DNA of 55,667 nucleotides from Bacteroidota bacterium (GTDB lineage Bacteria; Bacteroidota; Bacteroidia; Chitinophagales; Saprospiraceae): positions 1 to 55,667 of the forward strand of contig PZPC01000032.1 in NCBI GenBank assembly GCA_003045895.1, in the 5' to 3' direction. Every line of letters starts with the position of its first letter. Position 1 is the first letter of the stretch. Below are positions 1 to 55,667 of the stretch, piece after piece. The notes beneath the pieces were generated by a model, which saw only the letters and a program-made list of their open reading frames with translations, made no database searches and was not told where the DNA came from. A program made the translations under genes and the position numbers.

Positions 1-95
1 CCAAGGACATGATCCAGGGTGCTACCGGCGTACTGACGTACACGGTGACCTCGGGTGCGTTTACGGCTACGAAGACGATGGTGGTTGTGAAGTAA
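1..95 (+). CDS. 3' end of a T9SS-secreted protein (partial)
   Basis: The frame is open from the left edge and stops with TAA at 93-95, giving about 30 residues that end GVLTYTVTSG...TKTMVVVK. The Gly-Xaa-Leu-Xaa-Tyr strand followed by a short strand ending in a basic residue is the usual close of a type A T9SS sorting domain, which directs proteins through the outer membrane and is then cleaved. The body of the gene lies outside the window, so its function cannot be read. Confidence 0.6.
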   Translation, partial: KDMIQGATGVLTYTVTSGAFTATKTMVVVK

Positions 96-105
96 GCTAA
101 CGGTT

Positions 106-163
106 GCTTGAAATTTATTTCAAGCGACGGGATGGCTTGAAATGAATTTCAAGCGACAGGATG
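106..163. repeat. Two tandem copies of a 29-bp palindromic repeat
   Basis: Two adjacent 29-bp units (106-134 and 135-163) each hold the inverted arms GCTTGAAAT/ATTTCAAGC separated by 2 bases (TT in the first, GA in the second) and then GACRGGATG. They begin 11 bp after the stop of the upstream gene. The palindrome could form a hairpin in RNA or be a protein-binding site; the role is unknown. Confidence 0.75.
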
Positions 164-165
164 TT

Positions 166-207
166 GAGCGCCGCTCCGAAATCAATCGGAGCGGCGCTCG
201 TGTTTGT
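166..207 (+). terminator. Strong hairpin, probable terminator of the upstream gene
   Basis: A perfect 14-bp stem, GAGCGCCGCTCCGA (166-179) pairing with 186-199 across the 6-base loop AATCAA, is followed by GTGTTTGTG. The tail is only moderately T-rich, so intrinsic termination is likely but not certain. Confidence 0.55.
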
Positions 208-485
208 GGGGGGTGGGGTAGGGTTGCCGGGGTTGCCCGTGCTTCAGCGCGGTCCCAGATCTGCTAAAACTTCCGGTTTTGGTACATCTTGCCAGCGAAC
301 CTGGCACTTTTATCGTCGTAGGCTCCAGCCTACGATGAAGTATTAGGCGGCCTCCCGGCCGCAGTGTGATGCCACCACCTTGGCGGATTTAACCAAGTGG
401 TATAGCAGGATGGGCTGAAATGAATTTCAAGCGACAGGAGGGCACGGCCCCAAAATATGCGCCAAGGCACAAGGAATAACAAAAA
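208..485. other. Gap with small inverted repeats, no gene seen
   Basis: No convincing coding frame is visible. The stretch holds an inverted repeat TCGTAGGCT/AGCCTACGA (316-335, 2-base spacer) and the third palindromic repeat copy listed separately. Open frames here lack a ribosome-binding site and protein-like composition. Confidence 0.5.
413..441. repeat. Third, imperfect copy of the 29-bp palindromic repeat
   Basis: GGCTGAAATGAATTTCAAGCGACAGG matches the second unit of the array at 135-163 apart from one lost T in the left arm. It lies about 280 bp from the pair, showing that the element is dispersed and not only tandem. Confidence 0.7.
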
Positions 486-665
486 ATGCCTATTTTAGCT
501 GATACCCCAACCCTTACGATGGCAGAACTTGGCAAAAAATCCACCAAAGCGCCCGGGAGTTTAGACAAATTGGCGATTGCACAGGAACTAAAGGACATTC
601 AGGCCCGGCTCTTCCGGGTCCAAAACCGATTGCCAAAACGGTCGTCGAAAAACTGGAGGGATTGA
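486..665 (+). pseudogene. Small 59-residue frame, possibly a truncated gene remnant
   Basis: An ATG frame of 59 codons starts after an A-rich stretch and stops 27 bp before the next gene's ATG. The middle (about residues 25-50) is a plausible amphipathic helix (KLAIAQELKDIQARLF) and the C-terminus turns basic, as after a frameshift. The helix vaguely recalls the N-terminal helix of polyphosphate kinase 2 proteins, but this is too short to rely on. It may be a gene remnant, a real small protein or chance. Confidence 0.25.
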
Positions 666-692
666 AAATAACTTTTCCTAAATGACTTGCTC

Positions 693-3581
693 ATGAAAAA
701 CCAACTTGTTTTGCAGCGCATGCTGCTCCTGGCAGGGCTTGGCTTAGTGCTAACGGCTAACCCCTTGACCGCCCAGGTTACGTCAGAAGATTTAAGCGCC
801 GGTTTCCACTGGCGCAATATTGGCCCGGCCAACCAGGGTGGCCGTATTGTGGATATCGAAGCGGTAGACAATGACTTTCGCCGTGTTTTTCTGGCTACGG
901 GTTCCGGCGGCGTCTGGCGCTCGGACAACGCCGGGAATTCCTGGACCCCGATCTTCGACCGCTACGAAACGTCCTCCATTGGAGACATCGCCCTTTTTCA
1001 GCCCAACCCCGACATTATCTGGGTGGGCACCGGCGAAGCCAATAACCGCAACAGCGTATCCTGGGGCAACGGGGTGTACAAGTCATCGGATGGGGGGCAA
1101 AATTTCCGCCACCTAGGATTGGCCAATACCCACCAGATCGCCCGCGTACTGACCCATCCCCGGGATTCCAACACCGTCTACGTGGGGGCCATCGGCCACC
1201 TGTGGGGAACCAGTGGCGAGCGGGGCGTTTTTAAAACGACTGATGGTGGCAAAAACTGGCAAAAACTAACGACCGGCCTTCCCAACGACGGGTTGTCGGG
1301 CTGTACCGATCTGGTGATGGATCCCCGGAATCCGCAAGTCGTATATGCTGCTTTCTACGAGCGCCTGCGCCAGCCCTGGACGTTTCAGAGCGGCGGCACC
1401 AACGGGGGCATCTTCAAGTCGACCAACGGTGGCAAGAGTTGGGTGAAACTGACCCAGGGCCTGCCGCCTGGCCCTACCGGACGCATTGGTCTGGCCATCT
1501 ACCAAAAGGATCCACGCATCCTGATGGCGCTGGTGGAAGCCGAAAAATCGGATACCCTGAGCGTGCCGGGCTCGGGGCTATACCGCTCGGCTGATGGCGG
1601 CAAGAGCTGGACTTACGTCAATATCTACAACAACCGGCCTTTCTACTACAGCCAGGTGCGCATCAACCCCCATGATGACCAACGGGTGTACCTGCTGACG
1701 ACGCGCCTGATGGTGTCTGCCGACGGCGGTAAAACGCTCACCAACGGCAGCGAAGACCAGGAAGTACACGGCGATTTTCACGCCATGTGGCTCGATCCTC
1801 GCGACCCCGACCGGTACTACCTGGGCGCCGACAAGGGGGCTTCGCTCACCCATGACCACGGCCAGCACTTCCTGCTATTCGACAACCTGGCCATTGGGCA
1901 GTTCTACCGCATTGGGGCAGACCACCGCGATCCCTACTACGTCTACGGCGGGCTTCAGGACAACGGCACTTACGGGGTGGCCAGTTTCAGCCGCGACGCC
2001 CGCGGTATCCTCAACGACAACGCCTGGAAGCTCCACTGGGGCGACGGGCAGTTTATTCAGCCGGATCCTACCGACTGGCGAACCCTCTTTACCGAACAGG
2101 AAAATGGGAGCAGCTATCGCTACGATGTCCGGACCCACAAAATGACCCGCATTCAGCCCAGTGATCAAAACATCACGAATTACGAAACCGTCATTCCCGA
2201 CAGCCTGAAGCGGACCGGGCGGGAATTTCGCTACAACTGGACGGCGCCCCTGGTGATGTCCAAATACGATCCGCATACCCTTTTTGCGGGCAGCAATTAC
2301 CTGCTGCAATCGATGGACCAGGGCCAGCACTGGACCATTATTAGCCCTGATCTTTCTATCGCCAATCCGCAGCAGACGGTCAGGGGTAAAAGCGGTGGCG
2401 TGACACCCGACAACACCGGCGCCGAAACCCACTGCGCGATTTATACTTTTTCGGAATCGCCCCTGGCACCGGCCGTTCTTTGGGTGGGTACAGACGATGG
2501 TAATGTGCAGGTGACCCAGGATGGAGGCCAGCACTGGCGCAATGTGCGCAGGGCCATTGCCGGGGTGCCGGAAGGCCTGTGGGTGAGCCGGGTGGAAGCC
2601 TCGCACCACGCACCCGGCCGCGCTTACGTTACGTTTGATGGCCACCGGAGCGATAATTTTGCGCCCTGGGTATTCCGCACGGACGACTACGGGGAATCCT
2701 GGACGAACCTGGGCAGCAGCCTGCCGGACCACGAAGTGGTGCGCGTCGTGCGCGAGGATTCCCGCAACGCCGACCTCCTGTTTCTGGGCACCGAAACAGG
2801 CATCTGGGCCTCGGTAGATGCTGGGCAACAGTGGTTCCGCTTCATGCCGGGCCTGCCTACGGTGCCGGTTTACGACTTGCTCATCCATCCCCGCGACCAC
2901 GATCTGATCGCCGGCACCCACGGTCGCAGCCTCTGGATACTGGACGATCTTACCCCGCTGCAACAGCTGACGCCGGAACTGCAGACCCAAAGTGGCCACC
3001 TGTTTGAGCAGCGCACGGCTACCCTTTGGGAAAACACCAGCAGGGGCGGCCAGCGCGGTCACTTCTGGTTTGCTGGAGAGAACCCCCCCACGATCCAGAA
3101 TGCCGGGAGTGTGCCGCGGGCACGGTTTGACAACAGCGCCGCCATCAGCTATTTTGTGGGAAAAACGGGATCGGAGAAAGTGGTGTTGGAGATCCGGGAT
3201 CGGACCGGGCAATACCTGCGAACGGTCAAGCTGGACCCAACTGCGGGTATCCATCGCTATTACTGGGACCTGGAATTTGACGCCCTGCCCTACACCGAAA
3301 CGGAGGCGCGTGCACTGGACGATCAGTTCAAGACATTGCTGGAGACCTACCGCAATCCTGATCTGCAGGAAGACTACGACAGCTTTCGCAAAGCCAAGAC
3401 GCCGCGTGCCCAGCGCCGGCAAATCACCCGCCTGCGTACGGGTTTTCCGGCTTATCCTTTCGACGAAAGGCTGGGCTTGCCCGTAGCTGGAGCAGGCGTG
3501 TACTTGCTCACACTCCGGGTAGGAGCGGAGCAGTGGCAGACCACGCTGACGGTGCGGGAAGACCCGTTGGGGGAAGAGTGA
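693..3581 (+). CDS. Secreted Asp-box/VPS10-like beta-propeller protein
   Basis: The 962-residue protein starts best at ATG 693; the upstream in-frame TTG at 687 would add two residues ahead of the signal peptide (MKNQLVLQRMLLLAGLGLVLTA, cleaved near AQ). It carries about eleven Asp-box turns of the S/T-x-D-x-G-x-x-W type (for example SSDGGQNF, TTDGGKNW, SADGGKSW, TQDGGQHW, TDDYGESW), which build sortilin/VPS10-like or BNR beta-propellers. The last 120 residues look like the Ig-like tail common in this Bacteroidota family. Such proteins are often labelled 'glycosyl hydrolase', but Asp boxes are structural and no catalytic residue is evident. It is probably exported and may bind or process peptides or glycans. 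It converges with the rhomboid gene 9 bp downstream. Confidence 0.85.
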   Translation: MKNQLVLQRMLLLAGLGLVLTANPLTAQVTSEDLSAGFHWRNIGPANQGGRIVDIEAVDNDFRRVFLATGSGGVWRSDNAGNSWTPIFDRYETSSIGDIALFQPNPDIIWVGTGEANNRNSVSWGNGVYKSSDGGQNFRHLGLANTHQIARVLTHPRDSNTVYVGAIGHLWGTSGERGVFKTTDGGKNWQKLTTGLPNDGLSGCTDLVMDPRNPQVVYAAFYERLRQPWTFQSGGTNGGIFKSTNGGKSWVKLTQGLPPGPTGRIGLAIYQKDPRILMALVEAEKSDTLSVPGSGLYRSADGGKSWTYVNIYNNRPFYYSQVRINPHDDQRVYLLTTRLMVSADGGKTLTNGSEDQEVHGDFHAMWLDPRDPDRYYLGADKGASLTHDHGQHFLLFDNLAIGQFYRIGADHRDPYYVYGGLQDNGTYGVASFSRDARGILNDNAWKLHWGDGQFIQPDPTDWRTLFTEQENGSSYRYDVRTHKMTRIQPSDQNITNYETVIPDSLKRTGREFRYNWTAPLVMSKYDPHTLFAGSNYLLQSMDQGQHWTIISPDLSIANPQQTVRGKSGGVTPDNTGAETHCAIYTFSESPLAPAVLWVGTDDGNVQVTQDGGQHWRNVRRAIAGVPEGLWVSRVEASHHAPGRAYVTFDGHRSDNFAPWVFRTDDYGESWTNLGSSLPDHEVVRVVREDSRNADLLFLGTETGIWASVDAGQQWFRFMPGLPTVPVYDLLIHPRDHDLIAGTHGRSLWILDDLTPLQQLTPELQTQSGHLFEQRTATLWENTSRGGQRGHFWFAGENPPTIQNAGSVPRARFDNSAAISYFVGKTGSEKVVLEIRDRTGQYLRTVKLDPTAGIHRYYWDLEFDALPYTETEARALDDQFKTLLETYRNPDLQEDYDSFRKAKTPRAQRRQITRLRTGFPAYPFDERLGLPVAGAGVYLLTLRVGAEQWQTTLTVREDPLGEE

Positions 3582-3590
3582 GGGGGAGGG

Positions 3591-4238
3591 CTACCCAAAA
3601 CCAGGAAACGGCTTGGGGCCAGCCAGCAACTGGGCGATCATGTAATCAATGAGTTCGGGTTTGAGCAGGAGGCTGGCGACGACAATGAAGACGATACCGT
3701 AGATGGCGCCGGTGAGGTGGGCATTGTGACCGATGTGGTCGGTGCCTTTTTTGTCCATATAAGAAGAGTACCAAATATAGCCAACGGCCAGGAGAATACC
3801 CGGCAGGGGAGGGAAGATGAACCACATCCAGGGGTGGAACAGAATGAAGATAAGGGAGAGGGCCGAAGTGGCGCCCGAAGCGCCCAGGGCGCTGTAGGCG
3901 TAGTTGTCCTGGTAGCGAAAGTAGGAGGGCAGGCTGGCGATGGCGATGGCGCTGAAGTAAAAAATGATATAGGCTACGCGGCCGACGACGGGCCCGAAGA
4001 GGTCGTTGTAGAATACGCTTTCGACCCTCTCGCCGAAGATGTAGAGGGCCCACATGTTGAAGAGCAGGTGGCTGAAGTCGGCGTGGATGAGGCCGCTGGT
4101 GAAAAACCGGTAGTACTCTCCGTTGCGGATATCGACCGGGCGAAAGAGCAGTTTGGCGCGCATTTCGGGGTTGCTGAAGGCCTGAAAAGAGATAATGCAG
4201 GTCAGGGCGATAATGATCAGCGTGATGGAGATATTCAT
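3591..4238 (-). CDS. Rhomboid-family intramembrane serine protease
   Basis: The 215-residue protein has about six hydrophobic segments. It shows the rhomboid signature: HADFSHLLFN near residues 52-61 (oxyanion-side His/Asn), the nucleophile motif GASG with Ser121, and the catalytic His174 in HNAHLTGAIYG. It should cleave membrane proteins within the inner membrane. It is the last gene of a tightly spaced minus-strand run, 9 bp after rlmH, so the four genes pncA-side to rhomboid are probably cotranscribed. The substrate cannot be told from sequence. The fold and active site are clear, so the family call is firm. Confidence 0.93.
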   Translation of the reverse strand: MNISITLIIIALTCIISFQAFSNPEMRAKLLFRPVDIRNGEYYRFFTSGLIHADFSHLLFNMWALYIFGERVESVFYNDLFGPVVGRVAYIIFYFSAIAIASLPSYFRYQDNYAYSALGASGATSALSLIFILFHPWMWFIFPPLPGILLAVGYIWYSSYMDKKGTDHIGHNAHLTGAIYGIVFIVVASLLLKPELIDYMIAQLLAGPKPFPGFG

Positions 4239-4247
4239 AAAAGTAGT

Positions 4248-4721
4248 TTAGCTGTTGTGGTATGGTTCGTTGCGCAAGATAGTCATCGCGCGGTAAAGTT
4301 GTTCCAAACAAAATAGCCGAACCATCTGGTGGGAGAAGGTGAGCTGCGAGAGGGCCAGTTTGCCGTTGGCGCGCTGGTAGACGCTGTCGGCGAAGCCAAA
4401 GGCCCCGCCCACGACGAAGATCAGGCGCCGATAGGGGCTTTGGAGTTGGTCTTGCAGCCAGTTGGCCAGGGCTTCGGAGGTCATTTCCAGCCCGCGCTCG
4501 TCCAGTAGGATGAGCGCATCCTGGGGCTTCAGGCGGGCCAGGATCAGTTCGCCTTCCTTTTCTTTGAGTTGATCGGAGCTGATCTTGCCCGCGTTTTTGA
4601 CGTCCGGAATAATGGCGAGCTCAAAAGGCAGGTAATGCGGTAGCCGTTTGGCATATTTGTCAATGCCTTCCTGGAGGTACTTATCCGCCGTTTTGCCAAT
4701 AAACCAACATTCTACTTTCAC
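4248..4721 (-). CDS. rlmH: 23S rRNA (pseudouridine1915-N3)-methyltransferase RlmH
   Basis: The 157-residue SPOUT methyltransferase matches the family in length. It shows LILLDERGLEMTSEALANWL in the middle, the SAM-binding knot loop FVVGGAFGFADSVYQRA and the C-terminal LRNEPYH motif. RlmH methylates the pseudouridine in helix 69 of 23S rRNA. The start is GTG (GTG AAA GTA GAA) at 4721. The usual C-terminal YHH is YHNS here, a mild deviation. It follows pncA by 28 bp and precedes the rhomboid gene by 9 bp. Confidence 0.95.
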   Translation of the reverse strand: MKVECWFIGKTADKYLQEGIDKYAKRLPHYLPFELAIIPDVKNAGKISSDQLKEKEGELILARLKPQDALILLDERGLEMTSEALANWLQDQLQSPYRRLIFVVGGAFGFADSVYQRANGKLALSQLTFSHQMVRLFCLEQLYRAMTILRNEPYHNS

Positions 4722-4749
4722 GAAGGCGTCTGATTTTGGTATAAATTAT

Positions 4750-5391
4750 TCAAAGGAGGGAATTTGATAAAAGTTGATCAGCAGTAATAACCGTCACGCC
4801 ATGGTCGCGCATTGCTGCTACGGCGCGGTCGGTGTCCCCTTCCTGGAGGTTGACGCCGCGGCAGCCATCCAGGATGAGGTAGGTTTTGAAACCCAGTTGC
4901 CGCGCATCCAGAGCGGTAAATTTAACACAATAATCGGTGGCCAGCCCCATAATGAAGACTTCGGTGATGCCGCGTGCGGTGAGCCAGTCGCCGAGGCCGG
5001 TAGCGCGGCGGTGGCCATTGTCGAAGAAGCCGCTGTAGCTGTCAATGTTGGGATCCGTTCCTTTGCGGAAGACCTGGGTAATGGCATCCGTATGGAGTTC
5101 GGCGACGAATTCGGCACCAAAACTTTCCTGTACACAATGAATAGGCCAGAGCACCTGGGGCAGGCCGTGGAGGTCGATGACCTGGCCGGGTTTGCGCCAG
5201 GGATGGTTGGCGGCGAAGCTGCCGTGGTTGGCCGGGTGCCAATCCTGGGTAGCCACTACGGTGCTAAAGTGGGGCATCAGGGCATTGGCTACGGGTACAA
5301 CCTGGTCGCCTTCGGGGACGGGGAGGGCGCCCAGAGGGCAAAAGTCAATTTGCAAATCAACCAAAATCAAGGCTTGCTGCGGGTTAGTCAT
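4750..5391 (-). CDS. pncA: Nicotinamidase PncA
   Basis: The 213-residue isochorismatase-fold amidase converts nicotinamide to nicotinate for NAD salvage. The catalytic triad is visible as Asp12 (LVDLQIDF), Lys110 (FRKGTD) and Cys155 (MGLATDYCVKF). Metal ligands fit Asp50, His52 and His56 in DWHPANHGSF plus His85. The cis-peptide region before the Cys is intact, so the enzyme should be active. It lies 11 bp downstream of the DUF389 gene and 28 bp upstream of rlmH in a probable operon. Confidence 0.94.
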   Translation of the reverse strand: MTNPQQALILVDLQIDFCPLGALPVPEGDQVVPVANALMPHFSTVVATQDWHPANHGSFAANHPWRKPGQVIDLHGLPQVLWPIHCVQESFGAEFVAELHTDAITQVFRKGTDPNIDSYSGFFDNGHRRATGLGDWLTARGITEVFIMGLATDYCVKFTALDARQLGFKTYLILDGCRGVNLQEGDTDRAVAAMRDHGVTVITADQLLSNSLL

Positions 5392-5402
5392 GGATGTGCC
5401 GG

Positions 5403-6887
5403 TCAGTAAGAATGGACAATAAAAGTATCTAATTGAATAGCGTAGGTCTGGAAATAGTTTTTGAGGAAGGCACTTAATTCTGCTTCCTGCTGGCGGCGGG
5501 TTCTGGGCGTGGGGGCATTGGACCAGTGGGCTAAAAACAAAGGGATCTGCTGGCTGGGAGTTTTAAAATCAGTGATGCGGGTCTTGCCAAAGGCGAGGCT
5601 GTCGAGGCTGGCAAACTGCTGCGCCTGGTGGATGATGGCCGTCATGCGGGCAAACTGCAGGGAATCCAGCCCGACCGAGGCACTGAGGCTGGCCCGGCGC
5701 AGGCTGTCGAGGAAATTGTTTTGCCGTTGGGCTTTGTGGAGCTCATTCAGCTGGTTTGACAACTGGGTCATGCCTTGTTGGTTGACGGCATTTTTCTTCA
5801 TTTCACTCAACTGGATGCGGTAGTCGGGGATGGCCTGGAAGGAGATGTGTTCGAGGGCATAGGAATCGCGGAGCAGGAGGTTGTAAACTTGCATCATGCT
5901 GTCGGATACATCGCGATTGATGAGTTGGACAACCAGGAGGCTGGAATCCTTAGCAGGACTGGAGTCCGGAAGCCTGGAATCCGGGGCTATCGGAAAAACC
6001 TTGTAGTTGATGCAGTCGGTACCAAATTGATCCTGGACAAAGGTTTTGATGCTCTGTTTGTCGGCCAAATCCCGGATGACACCCCGGAGAATAAAAGTGC
6101 CGGGAATGATAATGATCAGGCTGAAAACCATAATGGCCACGCGCGTGCGCCACGCTTCACCAGCGTCGAGGTGCTCCTTGTAGGGAAAGTCCAGGAGGCG
6201 GATGATCAGATAGGAAGTGAGCGCGATGAAAAACGAGTTGAGGAAAAACAGGTAGAAGGAGTTGAGCGCGATCTCCATGTTGCCATTGGCAATACCATAA
6301 CCGGTGACACAGAGCGGTGGCATGAGGGCCGTGGCAATCGCTACTCCCGGAATGGCGTTGGATTTGTCCTTGCGGGTAATGGAGATGATACCAGCCAGAC
6401 CACCAAAGATGGCCACCAGCCCGTCGAGAAAAGTGGGGGCGGTACGCGCTTCAATCATGTCGGTGAAGGTGCCCAGGGGCGTTAACCGGAAATACAGGAT
6501 GCTGGTAACCAGGGCAATCAGGATGGAGATCAGGAAATGTTTGATCGCCATAAATAGCGTAGCCCGGTCGTTGATGCTCACGCCGAGCCCAATGCCCAGA
6601 ATGGGCGACATGAGCGGAGAAATGAGCATCGCACCGATGATGACCGCCTCGGAGTTGAGGTCCAGCCCCAGGGAAGCGATCATAATGGAGCAGATCAGCA
6701 TCCAGGCGTTGGAACCGCGCATCATTTTGCCGGTATTGATGGAAATGATGGTTCCTTCGCGATCCATGCCTTCTTTGAGGTCGATGAATGCGACAAACCA
6801 CGATTTGATACCCTGCCACAGGTCGCGGATAGATTCACTGATGCTGGGCGTTACCCATTTGGGCCTGTTGTTTTTAGGTGCTTCCAT
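5403..6887 (-). CDS. DUF389-family integral membrane protein
   Basis: I take the start at ATG 6887 (MEAPKNNRPKW), giving 494 residues; an upstream in-frame start would add 19 residues of unlikely composition. The first half has several membrane segments with the family signature: small polar residues and Met/Ser-rich helices around ISPLMSPILGIGLGVS and ATALMPPLCVTGYG. The C-terminal half (about residues 290-494) is soluble and partly helical. DUF389 proteins are widespread and poorly characterised. The gene heads the packed pncA-rlmH-rhomboid run. Confidence 0.88.
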   Translation of the reverse strand: MEAPKNNRPKWVTPSISESIRDLWQGIKSWFVAFIDLKEGMDREGTIISINTGKMMRGSNAWMLICSIMIASLGLDLNSEAVIIGAMLISPLMSPILGIGLGVSINDRATLFMAIKHFLISILIALVTSILYFRLTPLGTFTDMIEARTAPTFLDGLVAIFGGLAGIISITRKDKSNAIPGVAIATALMPPLCVTGYGIANGNMEIALNSFYLFFLNSFFIALTSYLIIRLLDFPYKEHLDAGEAWRTRVAIMVFSLIIIIPGTFILRGVIRDLADKQSIKTFVQDQFGTDCINYKVFPIAPDSRLPDSSPAKDSSLLVVQLINRDVSDSMMQVYNLLLRDSYALEHISFQAIPDYRIQLSEMKKNAVNQQGMTQLSNQLNELHKAQRQNNFLDSLRRASLSASVGLDSLQFARMTAIIHQAQQFASLDSLAFGKTRITDFKTPSQQIPLFLAHWSNAPTPRTRRQQEAELSAFLKNYFQTYAIQLDTFIVHSY

Positions 6888-7008
6888 ATGGTAAATGTAG
6901 AAAAAAAATGGGATTGCTGGAGGTCTTGATCCGACTGACTTCACTCCTTTTCACCGGCTGGAATTGTGGCCGGTTAGGGCTGGAATTATGGCAGTCGTTG
7001 CTGACCAA

Positions 7009-8025
7009 TTACTTAACCACCAGGTTGTCGACTGGCACCAGCCCCAATACTTGCTCGGCAAACTGGTAGGTGTCTTCGGCAACGGTTTGCCAGTTGGGAT
7101 TCCACAAGTCGCAGGCCAGCGGGTGGGTACGGGCGGTAGTGTTGGCAATGACGCGGAGGGAATCAGGGGGGATTCCCAATAAGGGGATCATTTGCTCAAT
7201 GGCCGCAACCGAGACTATCTGGTCCTGGTTGTCATCATTTTCATCGTAGTAGGTGATAAAAGTGGGCTGGCGAACGGCCCCAAAAGTAGTTGGCGTCATG
7301 GTTTTACTGACCAGCTCGCGCAGGGCGTGTAGCCCGCGGAGGCGGTAGCGGGTGGTCCAATACGCGGGAATGCTGTCTTTGGCCGACCATTCGCGGTGGT
7401 CGCCCCCAAAAATTCCGCGGGCCAGTTGTTCGCCCCACGGGCCGTTGAGCAGGTAGGCCTTGGGGTCGTAGAGGTCAATATTGGGTGCGTAGAGGAACAG
7501 GCTCTGGATAGCGGGATCTGCTGCGGCCAAATACAGCGCCAGGGTACACCCGGTGGAGGTACTCATCACAATGACGCGTTTGCCCAGGCGTTTGCCGTAA
7601 GCTACCGCTGTTTTGGCCGCGTCTACCCACTCTTGTGGTTCGGTGTCCCGGAAACTGTCTTCGCCGCGGAGTCCGTGGCCGGGCAGGCGGGCCAGGTAGA
7701 GGTTGCAGCCGTAGCGCCGCGCGAAATCTTCGTGCAGCGGACCACCTTCGCGCTCACTGGCCGAAAAGCCGTGGAGGTAGACTACCGCAAAGGCAGTTTG
7801 CCGGGCGCTGTCGGCCCAGACGATGCGGGCGCCATTGCCCGGCTTGAGCAAGGGTTCGCGGTTTTCGTGTGCCGCTACGGAATCGGCCAGGGCTGCCAGG
7901 GAAAGATCTACCGCAATGGGGCTGGGATCCAAGGGTTGAAAGTGGGGGCGAGGACCCAGTACATAACCCAACGCCAGGCCAGCGAGGAGGAGCAGGAAGG
8001 TCAGGAAAAAATATTGTAGGCGCAT
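7009..8025 (-). CDS. Membrane-anchored or secreted alpha/beta hydrolase
   Basis: The 338-residue protein opens with a hydrophobic N-terminal segment (residues 5-23) that may be a signal anchor. The hydrolase core shows the oxyanion motif YLHGFSAS (about 83-90), a nucleophile elbow STSTG with Ser157, an acid in NQDQIVS and a His in ARTHPLA. The elbow has Ser in place of the first Gly of the usual GxSxG, seen in some carboxylesterases. Substrate is unknown; small-ester or lipid hydrolysis is plausible. It lies 121 bp upstream of the DUF389 gene and is divergent from rpsU. Confidence 0.85.
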   Translation of the reverse strand: MRLQYFFLTFLLLLAGLALGYVLGPRPHFQPLDPSPIAVDLSLAALADSVAAHENREPLLKPGNGARIVWADSARQTAFAVVYLHGFSASEREGGPLHEDFARRYGCNLYLARLPGHGLRGEDSFRDTEPQEWVDAAKTAVAYGKRLGKRVIVMSTSTGCTLALYLAAADPAIQSLFLYAPNIDLYDPKAYLLNGPWGEQLARGIFGGDHREWSAKDSIPAYWTTRYRLRGLHALRELVSKTMTPTTFGAVRQPTFITYYDENDDNQDQIVSVAAIEQMIPLLGIPPDSLRVIANTTARTHPLACDLWNPNWQTVAEDTYQFAEQVLGLVPVDNLVVK

Positions 8026-8191
8026 TAAAACTATAATTAAGAGGGTGCAAAATGTTGTAAAACAATTGTTTATGTGAACAAAATGACCGCTTATTGCTTA
8101 TTTTCTGAACAATGGGCAAAAGAATAGCGTTTTATTTGTGTAATTTCGCGCTAACTATTGGTAATCCTACCACAACATCAAAATATACTTA

Positions 8192-8383
8192 ATGCTAATT
8201 CTGGATCGCAAAGACGGAGAAACTATTGATCGATTACTCAAACGCTACAAGCGGAAGCATCGTGAAGTCCAAACCACTAAGCGTTTACGTAAAGCTAAGT
8301 TCTTCACTAAGCCTTCCGTAACGCGCCGGGAAGAAATTCTCAAAGCCAAATATATCACGGAAAAGTATCGTTCTGTCGATTAG
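8192..8383 (+). CDS. rpsU: 30S ribosomal protein bS21
   Basis: The 63-residue, very basic protein begins MLILDRKDGETIDRLLKRYK and matches bS21 in length and in the arginine/lysine-rich helix pair (KRYKRKHREVQTTKRLRKAKFF). It binds the 30S platform near the anti-Shine-Dalgarno end of 16S rRNA; Bacteroidota use it in their unusual initiation. It stands alone between divergent and convergent neighbours and is followed by a strong terminator. Confidence 0.96.
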   Translation: MLILDRKDGETIDRLLKRYKRKHREVQTTKRLRKAKFFTKPSVTRREEILKAKYITEKYRSVD

Positions 8384-8443
8384 ACCTGATTTTTCCGGCC
8401 TGTTGTCATTGGCCATGCCCTGTTTTTTTGGCCGAAACGCAAT

Positions 8444-8483
8444 AAAAAAGCGTCATCCCGATTTCTCGAGATGACGCTTTTTT
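8444..8483. terminator. Bidirectional intrinsic terminator
   Basis: AAAAAAGCGTCATC (8444-8457) pairs perfectly with GATGACGCTTTTTT (8470-8483). The stem has a run of T on the far side in either direction, so it serves both rpsU and the converging esterase-like gene. Confidence 0.92.
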
Positions 8484-8503
8484 AGTTCAGCTAAAACCTG
8501 GTC

Positions 8504-10126
8504 TTATCTAAAGATCAACTTCCTGACGGAAATTCCTTCTTTAAACTTAACTTTTACCAGGTAGGTACCCGGTGGCAAATCGCCGCGTTGGATTTCATAC
8601 TGGCTGCTGTTGATGTCATAGTAGGCACGCAGGTAGCGGCCGTTGATGTCGAACAACTGGATGGCTTCCATGGGGTAGCCAGCGTTGGTTTGGATGAAAG
8701 CACGTTCGGTGGCGGGGTTAGGCGCTACCGAAAGACCCAGTAGGGAATCGTCGGCCAATTCTTCCGTTTTTACAATCGCACATTCGGCCAATTGCAGCGC
8801 CTGGCACGCACGGGGTGCGTAGTGGGCAATGACGGTGTCGAGATAAAGACGGGCCTTGGTGGCCGACATATCGGGGTTCGTGATCAAACCATTGGAGTGC
8901 AGGAGATCCGCACTGAACATGGTGCCAAAGGCGCCGTTGATCTGTGGGATCAGGGCGTCGAGGAAAGGCTTGCTCCACCAGTCCCAAGGGCCAGACTCCA
9001 GTCGATTGTTGGGCGAGCGGAAGGGGTACATGTTGGGTTCAGCGACGGTCGTCGGTGATTGACCGAAAGCGGCCAGATTCAAAGGAATAGGTCCGAGGGC
9101 AGTCACCACGGCGTTCAAATAAGCCGACAGCGGGTGCGTGTCACCGGCTACGGGAGCGAGGATGTCGTTGAGGCCTTTGTCGTTGGCTACCTGAACCGCC
9201 AGGCGGGTTCCGGCTACCTGAATCACGAATTCCTGCGTGGTAGGTACAATTACGGGGCCGTCACCAAAAGGAGCGAACGGATCGGTAATGACGTGGTAAC
9301 CAATGATGGGAGGCTCTACGAAGGTAGAAGCGGCACCATCGATCCAGGAGGTGTCACCCAAGGCACCACCCATATTGACCGCCAGGGCAAAATTGGAGGA
9401 ATAACCGACACTGTTGGGTAGATTAAGGAATGCAGGCTGCTCTCCGTTGATATCACCGTGAACGGCTTCTACTACGTAAGGTTCAAAGGTTACGGTATTG
9501 ATGAACTTGTCGAGGTCACTGATCTCGGTGTATTCGTCCAGGCAAGCGGCGCCTAATGAGAGGTAACCACCGGTGCCTTGTCCCCAGAGGACAATGCGAC
9601 TTTCGTCCACACCGTAGGGGTTGTCGCCCTCATTTATGGATTTGCGCAGAAAGCGAATACAGGAGCGCACGTCCTGGATACCGCGGTAGGACGCCTGCAA
9701 GAGGGTCGCCGTGCGGATATTTTGGTCAGGAGCGGTAGGCGCCCAACCCTGGCGGTAGGTCGCCGCAATGGCGGTGTAACCCATCTTGGCCAGGCGGGTA
9801 CAGACTTCTACAACCGTCGAATCCAACTTGCCACCAGTGATCTGGCCGTTGAAGTACTGGGGAAGAAAACTTCCCGTGTGCAGGTAAATAACCGTAGGCC
9901 GTTCGGTCATGTCATCACCGACGGGCGTGTACACGTCCATCACGATCGGAATGGTATCGGGGTTGCCATTGGCCATCGTCAATACCGAGATATTGGTGGC
10001 GTAAGGGATGTTAGACTGTTTGACAACCTGGTCAAAGACCTGATCCACATACCGGGTTTGCGCCTGGGCACTAAAGGCCAGCAGGCTGCAACAAAGGGAC
10101 AATAATAGAAAGTTAAATTGCTTCAT
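8504..10126 (-). CDS. Secreted esterase-fold protein with T9SS domain and no nucleophile
   Basis: The 540-residue protein has a signal peptide (cleaved near AQAQ, residue 23), an alpha/beta hydrolase/carboxylesterase-like core (about 55-440) and a T9SS type A sorting domain (about 465-540, beginning LSVAPNPATERAF). The core keeps the oxyanion region YLHTGSF (81-87) and the strand RIVLWGQGTGG. At the nucleophile elbow the central residue is Gly184 where Ser is expected (GxSxG becomes GQGTG), so esterase activity is doubtful. It may be a binding pseudoenzyme. It lies 22 bp downstream of a TonB-dependent receptor, suggesting one operon and a joint role at the cell surface. Confidence 0.82.
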   Translation of the reverse strand: MKQFNFLLLSLCCSLLAFSAQAQTRYVDQVFDQVVKQSNIPYATNISVLTMANGNPDTIPIVMDVYTPVGDDMTERPTVIYLHTGSFLPQYFNGQITGGKLDSTVVEVCTRLAKMGYTAIAATYRQGWAPTAPDQNIRTATLLQASYRGIQDVRSCIRFLRKSINEGDNPYGVDESRIVLWGQGTGGYLSLGAACLDEYTEISDLDKFINTVTFEPYVVEAVHGDINGEQPAFLNLPNSVGYSSNFALAVNMGGALGDTSWIDGAASTFVEPPIIGYHVITDPFAPFGDGPVIVPTTQEFVIQVAGTRLAVQVANDKGLNDILAPVAGDTHPLSAYLNAVVTALGPIPLNLAAFGQSPTTVAEPNMYPFRSPNNRLESGPWDWWSKPFLDALIPQINGAFGTMFSADLLHSNGLITNPDMSATKARLYLDTVIAHYAPRACQALQLAECAIVKTEELADDSLLGLSVAPNPATERAFIQTNAGYPMEAIQLFDINGRYLRAYYDINSSQYEIQRGDLPPGTYLVKVKFKEGISVRKLIFR

Positions 10127-10148
10127 AATAATGCAGATGATTTAGAAA

Positions 10149-12962
10149 TTATTTTTTCTTGAATTCGTACAACACGGAGAAATAAGCCATTCGTCCGATG
10201 CGGGGTCCGCCGTACGTCTGGAATACTTCGTTGTTCAATAGGTTGGACGCACCCAGCTTGAAGGTGGAATTCAATTTGGCCACCTGCCAGTTGATTTGTG
10301 CATCCAAAAGATCATAAGTAGGTATTTCACCAGTGAATTGAGGCGACCCTTCAAAGGTAAATCCTTTTATCCACTTGTAGTTAATGCTAAAGCCGAAATT
10401 CGGGATTCTTAAGAAACCGAGATTGACGGGAATATTCCGCCCGGACAACCCCAGGTTGTACTTGTGCTCGGGGGTGTTGAAGGCGGGAATAATAGGGTCG
10501 TCGGTGACCGTATTCAACTTGTTCCAGGAGTAGTTGGCATTGAAGACATAAAACTTGGAAAAATAGTAGTTGGTACCGATGGAGAAGCCCTGGGTGGTGA
10601 CCCTATCCGTAGCGTTGGCGGATACGCGGTAAGCTTGTGCCTCGACCAACTGCCCGAAGGTATTGTCGAAAACCGTTTCCACACCGATGTTGAAACCAAT
10701 GAAATCCTGGTAGAAGCTGTAGTAGTACGTAGCGTCCAGGTACAAGCGTTGGAAGAGGGTGGTGCGGAAGCCAGCCTCGACGGTTTGCACTTTTTCGGGC
10801 TTTATAGGGGCCACATTAAAATACTCCAGGAGGTTCAGGTCACTGCCATTGAGGGCATCGGTCAACGATTCCACGGTCACCAGGCTGTCGATGCCGTTCA
10901 GGTTGCCCAGGAGGATCGCACGACCCACGTTGTAGTTGAGGAACTGGTCGGCCAGGGTCGGGTTGCGGATGGCCGACGAGAAGGAAGCGCGCAGGGTAGT
11001 TACATCCGAAGGGCTGTAGACCAGGGAACCCGCCGGAGAAATGAGGTAGTCGAAGTTTTTGTTTTTGTCGACGCGCAGGGAGCCACTTATTTTGAGCTTT
11101 TGCTGGAGTTCCAGGGTGCCGCCGCCGTAGATGCCATATTCGTAGGTGTCGATATTTCGGCCATTGGTGTCGAGCAGGATAGAACCCTCGGAATTGGGCA
11201 TGTATTTGCGGTAGCTGGCCCCGACGAGCAGGTCGAAGTCGGATATATTACCTTTCTCAACCAGGTCATTGAAGCGGTATTCGCCCTGGGCGTGCGCTAA
11301 CGCAGATTTGTCGTAAAAACGGGTGCCGCCACTGTTAAGATTCTGGGAAGTGATGCGGTTGAATTCCTCGTCGAAGCGGTCGGTGCCGGGCTCATAAAAA
11401 CCAACCGCACTAATAATAGGGTCAGCGGCCAGACCCGCTTCCTGAGCAGCAGCGTGCCATTGCACCAGTTTGGCGGCAATATCGGGTTGGGCAAAAAAGC
11501 TGCTCAAGGCTGCCCGGTAACCATCGGGGTTGCCGGGGAACTGGGAAATCCGGGGAAAGCCTTCTTCGGCATTGAGTTGTGGCCGCACGGTGGTGCTCCA
11601 GTAGGTGCGGTAGGCATTGCGCCAGTTTTGGTTCTCCTTGGCGTTTTCCTGCAAGAGGAGGGAGGTGAAATAAGGATCGTAGGAGTTGCCCGCATCCTCG
11701 TGCGTGACGTAAAAGCGCAGGAAATACGTGTCGTGTTTTTTCAACTCCAGGCGGTGCTGAAAAAACTGGATATCGCGCAGGCTGTAGCGGTTGTCGCCCT
11801 GGTAAACGGTGGTACCCGTGCTGTAGTTGGAAGCCACGATGAGAGTAGGAGAGCCCAGGTCCATGGCGGGCTTCAGCCGGAAGTGGAAGGCAGCGCCCAA
11901 CTTGAGGTTGTCGGAATCGTAGTCCACAACATCCGATTCCGTGTAACCCCGACGGTGGATAATGCCCAGGCCCGGGTTTTGCAGATCTTTCGTGAAATTG
12001 CTACCACTGGTGAACTCGTCCCCGTAAATATTGACGGCATCGTAGCCGCCGGGGTTATCCCGGCCGGTATCGGTGTTGTCTACGGGGTCGTAGTTGTCGG
12101 CCACCCAATCGTTGGCCTGGAAGTAGGAAAAGTTGAGTTTGTAGCCAATCCCTTTGTTTTTGCCGAATACGTCGGCATAGCGAAGCGCGCCCTCAAATAA
12201 AGAACGCTCACCGCCCTTGGCCAGGATCGATAATCCTTTGTGGAAGAAAGGGTCTTTGGTTTCCATACTGATCACCCCATTGAAGGCATTGGGGCCGTAA
12301 AAGGCCGAACTGGCTCCTACGATCAGGTTGACCCGGTTGACATCGAGTTCGGAGGAACCCAGGAAGTTGCCCAACGAAAAGTTCAGGCCCGGCGACTGGT
12401 TGTCGACCCCGTCAATTAATTGCAGCGACCGCACGGGGCTGGTACTGTTGAAACCACGGGTGTTGATGATCTTAAAGCCGAGGCTTGCGGCCGTCAGGTC
12501 CACATCTTTGAGCGATCCCAGGCCATCGTAAAAATTGGCAGCTGGTGTTTCTTTGATGGCGATATTGTCGAGGGTTTCTACCGTCAGGGCCGACTGTCGC
12601 TGGCGTTCACCGATCCGGCGGCCTTTTACCTCTACGGTTGAAATGGTAACGGCGTTTTCCGAAAGCGCAATCTTAATGGGTTCGACCACCGATTCAATCA
12701 GCACTTCTGCGTCGAGGTAACCCACGTAGGAGAAGATCATGGTAAACGGCGGGCTGGCCGAAGTATTAAAAGAGAAGGTACCATCGTATTCGGTAACCGC
12801 ACCTTCGGTCGTTCCTTTGATAATGGCCGTCGCGCTGATGAGCGGTTCTCCCGTCACGCCATCGGTTATCTCTCCTCTAACAACGGTTTGTCCCAGGCAC
12901 AAAACACCCCATCCCATAAAGAGAATTAAACTTGCGATACACTGGTTGGATAAGAATTTCAT
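10149..12962 (-). CDS. TonB-dependent outer-membrane receptor with N-terminal carboxypeptidase-regulatory domain
   Basis: I take the start at ATG 12962 (MKFLSNQCIASLILF), giving 937 residues with a signal peptide ending near LGQ. Next comes a CarboxypepD_reg-like domain (TVVRGEITDGVTGEPLISATAII), then a plug domain with FKIINTRGFNS...QLIDGVDNQSPG and VIVGASSAFYGPNAFNGVI-type strands, then a 22-strand-type barrel ending in an aromatic/basic C-terminus. It imports a ligand across the outer membrane using TonB energy. It does not look like a typical SusC, and no SusD follows. The next gene, 22 bp on, is an esterase-fold T9SS protein. The ligand is unknown. Confidence 0.92.
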   Translation of the reverse strand: MKFLSNQCIASLILFMGWGVLCLGQTVVRGEITDGVTGEPLISATAIIKGTTEGAVTEYDGTFSFNTSASPPFTMIFSYVGYLDAEVLIESVVEPIKIALSENAVTISTVEVKGRRIGERQRQSALTVETLDNIAIKETPAANFYDGLGSLKDVDLTAASLGFKIINTRGFNSTSPVRSLQLIDGVDNQSPGLNFSLGNFLGSSELDVNRVNLIVGASSAFYGPNAFNGVISMETKDPFFHKGLSILAKGGERSLFEGALRYADVFGKNKGIGYKLNFSYFQANDWVADNYDPVDNTDTGRDNPGGYDAVNIYGDEFTSGSNFTKDLQNPGLGIIHRRGYTESDVVDYDSDNLKLGAAFHFRLKPAMDLGSPTLIVASNYSTGTTVYQGDNRYSLRDIQFFQHRLELKKHDTYFLRFYVTHEDAGNSYDPYFTSLLLQENAKENQNWRNAYRTYWSTTVRPQLNAEEGFPRISQFPGNPDGYRAALSSFFAQPDIAAKLVQWHAAAQEAGLAADPIISAVGFYEPGTDRFDEEFNRITSQNLNSGGTRFYDKSALAHAQGEYRFNDLVEKGNISDFDLLVGASYRKYMPNSEGSILLDTNGRNIDTYEYGIYGGGTLELQQKLKISGSLRVDKNKNFDYLISPAGSLVYSPSDVTTLRASFSSAIRNPTLADQFLNYNVGRAILLGNLNGIDSLVTVESLTDALNGSDLNLLEYFNVAPIKPEKVQTVEAGFRTTLFQRLYLDATYYYSFYQDFIGFNIGVETVFDNTFGQLVEAQAYRVSANATDRVTTQGFSIGTNYYFSKFYVFNANYSWNKLNTVTDDPIIPAFNTPEHKYNLGLSGRNIPVNLGFLRIPNFGFSINYKWIKGFTFEGSPQFTGEIPTYDLLDAQINWQVAKLNSTFKLGASNLLNNEVFQTYGGPRIGRMAYFSVLYEFKKK

Positions 12963-13019
12963 GCGTTGATCGGGTATGTTGTTAGTCAATAATTCTGCTT
13001 AAAGATACAAATTAATGAA

Positions 13020-13065
13020 AAAATAAGTTACTCCTATTGTTTATTTTGATCTAAAATAAGTTACT
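13020..13065. repeat. 13-bp direct repeat upstream of the TonB receptor
   Basis: AAAATAAGTTACT occurs exactly at 13020-13032 and 13053-13065, so the copies start 33 bp apart (about three helical turns) in the AT-rich leader of the receptor gene. The spacing suits a regulator bound to one face of the DNA. The function is inferred only. Confidence 0.5.
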
Positions 13066-13185
13066 GTCGGACATCTGGCTGTTTTTCAGGGGAATAAGTT
13101 CTTATTACACTAAATTGCAAGACAAGCGGAGGGAGTGCAACTATTAAAAGAGCCGGTAGCGGCGTGATTCAGGCGTTTATAAAGA

Positions 13186-13782
13186 TCAGACCAAGGGTGG
13201 CGGGAGTGGGTAAAAATCGTCAATACGCCATTTGACTTGCCGCTGGTAAGCCCAACTCCCCAGCCCGCCTATGAGGCTACCCAGCAGGCCGCCGCAGAGG
13301 ATGTCGAGCGGATAATGAACCCCTACGTAAACCTGGCCCAGGGCGATGGAGCCCGCCCAAACCAGCAACAACCAGCGCCATTTTTTCCAGCGCCTTCCCC
13401 AGGTCAGAAAAAGAAAGACGGCTATGGCAAAATGATTGGTGGCATGAGAAGAGGTGAAGCTGTAGCCGCCCCCGCAAGCGATGAGCGCCCGCGCCGGCGG
13501 AATCAGGGTGGTTTCCCGGCAGGGGCGGAGCCGTTGGACCGATTTCTTGAGCACCTGGCTGCTGAGTTGGTCGGCCAGCCCTACCGTAAGGGCCAGGGCC
13601 AGCACCAAAAACAAAGCCTGCCGTCGGTAGTACCAGAAGAGCACACCCAGCACCAGCAGATAGGCGGGGATCCAGGTCGTTTTTTCCCGCCAATAGGGCA
13701 TGATGGCATCCAGCCAGGGGGTTTGCCAGTCGTGGTTGATCCACTCAAAGACGGAATAATCAAGGTGTAAGAGTTGCTCCAT
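13186..13782 (-). CDS. PAP2-family membrane phosphatase
   Basis: The 198-residue protein has about five membrane segments and the three phosphatidic-acid-phosphatase motifs: KKSVQRLRP, SFTSSHATN (the PSGH-like motif with catalytic His) and GQVYVGVHYPLDI (the SRxxxxxHxxxD-like motif, Arg replaced by Gln/Val context but His and Asp kept). Such enzymes dephosphorylate lipid phosphates or undecaprenyl pyrophosphate. A CAAACTTA sequence (13787-13794), the reverse of the TAnnTTTG box, sits only 5 bp before the start codon, hinting at a near-leaderless message. The exact substrate is not predictable. Confidence 0.9.
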   Translation of the reverse strand: MEQLLHLDYSVFEWINHDWQTPWLDAIMPYWREKTTWIPAYLLVLGVLFWYYRRQALFLVLALALTVGLADQLSSQVLKKSVQRLRPCRETTLIPPARALIACGGGYSFTSSHATNHFAIAVFLFLTWGRRWKKWRWLLLVWAGSIALGQVYVGVHYPLDILCGGLLGSLIGGLGSWAYQRQVKWRIDDFYPLPPPLV

Positions 13783-13855
13783 CCAACAAACTTAAAAAGG
13801 AATCCTGAGAAAACAGATAGGTTACCCAAATCCGACCCAAGTTTAACATGTTCTT

Positions 13856-13863
13856 TATCTTTG
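13856..13863 (+). promoter_or_regulatory. Bacteroidota -7 box of the phosphohexomutase gene
   Basis: TATCTTTG fits the TAnnTTTG consensus exactly and lies 33 bp before the ATG at 13897. The -33 element is weak. Confidence 0.6.
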
Positions 13864-13896
13864 CTTCCCTTGACTTAACCAGTAAATTTTAAAAAA

Positions 13897-15267
13897 ATGG
13901 CTTTTATCAAATCCATCTCCGGTTTTCGGGGGACCATTGGCGGCACCGCAGGCGACAACCTCACGCCCCAGGATATCGTAGCTTGTACGGCAGCCTACGG
14001 TGCCTGGCTGATTCAGCGTGGCAACACCCGTAAAGTGGTTATTGGCCGCGATGCGCGGCCATCGGGTGCGATGGTGTCCCAGCTGGTGACGGCTACGCTG
14101 TTGGCGCAAGGGTTCGAAGTGATAGACCTGGGCTTGTCGACCACCCCCACCGTCGAAATGGCGGTGCCCCACTTGCAGGCCGGCGGCGGCATTATCCTGA
14201 CGGCCAGCCACAACCCCAAAGAGTGGAACGCCTTGAAGCTGCTGAACGAAAAAGGGGAGTTTATCGCGGCCGCCGACGGCAAACAATTGCTGGACATGCT
14301 GGCTGCCGGTGCCATCAGCTACGCGCAGGTGGATGATTTGGGTACTTACCGCACCGATGATACCCTCCTCGATTACCATATACAACGGGTACTGGCTCAT
14401 CCGCTGGTCGATTCGGCGGCCATTCAGGCCCGCGGCTTCCAGGTCGTAGTCGACGGCGTCAATTCGAGCGGGGCTTTTGCTATTCCAGCGTTGCTAAAGG
14501 CCCTGGGTTGCGAGGTAGAAGTGCTGAACGGGGAAGTGAATGGCCAGTTTGCCCACAATCCTGAGCCGTTGCTCCAGCACCTGACGGAACTCTGCGAAAG
14601 GGTGAAAACCGCTGGGGCAGACCTGGGTATTGCCGTCGATCCCGACGTGGATCGCCTGGCGCTTATTGGCCCTGGTGGCACCTGGATAGGGGAGGAGTAT
14701 ACCCTGGTGACGGTGGCCGATTACGTGCTGCAACACCAGCCCGGCCCCACGGTCTCCAACCTGTCTTCGAGCCGGGCCCTGCGCGACCTCACCCGCCAGT
14801 ACGGCCAAACTTACCACGCCGCCGCCGTGGGGGAGGTTAACGTGGTCGAAAAAATGAAAGCAACGGGCGCCGTTATCGGCGGCGAAGGCAACGGCGGCAT
14901 CATCGACCCGGCCCTGCACTACGGCCGGGATTCCCTCATCGGTGCGGCGCTGGTACTTAGCCACCTGGCCCGGTCGGGAAAAGATATGAATGCCTTGCGG
15001 GCGAGCTACCCCAATTACCACATGGTCAAAGACAAGGTAGCCTTATCCCCCGATCTCGATGTGGAGGCGCGCCTGGCTTATATTCAAGACAAATACCAGG
15101 GAGAAGCCGAGATCAATACCATTGATGGGGTGAAGCTGGACTTCCCCAACGGCTGGATCCACCTGCGCCGCTCCAACACGGAGCCCATCGTGCGCATTTA
15201 CGGGGAGGCGGCTACGGTAGCCGAAATAGAAGTTCTGGTTGCCCGGGTGAAGGCTGATTTTGCGTAA
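13897..15267 (+). CDS. glmM: Phosphoglucosamine mutase (phosphohexomutase)
   Basis: The 456-residue protein is an alpha-D-phosphohexomutase. The phosphoserine loop is TASHNP with Ser104, the metal loop is DPDVDR (Asp248, Asp250, Asp252), the sugar-binding loop is GGEGNGG and the phosphate-binding loop is RRSNTEP near the C-terminus. The family interconverts hexose-6- and -1-phosphates; in this Bacteroidota lineage a single such gene is usually called glmM and feeds UDP-GlcNAc synthesis. Phosphomannomutase or phosphoglucomutase activity is also possible. It is monocistronic, with a -7 box 33 bp upstream. Confidence 0.88.
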   Translation: MAFIKSISGFRGTIGGTAGDNLTPQDIVACTAAYGAWLIQRGNTRKVVIGRDARPSGAMVSQLVTATLLAQGFEVIDLGLSTTPTVEMAVPHLQAGGGIILTASHNPKEWNALKLLNEKGEFIAAADGKQLLDMLAAGAISYAQVDDLGTYRTDDTLLDYHIQRVLAHPLVDSAAIQARGFQVVVDGVNSSGAFAIPALLKALGCEVEVLNGEVNGQFAHNPEPLLQHLTELCERVKTAGADLGIAVDPDVDRLALIGPGGTWIGEEYTLVTVADYVLQHQPGPTVSNLSSSRALRDLTRQYGQTYHAAAVGEVNVVEKMKATGAVIGGEGNGGIIDPALHYGRDSLIGAALVLSHLARSGKDMNALRASYPNYHMVKDKVALSPDLDVEARLAYIQDKYQGEAEINTIDGVKLDFPNGWIHLRRSNTEPIVRIYGEAATVAEIEVLVARVKADFA

Positions 15268-15348
15268 CCAGGCTTTAGCCAGGCAGCAACGAAAGCAAAG
15301 TCTCGCAGCGAAAAGCATAAAAGCCCTGCCCCCATCCCCATCCCCCTT

Positions 15349-15434
15349 CCACGCCGAAGGGGCGTGGCAAGCTCTTCCCTTTTGGAACCCATCCCCCCAG
15401 CCCTTCCCTTGAAAAGGAAGGGAGACGTGACACA
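15349..15434. repeat. Intergenic hairpin element, copy A
   Basis: CCACGCC (15349-15355) pairs with GGCGTGG (15361-15367), followed by CAAGCTCTTCCCTTTT, a CCCATCCCCC run and CCCTTCCCTTGAAAAGGAAGGG, whose ends also pair. The order of these blocks is repeated in copy B. Confidence 0.6.
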
Positions 15435-15578
15435 CGAATTCGCAAGGTTTTAGCAGTTGTAAAAAGTCGGCCATCGTTCATTCTTGGGCTTCGGGGCAGT
15501 AGGTTTAAACCAGCTGTAAGTTAATCTGCCAGCGTTGAATTTACCGCCATCCTCGGCAGAAATCGCGCGTCTAGACTC

Positions 15579-15680
15579 CCACGCCGAAGGGGCGTGGCAA
15601 GCTATTCCTTAAAAGGGAAGAGCTTGCCACGCTTTTTAGCGTGGGCGGGGGATGGGTTCTTAAGGAAGGGAAGCGTGATA
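15579..15680. repeat. Intergenic hairpin element, copy B
   Basis: The same CCACGCCGAAGGGGCGTGG core (15579-15597) is followed by a longer stem, GCGTGGCAAGCT (15592-15603) with AGCTTGCCACGC (15621-15632), then CCACGCT/AGCGTGG (15627-15644), a GGGGGATGGG run and AAGGAAGGG. Competing stems are possible. It may be a mobile or repetitive extragenic element. Confidence 0.6.
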
Positions 15681-15817
15681 CCTACGAGAACCAAGTTCTC
15701 CCTCCATTTAACATTGCCTGTTTTTTACCCATCCCTTAGTTGGCTCACAATTATGTTAAAGTCCACGCTTTGTTAATTCAGTGTTAACTTTAGGTGAATT
15801 AAAAGTGTTACATTGGT

Positions 15818-15825
15818 TATCTTTG
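15818..15825 (+). promoter_or_regulatory. Bacteroidota -7 box of the retropepsin-like gene
   Basis: TATCTTTG, an exact TAnnTTTG match, 62 bp before the ATG at 15887. An AT-rich leader follows. Confidence 0.6.
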
Positions 15826-15886
15826 TGTAAATAACTCATACTTATGTAGCAAATCACCTGGTGAATCACCCCAAAAAATTAGCGAT

Positions 15887-16822
15887 ATGCGGCAGTTTGG
15901 AATAGTGTTTGGAATTTGTTTGGTCGTCAGTTCTGTCCTGTTGGGTCAGAACAATATCGCGTTATTGAACACACCCGTTCGATCGCTTAAGGCAGTGGAG
16001 TTGAATTTAGGAGATCAGGTCAGCATACCTTTCCAACTGGATCGCGGCATGATTTACGTCAGTGCGCGGGTGGAGCAACATACGGGTCAGTTTGTGTTGG
16101 ACACCGGTGCACCGAGTTTGGTGCTCAACGAATTGCCGACCGGGGCCGATAGCCCTTACCTGGCGCGTTCCTGTTCGGACGCGTTGGCAGTTGGGGTCAA
16201 GCAGGTGGCTTCGTTTCAGTGGGGAGATCGGGAGTTGCGCAATGTCGAAGCCATTACCTTGGATTTAAGCCATTTGGAGCAGGCCCGTAAAGCACCGGTA
16301 GTGGGGATGATCGGTTATGAATTGCTAAAGAACCAAACCTTGTTTTTGGATTACCAAAGGCAGCAGTTGGTACTGGTGGATGCCAAGACCCGCAAGCGCC
16401 AAAGCCTGGTAGCCCCTCTGGCGAGAATTAGTTTTGAATTAGACGGCCATCTGCCCGTTATCGTGGTGTGGGTAGGCGAGCAAGAGTTGCGCCTGGGAAT
16501 AGATACCGGCGCAGCTGCCAACGTACTGAACCAAAGCAAACACGACGTTTTTGGAGCGAATTCGACCCCCCTGGCAGCAGAAGAATTGCAAGGTCTGGAC
16601 CAGAACGTACAGCAGGTGCTGGTTCGCCAGATTGACCACCTGAACGCCGCGGGCTTTGATTTCTCCGGGAAATTCCTGTTCACCGATCTTAGCCACCTGG
16701 ACACCGTTTCCGGTCAGCCACTGGATGGCCTGTTGGGTTATGCCTTCCTCTCGCAGTACCTGGTGGCCATTGATTACAATCGCAACGAACTCTTGCTGTG
16801 GCCACGGGCATCAGAGCAGTAG
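15887..16822 (+). CDS. Retropepsin-like aspartyl protease
   Basis: The 311-residue protein has an N-terminal signal peptide (about residues 1-20, ending LLGQ) and two aspartyl-protease half-domains. Each carries a catalytic triplet: Asp72-Thr-Gly in FVLDTGAPSLVLN and Asp206-Thr-Gly in LGIDTGAAANVLN, with matching hydrophobic-hydrophobic-Gly motifs further on (VVGMIGYELL, LDGLLGYAFL). Both halves in one chain give a pepsin-like arrangement without dimerisation. It is probably a periplasmic or surface protease. Its 3' end overlaps the converging GNAT gene by 12 bp. Confidence 0.85.
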   Translation: MRQFGIVFGICLVVSSVLLGQNNIALLNTPVRSLKAVELNLGDQVSIPFQLDRGMIYVSARVEQHTGQFVLDTGAPSLVLNELPTGADSPYLARSCSDALAVGVKQVASFQWGDRELRNVEAITLDLSHLEQARKAPVVGMIGYELLKNQTLFLDYQRQQLVLVDAKTRKRQSLVAPLARISFELDGHLPVIVVWVGEQELRLGIDTGAAANVLNQSKHDVFGANSTPLAAEELQGLDQNVQQVLVRQIDHLNAAGFDFSGKFLFTDLSHLDTVSGQPLDGLLGYAFLSQYLVAIDYNRNELLLWPRASEQ

Positions 16823-17296
16823 GGCATAAAAAGTATCGCAGCCACCGTGTCCGGTGGCACCTTCCTGGCCCGGCAATCTAACGAATCCTCGTTTCTGGTA
16901 CAAAGCATTGGCAGCCGTCATCCGGTTCACCGTTTCCAGGTACATCCGCAGGTAACCATCCGCGCGCGCCCGTGCGATGCAATGATCCAATAGTTGCCCT
17001 CCCATCCCCAGCCCACGCGCTTCCTGGAGGAAATACATTTTCTGGAGCTCGCAAGTTTCCCCACTATTACCGGCTAAGCAGGCGTATCCGCCACAACCCA
17101 GAATTTGGCCTTCTCGTTTAATGACGTAAAAACCAGCTCCCGGGCGCTGGTAAGCTTCGTACATGGTATCTACCTCCGGATCCTCAATAGAAAACCCTGG
17201 GCCGATACAACTAAATTCGGTCATGACTTGCCGAATGATGGCCGCCACGCGGGAATTGTCGGTTGGTGCGATGGGGCGAATGCGGAGCTGTTGCAT
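16811..17296 (-). CDS. GNAT-family N-acetyltransferase
   Basis: The 161-residue protein has the GNAT acetyl-CoA loop as RGLGMGGQLLDHCI (motif A, Q/RxxGxG/A) after a strand LQKMYFLQEA, and the motif B region NALYQKRGF. The acceptor is unknown; small molecules or protein N-termini are both possible. It shares 12 bp at its 3' end with the converging protease gene and lies 53 bp after the small membrane-protein gene, so both may be cotranscribed. Confidence 0.9.
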   Translation of the reverse strand: MQQLRIRPIAPTDNSRVAAIIRQVMTEFSCIGPGFSIEDPEVDTMYEAYQRPGAGFYVIKREGQILGCGGYACLAGNSGETCELQKMYFLQEARGLGMGGQLLDHCIARARADGYLRMYLETVNRMTAANALYQKRGFVRLPGQEGATGHGGCDTFYALLL

Positions 17297-17349
17297 ATTT
17301 TCTGAATATTGGTCAAAAAGAAGAAGGGGTAAACCCGTGTTTCGTACCT

Positions 17350-17571
17350 TTAAATCTCTTCCTGATCGAGGTCGGTCTGTCCGAAAAAGATGAAAATGAA
17401 TCCGACCAGGATCATGGCAATTTTCACGGCAAATGAAATTGGGCCACCAAAGGCACGCAACCAGTAGAGGAAAGCAAAATCTACTCCAACAAAGCTGAGG
17501 AAGATGGCTAAAAACCCTATTCCGGTCAAAAGAAACCCAATTGTGGTTAAAAACGTTTTATTTCTGAACAT
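17350..17571 (-). CDS. Small two-helix membrane protein
   Basis: The 73-residue protein has two hydrophobic helices (about 8-30 and 45-64), a basic N-terminus and an acidic tail (TDLDQEEI). The positive-inside rule would place the N-terminus in the cytoplasm. No family is recognised. It is divergent from the HMG-CoA lyase gene, 43 bp away, and precedes the GNAT gene. Confidence 0.65.
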   Translation of the reverse strand: MFRNKTFLTTIGFLLTGIGFLAIFLSFVGVDFAFLYWLRAFGGPISFAVKIAMILVGFIFIFFGQTDLDQEEI

Positions 17572-17614
17572 AGCACACTAAGTTTACAAGAATGAAAACA
17601 ATGATAACTCATTT

Positions 17615-18469
17615 ATGATCAAATTGATCGAATGCCCCCGTGATGCGATGCAAGGGCTAACCACTTTTATCCCCACGGAAACCAAGGTCAAATATCTTAA
17701 TTTATTACTGCAAGTCGGCTTTGATACGCTGGATTTCGGCAGTTTTGTGAGTCCCAAGGCCATTCCGCAAATGCGGGATACGGCCGAAGTGCTTGCCCAA
17801 CTTGACCTAAGCGCTACCGCGACCAAATTGTTGGCCATTGTGGCCAACCGCCAGGGAGCCGAAACCGCAGTAGCTTTTCCGGAAATTGATTACCTGGGTT
17901 ATCCTTTTTCTATTTCTGAAACCTTCCAACTGCGAAATACCAATGCCACCATTACCGAATCGTTGGAACGGGTAAAACACATTCAGGCGCTTTGTGTTCA
18001 AAATAATAAGGCGTTGGTACTCTATATCTCTATGGGTTTCGGCAACCCTTACGGGGATCCCTGGAATGCCGAAATCGTCATGCGGTGGGTCGATGAATTG
18101 TCGCTGCTGGGTATTTCCATTTTTCAACTTAGCGATACGATTGGCGTGGCCCAGCCAGCCAGCATCTCCTATCTTTTTGGTGAACTTATTCCGGCCTACC
18201 CTCAGTTGGAGATAGGTGCTCATTTTCACACGACCCCCACCACCTGGCGGGAAAAGGTGACCGCTGCCTACCAGCAAGGTTGTATCCGTTTTGACGGCGC
18301 TATCCGGGGCTACGGCGGCTGCCCCATGGCCAAGGACGACCTCACGGGCAATATGCCGATGGAACACCTGGTGGCTTTCTTTCAGGAAGTAGCCCAGGAT
18401 ACCGGGGTCGATGCTGCCCGATTTCAGGCGGCTTACCTGGAAGCGGCACGCGTTTTTCCGACGCATTAA
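17615..18469 (+). CDS. mvaB: Hydroxymethylglutaryl-CoA lyase
   Basis: The 284-residue TIM-barrel enzyme of the HMGL-like family cleaves HMG-CoA to acetyl-CoA and acetoacetate in leucine degradation. The N-terminal strand IKLIECPRDAMQG keeps the catalytic Arg-Asp, the metal-site HFHTT motif is present near residue 206, and the catalytic Cys lies in GYGGCPMAKDDLTGNMPME. The G-rich lid motif strongly favours HMG-CoA lyase over isopropylmalate or citramalate synthase. It is short for the family (usually about 300). Confidence 0.88.
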   Translation: MIKLIECPRDAMQGLTTFIPTETKVKYLNLLLQVGFDTLDFGSFVSPKAIPQMRDTAEVLAQLDLSATATKLLAIVANRQGAETAVAFPEIDYLGYPFSISETFQLRNTNATITESLERVKHIQALCVQNNKALVLYISMGFGNPYGDPWNAEIVMRWVDELSLLGISIFQLSDTIGVAQPASISYLFGELIPAYPQLEIGAHFHTTPTTWREKVTAAYQQGCIRFDGAIRGYGGCPMAKDDLTGNMPMEHLVAFFQEVAQDTGVDAARFQAAYLEAARVFPTH

Positions 18470-18533
18470 GCCGGTACCGGTTACGGGCCGCCCACGCTGA
18501 AGACTTTCCCCTTTTCGTTTTCCATCAATTGAT

Positions 18534-18541
18534 TATCTTTG
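18534..18541 (+). promoter_or_regulatory. Bacteroidota -7 box
   Basis: TATCTTTG, an exact TAnnTTTG match, 20 bp before the ATG at 18561; AAAAAAGG lies just before the start. Confidence 0.6.
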
Positions 18542-18560
18542 AAGCAACAAAAAAAAGGTC

Positions 18561-19205
18561 ATGGGATTTTGGGATCAAATACGCGGCTTATTCAATCCAA
18601 CCCCCACGGGGGACAGACAACGGCAGGTGCCACCCACAAAGGTTCAGCCAGCCAGGGATGCCGCAGTTGCAAAACCAGGTGATAGCCTTCCTGATCCAGG
18701 TGATGCGGCAGTTGACCTTTTGCAGTTATTATTTAGCAAAAAAGACAAACACACCACCAGCATGCTCAATTCCATTTCTCTCAGTTCGGACATGAAGACG
18801 CTCTATCTCGTGGACAATGGCCGTGCTATTCCTTTTGATTTGACCGTTCCCGAAGGCGTTATTGTTGGATTGCTCGGGGGGCAGTTGGTTGTGGCTACCG
18901 CTGCTGCGCCTTTTGATCCGTTACCTACTACCCCTGGAGCAGCGGAAACGCCTGTTTTAGGCGACCGGAATCTTGTTGGTAGTGCCGAAAAATTCACCTT
19001 TAAGGCGGGGGAAAACAGCCAGTACACCGTCAGCTACAATGAAAAGAACAAGGCACTGGGCGTCATTGGTGTGGACGACCTCATTTTCCAGCTGCAAAAC
19101 CAGGGCAACAGCGGTTGCAGGGAGCAGTTTTTCCCGCTTGAGCGAAATAAATTTGTGCGCATTGTGAAGAAAACCGATGTCCTGGAAATCATCTTCAATG
19201 CTTAA
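18561..19205 (+). CDS. Hypothetical protein of unknown function
   Basis: The 214-residue protein has no signal peptide or membrane segment. Residues 15-60 are Pro/Ala-rich and probably disordered; residues 75-214 alternate strand-like segments (TLYLVDNGRAIPFDLTVPEG, FTFKAGENSQYTVSYNE, VGVDDLIFQL type), suggesting a small beta fold. I do not recognise the family. It has its own -7 box and a purine-rich leader, so it is a real gene. It converges with the large helical gene 19 bp downstream. Confidence 0.65.
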   Translation: MGFWDQIRGLFNPTPTGDRQRQVPPTKVQPARDAAVAKPGDSLPDPGDAAVDLLQLLFSKKDKHTTSMLNSISLSSDMKTLYLVDNGRAIPFDLTVPEGVIVGLLGGQLVVATAAAPFDPLPTTPGAAETPVLGDRNLVGSAEKFTFKAGENSQYTVSYNEKNKALGVIGVDDLIFQLQNQGNSGCREQFFPLERNKFVRIVKKTDVLEIIFNA

Positions 19206-19224
19206 TACAATACCGGGCAAATAA

Positions 19225-20721
19225 TTACTTAATACGGAGCGCCTTGATGGATGATTGCTGAATTTCACTTTCAATCCAGAGGTCACAAATTTCGTCAATT
19301 CCGCCGCCCAGGTTAGGACCCAATTCCTGGATATCCATTTTGGATTTCAATAATATTTCCCGTTCCTCTTTGGTATTGGCACTTGCCTGCAATTGTTTGA
19401 TCATGCCAATGATCAAAACAGAGAGTGACTTCAGGCCCGATGCCGGTTGCCGCTGAAAAAAGCGTGCCGCCCGCCGATTGGCGTTTTCGATGGCTTCGTA
19501 ATCTCCCAATTTGTATTCCGTCAGCAAAATGAGGACTTGGTTCAACAGGTGAATATCCTTGCGGATGTTTTCCGCCTTTTTCTTTAAGTGCGTGATTTGG
19601 GCCGTCCACTTGAGGCAATCCCGGTACCGGTCATTTAAAAAGAGCAGAAAGGAAACGTTGAGGCAGATGCTCAATTTGGTAGACAAAGAAATGTCGTATT
19701 GCTGCAACCCTTCCTGTATTTCCTGAATGGTGGATTCGAATTCGGCATCCAACGAATTCAATAAGAAAATCAAATAGTAGATGGTGGTTCTTTCGAATAA
19801 CAACTTCTGCCCTTGCGGATTGGGGGCTTTTTGGCTCTTTATCTCGGCAATTAGTTCCGGGAATTGCTTCACTTTTTGTTCATCCTTCATACTGGCCGAA
19901 AGCAGGTTGATACCGTCGGTGAGGTAGAGGTGGTAATATTCTTCTTTGTTTTTAGGGTAATCTTTCCACAAGTTCAGGGCGGTATTGAACGCTTCAAATT
20001 CCTGCTCGGTATTGCCGGTCAGGCGATAATAAAAAGCCCGGCACTGGTGCAGTCTTCGTTTGGTGAAAAACGGTTTTCTGCTGGTGTCGTCCAGGTTGAG
20101 CAGGAGTTGGTATTTTTGTTTAAAGGCGGTTTTGGCCGCTTCGTTCAAGCCCTGGCGGTTTTGCAGGATATCAATAACCAGGTGGTCAAAGGTGTCGTGC
20201 ACCCAAAACTCTTCTTCGACGAGCTGGAGGTGTTTTTCTTTTTCCTCAATTAAATTGATCACGTCGTGCTCGAATTCCTTTTCAATCACTTCCCGCGTCA
20301 ATTGCCGTTGGTTCAAATTGATTTCCAGTACGGCCAGGTGATCTTGCAGGTCGAGGGCCAGGCTTTTGGCTTCCGCCAGGCGGTTTTCCGACTGGTCGTA
20401 GAGTTTGCGTTCGAAGAGAATCTTGGCGTCGGTGAGGAGCTCCTTGATCCGGGTTTTATAAGATTTCTTGCTCTGGTAGTCGCGCATGGCACGGAGGATC
20501 GCCTCGTAGAGCCGCGCTTTGTCATCGCCCAGTTTGGTGCCAAAAAGTGCTTTTAGGGGCTGTTCATCGTAGTCTTCCTGGTCGTTGATAACCCGAAAAA
20601 GTTCGAGATAGCGGCTTTCCTTTCGGCCACTCTTCTGAGCATCGAGGGTAAAATACCGCTTTTCCGTTTTGGACAGCGATTTGATCAGTTGAAAAAGATG
20701 GTCTTTGCCACGCACAGGCAA
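19225..20721 (-). CDS. Large helical protein, possibly TPR-like
   Basis: The protein of about 498 residues starts at TTG 20721 or GTG 20715; no in-frame ATG fits the conserved-looking N-terminus HLFQLIKSLSKTEKRYF. It is almost entirely alpha-helical, with repeated pairs such as YDQSENRLAEAKSLALDLQ and TEQEFEAFNTALNLWKDY that look like degenerate TPR units. There is no signal peptide or catalytic motif, so a cytoplasmic scaffold is likely. I recall similar uncharacterised proteins in Bacteroidota, but no function is known to me. Confidence 0.7.
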   Translation of the reverse strand: MPVRGKDHLFQLIKSLSKTEKRYFTLDAQKSGRKESRYLELFRVINDQEDYDEQPLKALFGTKLGDDKARLYEAILRAMRDYQSKKSYKTRIKELLTDAKILFERKLYDQSENRLAEAKSLALDLQDHLAVLEINLNQRQLTREVIEKEFEHDVINLIEEKEKHLQLVEEEFWVHDTFDHLVIDILQNRQGLNEAAKTAFKQKYQLLLNLDDTSRKPFFTKRRLHQCRAFYYRLTGNTEQEFEAFNTALNLWKDYPKNKEEYYHLYLTDGINLLSASMKDEQKVKQFPELIAEIKSQKAPNPQGQKLLFERTTIYYLIFLLNSLDAEFESTIQEIQEGLQQYDISLSTKLSICLNVSFLLFLNDRYRDCLKWTAQITHLKKKAENIRKDIHLLNQVLILLTEYKLGDYEAIENANRRAARFFQRQPASGLKSLSVLIIGMIKQLQASANTKEEREILLKSKMDIQELGPNLGGGIDEICDLWIESEIQQSSIKALRIK

Positions 20722-20793
20722 GCAGGGTTTGTATGCACCACGCCCGCACTGGTGGCGGCTTCAGTGGTGGTTTTCGAGGTCGTTCCGGCAGCC

Positions 20794-21786
20794 CTAATCC
20801 AACGCCTGCAAGAGGGTTGAATAATCGAGGCGAACCAAAATGACCGTCCGGCCGTTCAGGATTTGTGCCTGCGAGTTGGTAGCAGAAACCAGTGGTTGAT
20901 TGCCACCGCGGCCAGCTGCGGTGAGGCGTCCGGCGTCAACGCCGAACGCTGCCAGTTCGCTGGCAACGGCCAGGGCACGGGTGGTGCTTAACGCCCAGTC
21001 GGCTTTGGCATTCGACGTGGGGTTGGCATGGCCAATGACGTCAACTTTTAAACTCGGATTGTCGCGGAGGACCACCGCAATCTGCTGCAAGCCCTGCCGA
21101 CCTTTCCAGTAGACCGTACCATCGTCGCCTTGTGCGAAGAGCAGGGCCTGGCTGAGGGTCAGGGCTACGCCTTCGTCGGTGGCGGCAATGGCCACTTCGT
21201 CGGTAGGGAAACCGACCAGTACGCGTTGAAAATAACTGATCAATACCGTGCGCTGTTGATTCAGTGCGGCCTTTTGAGTCCGCAGCTGCTGGAGGCGGGC
21301 ATCGGGTACGGCCTCGTAGCCGGAAGGACGGTTGGCGCCACTGGCTTCCAGGCGTTGTAGCGCTGCGTCGCGATCGCGTATTTGTATTTCCATTTGCGCC
21401 AGCGATCGCTCTTTTTTATCGAGGTCTTCTTGCCGCAAGGCCAATTCTTGTTCCAGATTAGTCGTTTCGTAGCTGGTAGCAGCCAGTACGCGCTGGTTTT
21501 CGCCTACGGTATTGTTGTACCGATTGACAATATCCTGGTAGTTGCGGTTGAGGCTGATATTGGTAGCCGTGAGGCGCTCGAGCTCGCGCGTCAGCCCCTG
21601 GTAGTCGGCCTGGGTTTCATTGTATTCTGATTGTAATTTGAGGTTCACGCCTCGGATGCTGTCCGTAGCCAGGGCCTCGCCTTTGTAATAGGTTAGGGTC
21701 TGTTCCAGTTCCGCATATTGTTGCTGTGGTACGCAGGAAATGCCCAACAGGGTTACCAGGACGATAAATAAACTTAAATATCTCAT
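20794..21786 (-). CDS. OmpA-family lipoprotein with coiled coil
   Basis: The 330-residue protein has a lipoprotein signal (LLGISC, Cys18), a long coiled coil (about 25-190) and a C-terminal OmpA-like peptidoglycan-binding domain (about 205-325). The binding loop is partly kept: VDVIGHANPTSNAKADWALSTTRALAVASEL resembles the TDxxG...NxxLSxxRAxxV motif, with His in place of the first Asp position. It probably spans the periplasm and ties the outer membrane to the cell wall. Confidence 0.87.
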   Translation of the reverse strand: MRYLSLFIVLVTLLGISCVPQQQYAELEQTLTYYKGEALATDSIRGVNLKLQSEYNETQADYQGLTRELERLTATNISLNRNYQDIVNRYNNTVGENQRVLAATSYETTNLEQELALRQEDLDKKERSLAQMEIQIRDRDAALQRLEASGANRPSGYEAVPDARLQQLRTQKAALNQQRTVLISYFQRVLVGFPTDEVAIAATDEGVALTLSQALLFAQGDDGTVYWKGRQGLQQIAVVLRDNPSLKVDVIGHANPTSNAKADWALSTTRALAVASELAAFGVDAGRLTAAGRGGNQPLVSATNSQAQILNGRTVILVRLDYSTLLQALD

Positions 21787-21854
21787 AGGTCAGCGTTATT
21801 TGGTATTAATCGGGTGCAGTAAAGCGAAATTAGCATTATGTAGCAAATTCCTCT

Positions 21855-21862
21855 TACTTTTG
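21855..21862 (+). promoter_or_regulatory. Bacteroidota -7 box of the cohesin lipoprotein gene
   Basis: TACTTTTG fits TAnnTTTG exactly and lies 24 bp before the ATG at 21886. It is in the short divergent gap with the OmpA lipoprotein gene. Confidence 0.55.
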
Positions 21863-21885
21863 CCCGGTAAAAATCCCAATCCATT

Positions 21886-22524
21886 ATGTTAACACGATTG
21901 TTATTGCTCCTACTGGTACTATCTTGCCTACAGTGTAAGAGCGACAATGCCGTACGTGAAGAAGCACAAGCGGAGGTCGCCAAAATGGCCGCGGCCGCTA
22001 CTACCAATCCCAATACGACTGCTGCTGCCGCTGCTGTCGCTACCACCCCGGCTCCGGCCAACCCCGACCTGGCGCCGGGTCAGACGCCGCCAACCGTCGG
22101 TGAAACCCTCACCCTGGTACTGGGTAACAGGGAAGGCAAAATGGGTACCGAAGTCTGTTTACCCGTTACGGCCAACGATTTCAACAACCTCATCGGGCTC
22201 CAGTTCTCTATCCGTTGGGATCCCGCCAAACTCCAGTATTCGGCCGTGAAGCAGCTGGAACTGGTAGATCTGACGCCCCAAAATTTTGGAGCTACCTATT
22301 CCCAGAAAGGAGTCGTCGCGCTCAGCTGGATCCACCAGAACCTGGAGGGGGTTACGCTTCCGCGCAATACGCACCTCTTCGATGTGTGTTTCACCCCGCT
22401 GACCCCCGCGGGTACCCAGGCCGACGTACGTTTCGAGCCCCGCCCCACGCCCTACGAGGTGATCAATGTGCGGGAAGATATCCTGCAGTTTAATGGCATC
22501 AATGGGATGATCAAGGTGTTGTAA
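21886..22524 (+). CDS. Lipoprotein with a cohesin-like domain
   Basis: The 212-residue protein has a lipoprotein signal (LLLLVLSCLQC), an Ala/Thr/Pro-rich linker (about 25-70) and one beta-sandwich domain (about 75-212). The domain follows the cohesin pattern: GTEVCLPVTANDFNNLIGLQFSIRWDPAKLQY, then a strand ending VALSWIH and a final LFDVCFTP strand. Cohesins bind dockerin modules, but many bacterial cohesin-like domains act outside cellulosomes. No dockerin repeat is seen in the window. The gene lies 9 bp before the CDF transporter gene and is probably cotranscribed with it. Confidence 0.75.
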   Translation: MLTRLLLLLLVLSCLQCKSDNAVREEAQAEVAKMAAAATTNPNTTAAAAAVATTPAPANPDLAPGQTPPTVGETLTLVLGNREGKMGTEVCLPVTANDFNNLIGLQFSIRWDPAKLQYSAVKQLELVDLTPQNFGATYSQKGVVALSWIHQNLEGVTLPRNTHLFDVCFTPLTPAGTQADVRFEPRPTPYEVINVREDILQFNGINGMIKVL

Positions 22525-22533
22525 TTTTGCCCT

Positions 22534-23424
22534 ATGGATAACCAGCAAACGGCCATCAGAACCACCTACTTCAGCATCCTGGGCAACATTTGCCTGGCGC
22601 TGATCAAAGGCAGCGCCGGGGTGCTGGGGAATTCTTACGCCCTGATCGCTGATGCCATTGAATCGACAACCGATATTTTTTCTTCCTTGTTGGTATTGTT
22701 CGGCTTGAAGTACGCCAAGAGACCCGCCGATGAGAACCATCCCTACGGGCACGGAAAAATTGAACCGCTCATCACCTTCATCGTCGTGGCTTTTCTGGTG
22801 ACCTCCGCCACCCTGATTGCTTACGAAAGCATACGCAACATCAGCACACCCCAGGAAATGCCCGAATCCTGGACCCTGCTGGTGCTGGCGGCCATCATTT
22901 TGTGGAAAGAAGTCAGCTACCGGATTGTCATCAAAAAAAGTGTGGAAACCCACAGCTCCTCCCTCCGGGCCGATGCCTGGCACCACCGCAGTGATGCCAT
23001 CACGTCGGTCATGGCTTTTATTGGTATTTCTATTGCCCTGATTTGCGGAGAAGGTTACGAAACAGCAGACGACTGGGCTGCCCTGCTGGCCTCTACTTTT
23101 ATTCTGTACAACAGCTACCTGATCTTCCGCCCGGCACTGGGAGAGATCATGGACGAGCACCTCTACGACGATCTCATCGCAGAAATTCGTACCATATCAC
23201 ATACCGTAGACGGGATTGTAGGTACCGAAAAGTGTTTTATCCGGAAGGCTGGTATGTTTTACCACGTTGATTTACACGCTATTGTCGACGGTAACATATC
23301 GGTCAAAGAAGGCCATGACCTGGCCCACCTGCTGAAAGACACCCTACAGGCGGCTATTCCAAATTTGGGTCACGTCCTCATCCACGTGGAGCCGCACGAA
23401 GACAATAGCTTACCCAAGGGCTAA
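22534..23424 (+). CDS. Cation diffusion facilitator (CDF) metal exporter
   Basis: The 296-residue protein has about six membrane helices and the CDF signature: SYALIADAIESTTD in helix 2, HPYGHGKIEPL in the loop and DAWHHRSDAITS in helix 5 with the His150/Asp154 metal pair. The C-terminal cytoplasmic domain (about 210-290) has the ferredoxin-like fold used for dimerisation, ending HVLIHVEPH. It should export a divalent cation such as zinc, iron or manganese by proton antiport. The metal is not predictable. Confidence 0.92.
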   Translation: MDNQQTAIRTTYFSILGNICLALIKGSAGVLGNSYALIADAIESTTDIFSSLLVLFGLKYAKRPADENHPYGHGKIEPLITFIVVAFLVTSATLIAYESIRNISTPQEMPESWTLLVLAAIILWKEVSYRIVIKKSVETHSSSLRADAWHHRSDAITSVMAFIGISIALICGEGYETADDWAALLASTFILYNSYLIFRPALGEIMDEHLYDDLIAEIRTISHTVDGIVGTEKCFIRKAGMFYHVDLHAIVDGNISVKEGHDLAHLLKDTLQAAIPNLGHVLIHVEPHEDNSLPKG

Positions 23425-23441
23425 CGTTGCGGGTAGAACGG

Positions 23442-23479
23442 ATAACGCCTCAGCGCTGCCGGCAGCACTGAGGCGTTAT
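23442..23479. terminator. Long hairpin between converging genes
   Basis: ATAACGCCTCAG (23442-23453) pairs perfectly with CTGAGGCGTTAT (23468-23479), and the inner GCTGCC/GGCAGC extends the stem after one mismatch. It separates the CDF gene from the converging lipoprotein gene. No long T run follows, so factor-independent termination is only likely. Confidence 0.6.
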
Positions 23480-23570
23480 GCTTCTCCTGGATTTTATAAA
23501 ACGCCAAGTTGGGGTATAGCTTACTGGCGAATCGGTGGTTTACTACTCGTCTGACGCAGCGCCGCCCCCA

Positions 23571-24785
23571 TTATTGGTTGACCAGGCGGACATCATCAAT
23601 AAAGACGTCACCGCTTTGCTCAAATTTGAACAACAACTGCTTCACGTTGGTCTTGTCAATACCCCCGCCAAAAGCGGCCATTGGAATGGTCACTTCCTGC
23701 CATTGGGTGTTGTACTGGCCGCCCGCTACGTACTTGCTCAGGAGTGTAGCGGGTTGGGAGTTGGTGCGCTCGTAGTCTTCAAAAGCGACCTTTATGGGCA
23801 GCTGAGAAAAAGAGCCCGCCGCTGTTTTTATTTTGAACTTTAGAGCGGTACGGTCTTCTATTCCGGTAATATCTACGGGGAACCACTTGTTCCAGCTCAC
23901 CCCAATGGCCATGTTTTTGCACGTGCCAGCCGGATCGCTCCATTTGGCGTGGATAGACTGGGTGCCTTCGGCGTGTTCGGTCGTGGACAGGTCGAAGGTC
24001 TGGCAGGCATCGGTGATGAGCCCCCAGCCATTGTTGTTGATAAAACCATCAGCGAACAATTGCTTGGGCATGGCCAGCGGATCGGGGAGGGGAGCCTCTA
24101 CCAACCAGGCGGTTTGGGGTGCTGGTTCGTAAAAAACCAGTTGGACATCCGCCAGGTATATGCTGCCGCTCTGCTGCAGTTCAAACATGAGCTGCTTGAT
24201 GTTGGTGGGGTCCAGGTTCTCGATTTTCATGTCGAAGGAACGGAGGGGAACCACCACTTTCTGCCATTTTTCGTCGATGGATGCCCGCTCAAAGTATTTG
24301 TTGCCCGTGTAGGCGAAGCCCATGCCGCCGCTATAGTCCTCGAGGGTTAACACAATGGGTAAGCCGAACATTTTTCCTTCCTGCGTACGCACGTGCAACT
24401 CGATGGCCGCGTAGTCTATGAGCTCCGAAATATCCTTGCCGGCGTAACTGTCCCAGCCAATGCCAATGCCGGCCCACTCACAATCCGGCACGGCGCGGTC
24501 CCAGGTCAGTAGGAGCGCTGCATCACCATTGTAGGTGACGTCCGAGCTCAGACTGGCGTCCTTGCAAACCGTCTTTTCCAGTCCCCAGACATCCGTAAGG
24601 TCATTTTTAAGGATGATGGGTTCTACGATCAATTCGATTTTCTCCGGTTTTTGGGGAGGCGCAACGGTCTCCTCACCACTGTAGAGTGTCATGGTTTTAA
24701 ATTCCACACACCCCGTAGTCAGGAGCAATAAACTACCCAGGCTGAAGACAATAACCTTTGGTAAAGAAAAAACTGGTACTGACAT
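23571..24785 (-). CDS. Lipoprotein with two carbohydrate-binding-like sandwich domains
   Basis: The start is ATG 24785; the longer frame would begin at TTG. The 404-residue protein has a lipobox LTTGC near residue 26 and two similar domains (about 50-205 and 230-404). Each has a Trp-Gly-Leu start, a Cys pair (TVCKDAS...PDCEWAG; DACQTFD...GTCKNMA), a GIGWDSY/GVSWNKW strand and a closing SGSIYLADVQLVF or SGDVFIDDVRLV strand. This matches CBM-like jelly rolls that hold glycans. I infer a surface glycan-binding lipoprotein. It is the last gene of the minus-strand barrel operon, 35 bp after the preceding lipoprotein gene. Confidence 0.7.
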   Translation of the reverse strand: MSVPVFSLPKVIVFSLGSLLLLTTGCVEFKTMTLYSGEETVAPPQKPEKIELIVEPIILKNDLTDVWGLEKTVCKDASLSSDVTYNGDAALLLTWDRAVPDCEWAGIGIGWDSYAGKDISELIDYAAIELHVRTQEGKMFGLPIVLTLEDYSGGMGFAYTGNKYFERASIDEKWQKVVVPLRSFDMKIENLDPTNIKQLMFELQQSGSIYLADVQLVFYEPAPQTAWLVEAPLPDPLAMPKQLFADGFINNNGWGLITDACQTFDLSTTEHAEGTQSIHAKWSDPAGTCKNMAIGVSWNKWFPVDITGIEDRTALKFKIKTAAGSFSQLPIKVAFEDYERTNSQPATLLSKYVAGGQYNTQWQEVTIPMAAFGGGIDKTNVKQLLFKFEQSGDVFIDDVRLVNQ

Positions 24786-24820
24786 AAGACGTAAATTTTG
24801 CAACGGGTTGGGCTGGATGA

Positions 24821-25831
24821 TTACAATTCAAGGGGGCCTCCTGCGGTAAACGTGATAAAATCGATGCCGTAGTCTACTTTCAGCGGCGGACTGGGTTGGG
24901 AATTCATGTTGGAGATGAGCAACAACCGAATACCGACCATCTTACTCAACTGGGCCTGGGTAATCCCCAGGTCACTCATCGGATGGCTAATTTGTCGCCA
25001 ACCGGTGAAGTCCAATGGATAATCGCCAGCCAGCTGAAAGGTTTGGTCTTGCCCGTCTTCAAACAAACCCGTATTGTTTAAATCATAAACGAACTGGATA
25101 ACAGCAATCCCGTGCGGGCCACCATCGGCGTAGATAAAGGCATTGAAATACAGGTCTTCGGGTACCGTGGTGGGAAAGGGAATATAGGTTTCGCCGGTTA
25201 CCCTCGCGGAAATGTCAGCTAAGCCTACGAAAAAATTGGGCACCACGTTGTCGGTTCCTTCAAAGAGGAAGTACCAGTCGCCCTGGGCTGCTGGCATGTC
25301 GTTTTGGCGGCCGGTCCGGTTGGTCAACTCAAACTCGAAATTGCCGGTGAACAGATTGGCACCCAGCGGTGTCTCAAAATCTGTAAACAAGCTACCTTCG
25401 TAGCTTTTGGTTCCCACAATCTCCACCATGCCGGTGAGGGTCAGGTTGTTTTCGTCGGGAATGATCAGCTCTACCTGGCACATTTCGCGCTTAAACAGGG
25501 GCAACATAGTCGTCCCTCCTGACCACACGGCGTTATTGGCGTTCAGTTCGTTGTCGAAGCCTTGAATGGTCTTGACCGAACCACTTTCCATGCCGGTAAT
25601 CCGGAGGGTGAAATTCAGGCGTTTGTTGAAACGGGCGCCAAAAATCACGGTTTCGCCCGCCGAAAAATCTACGGTGGCCCGCGAGATGGTCAGCCCCTCC
25701 AGCAGTTGAAATTCGCCAAAGCGATCTACCAGACCGGGGCCATCAAATTGGTCCGTGTCGTGTTCACAGGCCGTTAGCACCAGGAACAGGCAAAGCAAAG
25801 GAAACAGATAAAAACGGTTGTTATATTTCAT
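24821..25831 (-). CDS. Surface lipoprotein, candidate glycan-binding protein
   Basis: The 336-residue protein has a lipobox LVLTAC (Cys22). The first 130 residues look like an Ig/IPT-type domain (TISRATVDFSAGETVIFGARFN), as in SGBP-type proteins. The rest (about 150-336) is a beta-sandwich with aromatic-rich strands (GDWYFLFEGTDN, DLYFNAFIYADG) and a final KVDYGIDFITF strand. Architecture suggests an Ig spacer plus a glycan-binding head, like surface glycan-binding proteins of polysaccharide loci, but I recognise no exact family. It lies 65 bp downstream of the 596-residue barrel gene. Confidence 0.65.
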   Translation of the reverse strand: MKYNNRFYLFPLLCLFLVLTACEHDTDQFDGPGLVDRFGEFQLLEGLTISRATVDFSAGETVIFGARFNKRLNFTLRITGMESGSVKTIQGFDNELNANNAVWSGGTTMLPLFKREMCQVELIIPDENNLTLTGMVEIVGTKSYEGSLFTDFETPLGANLFTGNFEFELTNRTGRQNDMPAAQGDWYFLFEGTDNVVPNFFVGLADISARVTGETYIPFPTTVPEDLYFNAFIYADGGPHGIAVIQFVYDLNNTGLFEDGQDQTFQLAGDYPLDFTGWRQISHPMSDLGITQAQLSKMVGIRLLLISNMNSQPSPPLKVDYGIDFITFTAGGPLEL

Positions 25832-25896
25832 AATGATTATCTTCTGAAGGTTATGTTTGGGCCAACTACCAACGCAGTGGCCAGGACAGCATAATG

Positions 25897-27687
25897 TTAG
25901 AAATTCATGGTGTATAAGACAAACACCTGGCTTAGGGTATAGTCGTTGTTGGGGTCGGTTTTACGGGCGAAACTGTAATTTTGGTACTGAAAAGTGACGT
26001 AAGTATCCTTTTTGAAGTTGTACCGCAGACCGGCACCCAGCAGGGCTTCGGTATCATCACTAACGAACGGATCGGGAAAATCCTTGACCACGTTGAAGGT
26101 TTCGATCAGGGGAATGTAATCGCGGCCATTGGACGTGAGGAAGGTGCCGCCGGCGAGCAACTCGAAGTTGGCGAACAATTCCGCTTCCAGCCCTATCTCC
26201 AGCAGGTTGGAATTCAAATCTACCTTTTCCACTTCCAATCCGCTGCGTGACGTATTTTCGTACTGGTAGCCCAGGGTCAGGCGCAGTTTGTTTTTCCAGT
26301 CGATCATCTTGTCAAAATTCACGTTGGCCATGGCCCGTATCAGGTTGAACGACTTCAGTTCATTGGTACCCTGGCCCCTGATCTCGTTCAGCACGGCGCC
26401 GGTGACACTGGCTTCGATCCGCTCGTCGGCAGGCTTCCAGTCCAGGCCAAACCGCAGGCCTTGCCGGTTGGGGGTAGCCCGGCCGTAGGGTGAGGTATTG
26501 CTCAGGCGCGGATCGTAATTCATGAGGCGATCCGACAACTGGAAGGTATACATAGACCGGTCGCGGGAAATGTCAAACAAGCCGGGCATCCGCACCATGT
26601 TGTCGGCGCCTACACGGTTGAAATAAGATTTCGGGCGGTCAAACCCAATTCTTTTGCTCTGGGCACCGATGCTGAAAAAGTCGGGCCCAACGTCCACGTA
26701 GGAGACCGAAAGCGTCAGGTGTTGGGGTTTGAGTTCCAGGGCTGCACCTACTTCCAGGAACGTGTCGTCGATTTTGTAGACACTTATCGAATCCTCCTCC
26801 AGTACATTCAGGTTGGAACGGCCCACCTCACCCCGCAGGTGAAGCCCCATTTTGCTTTGCTCCAGGATGGTGACATCGAAGTCGATCGTCGTCACGGCGT
26901 TCCGAATGCCGGAGTTGGCTTCCCCAACGGTGAGGTCATCCCAGGTGTAGGCCAGGTTGAGGCCCAGGTCAGCCTTGAGCCCCAGCGAATCGTTGAAGGT
27001 GTTGGAGAGCAGATCGACGCTACCGCCACCGACAAAACGCGTGGGGGTAGTGAAGAAATCGGCGCCCCGGATGCGGCTGATGAAAGCCATTACGTCAGCC
27101 GATTTCAATCCTTTGGAGAAGTTCAGGCCCATATCCACTTTGGCCCCCTGGAGGCGTCGTTGGTTGCCTTCTGCGTAGAATTGTTCGTAATAGATGAGGT
27201 CTTTTTGCGGTTGAAAGATGGATGGATTGTTGACCATGCCTTCTTCGTCGGGATTGAACAGGGTGAAGGGAGTCATCACCATATCCATATCGCCCACCCG
27301 GTAGCGGACAATATCGGCAATGATACCGCGCGCCCACAGTTCGCGCACCTCAATGCTTTGGCCTGCTCCAAAGAAGCCACCAAATTCGTTGCGCAGGCGC
27401 AGAATGGCCTGAACTTCGCTCTTTTCGTTGGGGGTGGCGTTGATGGCCAGGTCCAGCAGAAATTCACCATCCGTTACCCGGTCGACTTTCTCGGGGTTAT
27501 TGTCCATGATGGCTCCACCGAGTTCGGTCTGTTGAATAATCGTTCTTCCCAGTCCGTTGAAGTGTACCTTTTTGGCTTCCGCTTCTTTATCTGAAGGTAG
27601 GGCAGAGCCATCCTGGGCGTGGAGTAGGGGTGCCTGAATACAAATCAGGCCGAGAGAAAATGCTAGAAGAAGTAGTATATTTTTCAT
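25897..27687 (-). CDS. Outer-membrane beta-barrel protein, porin-like (second of pair)
   Basis: The start is ATG 27687 (MKNILLLLAFSLGLICIQAP), giving 596 residues with a signal peptide cleaved near HAQ. The body is a long series of amphipathic strands rich in alternating aromatic and polar residues, and the last residues are YTMNF, with the C-terminal Phe typical of outer-membrane barrels. There is no plug domain or TonB box, so it is not a TonB-dependent receptor. I infer a passive channel or barrel scaffold. It follows the first barrel gene by 24 bp. Confidence 0.78.
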   Translation of the reverse strand: MKNILLLLAFSLGLICIQAPLLHAQDGSALPSDKEAEAKKVHFNGLGRTIIQQTELGGAIMDNNPEKVDRVTDGEFLLDLAINATPNEKSEVQAILRLRNEFGGFFGAGQSIEVRELWARGIIADIVRYRVGDMDMVMTPFTLFNPDEEGMVNNPSIFQPQKDLIYYEQFYAEGNQRRLQGAKVDMGLNFSKGLKSADVMAFISRIRGADFFTTPTRFVGGGSVDLLSNTFNDSLGLKADLGLNLAYTWDDLTVGEANSGIRNAVTTIDFDVTILEQSKMGLHLRGEVGRSNLNVLEEDSISVYKIDDTFLEVGAALELKPQHLTLSVSYVDVGPDFFSIGAQSKRIGFDRPKSYFNRVGADNMVRMPGLFDISRDRSMYTFQLSDRLMNYDPRLSNTSPYGRATPNRQGLRFGLDWKPADERIEASVTGAVLNEIRGQGTNELKSFNLIRAMANVNFDKMIDWKNKLRLTLGYQYENTSRSGLEVEKVDLNSNLLEIGLEAELFANFELLAGGTFLTSNGRDYIPLIETFNVVKDFPDPFVSDDTEALLGAGLRYNFKKDTYVTFQYQNYSFARKTDPNNDYTLSQVFVLYTMNF

Positions 27688-27711
27688 ATCCAATGAGCTG
27701 GTTCTGATAGT

Positions 27712-29847
27712 CTAAAAGTAAGATTTTAATTCAATGGTCACTTCGCGGCCCCGGTAGTGGTCCAGGCTGAAGCTACGGTCTTCGAAGTTCATCCACCGGT
27801 GACGCACGTAGATGCCGGCACTGGGAGAAATCATCCAGTCGAAACCTACACCTACGCCGGTGCCTACCTGGTCGCGTGGCAGTTGAGACTCGAGGTCCCA
27901 TTCGGTAAAGGTGCCACCCTTGGCCACTTCTAACCCGAAATAACCGGTGACGATAAATTTGTCGAGCAGTTCATAGTAGAGATCAAATTCGTGGTACTGC
28001 ACAAAGAGGTAACTCTTGTCATCCAGGGACGGCAGGAGTGCTGCTTCCGACTTCGCCGAGCCCAAGGTGCCGAGGTAGAAAAAGTACAGGGGCCGATCGT
28101 TTAAGGCCATTTTGTATTTGCCTTGCAAGTCAACAGCATTGAAATACTTCCTGGTTTTAGGGGTCGCGGTGGCCGGATCAAGATCCGTTGTTAAGACTCT
28201 TTCTGATACGCCACGGAAGAAAGAAAACTGCCGGCCGTAGGGTCCGAAAACGGTAGCGGAGGTTGCGTTGGCCGGAAAAGGATTGTACACCCGGGAAAGG
28301 GCCAGTCCGTTGATCCGGTGGATGTAGGACAGGCTGGCGGAGCCGGGGTCTATTTCGGCGGCCAGTCCCCAACCGAGGTTGAGCCGGAGGTCACCGATTT
28401 CGACTCCGGTATTGAGGTTAACACCGCGGCGGTTGTGGGCCAACTGGTTGACCTGCGTGATCAAGCCACCAATAGCCAATTGCCCGGCAGCCGCTACGTT
28501 CGGGAAGTTGGCCTGGATGGCCGGGTTGTTGGTGGTATTGATTTCGCCGTTTTCGTTGTAGAAATTTTGGCTGATCTGGTAAAGCTGGACATCGAGCGGA
28601 ATGCCCGTCATCGCTTTGGGGGTCTTCACCCGTACCATGAGCGCTTCGCCCCAATCTTTATCGTAGATGGGGCTCTGGAAGCTGCCCGCTCCTAATTCGC
28701 CGGTAATATTGATTCCCTTCACGTCCAGGCTGAAGGACAGGGAGTGAACCTGGTAATTGCGCCAGTTCTTTTGCAGATCAATGCTGTCTATTGCCGTACG
28801 GCTGTCGATCAGGTTGTAGTTGACGGTGTTGCGCTTTTTGCCAAAGGTCGTACCGATCTTGCCGCCGGTGATGAAACTGGGGCGTACCCGCAGGTCACCC
28901 GCGAACCCGGCATAGGTGGGTATATTACCCGCCAGATTGGGATTGATAATGGTGGCAAAGGGGTCGTCCTGGGCATTGATCAAGCCACCATTGGGCTGGG
29001 TTTTGCCCCAGAACAGGTCGAAATTCATGTTCCCCGGCAGTTTGCCGCCATTGACAATGATGCCCTGAAAGGGTTGGAAGTTCCAGCGCAGGTCACCGAC
29101 GTTGACGGAACCCGTCTCGAAGTAGTTCTCGTACTTGGTCGTATTCGAGACGCCTTCCCAGGGGGTGCGATCGAAAATACTGTAACGGTCCAGTACCTGG
29201 TAAACGCCAATGGTGAAGGGGCTGAGGTTGTACCAGTGGATACCACCGGCGCGAACGCCAAAGTTGCCGGCTTCCGTCCGGAAGTTGCCGTAGAAATTCA
29301 ATCCGAGGTTGGTCTGAAACACGTTGTCTGCCGGCCCCGTACCCAGGTAAGGGTTGAGGAGGAAAAGTTCCGTTCCAAAACTGGTTTTTCCGTTCGGACG
29401 ACCCACTACATTGAGCGACATGGTCGGTTCGCGGTACCCATCACCCACGCCGTAGGCTTTTTCGTAAGGCGCCAGGTTGGGGTAAGGCTCGGTCATGTTT
29501 CGGCCGTACAGAAAAAGGCGATAATAGCCGAACACCGTAAGTGGCAGCGGTTTTTTGCGCAATTCTCCCCTTGGGTCAGTCAGACTGGCGCTGCGGAGAT
29601 CGGCCGCCGATTTGGCTAATTTTTCGTCCAATTGCCGCAATTTTTCGGCAATTATCGCAGCAGGGACAGAGCTGGAAGAATAGATCGGATCAGCTTCTTC
29701 CTGTTGGATGTCCTGGCCATAAAGCCCCCCACTAAGTAAAGTAGCAAGGACAATCAGCGGCAAGATGCCAGCAAAAGTGCGGATCTTTTGTCGCTTCCCT
29801 GTTTTTATTCGCCGTAGTGTTGGTTTTCTTCGTAAGAATTTCATCAT
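27712..29847 (-). CDS. Outer-membrane beta-barrel protein, porin-like (first of pair)
   Basis: The 711-residue protein (ATG at 29847 or 29844) has a long basic N-terminus before a hydrophobic signal (GILPLIVLATLLSGGLYGQ), then a short helix likely to form a coiled coil (IIAEKLRQLDEKLAKSAADLR, about 65-85) and a large barrel ending ELKSYF. A periplasmic coiled coil before a barrel is typical of trimeric porins of the OprP/OprB kind, but no sequence family is recognised. No plug or TonB box is seen. It is the first gene of the four-gene minus-strand operon and is divergent from the clan-A hydrolase gene. Confidence 0.76.
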   Translation of the reverse strand: MMKFLRRKPTLRRIKTGKRQKIRTFAGILPLIVLATLLSGGLYGQDIQQEEADPIYSSSSVPAAIIAEKLRQLDEKLAKSAADLRSASLTDPRGELRKKPLPLTVFGYYRLFLYGRNMTEPYPNLAPYEKAYGVGDGYREPTMSLNVVGRPNGKTSFGTELFLLNPYLGTGPADNVFQTNLGLNFYGNFRTEAGNFGVRAGGIHWYNLSPFTIGVYQVLDRYSIFDRTPWEGVSNTTKYENYFETGSVNVGDLRWNFQPFQGIIVNGGKLPGNMNFDLFWGKTQPNGGLINAQDDPFATIINPNLAGNIPTYAGFAGDLRVRPSFITGGKIGTTFGKKRNTVNYNLIDSRTAIDSIDLQKNWRNYQVHSLSFSLDVKGINITGELGAGSFQSPIYDKDWGEALMVRVKTPKAMTGIPLDVQLYQISQNFYNENGEINTTNNPAIQANFPNVAAAGQLAIGGLITQVNQLAHNRRGVNLNTGVEIGDLRLNLGWGLAAEIDPGSASLSYIHRINGLALSRVYNPFPANATSATVFGPYGRQFSFFRGVSERVLTTDLDPATATPKTRKYFNAVDLQGKYKMALNDRPLYFFYLGTLGSAKSEAALLPSLDDKSYLFVQYHEFDLYYELLDKFIVTGYFGLEVAKGGTFTEWDLESQLPRDQVGTGVGVGFDWMISPSAGIYVRHRWMNFEDRSFSLDHYRGREVTIELKSYF

Positions 29848-30194
29848 ATGAGCAGGCTAAGTAATTGAGTACGTTATTGTCTGAACATCCCTGTTCCCAT
29901 TTGTATTAAGGTGTTTTGGCATGCAAGCGATAAAGAAAAACAAATTTTACTTTATTCTTGGTTTTTAAGAATGATATTTTGCGTTAAACCTTGCTTGACC
30001 AAGAAAATTGTAATTTCTTTGACACAAAAATAGACCAGTCAGTCACCAATACCCTTTTTTAAACTACATCTTACGTACATCTTTGCGTAAATTCGCCTAC
30101 ATCATTTCTACGTCATCGACGGATTGGTTTGGCTGGAATGGGGTATTTCAGTAATTTTTTGTCGCAATTATAATTTTTTAAAATAAGATACATC
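29848..30194. promoter_or_regulatory. Divergent control region of the carbohydrate locus
   Basis: This 347-bp AT-rich gap separates the two arms. On the minus strand, the reverse of CAAAAATA (30025-30032) is a TAnnTTTG match. On the plus strand, CATCTTTG (30078-30085) is one base off the box and would leave a leader of about 100 nt. Clear -33 elements were not found. No gene is visible. Confidence 0.45.
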
Positions 30195-31496
30195 ATGAGA
30201 ATTGTTCAATACGGCATTGCCTTGGTTTTTTTTATGACGACTGTGGTGCTGAGTGCTCAAATGAGTAGCCAGGTGAGTACGGGTCCGATAAAGGTAGAAA
30301 TTCGGGAAACGAATGGCAAATGGCAATTGTACCGGGGCGGAGAACCCTACTATATAAATGGTGTCGGTGGATCTACCTACCTGGATCGCGCCGTTGCGTA
30401 CGGTGCCAATTCTGTACGGGCCTGGAGTGCTGCTGATGCCGCCAAAATTCTCGACGAAGCCCAGGAAAAAGGGTTGACAGTGCTATTCGGTTTGTGGGTA
30501 GGGCAGGAACGCCAGGGCTTCGACTACGACGACGCTAAAAGCGTGGCCGCTCAGTTGGAACAATTTCGGGAAGTCGTTAAAATGTACAAAGACCACCCTG
30601 CGGTGTTGATGTGGGGAATCGGTAACGAGGCGGATCTTTTTTACAAAGATTTCAAAGTATGGAATGCCATCAATGACATTGCCAAGATGATCCACGAAGT
30701 TGATCCCAATCACCCTACCATGACGGTCACTGCCGGGTTGGATGTTGCGGAGGTACAATTGATCAAGGAAAGAGCGCCAGAGATCGATATCTACGGGATC
30801 AATACCTACGCAGCGTTAATTGGTATCGATAAGGAAATTCGGGCTTATGGTTGGGAAGGCCCTTACATCATCACCGAATGGGGCCCGAACGGACACTGGG
30901 AAGTACCCAAAACGGCCTGGGGGGTCCCCGTTGAGCAGTCGAGCAGCGAAAAAGCAGCTTATTACCAGGAACGCTACGAGCAGGGTATCGCAGCCGACCC
31001 CGACAAGTGCCTGGGATCCTACGTTTTCCTCTGGGGGCAAAAGCAGGAAACCACGTCTACCTGGTATGGCGTTTTTCTGGAAGATGGTACGGAAACCGAA
31101 GTCGTGGATGTGTTGGAATACGAATGGACGGGCAAATGGCCAGCCAATCGCTCTCCCCACATTGCTTCCCTCAAGATCAACGATGGAGCCGCCCTGGATA
31201 ACGTATACGTCAAGCCTGGCCAAACCTGTACCGTCGTGGCAGCAGTGACGGATCCCGATGGCGACGAGTTGAAGTATGCCTGGGAATTGGTGCCCGAAAG
31301 CACGGATATCCGGTCGGGCGGTGATGCCGAATCCAGGCCGGAAGCGATAGACATCGTGGTCAAGCCGGGCGCCGTACCGGGCACTATTACTTTCCGGGCG
31401 CCCAATAAAGTGGGTCCGTACCGGATGTTTGTCTACAGTTACGACGGACACGGTAATGCGGCTGCCGCCAACATTCCCTTCTACATCCAGAAATAG
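30195..31496 (+). CDS. Clan-A glycoside hydrolase, GH158-like candidate beta-1,3-glucanase
   Basis: The 433-residue protein has a signal peptide (about 1-21), a TIM-barrel catalytic domain (about 35-320) and a C-terminal Ig/PKD-like domain (about 325-433, VTDPDGDELKYAWELVP). The acid/base is Glu145 in WGIGNEAD and the nucleophile Glu228 in IITEWGPNG, as in clan GH-A. The two Glu are 83 residues apart; from memory this equals the spacing in the Bacteroides uniformis GH158 beta-1,3-glucanase, which also has an Ig-like domain. GH2-like or GH5-like assignments are alternatives. With GH16 and GH3 neighbours, endo-action on beta-1,3-glucan is likely. No lipobox is seen. Confidence 0.75.
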   Translation: MRIVQYGIALVFFMTTVVLSAQMSSQVSTGPIKVEIRETNGKWQLYRGGEPYYINGVGGSTYLDRAVAYGANSVRAWSAADAAKILDEAQEKGLTVLFGLWVGQERQGFDYDDAKSVAAQLEQFREVVKMYKDHPAVLMWGIGNEADLFYKDFKVWNAINDIAKMIHEVDPNHPTMTVTAGLDVAEVQLIKERAPEIDIYGINTYAALIGIDKEIRAYGWEGPYIITEWGPNGHWEVPKTAWGVPVEQSSSEKAAYYQERYEQGIAADPDKCLGSYVFLWGQKQETTSTWYGVFLEDGTETEVVDVLEYEWTGKWPANRSPHIASLKINDGAALDNVYVKPGQTCTVVAAVTDPDGDELKYAWELVPESTDIRSGGDAESRPEAIDIVVKPGAVPGTITFRAPNKVGPYRMFVYSYDGHGNAAAANIPFYIQK

Positions 31497-31522
31497 AGTG
31501 GGTTTAAATCAATCCAGCATCA

Positions 31523-31560
31523 GAAAAGGCCAAACTGCTAGTAGTTTGGCCTTTTCTTTG
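31523..31560 (+). terminator. Intrinsic terminator of the clan-A hydrolase gene
   Basis: GAAAAGGCCAAACT (31523-31536) pairs perfectly with AGTTTGGCCTTTTC (31543-31556) around a 6-base loop, with T-rich flanks. Confidence 0.88.
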
Positions 31561-31564
31561 CCAA

Positions 31565-31572
31565 TATCTTTG
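31565..31572 (+). promoter_or_regulatory. Bacteroidota -7 box of the small secreted-protein gene
   Basis: TATCTTTG is an exact TAnnTTTG match. It lies immediately after the terminator and about 100 bp before the ATG at 31671, so the gene has its own promoter and a long leader. Confidence 0.6.
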
Positions 31573-31599
31573 CAGTATTAAAAGTGAGCATCTGGTTTA

Positions 31600-31641
31600 A
31601 CCCCAAATTGAAATTGTTTGACCCCAAATTGAAATTGTTTA
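31600..31641 (+). repeat. 21-bp tandem repeat in the leader
   Basis: Two back-to-back copies of ACCCCAAATTGAAATTGTTT plus G or A (31600-31620, 31621-31641) lie in the presumed 5' leader. 21 bp is two helical turns. It could be a regulator site or affect RNA structure. Confidence 0.7.
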
Positions 31642-31670
31642 ACCCCCACCAGGCTCTCAAAATGCTGTTT

Positions 31671-32066
31671 ATGAAAAAATCAAATGAAATTTTAGGCGTA
31701 TTGGCCCTCGTCTTGATGGTAAACTTCGCCTTTGCACAACGACAATCCCCCGGATTTTTGACGAACACCACGGATGCACAATCGATCCAGGTGAATTTAT
31801 TGCAGTGGTCTTCACCTACCGCTCAGGTAACGATCAAGGATGAGCACAATCAGCCGTTGTTTAGTGAATTTGTCCGGCAGACCAACCGCTTTGAGCGGAA
31901 TTACCACCTGGAATACCTGGCCAGCGGGTCTTATTACCTGGTTGTAGAGGATGACACCATGATCAGCGTCCAACCCTTTACCATCAAGAATCAGGAAATA
32001 GCCCTGGAAGTAGCCAGCCGGAAAGACTCCCGGAAAGCTGGTGATTCAGCCAACATTCAACTGTAA
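31671..32066 (+). CDS. Small secreted protein with a T9SS-tail-like beta fold
   Basis: The start is set at ATG 31671 because MKKSNEILGVLALVLMVNFAFAQ is a clean signal peptide; earlier in-frame ATGs translate the leader repeats. The mature part (about 108 residues) has strands ending in ...YHLEYLASGSYYLVVEDD...VQPFTIKN, close to the Gly-x-Tyr-x-leu pattern of T9SS C-terminal or DUF3244-like domains. A whole protein of just this fold may be a small surface or periplasmic protein. It has its own promoter and terminator inside the carbohydrate locus. Confidence 0.72.
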   Translation: MKKSNEILGVLALVLMVNFAFAQRQSPGFLTNTTDAQSIQVNLLQWSSPTAQVTIKDEHNQPLFSEFVRQTNRFERNYHLEYLASGSYYLVVEDDTMISVQPFTIKNQEIALEVASRKDSRKAGDSANIQL

Positions 32067-32108
32067 AAAGGGGCTTCCAGCCCTTGATTCCGAACGCTAA
32101 AAACCAGT

Positions 32109-32145
32109 CGGCCGGCTTCTCTTACGAAGCCGGCCGTTTTTTTTT
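32109..32145. terminator. Intrinsic terminator between converging genes
   Basis: CGGCCGGCTT (32109-32118) pairs with AAGCCGGCCG (32127-32136), followed by nine T on the plus strand. It ends the small gene; a short A run before it could serve the minus-strand regulator gene. Confidence 0.9.
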
Positions 32146-32149
32146 GGAC

Positions 32150-35083
32150 TTAGACACTCAACATGAAATCAATCAAATTGGTATCAGCGTCCACATTGAG
32201 TTTCCGGCGCAAGCGGTACCGGCTGATCTCTACTCCCCGGACGGAGATATTCATCAGTGGCGCGATTTCTTTCGAAGAGAGGTTCATCCGCAGGTAGGCA
32301 CATATTTTTTGGTCTTTAGGCGTTAGCATAGGATATTGCTCCCGCAGGTGTTTGAGGAAATTTTCGTGCACCTGGTCGAAGTGGAATTCGAACTGTTCCC
32401 AATTGTCATCCAGGCGGGCATCTTCGACGATGGTGCGGATGAGCTTTTTTACCTGTTTTCGGTTTTCGGTCACCACATCAGGCAACAGCTTGTTGAGTTC
32501 CTGTTTAATTTTGTTGAGCATTTCCCCTTTTTGCACCAGGTGCATGGTAGCGGAAGCCAACTGGCTGTCTTTGTAATTGACCTCACCCAACAGCTTTTCA
32601 TTGTGTAAACGCAGGTATTCTGCTTCTGATTTTTCGACTTCCTTCTTGAATTCGACTTCTTTTTCCTGGAGTTTCAGCTGCTGTTCCTGTTTGAGTTGTT
32701 CTTGTTGTTGTTGCGTTTGGCGGTTGAAATAGCTAAAAACACCGAACAGCAACGCAAAAAAGCACAGGAAAAATAGAATTTTCGTCCACATGGTATTGTA
32801 CCAGGCTGGCTGGATGACAAAAGAAAAGCTGTCTGAACGACTGGTTTGGGCATAGGCATTGCGCGCTTCCACCAGAAACCGGTAATTGCCGGCAGGGAGA
32901 TTGGTGTATTCTTTTTCGGTTTGGGTCGACCATTCCGACCAATTGTCGGCGAATCCTTCCAGGCGGTAGCGGTATTCGACGTGCTTGATTTGTTCGTAAA
33001 AGGGCGTAGAGAAGGAAAAACGGAAGTCATTGAGTTTATTCGAAAATTGGAAAGGGACAACAGCGGCCGTGGTATCCAACGCCATGCCTGGCGCACTGCC
33101 GCCGAAAATGATGGAGTCTCCCGCTACAATGGAGGTCACACTGCGGATAATGGTTTGAAAAGGCAGTTGAAAATCTTTTTTGCTACTGGGGTCGTAATGG
33201 ATGAAGCCATTTTCGGTCGCAATGAAGACGTTGTTGCGGTCGTAGGCATAAACGTGTTCAAAACCCGCCATGATCTTCTCTTGCAGTTGGTTGAAGTAGA
33301 TTTTGTTGACCTGGTTAAAGATGCCCTGCTCTTTAACTTTTAACAACCCAAAATTGTCGTTTACCGAAAACCAGATATTGCGGGTCTGATCTTCCAGCAA
33401 GCGGTGAATATTGGCTTGTTCGCCAAAGAGCTGGTTGAAAACCGGACTTTTGATAAACCGATTGCTGGCTTCGTTGTACTGGTAGATGCCTTGGGGGGTG
33501 GTGAAGATCAATTGTTCGCGGATCTTGGCTACATTGATGTTGATCGCGGTGGGTAGGCCGTCTTTGGTGTCGTAAAAGGCGACTTCCCGGAGGGTGCGGG
33601 AGGCTACATCCAGGCTAATTTTGTAGAGTCCTTTATAGGCATGTGAAACCCAAATATGGCCAGCCTTGTCTTCCTCAATCACCCGTGCCGACTCATCGAA
33701 TCCGGCCAGTTTCTGGACCATTTTCCAGCTGGGTTTCAGACTGGCGACCGGAACGGCTTGCCGTTCGTACAGATACAGCCCAGAGTAGGTGCCCTCAATG
33801 GCATAGTTAGGGTGCTGTTCAAGTTGGACAAACTTCCAGGCGCCTTCAATATCCGATAGCGGAATGACCTGGTCTTGCCTGATCTGGTAGGCACCTTCAT
33901 GGAGACCTACAATCAGGTCATCTCCCAGTTTGTTGAGGCTCCACACCTGCCCCCTGATTCCTTTCACGGCCTGGAATTTGCCCGGTTTAAAGGGGTTTTC
34001 GTTTTTGGGCCAGTCGAGGGCATAAAGCCCCTGGTTGGTGCCCAGGTACAATTTTCCCTGGTGGATAATGGAGACATAGCCCGTTCCTTCAACGCCTTCC
34101 TCATTGCCAATGATCGAAAAAGGCGCACTGCTTTCTACGTAGTCGATTCCGTTGTCCAATCCCAGCCAAAGGTTTTTGTGTTTGTCTTGGAAGATGCACA
34201 GGACCGTATTGTTTTGCAGGCCATTGGCCTGGTTCAGGTGCATGGCGGGTGTGCCGTCGGCATCAATAATGACCAGGCCATTTTGGGCCGTACCAATAGC
34301 GTAGCGACCATCACTGAGCTGGGTGGCACTGTAGGCCTGGTGGGTAGTAAGGAAAGAAGATACTTCGGCGTCCCAGGGGGTGATACCAGAACGATCCATC
34401 AGGAAAAGCCCCTGGGTGGCAGCCACCAATAAGTATTGATCCTGTTGATAGGGTAGGATGGCGGCCAGGCGAATATGGGCAAGGGTGCTGCCCTGCGGCA
34501 CCGGGGTAAAATGATCCTGGTCCCAGACCAAGAGGCCCAACTGGTTGCTTTGGACAAAGAACTTTCCCCGGCATTCAAAGAAGGTCTCAAATTTCTGATC
34601 GGGGGTCACAACAACCAGCTTGCCCGCTTCCAGTAGGAAAATAGCTCTTTGAGAACAGAAGAATATTTGTTTCCCGAGGACAAAAATCTTCCAGATATCC
34701 GCGAAGCTTTGGTAATTTTCGGGGATGGAGTCGGTGAGGGAAACGTAATTGACGTTGCCAGAATCATCTGAGTTCAGGTACCCCAATTCGTCTTGTCCGC
34801 CCACGTAAAGCTGGCCGTTTAGGTCGGTGGCCAAAGAGCGGACAATGGTATGGTTGGGGAGTTGGTAAGTTCGCCAACTGGTTCCGTCAAATTCCAGCAA
34901 TCCTTTGTTGTTGCCAAAGTACATAATACCGCGGCTATCCTGAATGGCTGCCCAGTTTTGGGTGCCAGCGTGGTAATCCGATTTTTCGAAGTGGCTGATA
35001 ATAGGCGAGCCTACCGCAAAATGCTGTGCGATACTCCATAGGGGGAGCAGCAGACAACCGAGGATGAAATGAAACTTCTTCAT
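32150..35083 (-). CDS. Membrane-spanning propeller/Y_Y_Y/LuxR-type regulator
   Basis: The 977-residue protein has a signal peptide or first anchor, a periplasmic two-propeller sensor (about 25-690, with many 'two-component regulator propeller' strands such as GLLEFDGTSWRTY), a Y_Y_Y domain (about 695-760), one membrane helix (about 766-786), a coiled coil (about 790-880) and a C-terminal LuxR-type helix-turn-helix (about 915-977, LTPKDQKICAYLRMNLSSKEIAPLMNIS). There is no histidine kinase or receiver domain, so it is a one-component regulator like SusR-type proteins: glycan sensed outside, DNA bound inside. It lies amid the genes it probably controls and is divergent from the GH16 gene. Confidence 0.9.
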   Translation of the reverse strand: MKKFHFILGCLLLPLWSIAQHFAVGSPIISHFEKSDYHAGTQNWAAIQDSRGIMYFGNNKGLLEFDGTSWRTYQLPNHTIVRSLATDLNGQLYVGGQDELGYLNSDDSGNVNYVSLTDSIPENYQSFADIWKIFVLGKQIFFCSQRAIFLLEAGKLVVVTPDQKFETFFECRGKFFVQSNQLGLLVWDQDHFTPVPQGSTLAHIRLAAILPYQQDQYLLVAATQGLFLMDRSGITPWDAEVSSFLTTHQAYSATQLSDGRYAIGTAQNGLVIIDADGTPAMHLNQANGLQNNTVLCIFQDKHKNLWLGLDNGIDYVESSAPFSIIGNEEGVEGTGYVSIIHQGKLYLGTNQGLYALDWPKNENPFKPGKFQAVKGIRGQVWSLNKLGDDLIVGLHEGAYQIRQDQVIPLSDIEGAWKFVQLEQHPNYAIEGTYSGLYLYERQAVPVASLKPSWKMVQKLAGFDESARVIEEDKAGHIWVSHAYKGLYKISLDVASRTLREVAFYDTKDGLPTAININVAKIREQLIFTTPQGIYQYNEASNRFIKSPVFNQLFGEQANIHRLLEDQTRNIWFSVNDNFGLLKVKEQGIFNQVNKIYFNQLQEKIMAGFEHVYAYDRNNVFIATENGFIHYDPSSKKDFQLPFQTIIRSVTSIVAGDSIIFGGSAPGMALDTTAAVVPFQFSNKLNDFRFSFSTPFYEQIKHVEYRYRLEGFADNWSEWSTQTEKEYTNLPAGNYRFLVEARNAYAQTSRSDSFSFVIQPAWYNTMWTKILFFLCFFALLFGVFSYFNRQTQQQQEQLKQEQQLKLQEKEVEFKKEVEKSEAEYLRLHNEKLLGEVNYKDSQLASATMHLVQKGEMLNKIKQELNKLLPDVVTENRKQVKKLIRTIVEDARLDDNWEQFEFHFDQVHENFLKHLREQYPMLTPKDQKICAYLRMNLSSKEIAPLMNISVRGVEISRYRLRRKLNVDADTNLIDFMLSV

Positions 35084-35277
35084 ACCAACGAATTAAGGAA
35101 ATATTGTTGACAAAAAAGAATGAGAAAGTAATTTATCAGGTACCTGAAAATAAAAAATGAGCTAACTAGCTGTAAATGAGCTAAAAATGATTTGAGCGAA
35201 TATTCATGTTTTGATTGGTGATGTGGTGGTGATGTAGTATTTTTATTGGCCAGATGTATTGGTGATGTACCTTTAAA

Positions 35278-35309
35278 TTGATCTGCTTTCACACCTGTCT
35301 CTATATTTG
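35278..35309 (+). promoter_or_regulatory. Promoter of the first GH16 gene
   Basis: TTG (35278-35280) and TATATTTG (35302-35309) are spaced by 21 bp, a full match to the Bacteroidota TTG-N17-23-TAnnTTTG layout, 31 bp before the ATG at 35341. Confidence 0.7.
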
Positions 35310-35340
35310 CTGAATGTATAATTTTTTAAAATGAAATTTT

Positions 35341-36198
35341 ATGAAGACGCGGTTTTTCGAAACAATGTTTACTTGCGCACTATTTGCACTACTTGGTTTT
35401 TCAAGCTGCGATAGCCCCGGAGAATTAGGCGGTTGTGAAGCTTCGGACAGCCTGGAAAACTATACCCTGGTCTGGAGTGACGAATTTGACGGCGCTGAAA
35501 TCGACCAATCCAAATGGTCTTTTGACCTCGGCGATGGCTGCCAGATTAGTGAAAACCTCTGCGGCTGGGGCAACAACGAACTGCAATACTACACCGAACG
35601 ACCACAGAATGTCTACCTCGCAGATGGCAAACTGGTGATTAAAGCAATCAAAGAAACACCCCTTTACCTGGGTGAGCACCTGTATACATCCACCCGCATG
35701 GTTACCAAAAACAAAGGAGATTGGACGTATGGCCGCTTCGATATCCGGGCCCGGATGCCCATTGGGAAAGGCCTGTGGGGCGCCGCCTGGATGTTGCCTA
35801 CCGACAACGTCTACGGTATCTGGCCTAAAAGCGGCGAGATTGATATCATGGAATACATCGGCAGCACGCCCAAGCGCGTTTTTGGAACCATCCACTACGG
35901 GCACGACTTCTGGCGCTTTACCAGCAACGAGACTTTTCTGGAAACGGGCACTTTGCACGACGATTTTCACGTTTTCTCCGCCATTTGGACCGAAAGCTGC
36001 ATCCAGTTCCTGTTGGACGGACAACCCTACGGCCCTGCCAATACCCGTTCTACCACTCTACCAACTACCTGGCCCTTTGACCAGGATTTCCACATGATCC
36101 TCAACCTGGCAGTAGGTGGTAATTTACCCGGCAACCCCGATGGTACAGCTACCTTCCCGCAGATTATGGAAGTGGACTATGTACGAGTTTACCAATAG
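35341..36198 (+). CDS. GH16 lipoprotein, candidate laminarinase
   Basis: The 285-residue protein has a lipobox (LLGFSSC, Cys23) and a single GH16 jelly-roll domain (about 40-285). The catalytic strand GEIDIME carries Glu166 (nucleophile), Asp168 and Glu171 (acid/base) with the extra Met residue of the beta-bulged beta-1,3-glucanase type. WGNNELQYYTERPQNV and WMLPTDNVYGIWPKSGEID are typical laminarinase (GH16 subfamily 3-like) strands. It should cut beta-1,3-glucan at the cell surface. It heads a plus-strand series with the triple-domain protein, porter, second GH16 and GH3. Confidence 0.92.
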   Translation: MKTRFFETMFTCALFALLGFSSCDSPGELGGCEASDSLENYTLVWSDEFDGAEIDQSKWSFDLGDGCQISENLCGWGNNELQYYTERPQNVYLADGKLVIKAIKETPLYLGEHLYTSTRMVTKNKGDWTYGRFDIRARMPIGKGLWGAAWMLPTDNVYGIWPKSGEIDIMEYIGSTPKRVFGTIHYGHDFWRFTSNETFLETGTLHDDFHVFSAIWTESCIQFLLDGQPYGPANTRSTTLPTTWPFDQDFHMILNLAVGGNLPGNPDGTATFPQIMEVDYVRVYQ

Positions 36199-36284
36199 GC
36201 GCTTACGTAGTTGACTATACCTTACCCCCAATCCATTTTTCAACAATCATTATTTAACTCTTTTATCAATTTCAAGAAAAGAAT

Positions 36285-37985
36285 ATGAAACAATTATCTA
36301 CGATCCTAAGCCTTTTGTTTTTAAGCGTGGTGGCTTTTGCACAAGCACCCTCCATTCCCATCGATTTTGAATCGACGACCCTGGTCTACGGATTTGCCGA
36401 TTTTGAGGGCGGCGTAGCTTCGGTTATTGACAACCCCGATGCTGCTGGTATCAACACCAGCAGTAAGGTCGGGCAGATGGTCAAATTTGAAGGTGCAGTG
36501 TTCGGTGGCAGCACCCTGGCTCTGGCTGGCCCCATTGATTTTGGCACCAACAACGCCGTGAAAATGAAGGTTTGGGCCAACCGCGTGGGGGCTTCGGTCC
36601 TGTTCAAGCTGGAAGGTACCAGCCCCGTAGAAGTGTTTGCTACCACTACGGTAGCCAATCAATGGGAAGAACTGACTTTTAGCTTTGCGGGCCTGACCAG
36701 CCTGAACTTCACCGGGATCACCTTTATCTACGACCTCGGGGTAGTGGGTGATGGCAGCGCCGATTTTACGATGTATTTTGATGACATCGAATTGACGACT
36801 GCCATGGGTGGGGTACAAGTCCCTGTCGATTTTGAATCGACGACCCTCACGTATGCATTTGCTGACTTTGCGGGCGGTGTCGCTTCGGTCATTGACAACC
36901 CCGATGCTTCGGGTATCAACGCCAGCGGTAAAGTAGGACAGATGGTCAAATTTGCCGGCGAAGTATTCGGCGGTAGCACGCTGGCCCTGGGTGGAGCCAT
37001 TGACTTTGGTGCCAACAACGCCATTAAAATGAAGGTTTGGACCAACCGCGCCAACGCACCCGTACTATTCAAGTTGGAAGGGCCCGCACCAGTAGAAGTG
37101 ACTGCCCGCACCACGGGAGCCAATGCCTGGGAAGAATTGACCTTCGGCTTTGCCGGGCTCACGGAAGGTGTCTACACGGGTATTACCATTATCTACGACC
37201 TCGGTGTAGTGGGTGATGGCGGCGCCAATTTCACCATGTATTTTGATGATATCGACTTTACGACCGTGACCGGTGGTGTACAACTACCCATCGATTTTGA
37301 ATCGACTACCCTCAGCTATACCTTCTCTGATTTTGCGGGTGGAGTTGGTGCTGTCATCGACAATCCAGCGTCTACTACCAGCAATCCCAGTGGTAAGGTG
37401 GTGCAAATGATCAAGTTTGCTGGCGAAGTGTATGGTGGTAGTACCCTGGCACTCGGTGGCCCGATCGTTTTCGGTAGCAACACTTCCGTAGAAATGAAGG
37501 TGTTAGCCAACCGCGTAGGTGCGCCTATGCTCTTCAAACTGGAAGGCCCTGCACCGGTAGAAGTATCGGCCAGTACGACCGTTGCCGGCGAATGGGAAAC
37601 CCTGACTTACGATTTGTCTGGGCTGACGGGTGGTGTTTATACCGGCATAACCCTCATTTACGACCTGGGCGTTGTGGGTGACGGCGGTGAAAACTTCACC
37701 ATTTTATTGGATGATATTCGCTTCCCCGGATCCGTTTCCGTAGTGGACCTGCCTGCGTTGGATGTGACGTATTACCCCAATCCGGCACAAGACTTTATGA
37801 TCGTTAAGGCGCAAGAAAATATGGAAGCAATTCGTATCTTCAACCTGAATGGCCAGCAAGTCTATTTTGAGAAAATGGACAGCAACCAGCAAACGGTTGA
37901 TTTGTCTGCCCTTGCTCCGGGTGCTTACTTCATCAAAGTACAGATCGGCAACCAGGAAGGCGTAGCCAAACTCATTAAGAATTAA
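36285..37985 (+). CDS. T9SS-secreted protein with three binding-like repeat domains
   Basis: The 566-residue protein has a signal peptide (1-20), three homologous domains of about 154 residues each (near 25-170, 180-325, 334-485) and a T9SS type A sorting domain (about 488-566, DVTYYPNPAQDFMIV ... APGAYFIKVQIG). Each domain opens I/V-P-I/V-DFESTTL.Y and ends with YDLGVVGDGxxxFTxxxDDI, a calcium-binding-like jelly-roll pattern seen in carbohydrate-binding modules. No catalytic motif is seen. I infer a multivalent secreted or surface glycan binder made by domain duplication. It lies 86 bp after the GH16 gene. Confidence 0.8.
   Translation: MKQLSTILSLLFLSVVAFAQAPSIPIDFESTTLVYGFADFEGGVASVIDNPDAAGINTSSKVGQMVKFEGAVFGGSTLALAGPIDFGTNNAVKMKVWANRVGASVLFKLEGTSPVEVFATTTVANQWEELTFSFAGLTSLNFTGITFIYDLGVVGDGSADFTMYFDDIELTTAMGGVQVPVDFESTTLTYAFADFAGGVASVIDNPDASGINASGKVGQMVKFAGEVFGGSTLALGGAIDFGANNAIKMKVWTNRANAPVLFKLEGPAPVEVTARTTGANAWEELTFGFAGLTEGVYTGITIIYDLGVVGDGGANFTMYFDDIDFTTVTGGVQLPIDFESTTLSYTFSDFAGGVGAVIDNPASTTSNPSGKVVQMIKFAGEVYGGSTLALGGPIVFGSNTSVEMKVLANRVGAPMLFKLEGPAPVEVSASTTVAGEWETLTYDLSGLTGGVYTGITLIYDLGVVGDGGENFTILLDDIRFPGSVSVVDLPALDVTYYPNPAQDFMIVKAQENMEAIRIFNLNGQQVYFEKMDSNQQTVDLSALAPGAYFIKVQIGNQEGVAKLIKN
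36353..37724 (+). repeat. Three tandem 460-bp intragenic repeats
   Basis: Units near 36353, 36822 and 37284 encode the three binding-like domains. Units 1 and 2 are closely similar even at DNA level (same GATTTTGAATCGACGACCCT start); unit 3 is more diverged. Recent duplication and possible recombination between copies are inferred. Confidence 0.8.
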
Positions 37986-38023
37986 GTAAATGGTTCCAAT
38001 TAACCGGTAACCTTTTTAAGTAG

Positions 38024-38062
38024 AGTGCCTAAAATCATCCTGGATGGTTTTAGGCACTTTTG
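38024..38062 (+). terminator. Intrinsic terminator after the triple-domain gene
   Basis: AGTGCCTAAAATCATCC pairs with GGATGGTTTTAGGCACT (one G-T pair), followed by TTTTG. It would separate the GH16/triple-domain pair from the porter gene, though read-through is possible. Confidence 0.85.
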
Positions 38063-38106
38063 TAAAAACAAGCGATTAACCAACTTTTACACATACCTGC
38101 CTAACT

Positions 38107-39669
38107 ATGAAAAATAACCAATTTGTCATCTTAGTCGCCCTGGTGGTTGCCCTGGGCGGCTTCCTGATGGGATTTGACGCCTCGGTCATCTCTGGTGTCA
38201 ACAAGTTCATTGAAGCCGAATTTGGCCTCACCAAGTTAGAATTGGGCTGGGCGGTAAGCTCGCTTACCTTATCGGCCACTTTAGCCATGATGCTGGCCGG
38301 CCCCCTGAGCGATCGGATCGGCCGGAAGCGGGTGCTCACCTTTGCGGCTATCCTGTATGCGATTTCGGCCATCGGCTCCGCTATCGCTCCTACCTTTTTG
38401 TTCCTGGTCATTGCCCGCATGATCGGCGGGCTTGGCGTGGGTGCTTCCCTGATTATCGCACCCATGTACATTGCCGAAATCGCTCCCGCTGAACTGCGGG
38501 GCCGGATGGTTTCCTTCAACCAGCTCAATATTGTGGTTGGTATTTCGGTCGCCTTCTTTACCAACTACCTGATTCTGCAGTTGGCGCAATCCGATGCGTC
38601 CTGGGCCGTGAACCTGAAATTCGACGAATACAACTGGCGTTGGATGCTCGGACTGGAAACCTTACCCGCGGTGCTCTATTTCTTCGGCCTCTTTTTTGTA
38701 CCCCGCAGCCCACGTTGGCTGATCATGAAAGGTGAAATGGACGAAGCCCTCACCGTCATGAAGCGGGCCAGCGGCGAAGAAAAAGCCATCCTGGCCATGG
38801 AAGAAGTAAAACGCGCCCTGGCCGCCGCCGGTGAAAGCCAGAACGAAAAAGTGCCATTAACCGACCTGTTCAAGCCCGCGATGAAACTGGTCTTGTCTAT
38901 TGGGATTGTCGTAGCCGTTTTGCAACAGATTACCGGTATCAACTCGGTATTCTTCTACGCACCTATGATCTTTGAACAGTCGGGTATCGGTACGGACGCT
39001 TCTTTTGTTCAGGCAATCCTGGTTGGCCTGGTCAATTTGGTCTTCACGGTGCTGGCCATTATGTTTATCGATCGGTTGGGCCGCAAGCCTTTACTCATCT
39101 TTGGCGTGGCCGGTATTGCGCTGTGCATGTTTTTGTTGTCTTATAGCTTTAGCCAGGCGACCTATACCCTGGATGAGGCTGCGATCACCAGCCTCCCTGC
39201 CGAAATCGACCAGTCCAAACTGGCATCCCTGGTCGGAACCACCTTTGACAGTGATGTGACCTATAAGGAAGCACTGATCAGTGCCCTGGGGGCCGATGTG
39301 GCGAAAACCTATGAGTCGAATTTAATCACTGCTGCGGTCACCATGAACGCCATGCTGATCCTCATCAGTATTCTGGGTTTTGTCGCCTCTTTTGCCATCT
39401 CCATCGGGCCGGTCATGTGGGTGCTGTTTTCGGAATTGTTCCCCAACCGCATCCGGGGGATTGCCATTTCTTTTGTGGGCTTGATCAACTCGGCCATCAG
39501 CTTTATCGTCCAGTTGGTTTTTCCCTGGGAATTGGCGACGCTGGGCAGTGCGACGACCTTCCTGATCTACGGGGTCTTTGCGGCGCTCGGATTGGCGTTT
39601 ATCCTGGCGGTCGTGCCCGAAACCAAGGGCAAAACGCTGGAAGAACTGGAAGCGATGCTGGTTAAGTAG
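38107..39669 (+). CDS. MFS sugar porter
   Basis: The 520-residue protein has twelve membrane helices and the sugar-porter signature set: DRIGRKRV in loop 2-3, RSPRWLI after helix 6, QQITGINSVFFYAP in helix 7 and VPETKGKTLEELE at the C-terminus. It should import a monosaccharide or short sugar by proton symport across the inner membrane. A loop of about 60 residues (near 355-415) between late helices is longer than in most sugar porters and is probably periplasmic. It sits between the GH16 genes, so the likely cargo is glucose or a short beta-glucan. Confidence 0.93.
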   Translation: MKNNQFVILVALVVALGGFLMGFDASVISGVNKFIEAEFGLTKLELGWAVSSLTLSATLAMMLAGPLSDRIGRKRVLTFAAILYAISAIGSAIAPTFLFLVIARMIGGLGVGASLIIAPMYIAEIAPAELRGRMVSFNQLNIVVGISVAFFTNYLILQLAQSDASWAVNLKFDEYNWRWMLGLETLPAVLYFFGLFFVPRSPRWLIMKGEMDEALTVMKRASGEEKAILAMEEVKRALAAAGESQNEKVPLTDLFKPAMKLVLSIGIVVAVLQQITGINSVFFYAPMIFEQSGIGTDASFVQAILVGLVNLVFTVLAIMFIDRLGRKPLLIFGVAGIALCMFLLSYSFSQATYTLDEAAITSLPAEIDQSKLASLVGTTFDSDVTYKEALISALGADVAKTYESNLITAAVTMNAMLILISILGFVASFAISIGPVMWVLFSELFPNRIRGIAISFVGLINSAISFIVQLVFPWELATLGSATTFLIYGVFAALGLAFILAVVPETKGKTLEELEAMLVK

Positions 39670-39718
39670 TCGTCTGCTCCGGATTGTAATACTTGTTAAT
39701 GCTTTTTTTAAAATGCTG

Positions 39719-39749
39719 CGAATCAAGGGTTTATCAAACCCTTGATTCG
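39719..39749. other. Perfect 14-bp inverted repeat before the second GH16 gene
   Basis: CGAATCAAGGGTTT pairs exactly with AAACCCTTGATTCG around ATC. It ends 20 bp before the ATG at 39770. No T run follows, so it may be a processing or regulatory hairpin, or a stem that ends porter transcription. Confidence 0.65.
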
Positions 39750-39769
39750 TATGCTCAATTTCTGCGGAT

Positions 39770-41095
39770 ATGTATAGCGAAAAAAAGTGGCGTGGCCACG
39801 TGTTATCCCTGTGGGGGAGTCTAGTCCTGTTGTCCTTGCTTTCCTGCCGGTCCGCCTCCTCTTCTGGTGACCAGGCAGTCAGCGTTGGCGATGCCCCGGT
39901 GGCTCCCCTGACCATCAACGTGCCGGTAGCCAGTTTCACGGATTCCAGCGGTACTTTTAACCCGCATACCTCGCAGGAGAGTACCCCCCTACTGGGATCT
40001 ACCGGCGCAAACCAATGGTTGGCCTATGAGGTTACCGTTCCGGAAACCGGTCGTTACCAAACGACCATCCGGGTGGCCAACTCGAACGCCCGGCCTGGAA
40101 CCCTCTGGGTGGAAGATTACTACGGCAACAAAGACGATCGCACCTACAATATTACCGGAGATATCCTCATCAAAAATACGGGTGGCCTGAATACGCCACA
40201 GGGTTTTAGCCGCGATGGGAGTCCCATGAGTAAAGGGGTTCACCCCATCAAGCTTCATTTCAAAGACGCGGGTTTGTACGTCCAGTCCATCAGTTTTACC
40301 CTGCTGAAAGCGCACCAGGAAACACCCTTGCTTCTGACCCAAAATACCAGCGGGAAGGCGTTGAAGTTGGTCTGGTCCGATGAATTTAATGGTACGGGGT
40401 TGCCGGATACCAGCAAGTGGATTTATGACCTCGGCGACTGGGGTTGGGGCAACAACGAGTTGCAATACTACACCGAAGGCCGCCAGGAAAATGCCCGCCA
40501 GGAAAATGGCAACCTGATCATCGAAGCCCGTAAGGGCGATCTGGGGCACGAGTGGACCTCGGCACGCCTGACCACCCGGGGAAAAGTAAGCTTCGTGCAC
40601 GGCAGAATCGAATTCCGCGCTCAGGTACCCCCCAACAAAGGCAACTGGGCAGCGGGCTGGACCCTGGGCGATGCCTACCGCGACGAAATGTCGTGGCCGT
40701 ACTGCGGAGAAATTGACATCATGGAGAGCGTCGGTTACGAAATGGATGATGCCACCGGCAATGGGAAAGCACATGCGTCGGTTCATTGTGGGGCCTATTA
40801 CTTCAAATTAGGGAACCAGCCCACCGCTGTCCTGGACGTTGAAAACATGAACAAAGCATTTCATACCTACGCCATCGACTGGACCTCTGAAAGCATCAAA
40901 GCTTACGTCGATGACCAGTTGTACTTTACTTATGCGGATAACAGTACGGAACTTACCTGGCCATTCAGCCAGCCCCAGAACCTGATCCTGAACCTCGCCA
41001 TGGGTGGGGGTTGGGGTGGTCAGCAAGGCCTGGCAGAAAACATAACCTCGCAAAAGATGGTCATTGACTACGTCAGGGTCTACGCTTTTGAATAG
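39770..41095 (+). CDS. GH16 lipoprotein with N-terminal CBM6-like domain
   Basis: The 441-residue protein has a lipobox (LLSLLSC, Cys26), a CBM6-like jelly roll (about 50-185, with QWLAYEVTVPETGRYQTTIRVA) and a GH16 domain (about 198-441). The catalytic strand CGEIDIMES gives Glu314, Asp316 and Glu319; WGWGNNELQYYTEGRQ is the laminarinase-type strand. It should degrade beta-1,3-glucan while tethered to the outer membrane, with the CBM anchoring it to polymer. It shares the core of the first GH16 but differs in loops, so the two may take different chain types. The GH3 gene follows after 23 bp. Confidence 0.92.
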   Translation: MYSEKKWRGHVLSLWGSLVLLSLLSCRSASSSGDQAVSVGDAPVAPLTINVPVASFTDSSGTFNPHTSQESTPLLGSTGANQWLAYEVTVPETGRYQTTIRVANSNARPGTLWVEDYYGNKDDRTYNITGDILIKNTGGLNTPQGFSRDGSPMSKGVHPIKLHFKDAGLYVQSISFTLLKAHQETPLLLTQNTSGKALKLVWSDEFNGTGLPDTSKWIYDLGDWGWGNNELQYYTEGRQENARQENGNLIIEARKGDLGHEWTSARLTTRGKVSFVHGRIEFRAQVPPNKGNWAAGWTLGDAYRDEMSWPYCGEIDIMESVGYEMDDATGNGKAHASVHCGAYYFKLGNQPTAVLDVENMNKAFHTYAIDWTSESIKAYVDDQLYFTYADNSTELTWPFSQPQNLILNLAMGGGWGGQQGLAENITSQKMVIDYVRVYAFE

Positions 41096-41118
41096 TCTTC
41101 ACCAGCTTAAAATAGTAT

Positions 41119-43395
41119 ATGTTGAGTCCCCTTAAAATAATGGCGTGCCTGTTTATGTTGGTCCTGGGCGATATTTTTGTTGTTCCGGATACTGCGATGG
41201 CCACTTATGCTGACCCTATGGATAACCGGGTAGATAGCCTCCTGTCCTTGATGACCCTGGAGGAAAAGGTGGGTCAGATGACCAACATCGGGCTGATGGC
41301 CGTTTGCAAAGGCGATTTTTGGGAAGGCCGCGATACCATCGAGATCGATTCTGCCAAGTTGCGCCGGCTGCTCCTGGATCACCACGTGGGTTCCGTCCAA
41401 AATATGGGTAAATACCCACCCGCCCCCGCCGAATGGCGGCAACTGATCGGTGCTGTTCAGCAGGTTGCGCTCCAGGAGTCCCGGCTTCGTATTCCTGTCC
41501 TTTACGGGATCGACGGCGTTCACGGTGCCAATTATACGGCGGGCTCGGTGCTCTTTCCACAACAGATTGCGACGGCCGCCACCTGGGATCCAGCCTTTGC
41601 CGAAACGGCGGCCCGCGTAACGGCCTACGAGATACGGGCTGCGGGTATCCCCTGGAATTATTCCCCGGTGCTGGACGTTTGTAAGCAACCCCTCTGGGGG
41701 CGGATTTTTGAGACCTTTGGCGAAGATACCTACCTCACCCAGCAGATGGGCGCAGCCATGGTTCGCGGTATGCAAGGAGATGACGTAGCCGACCCCCACC
41801 ACGTGGCGGCCTGCCTGAAGCATTTTGCGGGCTATGGTATGGCCTACAATGGCAAAGATCGCTCGCCCGTCTACTTGCCCGAGCGCTGGTTGCGGCAGTA
41901 TATCTTCCCCCCCTTCCAGGCAGCCATCGACGCCGGAGCCCTCACGGTGATGATCAACTCGGGTTCGGTCAACGGCATCCCTTCCCACATCGACTACCAC
42001 CTGATCACCGAGGTCTTAAAAGGAGAAATGAACTTTCAGGGCTTCACCATTTCTGACTGGTCGGATATCATGAACCTCGTGGAAGCCCACCAGGTGGCGG
42101 CCGACGAGCGCGAGGCCGTCAAGCTATCGGTACTGGCGGGCCTGGATATGTGCATGGAACCCTATGATGAAAGCTTTGCCGTGCATTTGGTGCAATTGGT
42201 CAAAGACGGTGAAGTGCCCATGTCCCGGATTGATGATGCCGTCCGTCGCATTCTGAAGGTGAAGTTCCAACTGGGATTATTTGAAAACCCCCTTCCGCCG
42301 CCTTCCCTGTACCCGGCAGTGGGTTCAGCTGCGTCGGTAGCGGAAAGCTACCAGGCGGCGCTGGCCTGCCTGACCCTCTTGAAAAACGAAGCAGCGGTTT
42401 TGCCCCTGCCCAAAAAGGCCAACGTGCTGGTGACTGGTGCCGCCGCCAATTCGCTCAATTATTTGAACGGCGGCTGGTCCCGAACCTGGAGCGGTCGGGA
42501 AACCGCCTACAACGACGAAGAAAAGCAAACCATTTTCGAAGCCATTCAGGCTAAACTCGGTTCGGAACAAGTGAGCTTCGTACCCGGAACGACTTATACG
42601 GAGGAAGTAGATATTGCTGCCGCAGTGACCGCTGCCCAGGCGGCGGATTACCTGGTGGTCTGCCTTGGTGAACAACCGGCTACCGAAAAGCCCAGCGATA
42701 TTGACGACCTGAGCATGCCCCAGGCCCAGTTGGACCTGGTGCGGGCCCTCGCCCAAACGGGTAAACCCATCATCCTGGTGCTGGTGGAAGGGCGGCCCCG
42801 CCTGATCCGGGAAATCGAACCGCTGGCCAATGGCATACTCCTGGCTTACGTGCCCGGGCAGGAAGGCGGCCGGGCCATTGCCGAAGTCTTGTTTGGCGAT
42901 ACCAACCCCAGCGGCAAACTGCCCTACACCTACCCCCGGTATTCGGGATCCATTTGGGCGTATGATCACCTGCGCTCGGACGAGCGGGACCAGAATTTTG
43001 GCTACGACGGCTTCAACCCGCAGTACGAATTTGGCTTCGGCCTCAGCTACACGACCTTTGCTTATGCCGACTTGCGCTTCCTGCCCGATACCGTTGTTAC
43101 AGGAGAAGAGGTACTGGAGGTGCGGGTAACCGTCACCAATACCGGTAAGCGCGCTGGACAGGAAGTCGTGCAGTTGTACACCAGCGACCTGGTGGCGAGT
43201 ATTTCGCCAGCCGTAAAGCAACTGCGCCGGTTTGCGAAAATTGCCCTGGCTCCGGGTGCCAGCCAGGAGGTCCGGTTTAGCCTTGCGGCCAAAGACCTTG
43301 CTTTTGTGAACCAGCACAACCAGTGGGTAACCGAACCCGGTGCCTTCACCGTGACCATTGGTCCTTTAAAAAAGACCTTCGTCTGGCAACCTTAA
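41119..43395 (+). CDS. GH3 beta-glucosidase
   Basis: The 758-residue protein has an N-terminal hydrophobic export signal (about 5-28) and the full GH3 layout: TIM barrel (about 35-370), alpha/beta sandwich (about 400-600) and C-terminal fibronectin-like domain (about 650-758). The nucleophile is Asp313 in GFTISDWSDI, and the substrate-binding KHFAGYG motif is present. It resembles periplasmic BglX-type enzymes and should release glucose from beta-gluco-oligosaccharides made by the GH16 enzymes. It is 23 bp after the second GH16 gene, so they are probably cotranscribed. Confidence 0.93.
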   Translation: MLSPLKIMACLFMLVLGDIFVVPDTAMATYADPMDNRVDSLLSLMTLEEKVGQMTNIGLMAVCKGDFWEGRDTIEIDSAKLRRLLLDHHVGSVQNMGKYPPAPAEWRQLIGAVQQVALQESRLRIPVLYGIDGVHGANYTAGSVLFPQQIATAATWDPAFAETAARVTAYEIRAAGIPWNYSPVLDVCKQPLWGRIFETFGEDTYLTQQMGAAMVRGMQGDDVADPHHVAACLKHFAGYGMAYNGKDRSPVYLPERWLRQYIFPPFQAAIDAGALTVMINSGSVNGIPSHIDYHLITEVLKGEMNFQGFTISDWSDIMNLVEAHQVAADEREAVKLSVLAGLDMCMEPYDESFAVHLVQLVKDGEVPMSRIDDAVRRILKVKFQLGLFENPLPPPSLYPAVGSAASVAESYQAALACLTLLKNEAAVLPLPKKANVLVTGAAANSLNYLNGGWSRTWSGRETAYNDEEKQTIFEAIQAKLGSEQVSFVPGTTYTEEVDIAAAVTAAQAADYLVVCLGEQPATEKPSDIDDLSMPQAQLDLVRALAQTGKPIILVLVEGRPRLIREIEPLANGILLAYVPGQEGGRAIAEVLFGDTNPSGKLPYTYPRYSGSIWAYDHLRSDERDQNFGYDGFNPQYEFGFGLSYTTFAYADLRFLPDTVVTGEEVLEVRVTVTNTGKRAGQEVVQLYTSDLVASISPAVKQLRRFAKIALAPGASQEVRFSLAAKDLAFVNQHNQWVTEPGAFTVTIGPLKKTFVWQP

Positions 43396-43504
43396 CCGGC
43401 CAGCCAAAGCACATACCCCCACAGCAAAAGAAACGCGTACCTTTACCCGCTAACTTTTTAAAGCCACCAGGCTTTCTGAACTATTAATTGCTTACCCTTC
43501 CGAC

Positions 43505-44317
43505 ATGCTCAATTCTCCGTGGCGAAAAACCGCCGCTACCATTTACCAAAAGCCCCGGGACTCCAAAATTATTGGTTCCGTGGAGCTGGACATCACCGTT
43601 CTGAACGCCTTTATCCAGCAGCAACGCCAAGCCGGACTGAAGGTGACCCTCACGCATGTCATCACCCTGGCTACTGCCCGGGCCATGGCCACGGAGCTAC
43701 CCGCCTTGAATACCTATATTCGTCGGGGAAACGTGGTGTCGCATCCTCAGATTGACGCGACCATCAGTGTGTTGCTGAAAAATGCCCAAATGGGAACCAT
43801 TCGCCTGGAGCACGCCGACCAACTGACTCTGGCCGAAGCGGTGGCGGCGATGACCGATAAAGTGAAAATTGCCCGTACCACCAAGGATGGTAGCCAGGAA
43901 CTGAAAACCATGTTGGCCCGTATTCCCTGGCCCTTCCGGCAGTGGATGTACCAGTTGCTGTATACCCTCACCGTGCGCTGGGGCTTCAATTTGCCCGGGC
44001 TGACGGCACACCGCTTTGGTTCTTTTGTGGTGTCCAATATCGGCAGCCTGGGCCTGGACATCGGCTATCCGGCGCTGCTGCCAGCAGCAAACATCTCCTT
44101 CGTACTCATCCTCGGTGGGCACCAGGAGAAGCCCTGCGTTGTCGATGGACAAATTGTACCCCGTACGCTCCTGAAGCTGGGCATCGCCATGGATCACCGG
44201 CTGTTGGATGCTGCCCAGGGTGGTGAATTGTTTCGCTACCTGAAGCAAGTCGTTCGCTGGCCGGAGGTGCTCCTCGAACAATTACCGGCCAAGGCCCCGT
44301 CAGCCAGCAGCAGTTAG
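43505..44317 (+). CDS. E2-like acyltransferase without lipoyl domain
   Basis: The 270-residue protein is the catalytic (chloramphenicol acetyltransferase-like) domain of 2-oxo acid dehydrogenase E2. SFVVSNIGSLGLDIGYPALLP and the active-site DHRLLDAAQGGEL with His231 are present; the family's DHRxxDG is DHRxxDA here. There is no lipoyl or E1-binding domain, so it cannot act as a normal E2. Residues 130-165 form an amphipathic insertion. An acyltransferase using an unknown donor is likely. It lies 109 bp after the GH3 gene and is probably a separate unit. Confidence 0.82.
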   Translation: MLNSPWRKTAATIYQKPRDSKIIGSVELDITVLNAFIQQQRQAGLKVTLTHVITLATARAMATELPALNTYIRRGNVVSHPQIDATISVLLKNAQMGTIRLEHADQLTLAEAVAAMTDKVKIARTTKDGSQELKTMLARIPWPFRQWMYQLLYTLTVRWGFNLPGLTAHRFGSFVVSNIGSLGLDIGYPALLPAANISFVLILGGHQEKPCVVDGQIVPRTLLKLGIAMDHRLLDAAQGGELFRYLKQVVRWPEVLLEQLPAKAPSASSS

Positions 44318-44331
44318 CGCAAAAAATAGGC

Positions 44332-44339
44332 TATCTTTG
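44332..44339 (+). promoter_or_regulatory. Bacteroidota -7 box of the DUF2027-Smr gene
   Basis: TATCTTTG, an exact TAnnTTTG match, 35 bp before the ATG at 44375, with TTAG 18 bp upstream as a weak -33 candidate. Confidence 0.6.
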
Positions 44340-44374
44340 TGGCTATTATTCGCAAATAGTTATCGCCACTTTAT

Positions 44375-45436
44375 ATGTTATTCTCAATAGGAACCAAGGT
44401 AAGACTCATCCACACCAATGATGTGGGCGTAGTGCAGGAGTGGTTGGAACACGACCTGATCGCCATTCGCTTGTCCGATGGGGATGTGATTCCTGTCCGA
44501 CAGGATGCCCTGGAGCGCATCTCCACCGAGCAGGCGACCTCGGTTAAGGCCAAGATTGTGCCGGGTAAGAAAAAACCGGAACCGCTGCCGATTCAGCTGG
44601 CTACGGTCGACAGCCAGTACATGGTACTCAAGCCGCAGGGCCTCCAACTGGCCTTTGATCCGGTTTTGCGGGCCGATGATACGCCTGAACACTATCGGCT
44701 ATTCCTGATCAATGATACCCAGCACCATTTTCTTTACCAGTTAACCTTGAACCTGGCTAAAGAAAAAGTATGGACAACCCAGGGGCGCCTGGGGCCACGC
44801 ACCATGGTGGAAGCTGGTAGCCTGAAATACGCAGAATTGAACGACAATGCGGCCGTACATCTGGAAAACTGGCGCTTGTTGCCCGATGGCAAAGGCACGG
44901 GGCGGCGACTGGTCAAAGAAGTTAAATTGCGCCCCACCCAGTTCTTTAATAAAATAACAACGGCTCCCTACCTCAACCGGCCGGTATACCTCTATCAGCT
45001 GTTTTCGGAAAAGGAACTGACGGCCCTGCCTGTGCCCGCTAAACCGATACCGCCGCCGGAATCGCTGCAAGCTTATACCTCGCGCAAGGTGAAAACGGCC
45101 ACCAAGTCCTGGTTTAACTTGCAGGAACTGCCCCACGAAGTCTGGGAGATGGCGACGTTTGCCAATGAAATTGATTTGCACATTGAGAAAATCGTCGCTG
45201 ACCCAGCCAAGATTCCCGCCAACCAAATCTTGAGTACCCAGCTGAAAGCCTTCGACGCCTATTTAGACCGTGCCATCCGCCTGGGCGTCGACCGGGTATT
45301 CGTCATCCACGGCCTGGGCGCCGGCACCCTCAAAGCAAAGATCGCCGAACGCCTCCGGGCCTCGCCGGCGGTTGTTTCCTTTACCAACGAGTACCACCAC
45401 CGCTACGGTTACGGCGCTACGGAAGTGATTTTCTGA
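44375..45436 (+). CDS. DUF2027 protein with C-terminal Smr domain
   Basis: The 353-residue protein has an N-terminal small barrel (VGVVQEWLEHDLIAIRLSDGDVIPV), a DUF2027-like middle part and a C-terminal Smr (small MutS-related) domain (about 265-353). The Smr core is EIDLHIE (DLH motif) and VFVIHGLGAGTLKAKI (HGxG motif) with an ending EYHHRYGYGATEVIF. Smr domains bind or nick nucleic acids; in this fusion, common in Bacteroidota, the role is unknown. It stands alone with its own -7 box. Confidence 0.88.
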   Translation: MLFSIGTKVRLIHTNDVGVVQEWLEHDLIAIRLSDGDVIPVRQDALERISTEQATSVKAKIVPGKKKPEPLPIQLATVDSQYMVLKPQGLQLAFDPVLRADDTPEHYRLFLINDTQHHFLYQLTLNLAKEKVWTTQGRLGPRTMVEAGSLKYAELNDNAAVHLENWRLLPDGKGTGRRLVKEVKLRPTQFFNKITTAPYLNRPVYLYQLFSEKELTALPVPAKPIPPPESLQAYTSRKVKTATKSWFNLQELPHEVWEMATFANEIDLHIEKIVADPAKIPANQILSTQLKAFDAYLDRAIRLGVDRVFVIHGLGAGTLKAKIAERLRASPAVVSFTNEYHHRYGYGATEVIF

Positions 45437-45817
45437 CTTCCATCCTTTATTGCCGGCAGCTTATTGGCTTAGAAACTGTAATAAAAACAGCCTGTTGCTG
45501 AACACAAAAAGGGCGTTGGCGACAAATGGATTAAAAATCTGGACAAAAAATAAAATTAACATTTGCTATTATTTTAATTTTTTCTATTGTTTTTTGCGTA
45601 TATTAAGGAATAATATTTTATATTTTTTACTTATGCCCAGTGCACCGAATGGTGTTCCTTCCTTCGTGATACGGCCGTAAAGCTTGTAATTCCAGCGGGG
45701 ATTGAATGGCTGGAATCCTGATATTTCTCTAGCTCCGCTGTATATTTATCATTCTAATAAAAGGAAGATTTTCCTTTTGCCTACAACCAACATAAGGCCG
45801 GAAATACGAAATCGTTT
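45437..45817. promoter_or_regulatory. AT-rich control region upstream of gltB
   Basis: No gene is seen in this 381-bp gap. It is very AT-rich around 45540-45630. It holds inverted repeats ATTCCAGC/GCTGGAAT (45689-45716) and AAAAGGAA/TTCCTTTT (45769-45788). TATATTTA (45741-45748) is one base off the -7 consensus. These may control gltBD by nitrogen status; that is inference. Confidence 0.45.
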
Positions 45818-50392
<4,575 letters not shown>

Positions 50393-50462
50393 AAATTTTC
50401 AGGTAGACCATAAAACAGGAAAGTAGCGTACCTGAACGTCAGCTTTCCTCAAAGCAATAACC

Positions 50463-51941
50463 ATGGCAGATCCAAAAGGATTTCTCACTTATAACCGGGA
50501 ATTGCCCCAGGTGCGCCCTGCTCAACAGCGCGTCAAGGATTACAAGGAATTGTACGAAGTGTTTCCGGTGGAAGGCACCATCAAGCAGGCGGCCCGGTGT
50601 ATGGATTGTGGCGTTCCTTTTTGCCACAATGGTTGCCCACTGGGTAACATCATCCCCGAATTTAACGATGCGGTCTACGAGGAGGATTGGCGACAAGCCT
50701 ACAAAATCCTGAACAGCACCAATAATTTTCCGGAATTTACGGGTCGCATCTGCCCGGCGCCGTGCGAATCGGCCTGTGTGTTGGGGATCAACCAGCCGCC
50801 CGTTGCGATTGAACACATCGAGAAAAGTATCGCCGAAATAGCTTTCGAACGGGGCTATGTGCGCCCCACACCACCGAGTAGCCGTACCGGTAAAAAAGTG
50901 GCCATTGTGGGCAGTGGCCCGGCAGGACTGGCCGCTGCCGACCAGCTCAACCGCGCTGGGCATACGGTGACGGTACTGGAACGCGATGACGCAATTGGTG
51001 GACTGTTGCGCTACGGCATTCCCGATTTCAAGCTGGAAAAGCACGTTATCGATCGCCGGTTGGCCGTGATGGAAGCTGCGGGTGTCCGTTTTAAAACCAA
51101 TGCCAACGTAGGGGAGAACATCCCCGTTGGCCACCTGCTCACCGATTACGATGCCGTGGTGCTCAGTGGAGGATCTACCGTTCCCCGTGATTTACCTATT
51201 CCTGGCCGGGAATTGAAGGGGGTACACTTCGCCATGGAGTTCCTTAAGCAAAACAACATGCGGGTAGCCAGCCAGGATCTAAGTAGTGAAACGCCCATCC
51301 TGGCTACCGGTAAACATGTTGTTGTCATCGGGGGAGGAGATACGGGGGCCGATTGTGTGGGTACCTCCAATCGACACGGCGCCAAATCGGTCACCCAAAT
51401 TGAGATCATGGGCAAACCACCCGTGGAACGCGCTGCCAACAACTGGCCCAACTGGCCGATGGTGTTGCGCACCTCCACGAGCCACGAAGAAGGTTGTGAC
51501 CGGGAATGGGCCTTGCTGACCAAAAAAATCATTGACAACGGCCAGGGTCAGATCAAGGCCCTGCAAACGGTGCAGGTGCTGTGGGAGAAGAACCCGGCAA
51601 CCGGCCGCCTGGAGATGACGGAACAAAAAGGTACCGAACGGGACATTCCCTGCGAACTGTTGCTGCTCGCAGCCGGTTTTTTACACCCACAAAAGCAAGG
51701 AATGATCGAACAACTGGGCGTCGGACTCGACGCCCGCGGCAACGTGGAAGCCAAGGATTACCAAACCACAGTGCCCAAGATCTTCGTGGCGGGGGATATG
51801 CGGCGGGGCCAGAGCCTCGTCGTCTGGGCCATCAGTGAGGGGCGGGAAGCTGCTCGCGCGGTCGATGCTTACCTCCAGGAGGGGGCCACGGCGCTGGAAG
51901 CCAAGGACCAGGGCCGAATGGAGGTACGGGTGAATGGGTAA
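50463..51941 (+). CDS. gltD: Glutamate synthase small subunit
   Basis: The 492-residue protein passes electrons from NADPH to GltB. It has the N-terminal cysteine motifs for 4Fe-4S clusters ([20 protein letters not shown] and CPAPCESAC), the FAD-binding [13 protein letters not shown] and the NADPH-binding GGGDTGADC. The end has the second FAD motif [17 protein letters not shown]. It is expected to be in one operon with gltB. ValS follows with its own promoter. Confidence 0.96.
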
Positions 51942-52035
51942 TCGTACCCATCAACCAGAATTAACACGGGCTGCCCAGTCCACCGCCAGCTAGACAAGAC
52001 CACAAAATTAGGCACCGATTACCACGGGTTATTCT

Positions 52036-52043
52036 TATCTTTG
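52036..52043 (+). promoter_or_regulatory. Bacteroidota -7 box of valS
   Basis: TATCTTTG, an exact TAnnTTTG match, 31 bp before the ATG at 52075. Confidence 0.6.
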
Positions 52044-52074
52044 CGGCACTTTTTTCAGGAATCAAAGTTGCGGC

Positions 52075-54771
52075 ATGAGTTTACCTAAGCATTATACCCC
52101 CCAGACAACGGAAGATAAGTGGTACAGCCACTGGCTGGCCCAAAATTACTTCCACAGTGAGCCCGACGAACGGGAAGCTTTCTCGATCGTCATTCCGCCA
52201 CCCAATGTGACGGGCGTCCTCCACATGGGGCACATGCTCAACAATACCATTCAGGATATTCTCATCCGTAAAGCACGACTGGAAGGCAAAAATGCCTGCT
52301 GGGTTCCCGGCACCGACCACGCCTCCATCGCCACGGAGGCCAAGGTGGTGAAACTGCTGCGCACCCAGGGCATCAAGAAAAGTGACCTCACCCGCGATGA
52401 ATTCATGGAACACGCCTGGGCCTGGAAGGAGGAATACGGCGGTATCATCCTGGATCAACTCAAGAAACTCGGCGCCAGTTGCGATTGGGAACGCACCCGC
52501 TTCACCCTGGAAGAATCCCTGAGCAAGGCCGTGGTCCAGGTTTTCGTTGACCTCTACGAGAAGGGGCGCCTCTACCGGGGCCTGCGGATGACCAATTGGG
52601 ACACCGAAGCCCTCACGGTTTTGTCTAACGAGGAAGTGCTCTACGAAGACGAAAATTCCCGCCTTTTTCACGTGCGCTACCAGGTGGAAGGTACCCCTGA
52701 ATATGTCGTTATCGCCACCCAACGCCCCGAGACCATCATGGCCGATACGGGGTTGGCCGTTCACCCCGATGATCCCCGCTACCAGCACCTGCACGGCAAA
52801 CGGGTGATCGTGCCATTGGTCAATCGGTCGGTACCCATCATTACCGATACTTACGTCGATCTGGAATTTGGCACCGGCGCCCTCAAAGTGACGCCCGCTC
52901 ACGATCCCAACGACTACGACCTGGGGCAGAAGTATGGCCTGGAAGTTATTGATATCATCAACCTGGATGGTACGCTCAACGAATTGGCGGAGTTCTGCGT
53001 TGGACAAGACCGCTTCGAAGCCCGTAAAAATGTGGGCAAGCTGCTGGAAGAAGCCGGCGCATTGGTGAAGATCGAAGACTACCGCACCCGCGTGGGTCGC
53101 TCCGAGCGCACCAACGCAGTTGTGGAGCCCAAGCTCACCCTGCAGTGGTTCCTGAAAATGGACGAGTTTGCGGCATCCGCACTGGAGGCGGTTACTTCGG
53201 GTGAGGTTCGTTTTTTTCCGGAGAACATGAGCAACATGTACAACAGCTGGCTCAAACCCGAAAATGTCCGCGACTGGTGCATCAGCCGGCAACTGTGGTG
53301 GGGGCAGCGGATTCCCGCCTGGTACCACGACGGGGAGGTTTTTGTGGCCCGGACTGCGGAGGAAGCTTTGGCCAAAGCCCAACAAAAGCTGGCTAAACCG
53401 CACCTGACCCTGGCCGACCTCCAACAGGAAGAAGATGTGGTGGACACCTGGTTCTCGTCCTGGTTATGGCCGATCACCGTTTTCGATGGTTTTGAAAACC
53501 AGGAGGAATTAAAATACTATTACCCCACCAGCACCCTGGTGACGGGCTGGGATATTATGTTCTTCTGGGTGGCCCGCATGATCATGGCCGGCTACGAATG
53601 GGCACCGGAACTACTGGGCAAAGACCACCCGCCGATGCCTTTCCGCGATGTCTACTTCACGGGGATGGTGCGGGACAGCAAGCGCCGCAAGATGTCGAAA
53701 TCGCTGGGCAATTCGCCCGACGCCCTGAACCTGATCGAAATCTACGGAGCCGATGGCGTTCGTTTCGGGATGTTGTCTTGTTCTTCGGCCGGTAACGATA
53801 TCATTTTCGATGCCCCCATCGACCCGGTGACGGGCAATGCCCTCGACGAGAGTAAACTCTGCGAACAAGGCCGCAACTTCTGTAATAAGATGTGGAACGC
53901 CCTGCGCCTCATCGACGGTTGGGAGGTGAGCGCGGACAAGGCTGTTGACCCCGTTAGTGAAATTGCGTGCAGTTGGATGGAAGCCCGCCTGGCCCAGGTG
54001 ATTGCTACCACCACGGCACAAATCCAGGAATACCGCCTGGGTGATGCGCTCATGGAACTGTACAAATTTATCTGGGGCGATTTTTGCTCCTGGTACCTGG
54101 AGATGATCAAGCCCGCCGACGGTGTCATTGCAGCTGCTACCCACGCGCGCACCATCGCCGTCTACGAACAGATGATGACCTTGTTGCACCCCTTTATGCC
54201 TTTCGTCACCGAAGAGATTTGGCACGGACTTAAAGCGCGCACCCTCGGCGACGACTGCTGCGTGAGCACCTGGCCCATTGCTACAGACTTTGATGCGGAC
54301 CTCATCCAGCGGGTAGAACTCGCCCAGGAGGCCGTGGTGAAAGTTCGGGAAACCCGCAACGTCAAGAAAATCAAAGCCCGCGAGTTGCTTCGCCTGTCGA
54401 CCCTGGCGGGGAGCAAGACTGAAGCCCTGGTCAATGACGCTGGCTTGCAGGCAGCGGTCCGGAAAATGGCCTACCTGGAATCCCTCACCCTGGTCACGGA
54501 GGAGCCCGCCAACGCGGTTTCCTTCCTGGTAGGCAATGACACGTTTTACCTGGAAATTGAAGAAGAAATTGATGCGGATGCCGAACGCGACCGCTTGCAA
54601 AAAGAACTGGAATATTTCCAGGGATTCGTGCAGACCGTCTCGAAAAAGCTCAGCAACGAGCGTTTCGTTGCCGGTGCTCCCGACGATGTCGTCGACCGCG
54701 AACGCCAGAAACTAGCCGATGGCCAGGCCAAAATCCAGAACCTGGAAGAGGCACTGAAGAATTTGAATTGA
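52075..54771 (+). CDS. valS: Valine--tRNA ligase
   Basis: The 898-residue class I synthetase charges tRNA-Val. The HIGH motif is HMGH (50-53), the KMSKS motif is at 539-543, and the editing (CP1) domain has TQRPETIMADTGLAVHPDD near 219-237. Next come the anticodon-binding domain and a C-terminal coiled coil (about 830-898, rich in E/K/Q), as in ValS but not IleS or LeuS. Length and all landmarks are normal. Confidence 0.97.
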   Translation: MSLPKHYTPQTTEDKWYSHWLAQNYFHSEPDEREAFSIVIPPPNVTGVLHMGHMLNNTIQDILIRKARLEGKNACWVPGTDHASIATEAKVVKLLRTQGIKKSDLTRDEFMEHAWAWKEEYGGIILDQLKKLGASCDWERTRFTLEESLSKAVVQVFVDLYEKGRLYRGLRMTNWDTEALTVLSNEEVLYEDENSRLFHVRYQVEGTPEYVVIATQRPETIMADTGLAVHPDDPRYQHLHGKRVIVPLVNRSVPIITDTYVDLEFGTGALKVTPAHDPNDYDLGQKYGLEVIDIINLDGTLNELAEFCVGQDRFEARKNVGKLLEEAGALVKIEDYRTRVGRSERTNAVVEPKLTLQWFLKMDEFAASALEAVTSGEVRFFPENMSNMYNSWLKPENVRDWCISRQLWWGQRIPAWYHDGEVFVARTAEEALAKAQQKLAKPHLTLADLQQEEDVVDTWFSSWLWPITVFDGFENQEELKYYYPTSTLVTGWDIMFFWVARMIMAGYEWAPELLGKDHPPMPFRDVYFTGMVRDSKRRKMSKSLGNSPDALNLIEIYGADGVRFGMLSCSSAGNDIIFDAPIDPVTGNALDESKLCEQGRNFCNKMWNALRLIDGWEVSADKAVDPVSEIACSWMEARLAQVIATTTAQIQEYRLGDALMELYKFIWGDFCSWYLEMIKPADGVIAAATHARTIAVYEQMMTLLHPFMPFVTEEIWHGLKARTLGDDCCVSTWPIATDFDADLIQRVELAQEAVVKVRETRNVKKIKARELLRLSTLAGSKTEALVNDAGLQAAVRKMAYLESLTLVTEEPANAVSFLVGNDTFYLEIEEEIDADAERDRLQKELEYFQGFVQTVSKKLSNERFVAGAPDDVVDRERQKLADGQAKIQNLEEALKNLN

Positions 54772-54934
54772 GGGAGTTCAGCAGGAGCTGATGACCATTA
54801 TTAAAATTAACGCCAGCAAATACGCGGAACTCATCGGCGGCGCTTTCTACGGGGATGCGCTGGCTGAGCTCGTAGTTGAGGTCGGCGAGTAAGAGGAGTT
54901 CTTCGCGGTAGCGGTAGCGGCGTTGGCCGCAGGT
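54770..54934 (-). pseudogene. Remnant of an unidentified gene, minus strand
   Basis: Read on the minus strand, 55 codons are open from just after a stop near 54935 and give protein-like sequence (RYREELLLLADLNYELSQ ... EFRVFAGVNFNNGHQ) with local codon use. There is no start, and the frame runs on into the valS antisense without a stop, so both ends are lost. The short plus-strand ATG frame at 54791 has less protein-like content. The source family is not recognised. Confidence 0.35.
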
Positions 54935-54997
54935 TCAGCGTCATTTATGGCGCCGCATTTTGTTTGCCTACCTGGGCCTGTTTTGGCCACGCTAAAG

Positions 54998-55039
54998 CAT
55001 GAGCCTGCCAAGCTTTAGCATGAGCCTGCCAAGCTTTAG
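54998..55039 (+). repeat. Two tandem copies of a 21-bp repeat
   Basis: CATGAGCCTGCCAAGCTTTAG occurs twice back to back (54998-55018, 55019-55039), then a partial CATG. The preceding CACGCTAAAGCATG is an inverted partner of AGCTTTAGCATG, so hairpins can form. GCCACGC...AGCATGGGCG recalls the hairpin elements near 15.6 kb. Confidence 0.7.
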
Positions 55040-55127
55040 CATGGGCGAACCAGCGTGCAGGCCTGCGGTGGGTTCCTAAATTCCGTAAGATTCAAAGCTA
55101 TTGCTGCTGCGTAGCGGGGTGGTGGTG

Positions 55128-55283
55128 ATGTCTACCGCCCGATTGATCAACCCCAACCGGGTCCGGATTGATGCGGTGGAGGAGATGCTGGCTGCGCAGA
55201 AACGCGTGAACACCCAATTCCTGGCTGCCAAGGCCCGGAATGATGAAAGCCAGTATGGGATTTATGAGTTTATTCCTGTTTAA
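55128..55283 (+). CDS. Short orphan coding frame, possible gene fragment
   Basis: A 51-codon frame from ATG 55128 gives MSTARLINPNRVRIDAVEEM...ARNDESQYGIYEFIPV, a plausible helical, charged sequence, but no clear ribosome-binding site is seen. The same frame is open back to 55089. It could be the 3' end of a decayed gene. GCTGCTGCGTAGC before it (55103-55115) is nearly repeated after it (GCTGTTGCGTAGC near 55289). Confidence 0.3.
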   Translation: MSTARLINPNRVRIDAVEEMLAAQKRVNTQFLAAKARNDESQYGIYEFIPV

Positions 55284-55351
55284 GAAGGCTGTTGCGTAGC
55301 AGGGCCACAAAAAACCAAGCGGAACCCGCAACCGCGCTAAGGCGCGGCTTC

Positions 55352-55412
55352 GCCCACTGGGTGTTATACGTCTATCCGCGTGACGCGGCCAGCGCATAGC
55401 TAGCCAGTGGGC
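55352..55412. repeat. Spaced inverted repeat with inner hairpins
   Basis: GCCCACTGG (55352-55360) and CCAGTGGGC (55404-55412) are exact inverted arms. Smaller GC-rich stems (CCGCG/CGCGG) lie inside and just before. The role is unknown; it may be an extragenic palindrome. Confidence 0.5.
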
Positions 55413-55424
55413 ACCTAAATTGCA

Positions 55425-55667
55425 TCAATTGCTAAACCTGATAAAATCAGGGGATTCAAATTCACTGATTTTTAAGTCTAGCTCCTCAACTTTTATTGCT
55501 TCTGCAACCCAAGTGAATATTCCATTATCAATACTGTACTTGAGCGGAAGGGCTCCTTTAGTTAGTAGTAAGTAGCTATTCCAATGACCAAGGTTATGTT
55601 TTTGATAAGGAACTGATCTCCCCCCAATTATTAGGACAGCGAAATTGAATATTTTAGTGAAACCCAA
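55425..55667 (-). CDS. 3' end of an AT-rich gene of unknown function (partial)
   Basis: The minus-strand frame is open to the right edge and stops at 55425, giving 80 residues that end ISEFESPDFIRFSN. The sequence looks like the C-terminal part of a soluble alpha/beta protein. Base composition is clearly lower in GC than in the rest of the window, which suggests a foreign or fast-changing gene. I do not recognise the family. Confidence 0.45.
   Translation of the reverse strand: MGFTKIFNFAVLIIGGRSVPYQKHNLGHWNSYLLLTKGALPLKYSIDNGIFTWVAEAIKVEELDLKISEFESPDFIRFSN

What the first reader, a model, noticed from the sequence alone, without database searches (positions are those of the whole stretch)
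23571..43395. Beta-glucan locus with no SusC/SusD pair
The enzyme set (GH158-like, two GH16, GH3), a Y_Y_Y-type regulator and an MFS porter form a full polysaccharide-utilisation locus for beta-1,3-glucan. Almost all Bacteroidota loci of this kind are built round a SusC TonB receptor and a SusD lipoprotein. Neither is encoded here. The nearest TonB receptor is 10 kb outside the locus and has no SusD beside it.
Basis: partly seen in the sequence, partly recalled or inferred. Interest (0 to 1): 0.75.

Follow-up and report, generated by a model that had tools for sequence, protein, structure and literature searches.

The report
Glucan uptake locus without SusC/SusD
This bacterium carries a beta-glucan-eating gene cluster in which the sugar-import pair usual in its phylum seems to be replaced by a conserved set of two outer-membrane barrel proteins and two surface lipoproteins, a set that also turns up beside enzymes for other sugar polymers.

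Summary
In detail: GH158, two GH16, GH3, a Reg_prop/Y_Y_Y regulator and an MFS porter are present, and no SusC/SusD; the window is a whole contig. The order recurs in Bacteroidota and Rhodothermota: of 78 named loci, barrel one directly precedes barrel two in 76 and P0002 follows in 73. GH158 lies in 55 of 78; no SusD was found in the 79 named loci. Other clades sit beside GH9, GH18/NagB or GH97. The GH9 form has the gene order of Cytophaga chu_1276-1280, an experimentally supported atypical PUL. P0004 is predicted to be a large barrel with no recognisable plug. Best reading: a SusC/SusD-independent import module, so far described only for cellulose. Against strict replacement: genomes with the module have SusD more often than others (32/48 versus 126/347), and one locus carries both. 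Import is inferred; homology to the Cytophaga proteins was not tested by sequence.

The parts
27712..29847 (-). P0004 (BARB), 711 aa outer-membrane beta-barrel, first gene of the module
   Evidence: No Pfam/NCBIfam family; invariant C-terminal Phe in a 10-row alignment; AlphaFold2 mean pLDDT 80.9, 22 strands of 8 or more residues from residue 101 to the C terminus (my count of the listing), no recognisable plug; the 50 Foldseek rows shown, of 825, are outer-membrane or S-layer-complex proteins
25897..27693 (-). P0003 (BARA), 598 aa outer-membrane barrel-type protein
   Evidence: No Pfam/NCBIfam family; related to P0004 (profile comparison, probability 97.7); C-terminal Phe in 104 of 108 BARA; not folded
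24821..25831 (-). P0002 (LIP), 336 aa lipoprotein with lipobox Cys22, no Pfam family
   Evidence: Cys22 invariant in 11 of 11 rows; follows BARA in 73 of 78 named loci, 4 of the others cut by a contig end and 1 a fragment
23571..24803 (-). P0001 (SGBP), 410 aa lipoprotein with CBM30-like and SGBP_B_XBD-like domains
   Evidence: PF21582 E 1.8e-17, PF18329 E 1.7e-6; lipobox Cys invariant in 10 of 10 rows
29848..30194 (.). 347-bp gap between the module operon and the divergent GH158 gene
30195..31496 (+). P0005, GH158 (endo-beta-1,3-glucanase family)
   Evidence: PDB 9oro E 1.7e-114, 6pal E 2.7e-72
31584..32066 (+). P0006, 160 aa ORF without a family; membership in the locus unsure
32150..35083 (-). 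P0011, Reg_prop/Y_Y_Y sensor with LuxR-type HTH
35341..36198 (+). P0008, GH16, lipoprotein-like N terminus
   Evidence: PF00722 E 7.6e-17
36285..37985 (+). P0007, T9SS-type secreted protein with three repeats, CBM-like
   Evidence: PF18962 E 2.2e-15; CBM_35_2 below its cut-off
38107..39669 (+). P0012, MFS sugar porter (inner membrane)
   Evidence: PF00083 E 5.6e-107
39770..41095 (+). P0009, GH16 with an N-terminal CBM6-like stretch
   Evidence: PF00722 E 1.2e-20; CBM_6 below its cut-off
41119..43395 (+). P0010, GH3
   Evidence: PF00933 E 1.8e-70, PF01915 E 6.7e-49

Best explanation
A beta-1,3-glucan utilisation locus whose outer-membrane step is run by a four-gene module instead of SusC/SusD. 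Surface lipoproteins P0001 and P0002 capture the glucan; surface GH16 enzymes cut it; oligosaccharides enter through the paired, related barrels P0004 and P0003, the first of which shows no TonB plug; GH158 and GH3 finish digestion, probably in the periplasm; the MFS porter takes up the sugar; the Reg_prop/Y_Y_Y-LuxR protein regulates. Shown here: gene identities, order, conservation, co-varying divergence of the two barrels, absence of SusC/SusD at nearly all loci seen, a barrel-like predicted fold for P0004. Inferred: that the barrels import glycan, that import needs no TonB, the cell compartments, and the regulation.
For: Of 78 named loci with a called BARA, BARB is directly upstream in 76 (1 cut by the contig end, 1 not called), LIP downstream in 73 (4 cut, 1 fragment), SGBP third in 54 (10 cut; 9 others, 5 of them GH3). 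GH158, GH16, GH3 or GH9 in 66 of 78: GH158 55, GH16 32, GH3 31, GH9 2. Both barrels occur in the same 10 of 60 genomes, own genome included. Pairwise distances of the two barrels track each other, r 0.95 over 101 loci, 0 of 1000 permutations as high (shared ancestry contributes). No SusD in 79 named loci and 16 further stretches; one strong SusC at the edge of L124. All 10 held genomes of one order carry the module, up to 5 copies, and 0 of 10 have PF07980. Other clades lie beside GH9, GH18 with NagB, GH97/GH13, each one clade at support 100 in the BARA tree. P0004 model is a barrel. The GH9 form has the order of chu_1276-1280, whose members matter for cellulose or cello-oligosaccharide use (passages of PMC12016534, and PMC5553014).
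Against: No transport was measured for any member here, and homology to the Cytophaga proteins was not tested by sequence. Genomes with the module have SusD more often than the rest of the class sample (32 of 48 versus 126 of 347). In L195 a SusC/SusD pair sits in the same beta-glucan locus as the module. 12 of 78 named loci show none of the scored enzymes, many of them on short contigs. P0003 could not be folded. The P0004 model resembles known barrels only loosely (query-normalised TM-score 0.41 or less in the 50 rows shown) and TonB-receptor barrels are among its matches. The beta-glucan rows are not a well-supported clade (support 59).
Confidence: 0.72

Rival explanations
1. An ordinary SusC/SusD locus that lost its pair, or whose pair lies elsewhere and works in trans; the barrels are incidental porins.
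For: The own genome has nine SusD ORFs elsewhere, and all six of the six regions fetched have a SusC beside SusD; 46 of 57 module genomes have a PF07980 match.
Against: The arrangement with the four-gene module and no SusC/SusD is conserved over many families; 21 of 67 module genomes have no PF07980 match; where SusD lies on the same contig (5 of 57 genomes, compared by eye), it is 209 kb or more away in 4.
Confidence: 0.12
2. The barrels do not import glycan but export, assemble or present surface enzymes or lipoproteins; uptake is by general porins after surface digestion.
For: In Cytophaga, CHU_1276 and CHU_1277 are reported to maintain cell-associated beta-glucosidase activity (PMC5553014 passages), and CHU_1279 variants with damaged binding still restore growth (PMC12016534 abstract and passages). 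Foldseek rows include LptD, ushers and AlgE.
Against: Substrate-type clades travel with matching enzymes; MFS or SSF porters lie in the same loci; CHU_1276 is titled a glucose-uptake protein (reference title) and CHU_1277 is tied to cello-oligosaccharide assimilation (passage).
Confidence: 0.14
3. P0004 is a far-diverged TonB-dependent transporter that lost its plug, with P0002 as a functional SusD analogue: a remodelled SusC/SusD complex.
For: 22 strands by my count, the number in TonB-receptor barrels (recalled), and matches to such barrels; hits to TonB receptors were also reported for a CHU_1276 prediction.
Against: No plug or TonB family matched, SusC profile silent on it, matches as good to MOMP and porins.
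Confidence: 0.15

Closest known systems
Cytophaga hutchinsonii chu_1276-chu_1280 atypical PUL (PMC12016534; also reported there for Cytophaga aurantiaca and Sporocytophaga myxococcoides)
   Same: Two outer-membrane proteins, a predicted bimodular glycan-binding protein, an SGBP-B-like protein, then an endoglucanase (GH9 per PMC6247017), no SusC/SusD. GH9-type modules found here (L165, L168, L183, L186) have that order, and their SGBPs have aromatics at or near the six residues studied in CHU_1279.
   Different: In the window the enzymes are GH158/GH16/GH3 for beta-1,3-glucan; further clades sit beside chitin and starch enzymes; the spread is over many families. Sequence homology to the CHU proteins not tested.
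SusC/SusD polysaccharide utilisation loci
   Same: Surface glycan-binding lipoprotein, clustered glycoside hydrolases, dedicated regulator. GH158 is named in a paper on gut beta-1,3-glucan loci (PMC7157763, search listing only); the rest of the likeness is recalled.
   Different: No SusC, no SusD; two other barrels instead.
SGBP-B proteins / CBM30
   Same: P0001 domain matches.
   Different: Here beside these barrels, not beside SusC/SusD.
GH158 (PDB 9oro, 6pal)
   Same: P0005 is a plain member by sequence.
   Different: Nothing notable.

Membership tests
Canonical SusC/SusD PUL | SusC TonB receptor and SusD lipoprotein side by side | tested here: not met
   no SusD in 79 named loci; one exception among relatives, L195
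Canonical SusC/SusD PUL | Clustered carbohydrate enzymes, surface glycan-binding lipoprotein, regulator | tested here: met
chu_1276-1280 type atypical PUL | Order barrel, barrel, lipoprotein, SGBP-B-like lipoprotein | tested here: met
   window and relatives; GH9 forms; CHU order from PMC12016534 passages
chu_1276-1280 type atypical PUL | Sequence homology to CHU_1276, CHU_1277, CHU_1278, CHU_1279 | not tested
   No Cytophaga genome was reached. Indirect: CHU_1279 landmarks W89 F92 F180 Y253 F256 F343 compare with Y89 F92 F180 Y255 F258 F349 in L168, and similarly in L183, L186, L165, by position only
chu_1276-1280 type atypical PUL | Required for growth on the polysaccharide | not testable with these tools
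   needs mutants
TonB-dependent receptor | Plug domain and TonB box | tested here: inconclusive
   No plug by Pfam in either barrel; P0004 model shows a low-confidence N terminus, then barrel strands. P0003 not folded; TonB box not sought
Outer-membrane beta-barrel | Barrel fold and C-terminal aromatic residue | tested here: met
   P0004; C-terminal Phe in 98 of 103 BARB and 104 of 108 BARA. For P0003 only sequence signs and kinship to P0004
GH158 | Homology to solved GH158 | tested here: met

The most novel reading that the evidence does not exclude
Bacteroidota and Rhodothermota share a second, SusC/SusD-independent outer-membrane system for eating glycans: two related plugless barrels plus two surface lipoproteins, diversified into beta-1,3-glucan, cellulose, chitin and starch versions, and in one order possibly the main such system. 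The Cytophaga cellulose cluster would be one member of it.
Probability: 0.6. Interest if true: 0.85.

Novelty: new variant of a known kind. Interest (0 to 1): 0.73.

Why it matters
SusC/SusD is used as the marker of polysaccharide loci in Bacteroidota; a survey that requires it files clusters without it as CAZyme clusters (definition in PMC10108472, passage). A widespread alternative would change counts of who eats laminarin, cellulose and chitin, and it would give a frame, with culturable holders such as Lewinella cohaerens and Cryomorpha ignava, for the open question of how Cytophaga takes up cellulose products.

Tried and rejected
Degenerate SusC/SusD locus: judged unlikely on conservation and on genomes without any PF07980 match. 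SusD among the lipoproteins: no hit. Genome-wide replacement of SusD by the module: tested on the class sample and not supported; the association is positive (the two 395-genome samples are taken to be the same genomes). Plasmid copies: no tblastn match to P0004 at E 1e-5 in 72,556 records. Solved relatives of the barrels by sequence: none for A5 at E up to 10, one chance-level match for A6. P0002 profile: best PDB match E 0.048, not credible. Direct test against Cytophaga proteins failed: class searches with A6 and A8 hit no genome I could take for Cytophaga by size (size recalled), and a Persicobacter GltB query did not single out Cytophagales. The strand-propensity count is crude and was not used. 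P0003 was never folded.

Label caveats. Chitin group in the tree, six rows: GH18 beside the module was shown in L164 (Pfam) and, by BLAST against it, in L184, L185, L191 (and L163, which is not in the tree); L166 has a CHU_C-domain protein next to BARB instead and L167 was not tested, both put in the group from paralogy and gene sizes. GH9 was shown by Pfam in L165 and L168, by BLAST in L183/L122 and L186. 'beta13glucan_or_unassigned' holds all rows not placed elsewhere. Five identical BARA rows were dropped before the tree (108 to 103). L070 is out of the count because no BARA ORF was called there. ORFs were picked by a simple longest-first rule, which fails in GC-rich loci such as L074.
Full report
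What is there. The window is one whole contig of a 5.57-Mb genome. A same-genus relative, G003, has a module contig of the same length as one of Lewinella cohaerens DSM 23179. The locus at 23571-43395 holds GH158, two GH16, one GH3, an MFS sugar porter, a T9SS-type repeat protein and a Reg_prop/Y_Y_Y/LuxR-HTH regulator.

No SusC/SusD. PF07980 finds nine SusD ORFs in this genome, none on this contig. Profiles built from own-genome SusC and SusD find no SusD in the window and only the TonB receptor at 10149-12989, weakly; that receptor is far below the TIGR04056 cut-off.

What takes their place. Four genes on the minus strand, spaced 18, 65 and 17 bp, read P0004, P0003, P0002, P0001. P0004 and P0003 match no Pfam or NCBIfam family and no solved structure credibly by sequence. 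They are related to each other, and both families nearly always end in Phe, a usual sign of outer-membrane barrels (recalled). The P0004 model (mean pLDDT 80.9, pTM 0.79) has a low-confidence N terminus and then 22 strands of eight or more residues by my count; whether all lie in one barrel was not checked. The 50 Foldseek rows shown, of 825 matches, are outer-membrane or S-layer-complex proteins: MOMP, porins, AlgE, TonB receptors, LptD, ushers and others; query-normalised TM-scores are 0.41 or less. P0001 carries CBM30-like and SGBP_B_XBD-like domains. Both lipoproteins have an invariant lipobox cysteine in the first alignments; over the named loci a strict lipobox pattern is met by 52 of 75 LIP and 29 of 41 SGBP, against 3 of 77 BARA and 6 of 71 BARB.

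Conservation. Both barrels occur in the same 10 of 60 genomes, own genome included, next to each other (in G045 BARB is split between two short contigs). A pattern scan of one genome for each of 84,980 species found 211 stretches coding for relatives of BARA; 79 loci were returned. Of 78 with a called BARA, BARB is directly upstream in 76, LIP downstream in 73, SGBP third in 54; within the fetched stretch GH158 lies in 55, GH16 in 32, GH3 in 31, GH9 in 2, none of these in 12. Isolates among the holders are Lewinella cohaerens, Cryomorpha ignava and Roseithermus sacchariphilus. Surveys, own genome included: 48 of 395 genomes of the class with the wide P0004 profile, 22 of 394 with the mixed BARA profile among the most complete, 6 of 395 of the phylum with the first BARA profile.

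SusC/SusD near the module. No SusD in 79 named loci and 16 more stretches; one strong SusC at the edge of L124, and weaker receptor-like hits in L044, L046, L055, L077 and L088. No SusC/SusD label in 20 further stretches or in the 12 new ones. Of 10 more one, L195, has a SusC/SusD pair, its SusD about 7.6 kb from BARA.

More than one substrate. In a small order (10 genomes held) all 10 carry the module, up to five copies, and 0 of 10 have PF07980. There copies lie beside GH9 (L165, L168, L183, L186), GH18 (L163, L164, L184, L185, L191; with NagB in L164, L185, L191) and GH97 (L187, L188; a GH13 amylase in L187). L129, a Bacteroidales locus, has GH65 next door. In the BARA tree the cellulose, chitin and starch groups are each one clade at support 100 (quick method; label caveats under Tried and rejected); the rest is not a well-supported clade (59). 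SSF symporters lie upstream of the barrels in the three loci tested by Pfam for it (L099, L103, L113) and in L164.

Relation to Cytophaga. Of PMC12016534 I saw the abstract, passages, section 8 and part of the references. It describes chu_1276-1280: two outer-membrane proteins, CHU_1278 predicted as a bimodular SGBP, CHU_1279 an SGBP-B-like cellulose binder needed for growth on cellulose, CHU_1280 an endoglucanase; SusC/SusD homologues are not needed for cellulose. CHU_1280 is GH9 (PMC6247017 passages). The GH9-type modules have this order, and their 380-381-residue SGBPs carry aromatics at or within a few residues of all six CHU_1279 landmark positions. This is a strong lead, not a homology test.

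Limits. In the class sample 32 of 48 module genomes have SusD against 126 of 347 others (derived): the module accompanies polysaccharide use and does not exclude SusC/SusD. Of the 67 other module genomes searched, 21 have no PF07980 match. PF07980 may miss some SusD subfamilies (recalled). Many contigs are short.

In print. Searches (full text of the held open-access library; listings with titles and starts of abstracts) showed the Cytophaga cluster; passages of PMC10108472 and PMC10811738 remark on loci lacking susCD. I saw no description of this module for beta-1,3-glucan, chitin or starch. Most subscription papers and preprints are not held.

Noticed in passing
L195 (G809:C35): Hybrid beta-glucan locus with a SusC/SusD pair and the four-gene module.
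   Followed up: partly
order of G461 (10 genomes held): Every genome has the module (up to five copies) and none a PF07980 match.
   Followed up: partly
window 32150-35083: Regulator has propeller, Y_Y_Y and LuxR-type HTH but no kinase domain match, unlike the hybrid two-component systems usual in such loci (recalled).
   Followed up: no
window 36285-37985: T9SS-type protein made of three similar tandem repeats, CBM-like.
   Followed up: no
L086:16225-17073, L100:15578-16420, L109:13947-14810, L126:16160-16993: Recurrent protein of about 280 aa with a lipoprotein-like start after GH3 or SGBP, no Pfam family.
   Followed up: partly
L129:8116-17350: Module copy with an extra lipoprotein and a GH65 next door.
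   Followed up: partly
window 21886-22524: Protein with a cohesin-domain match (PF00963, E 2.7e-9) outside the locus.
   Followed up: no
window 10149-12989: TonB receptor with CarbopepD_reg_2; no SusD in the window.
   Followed up: partly
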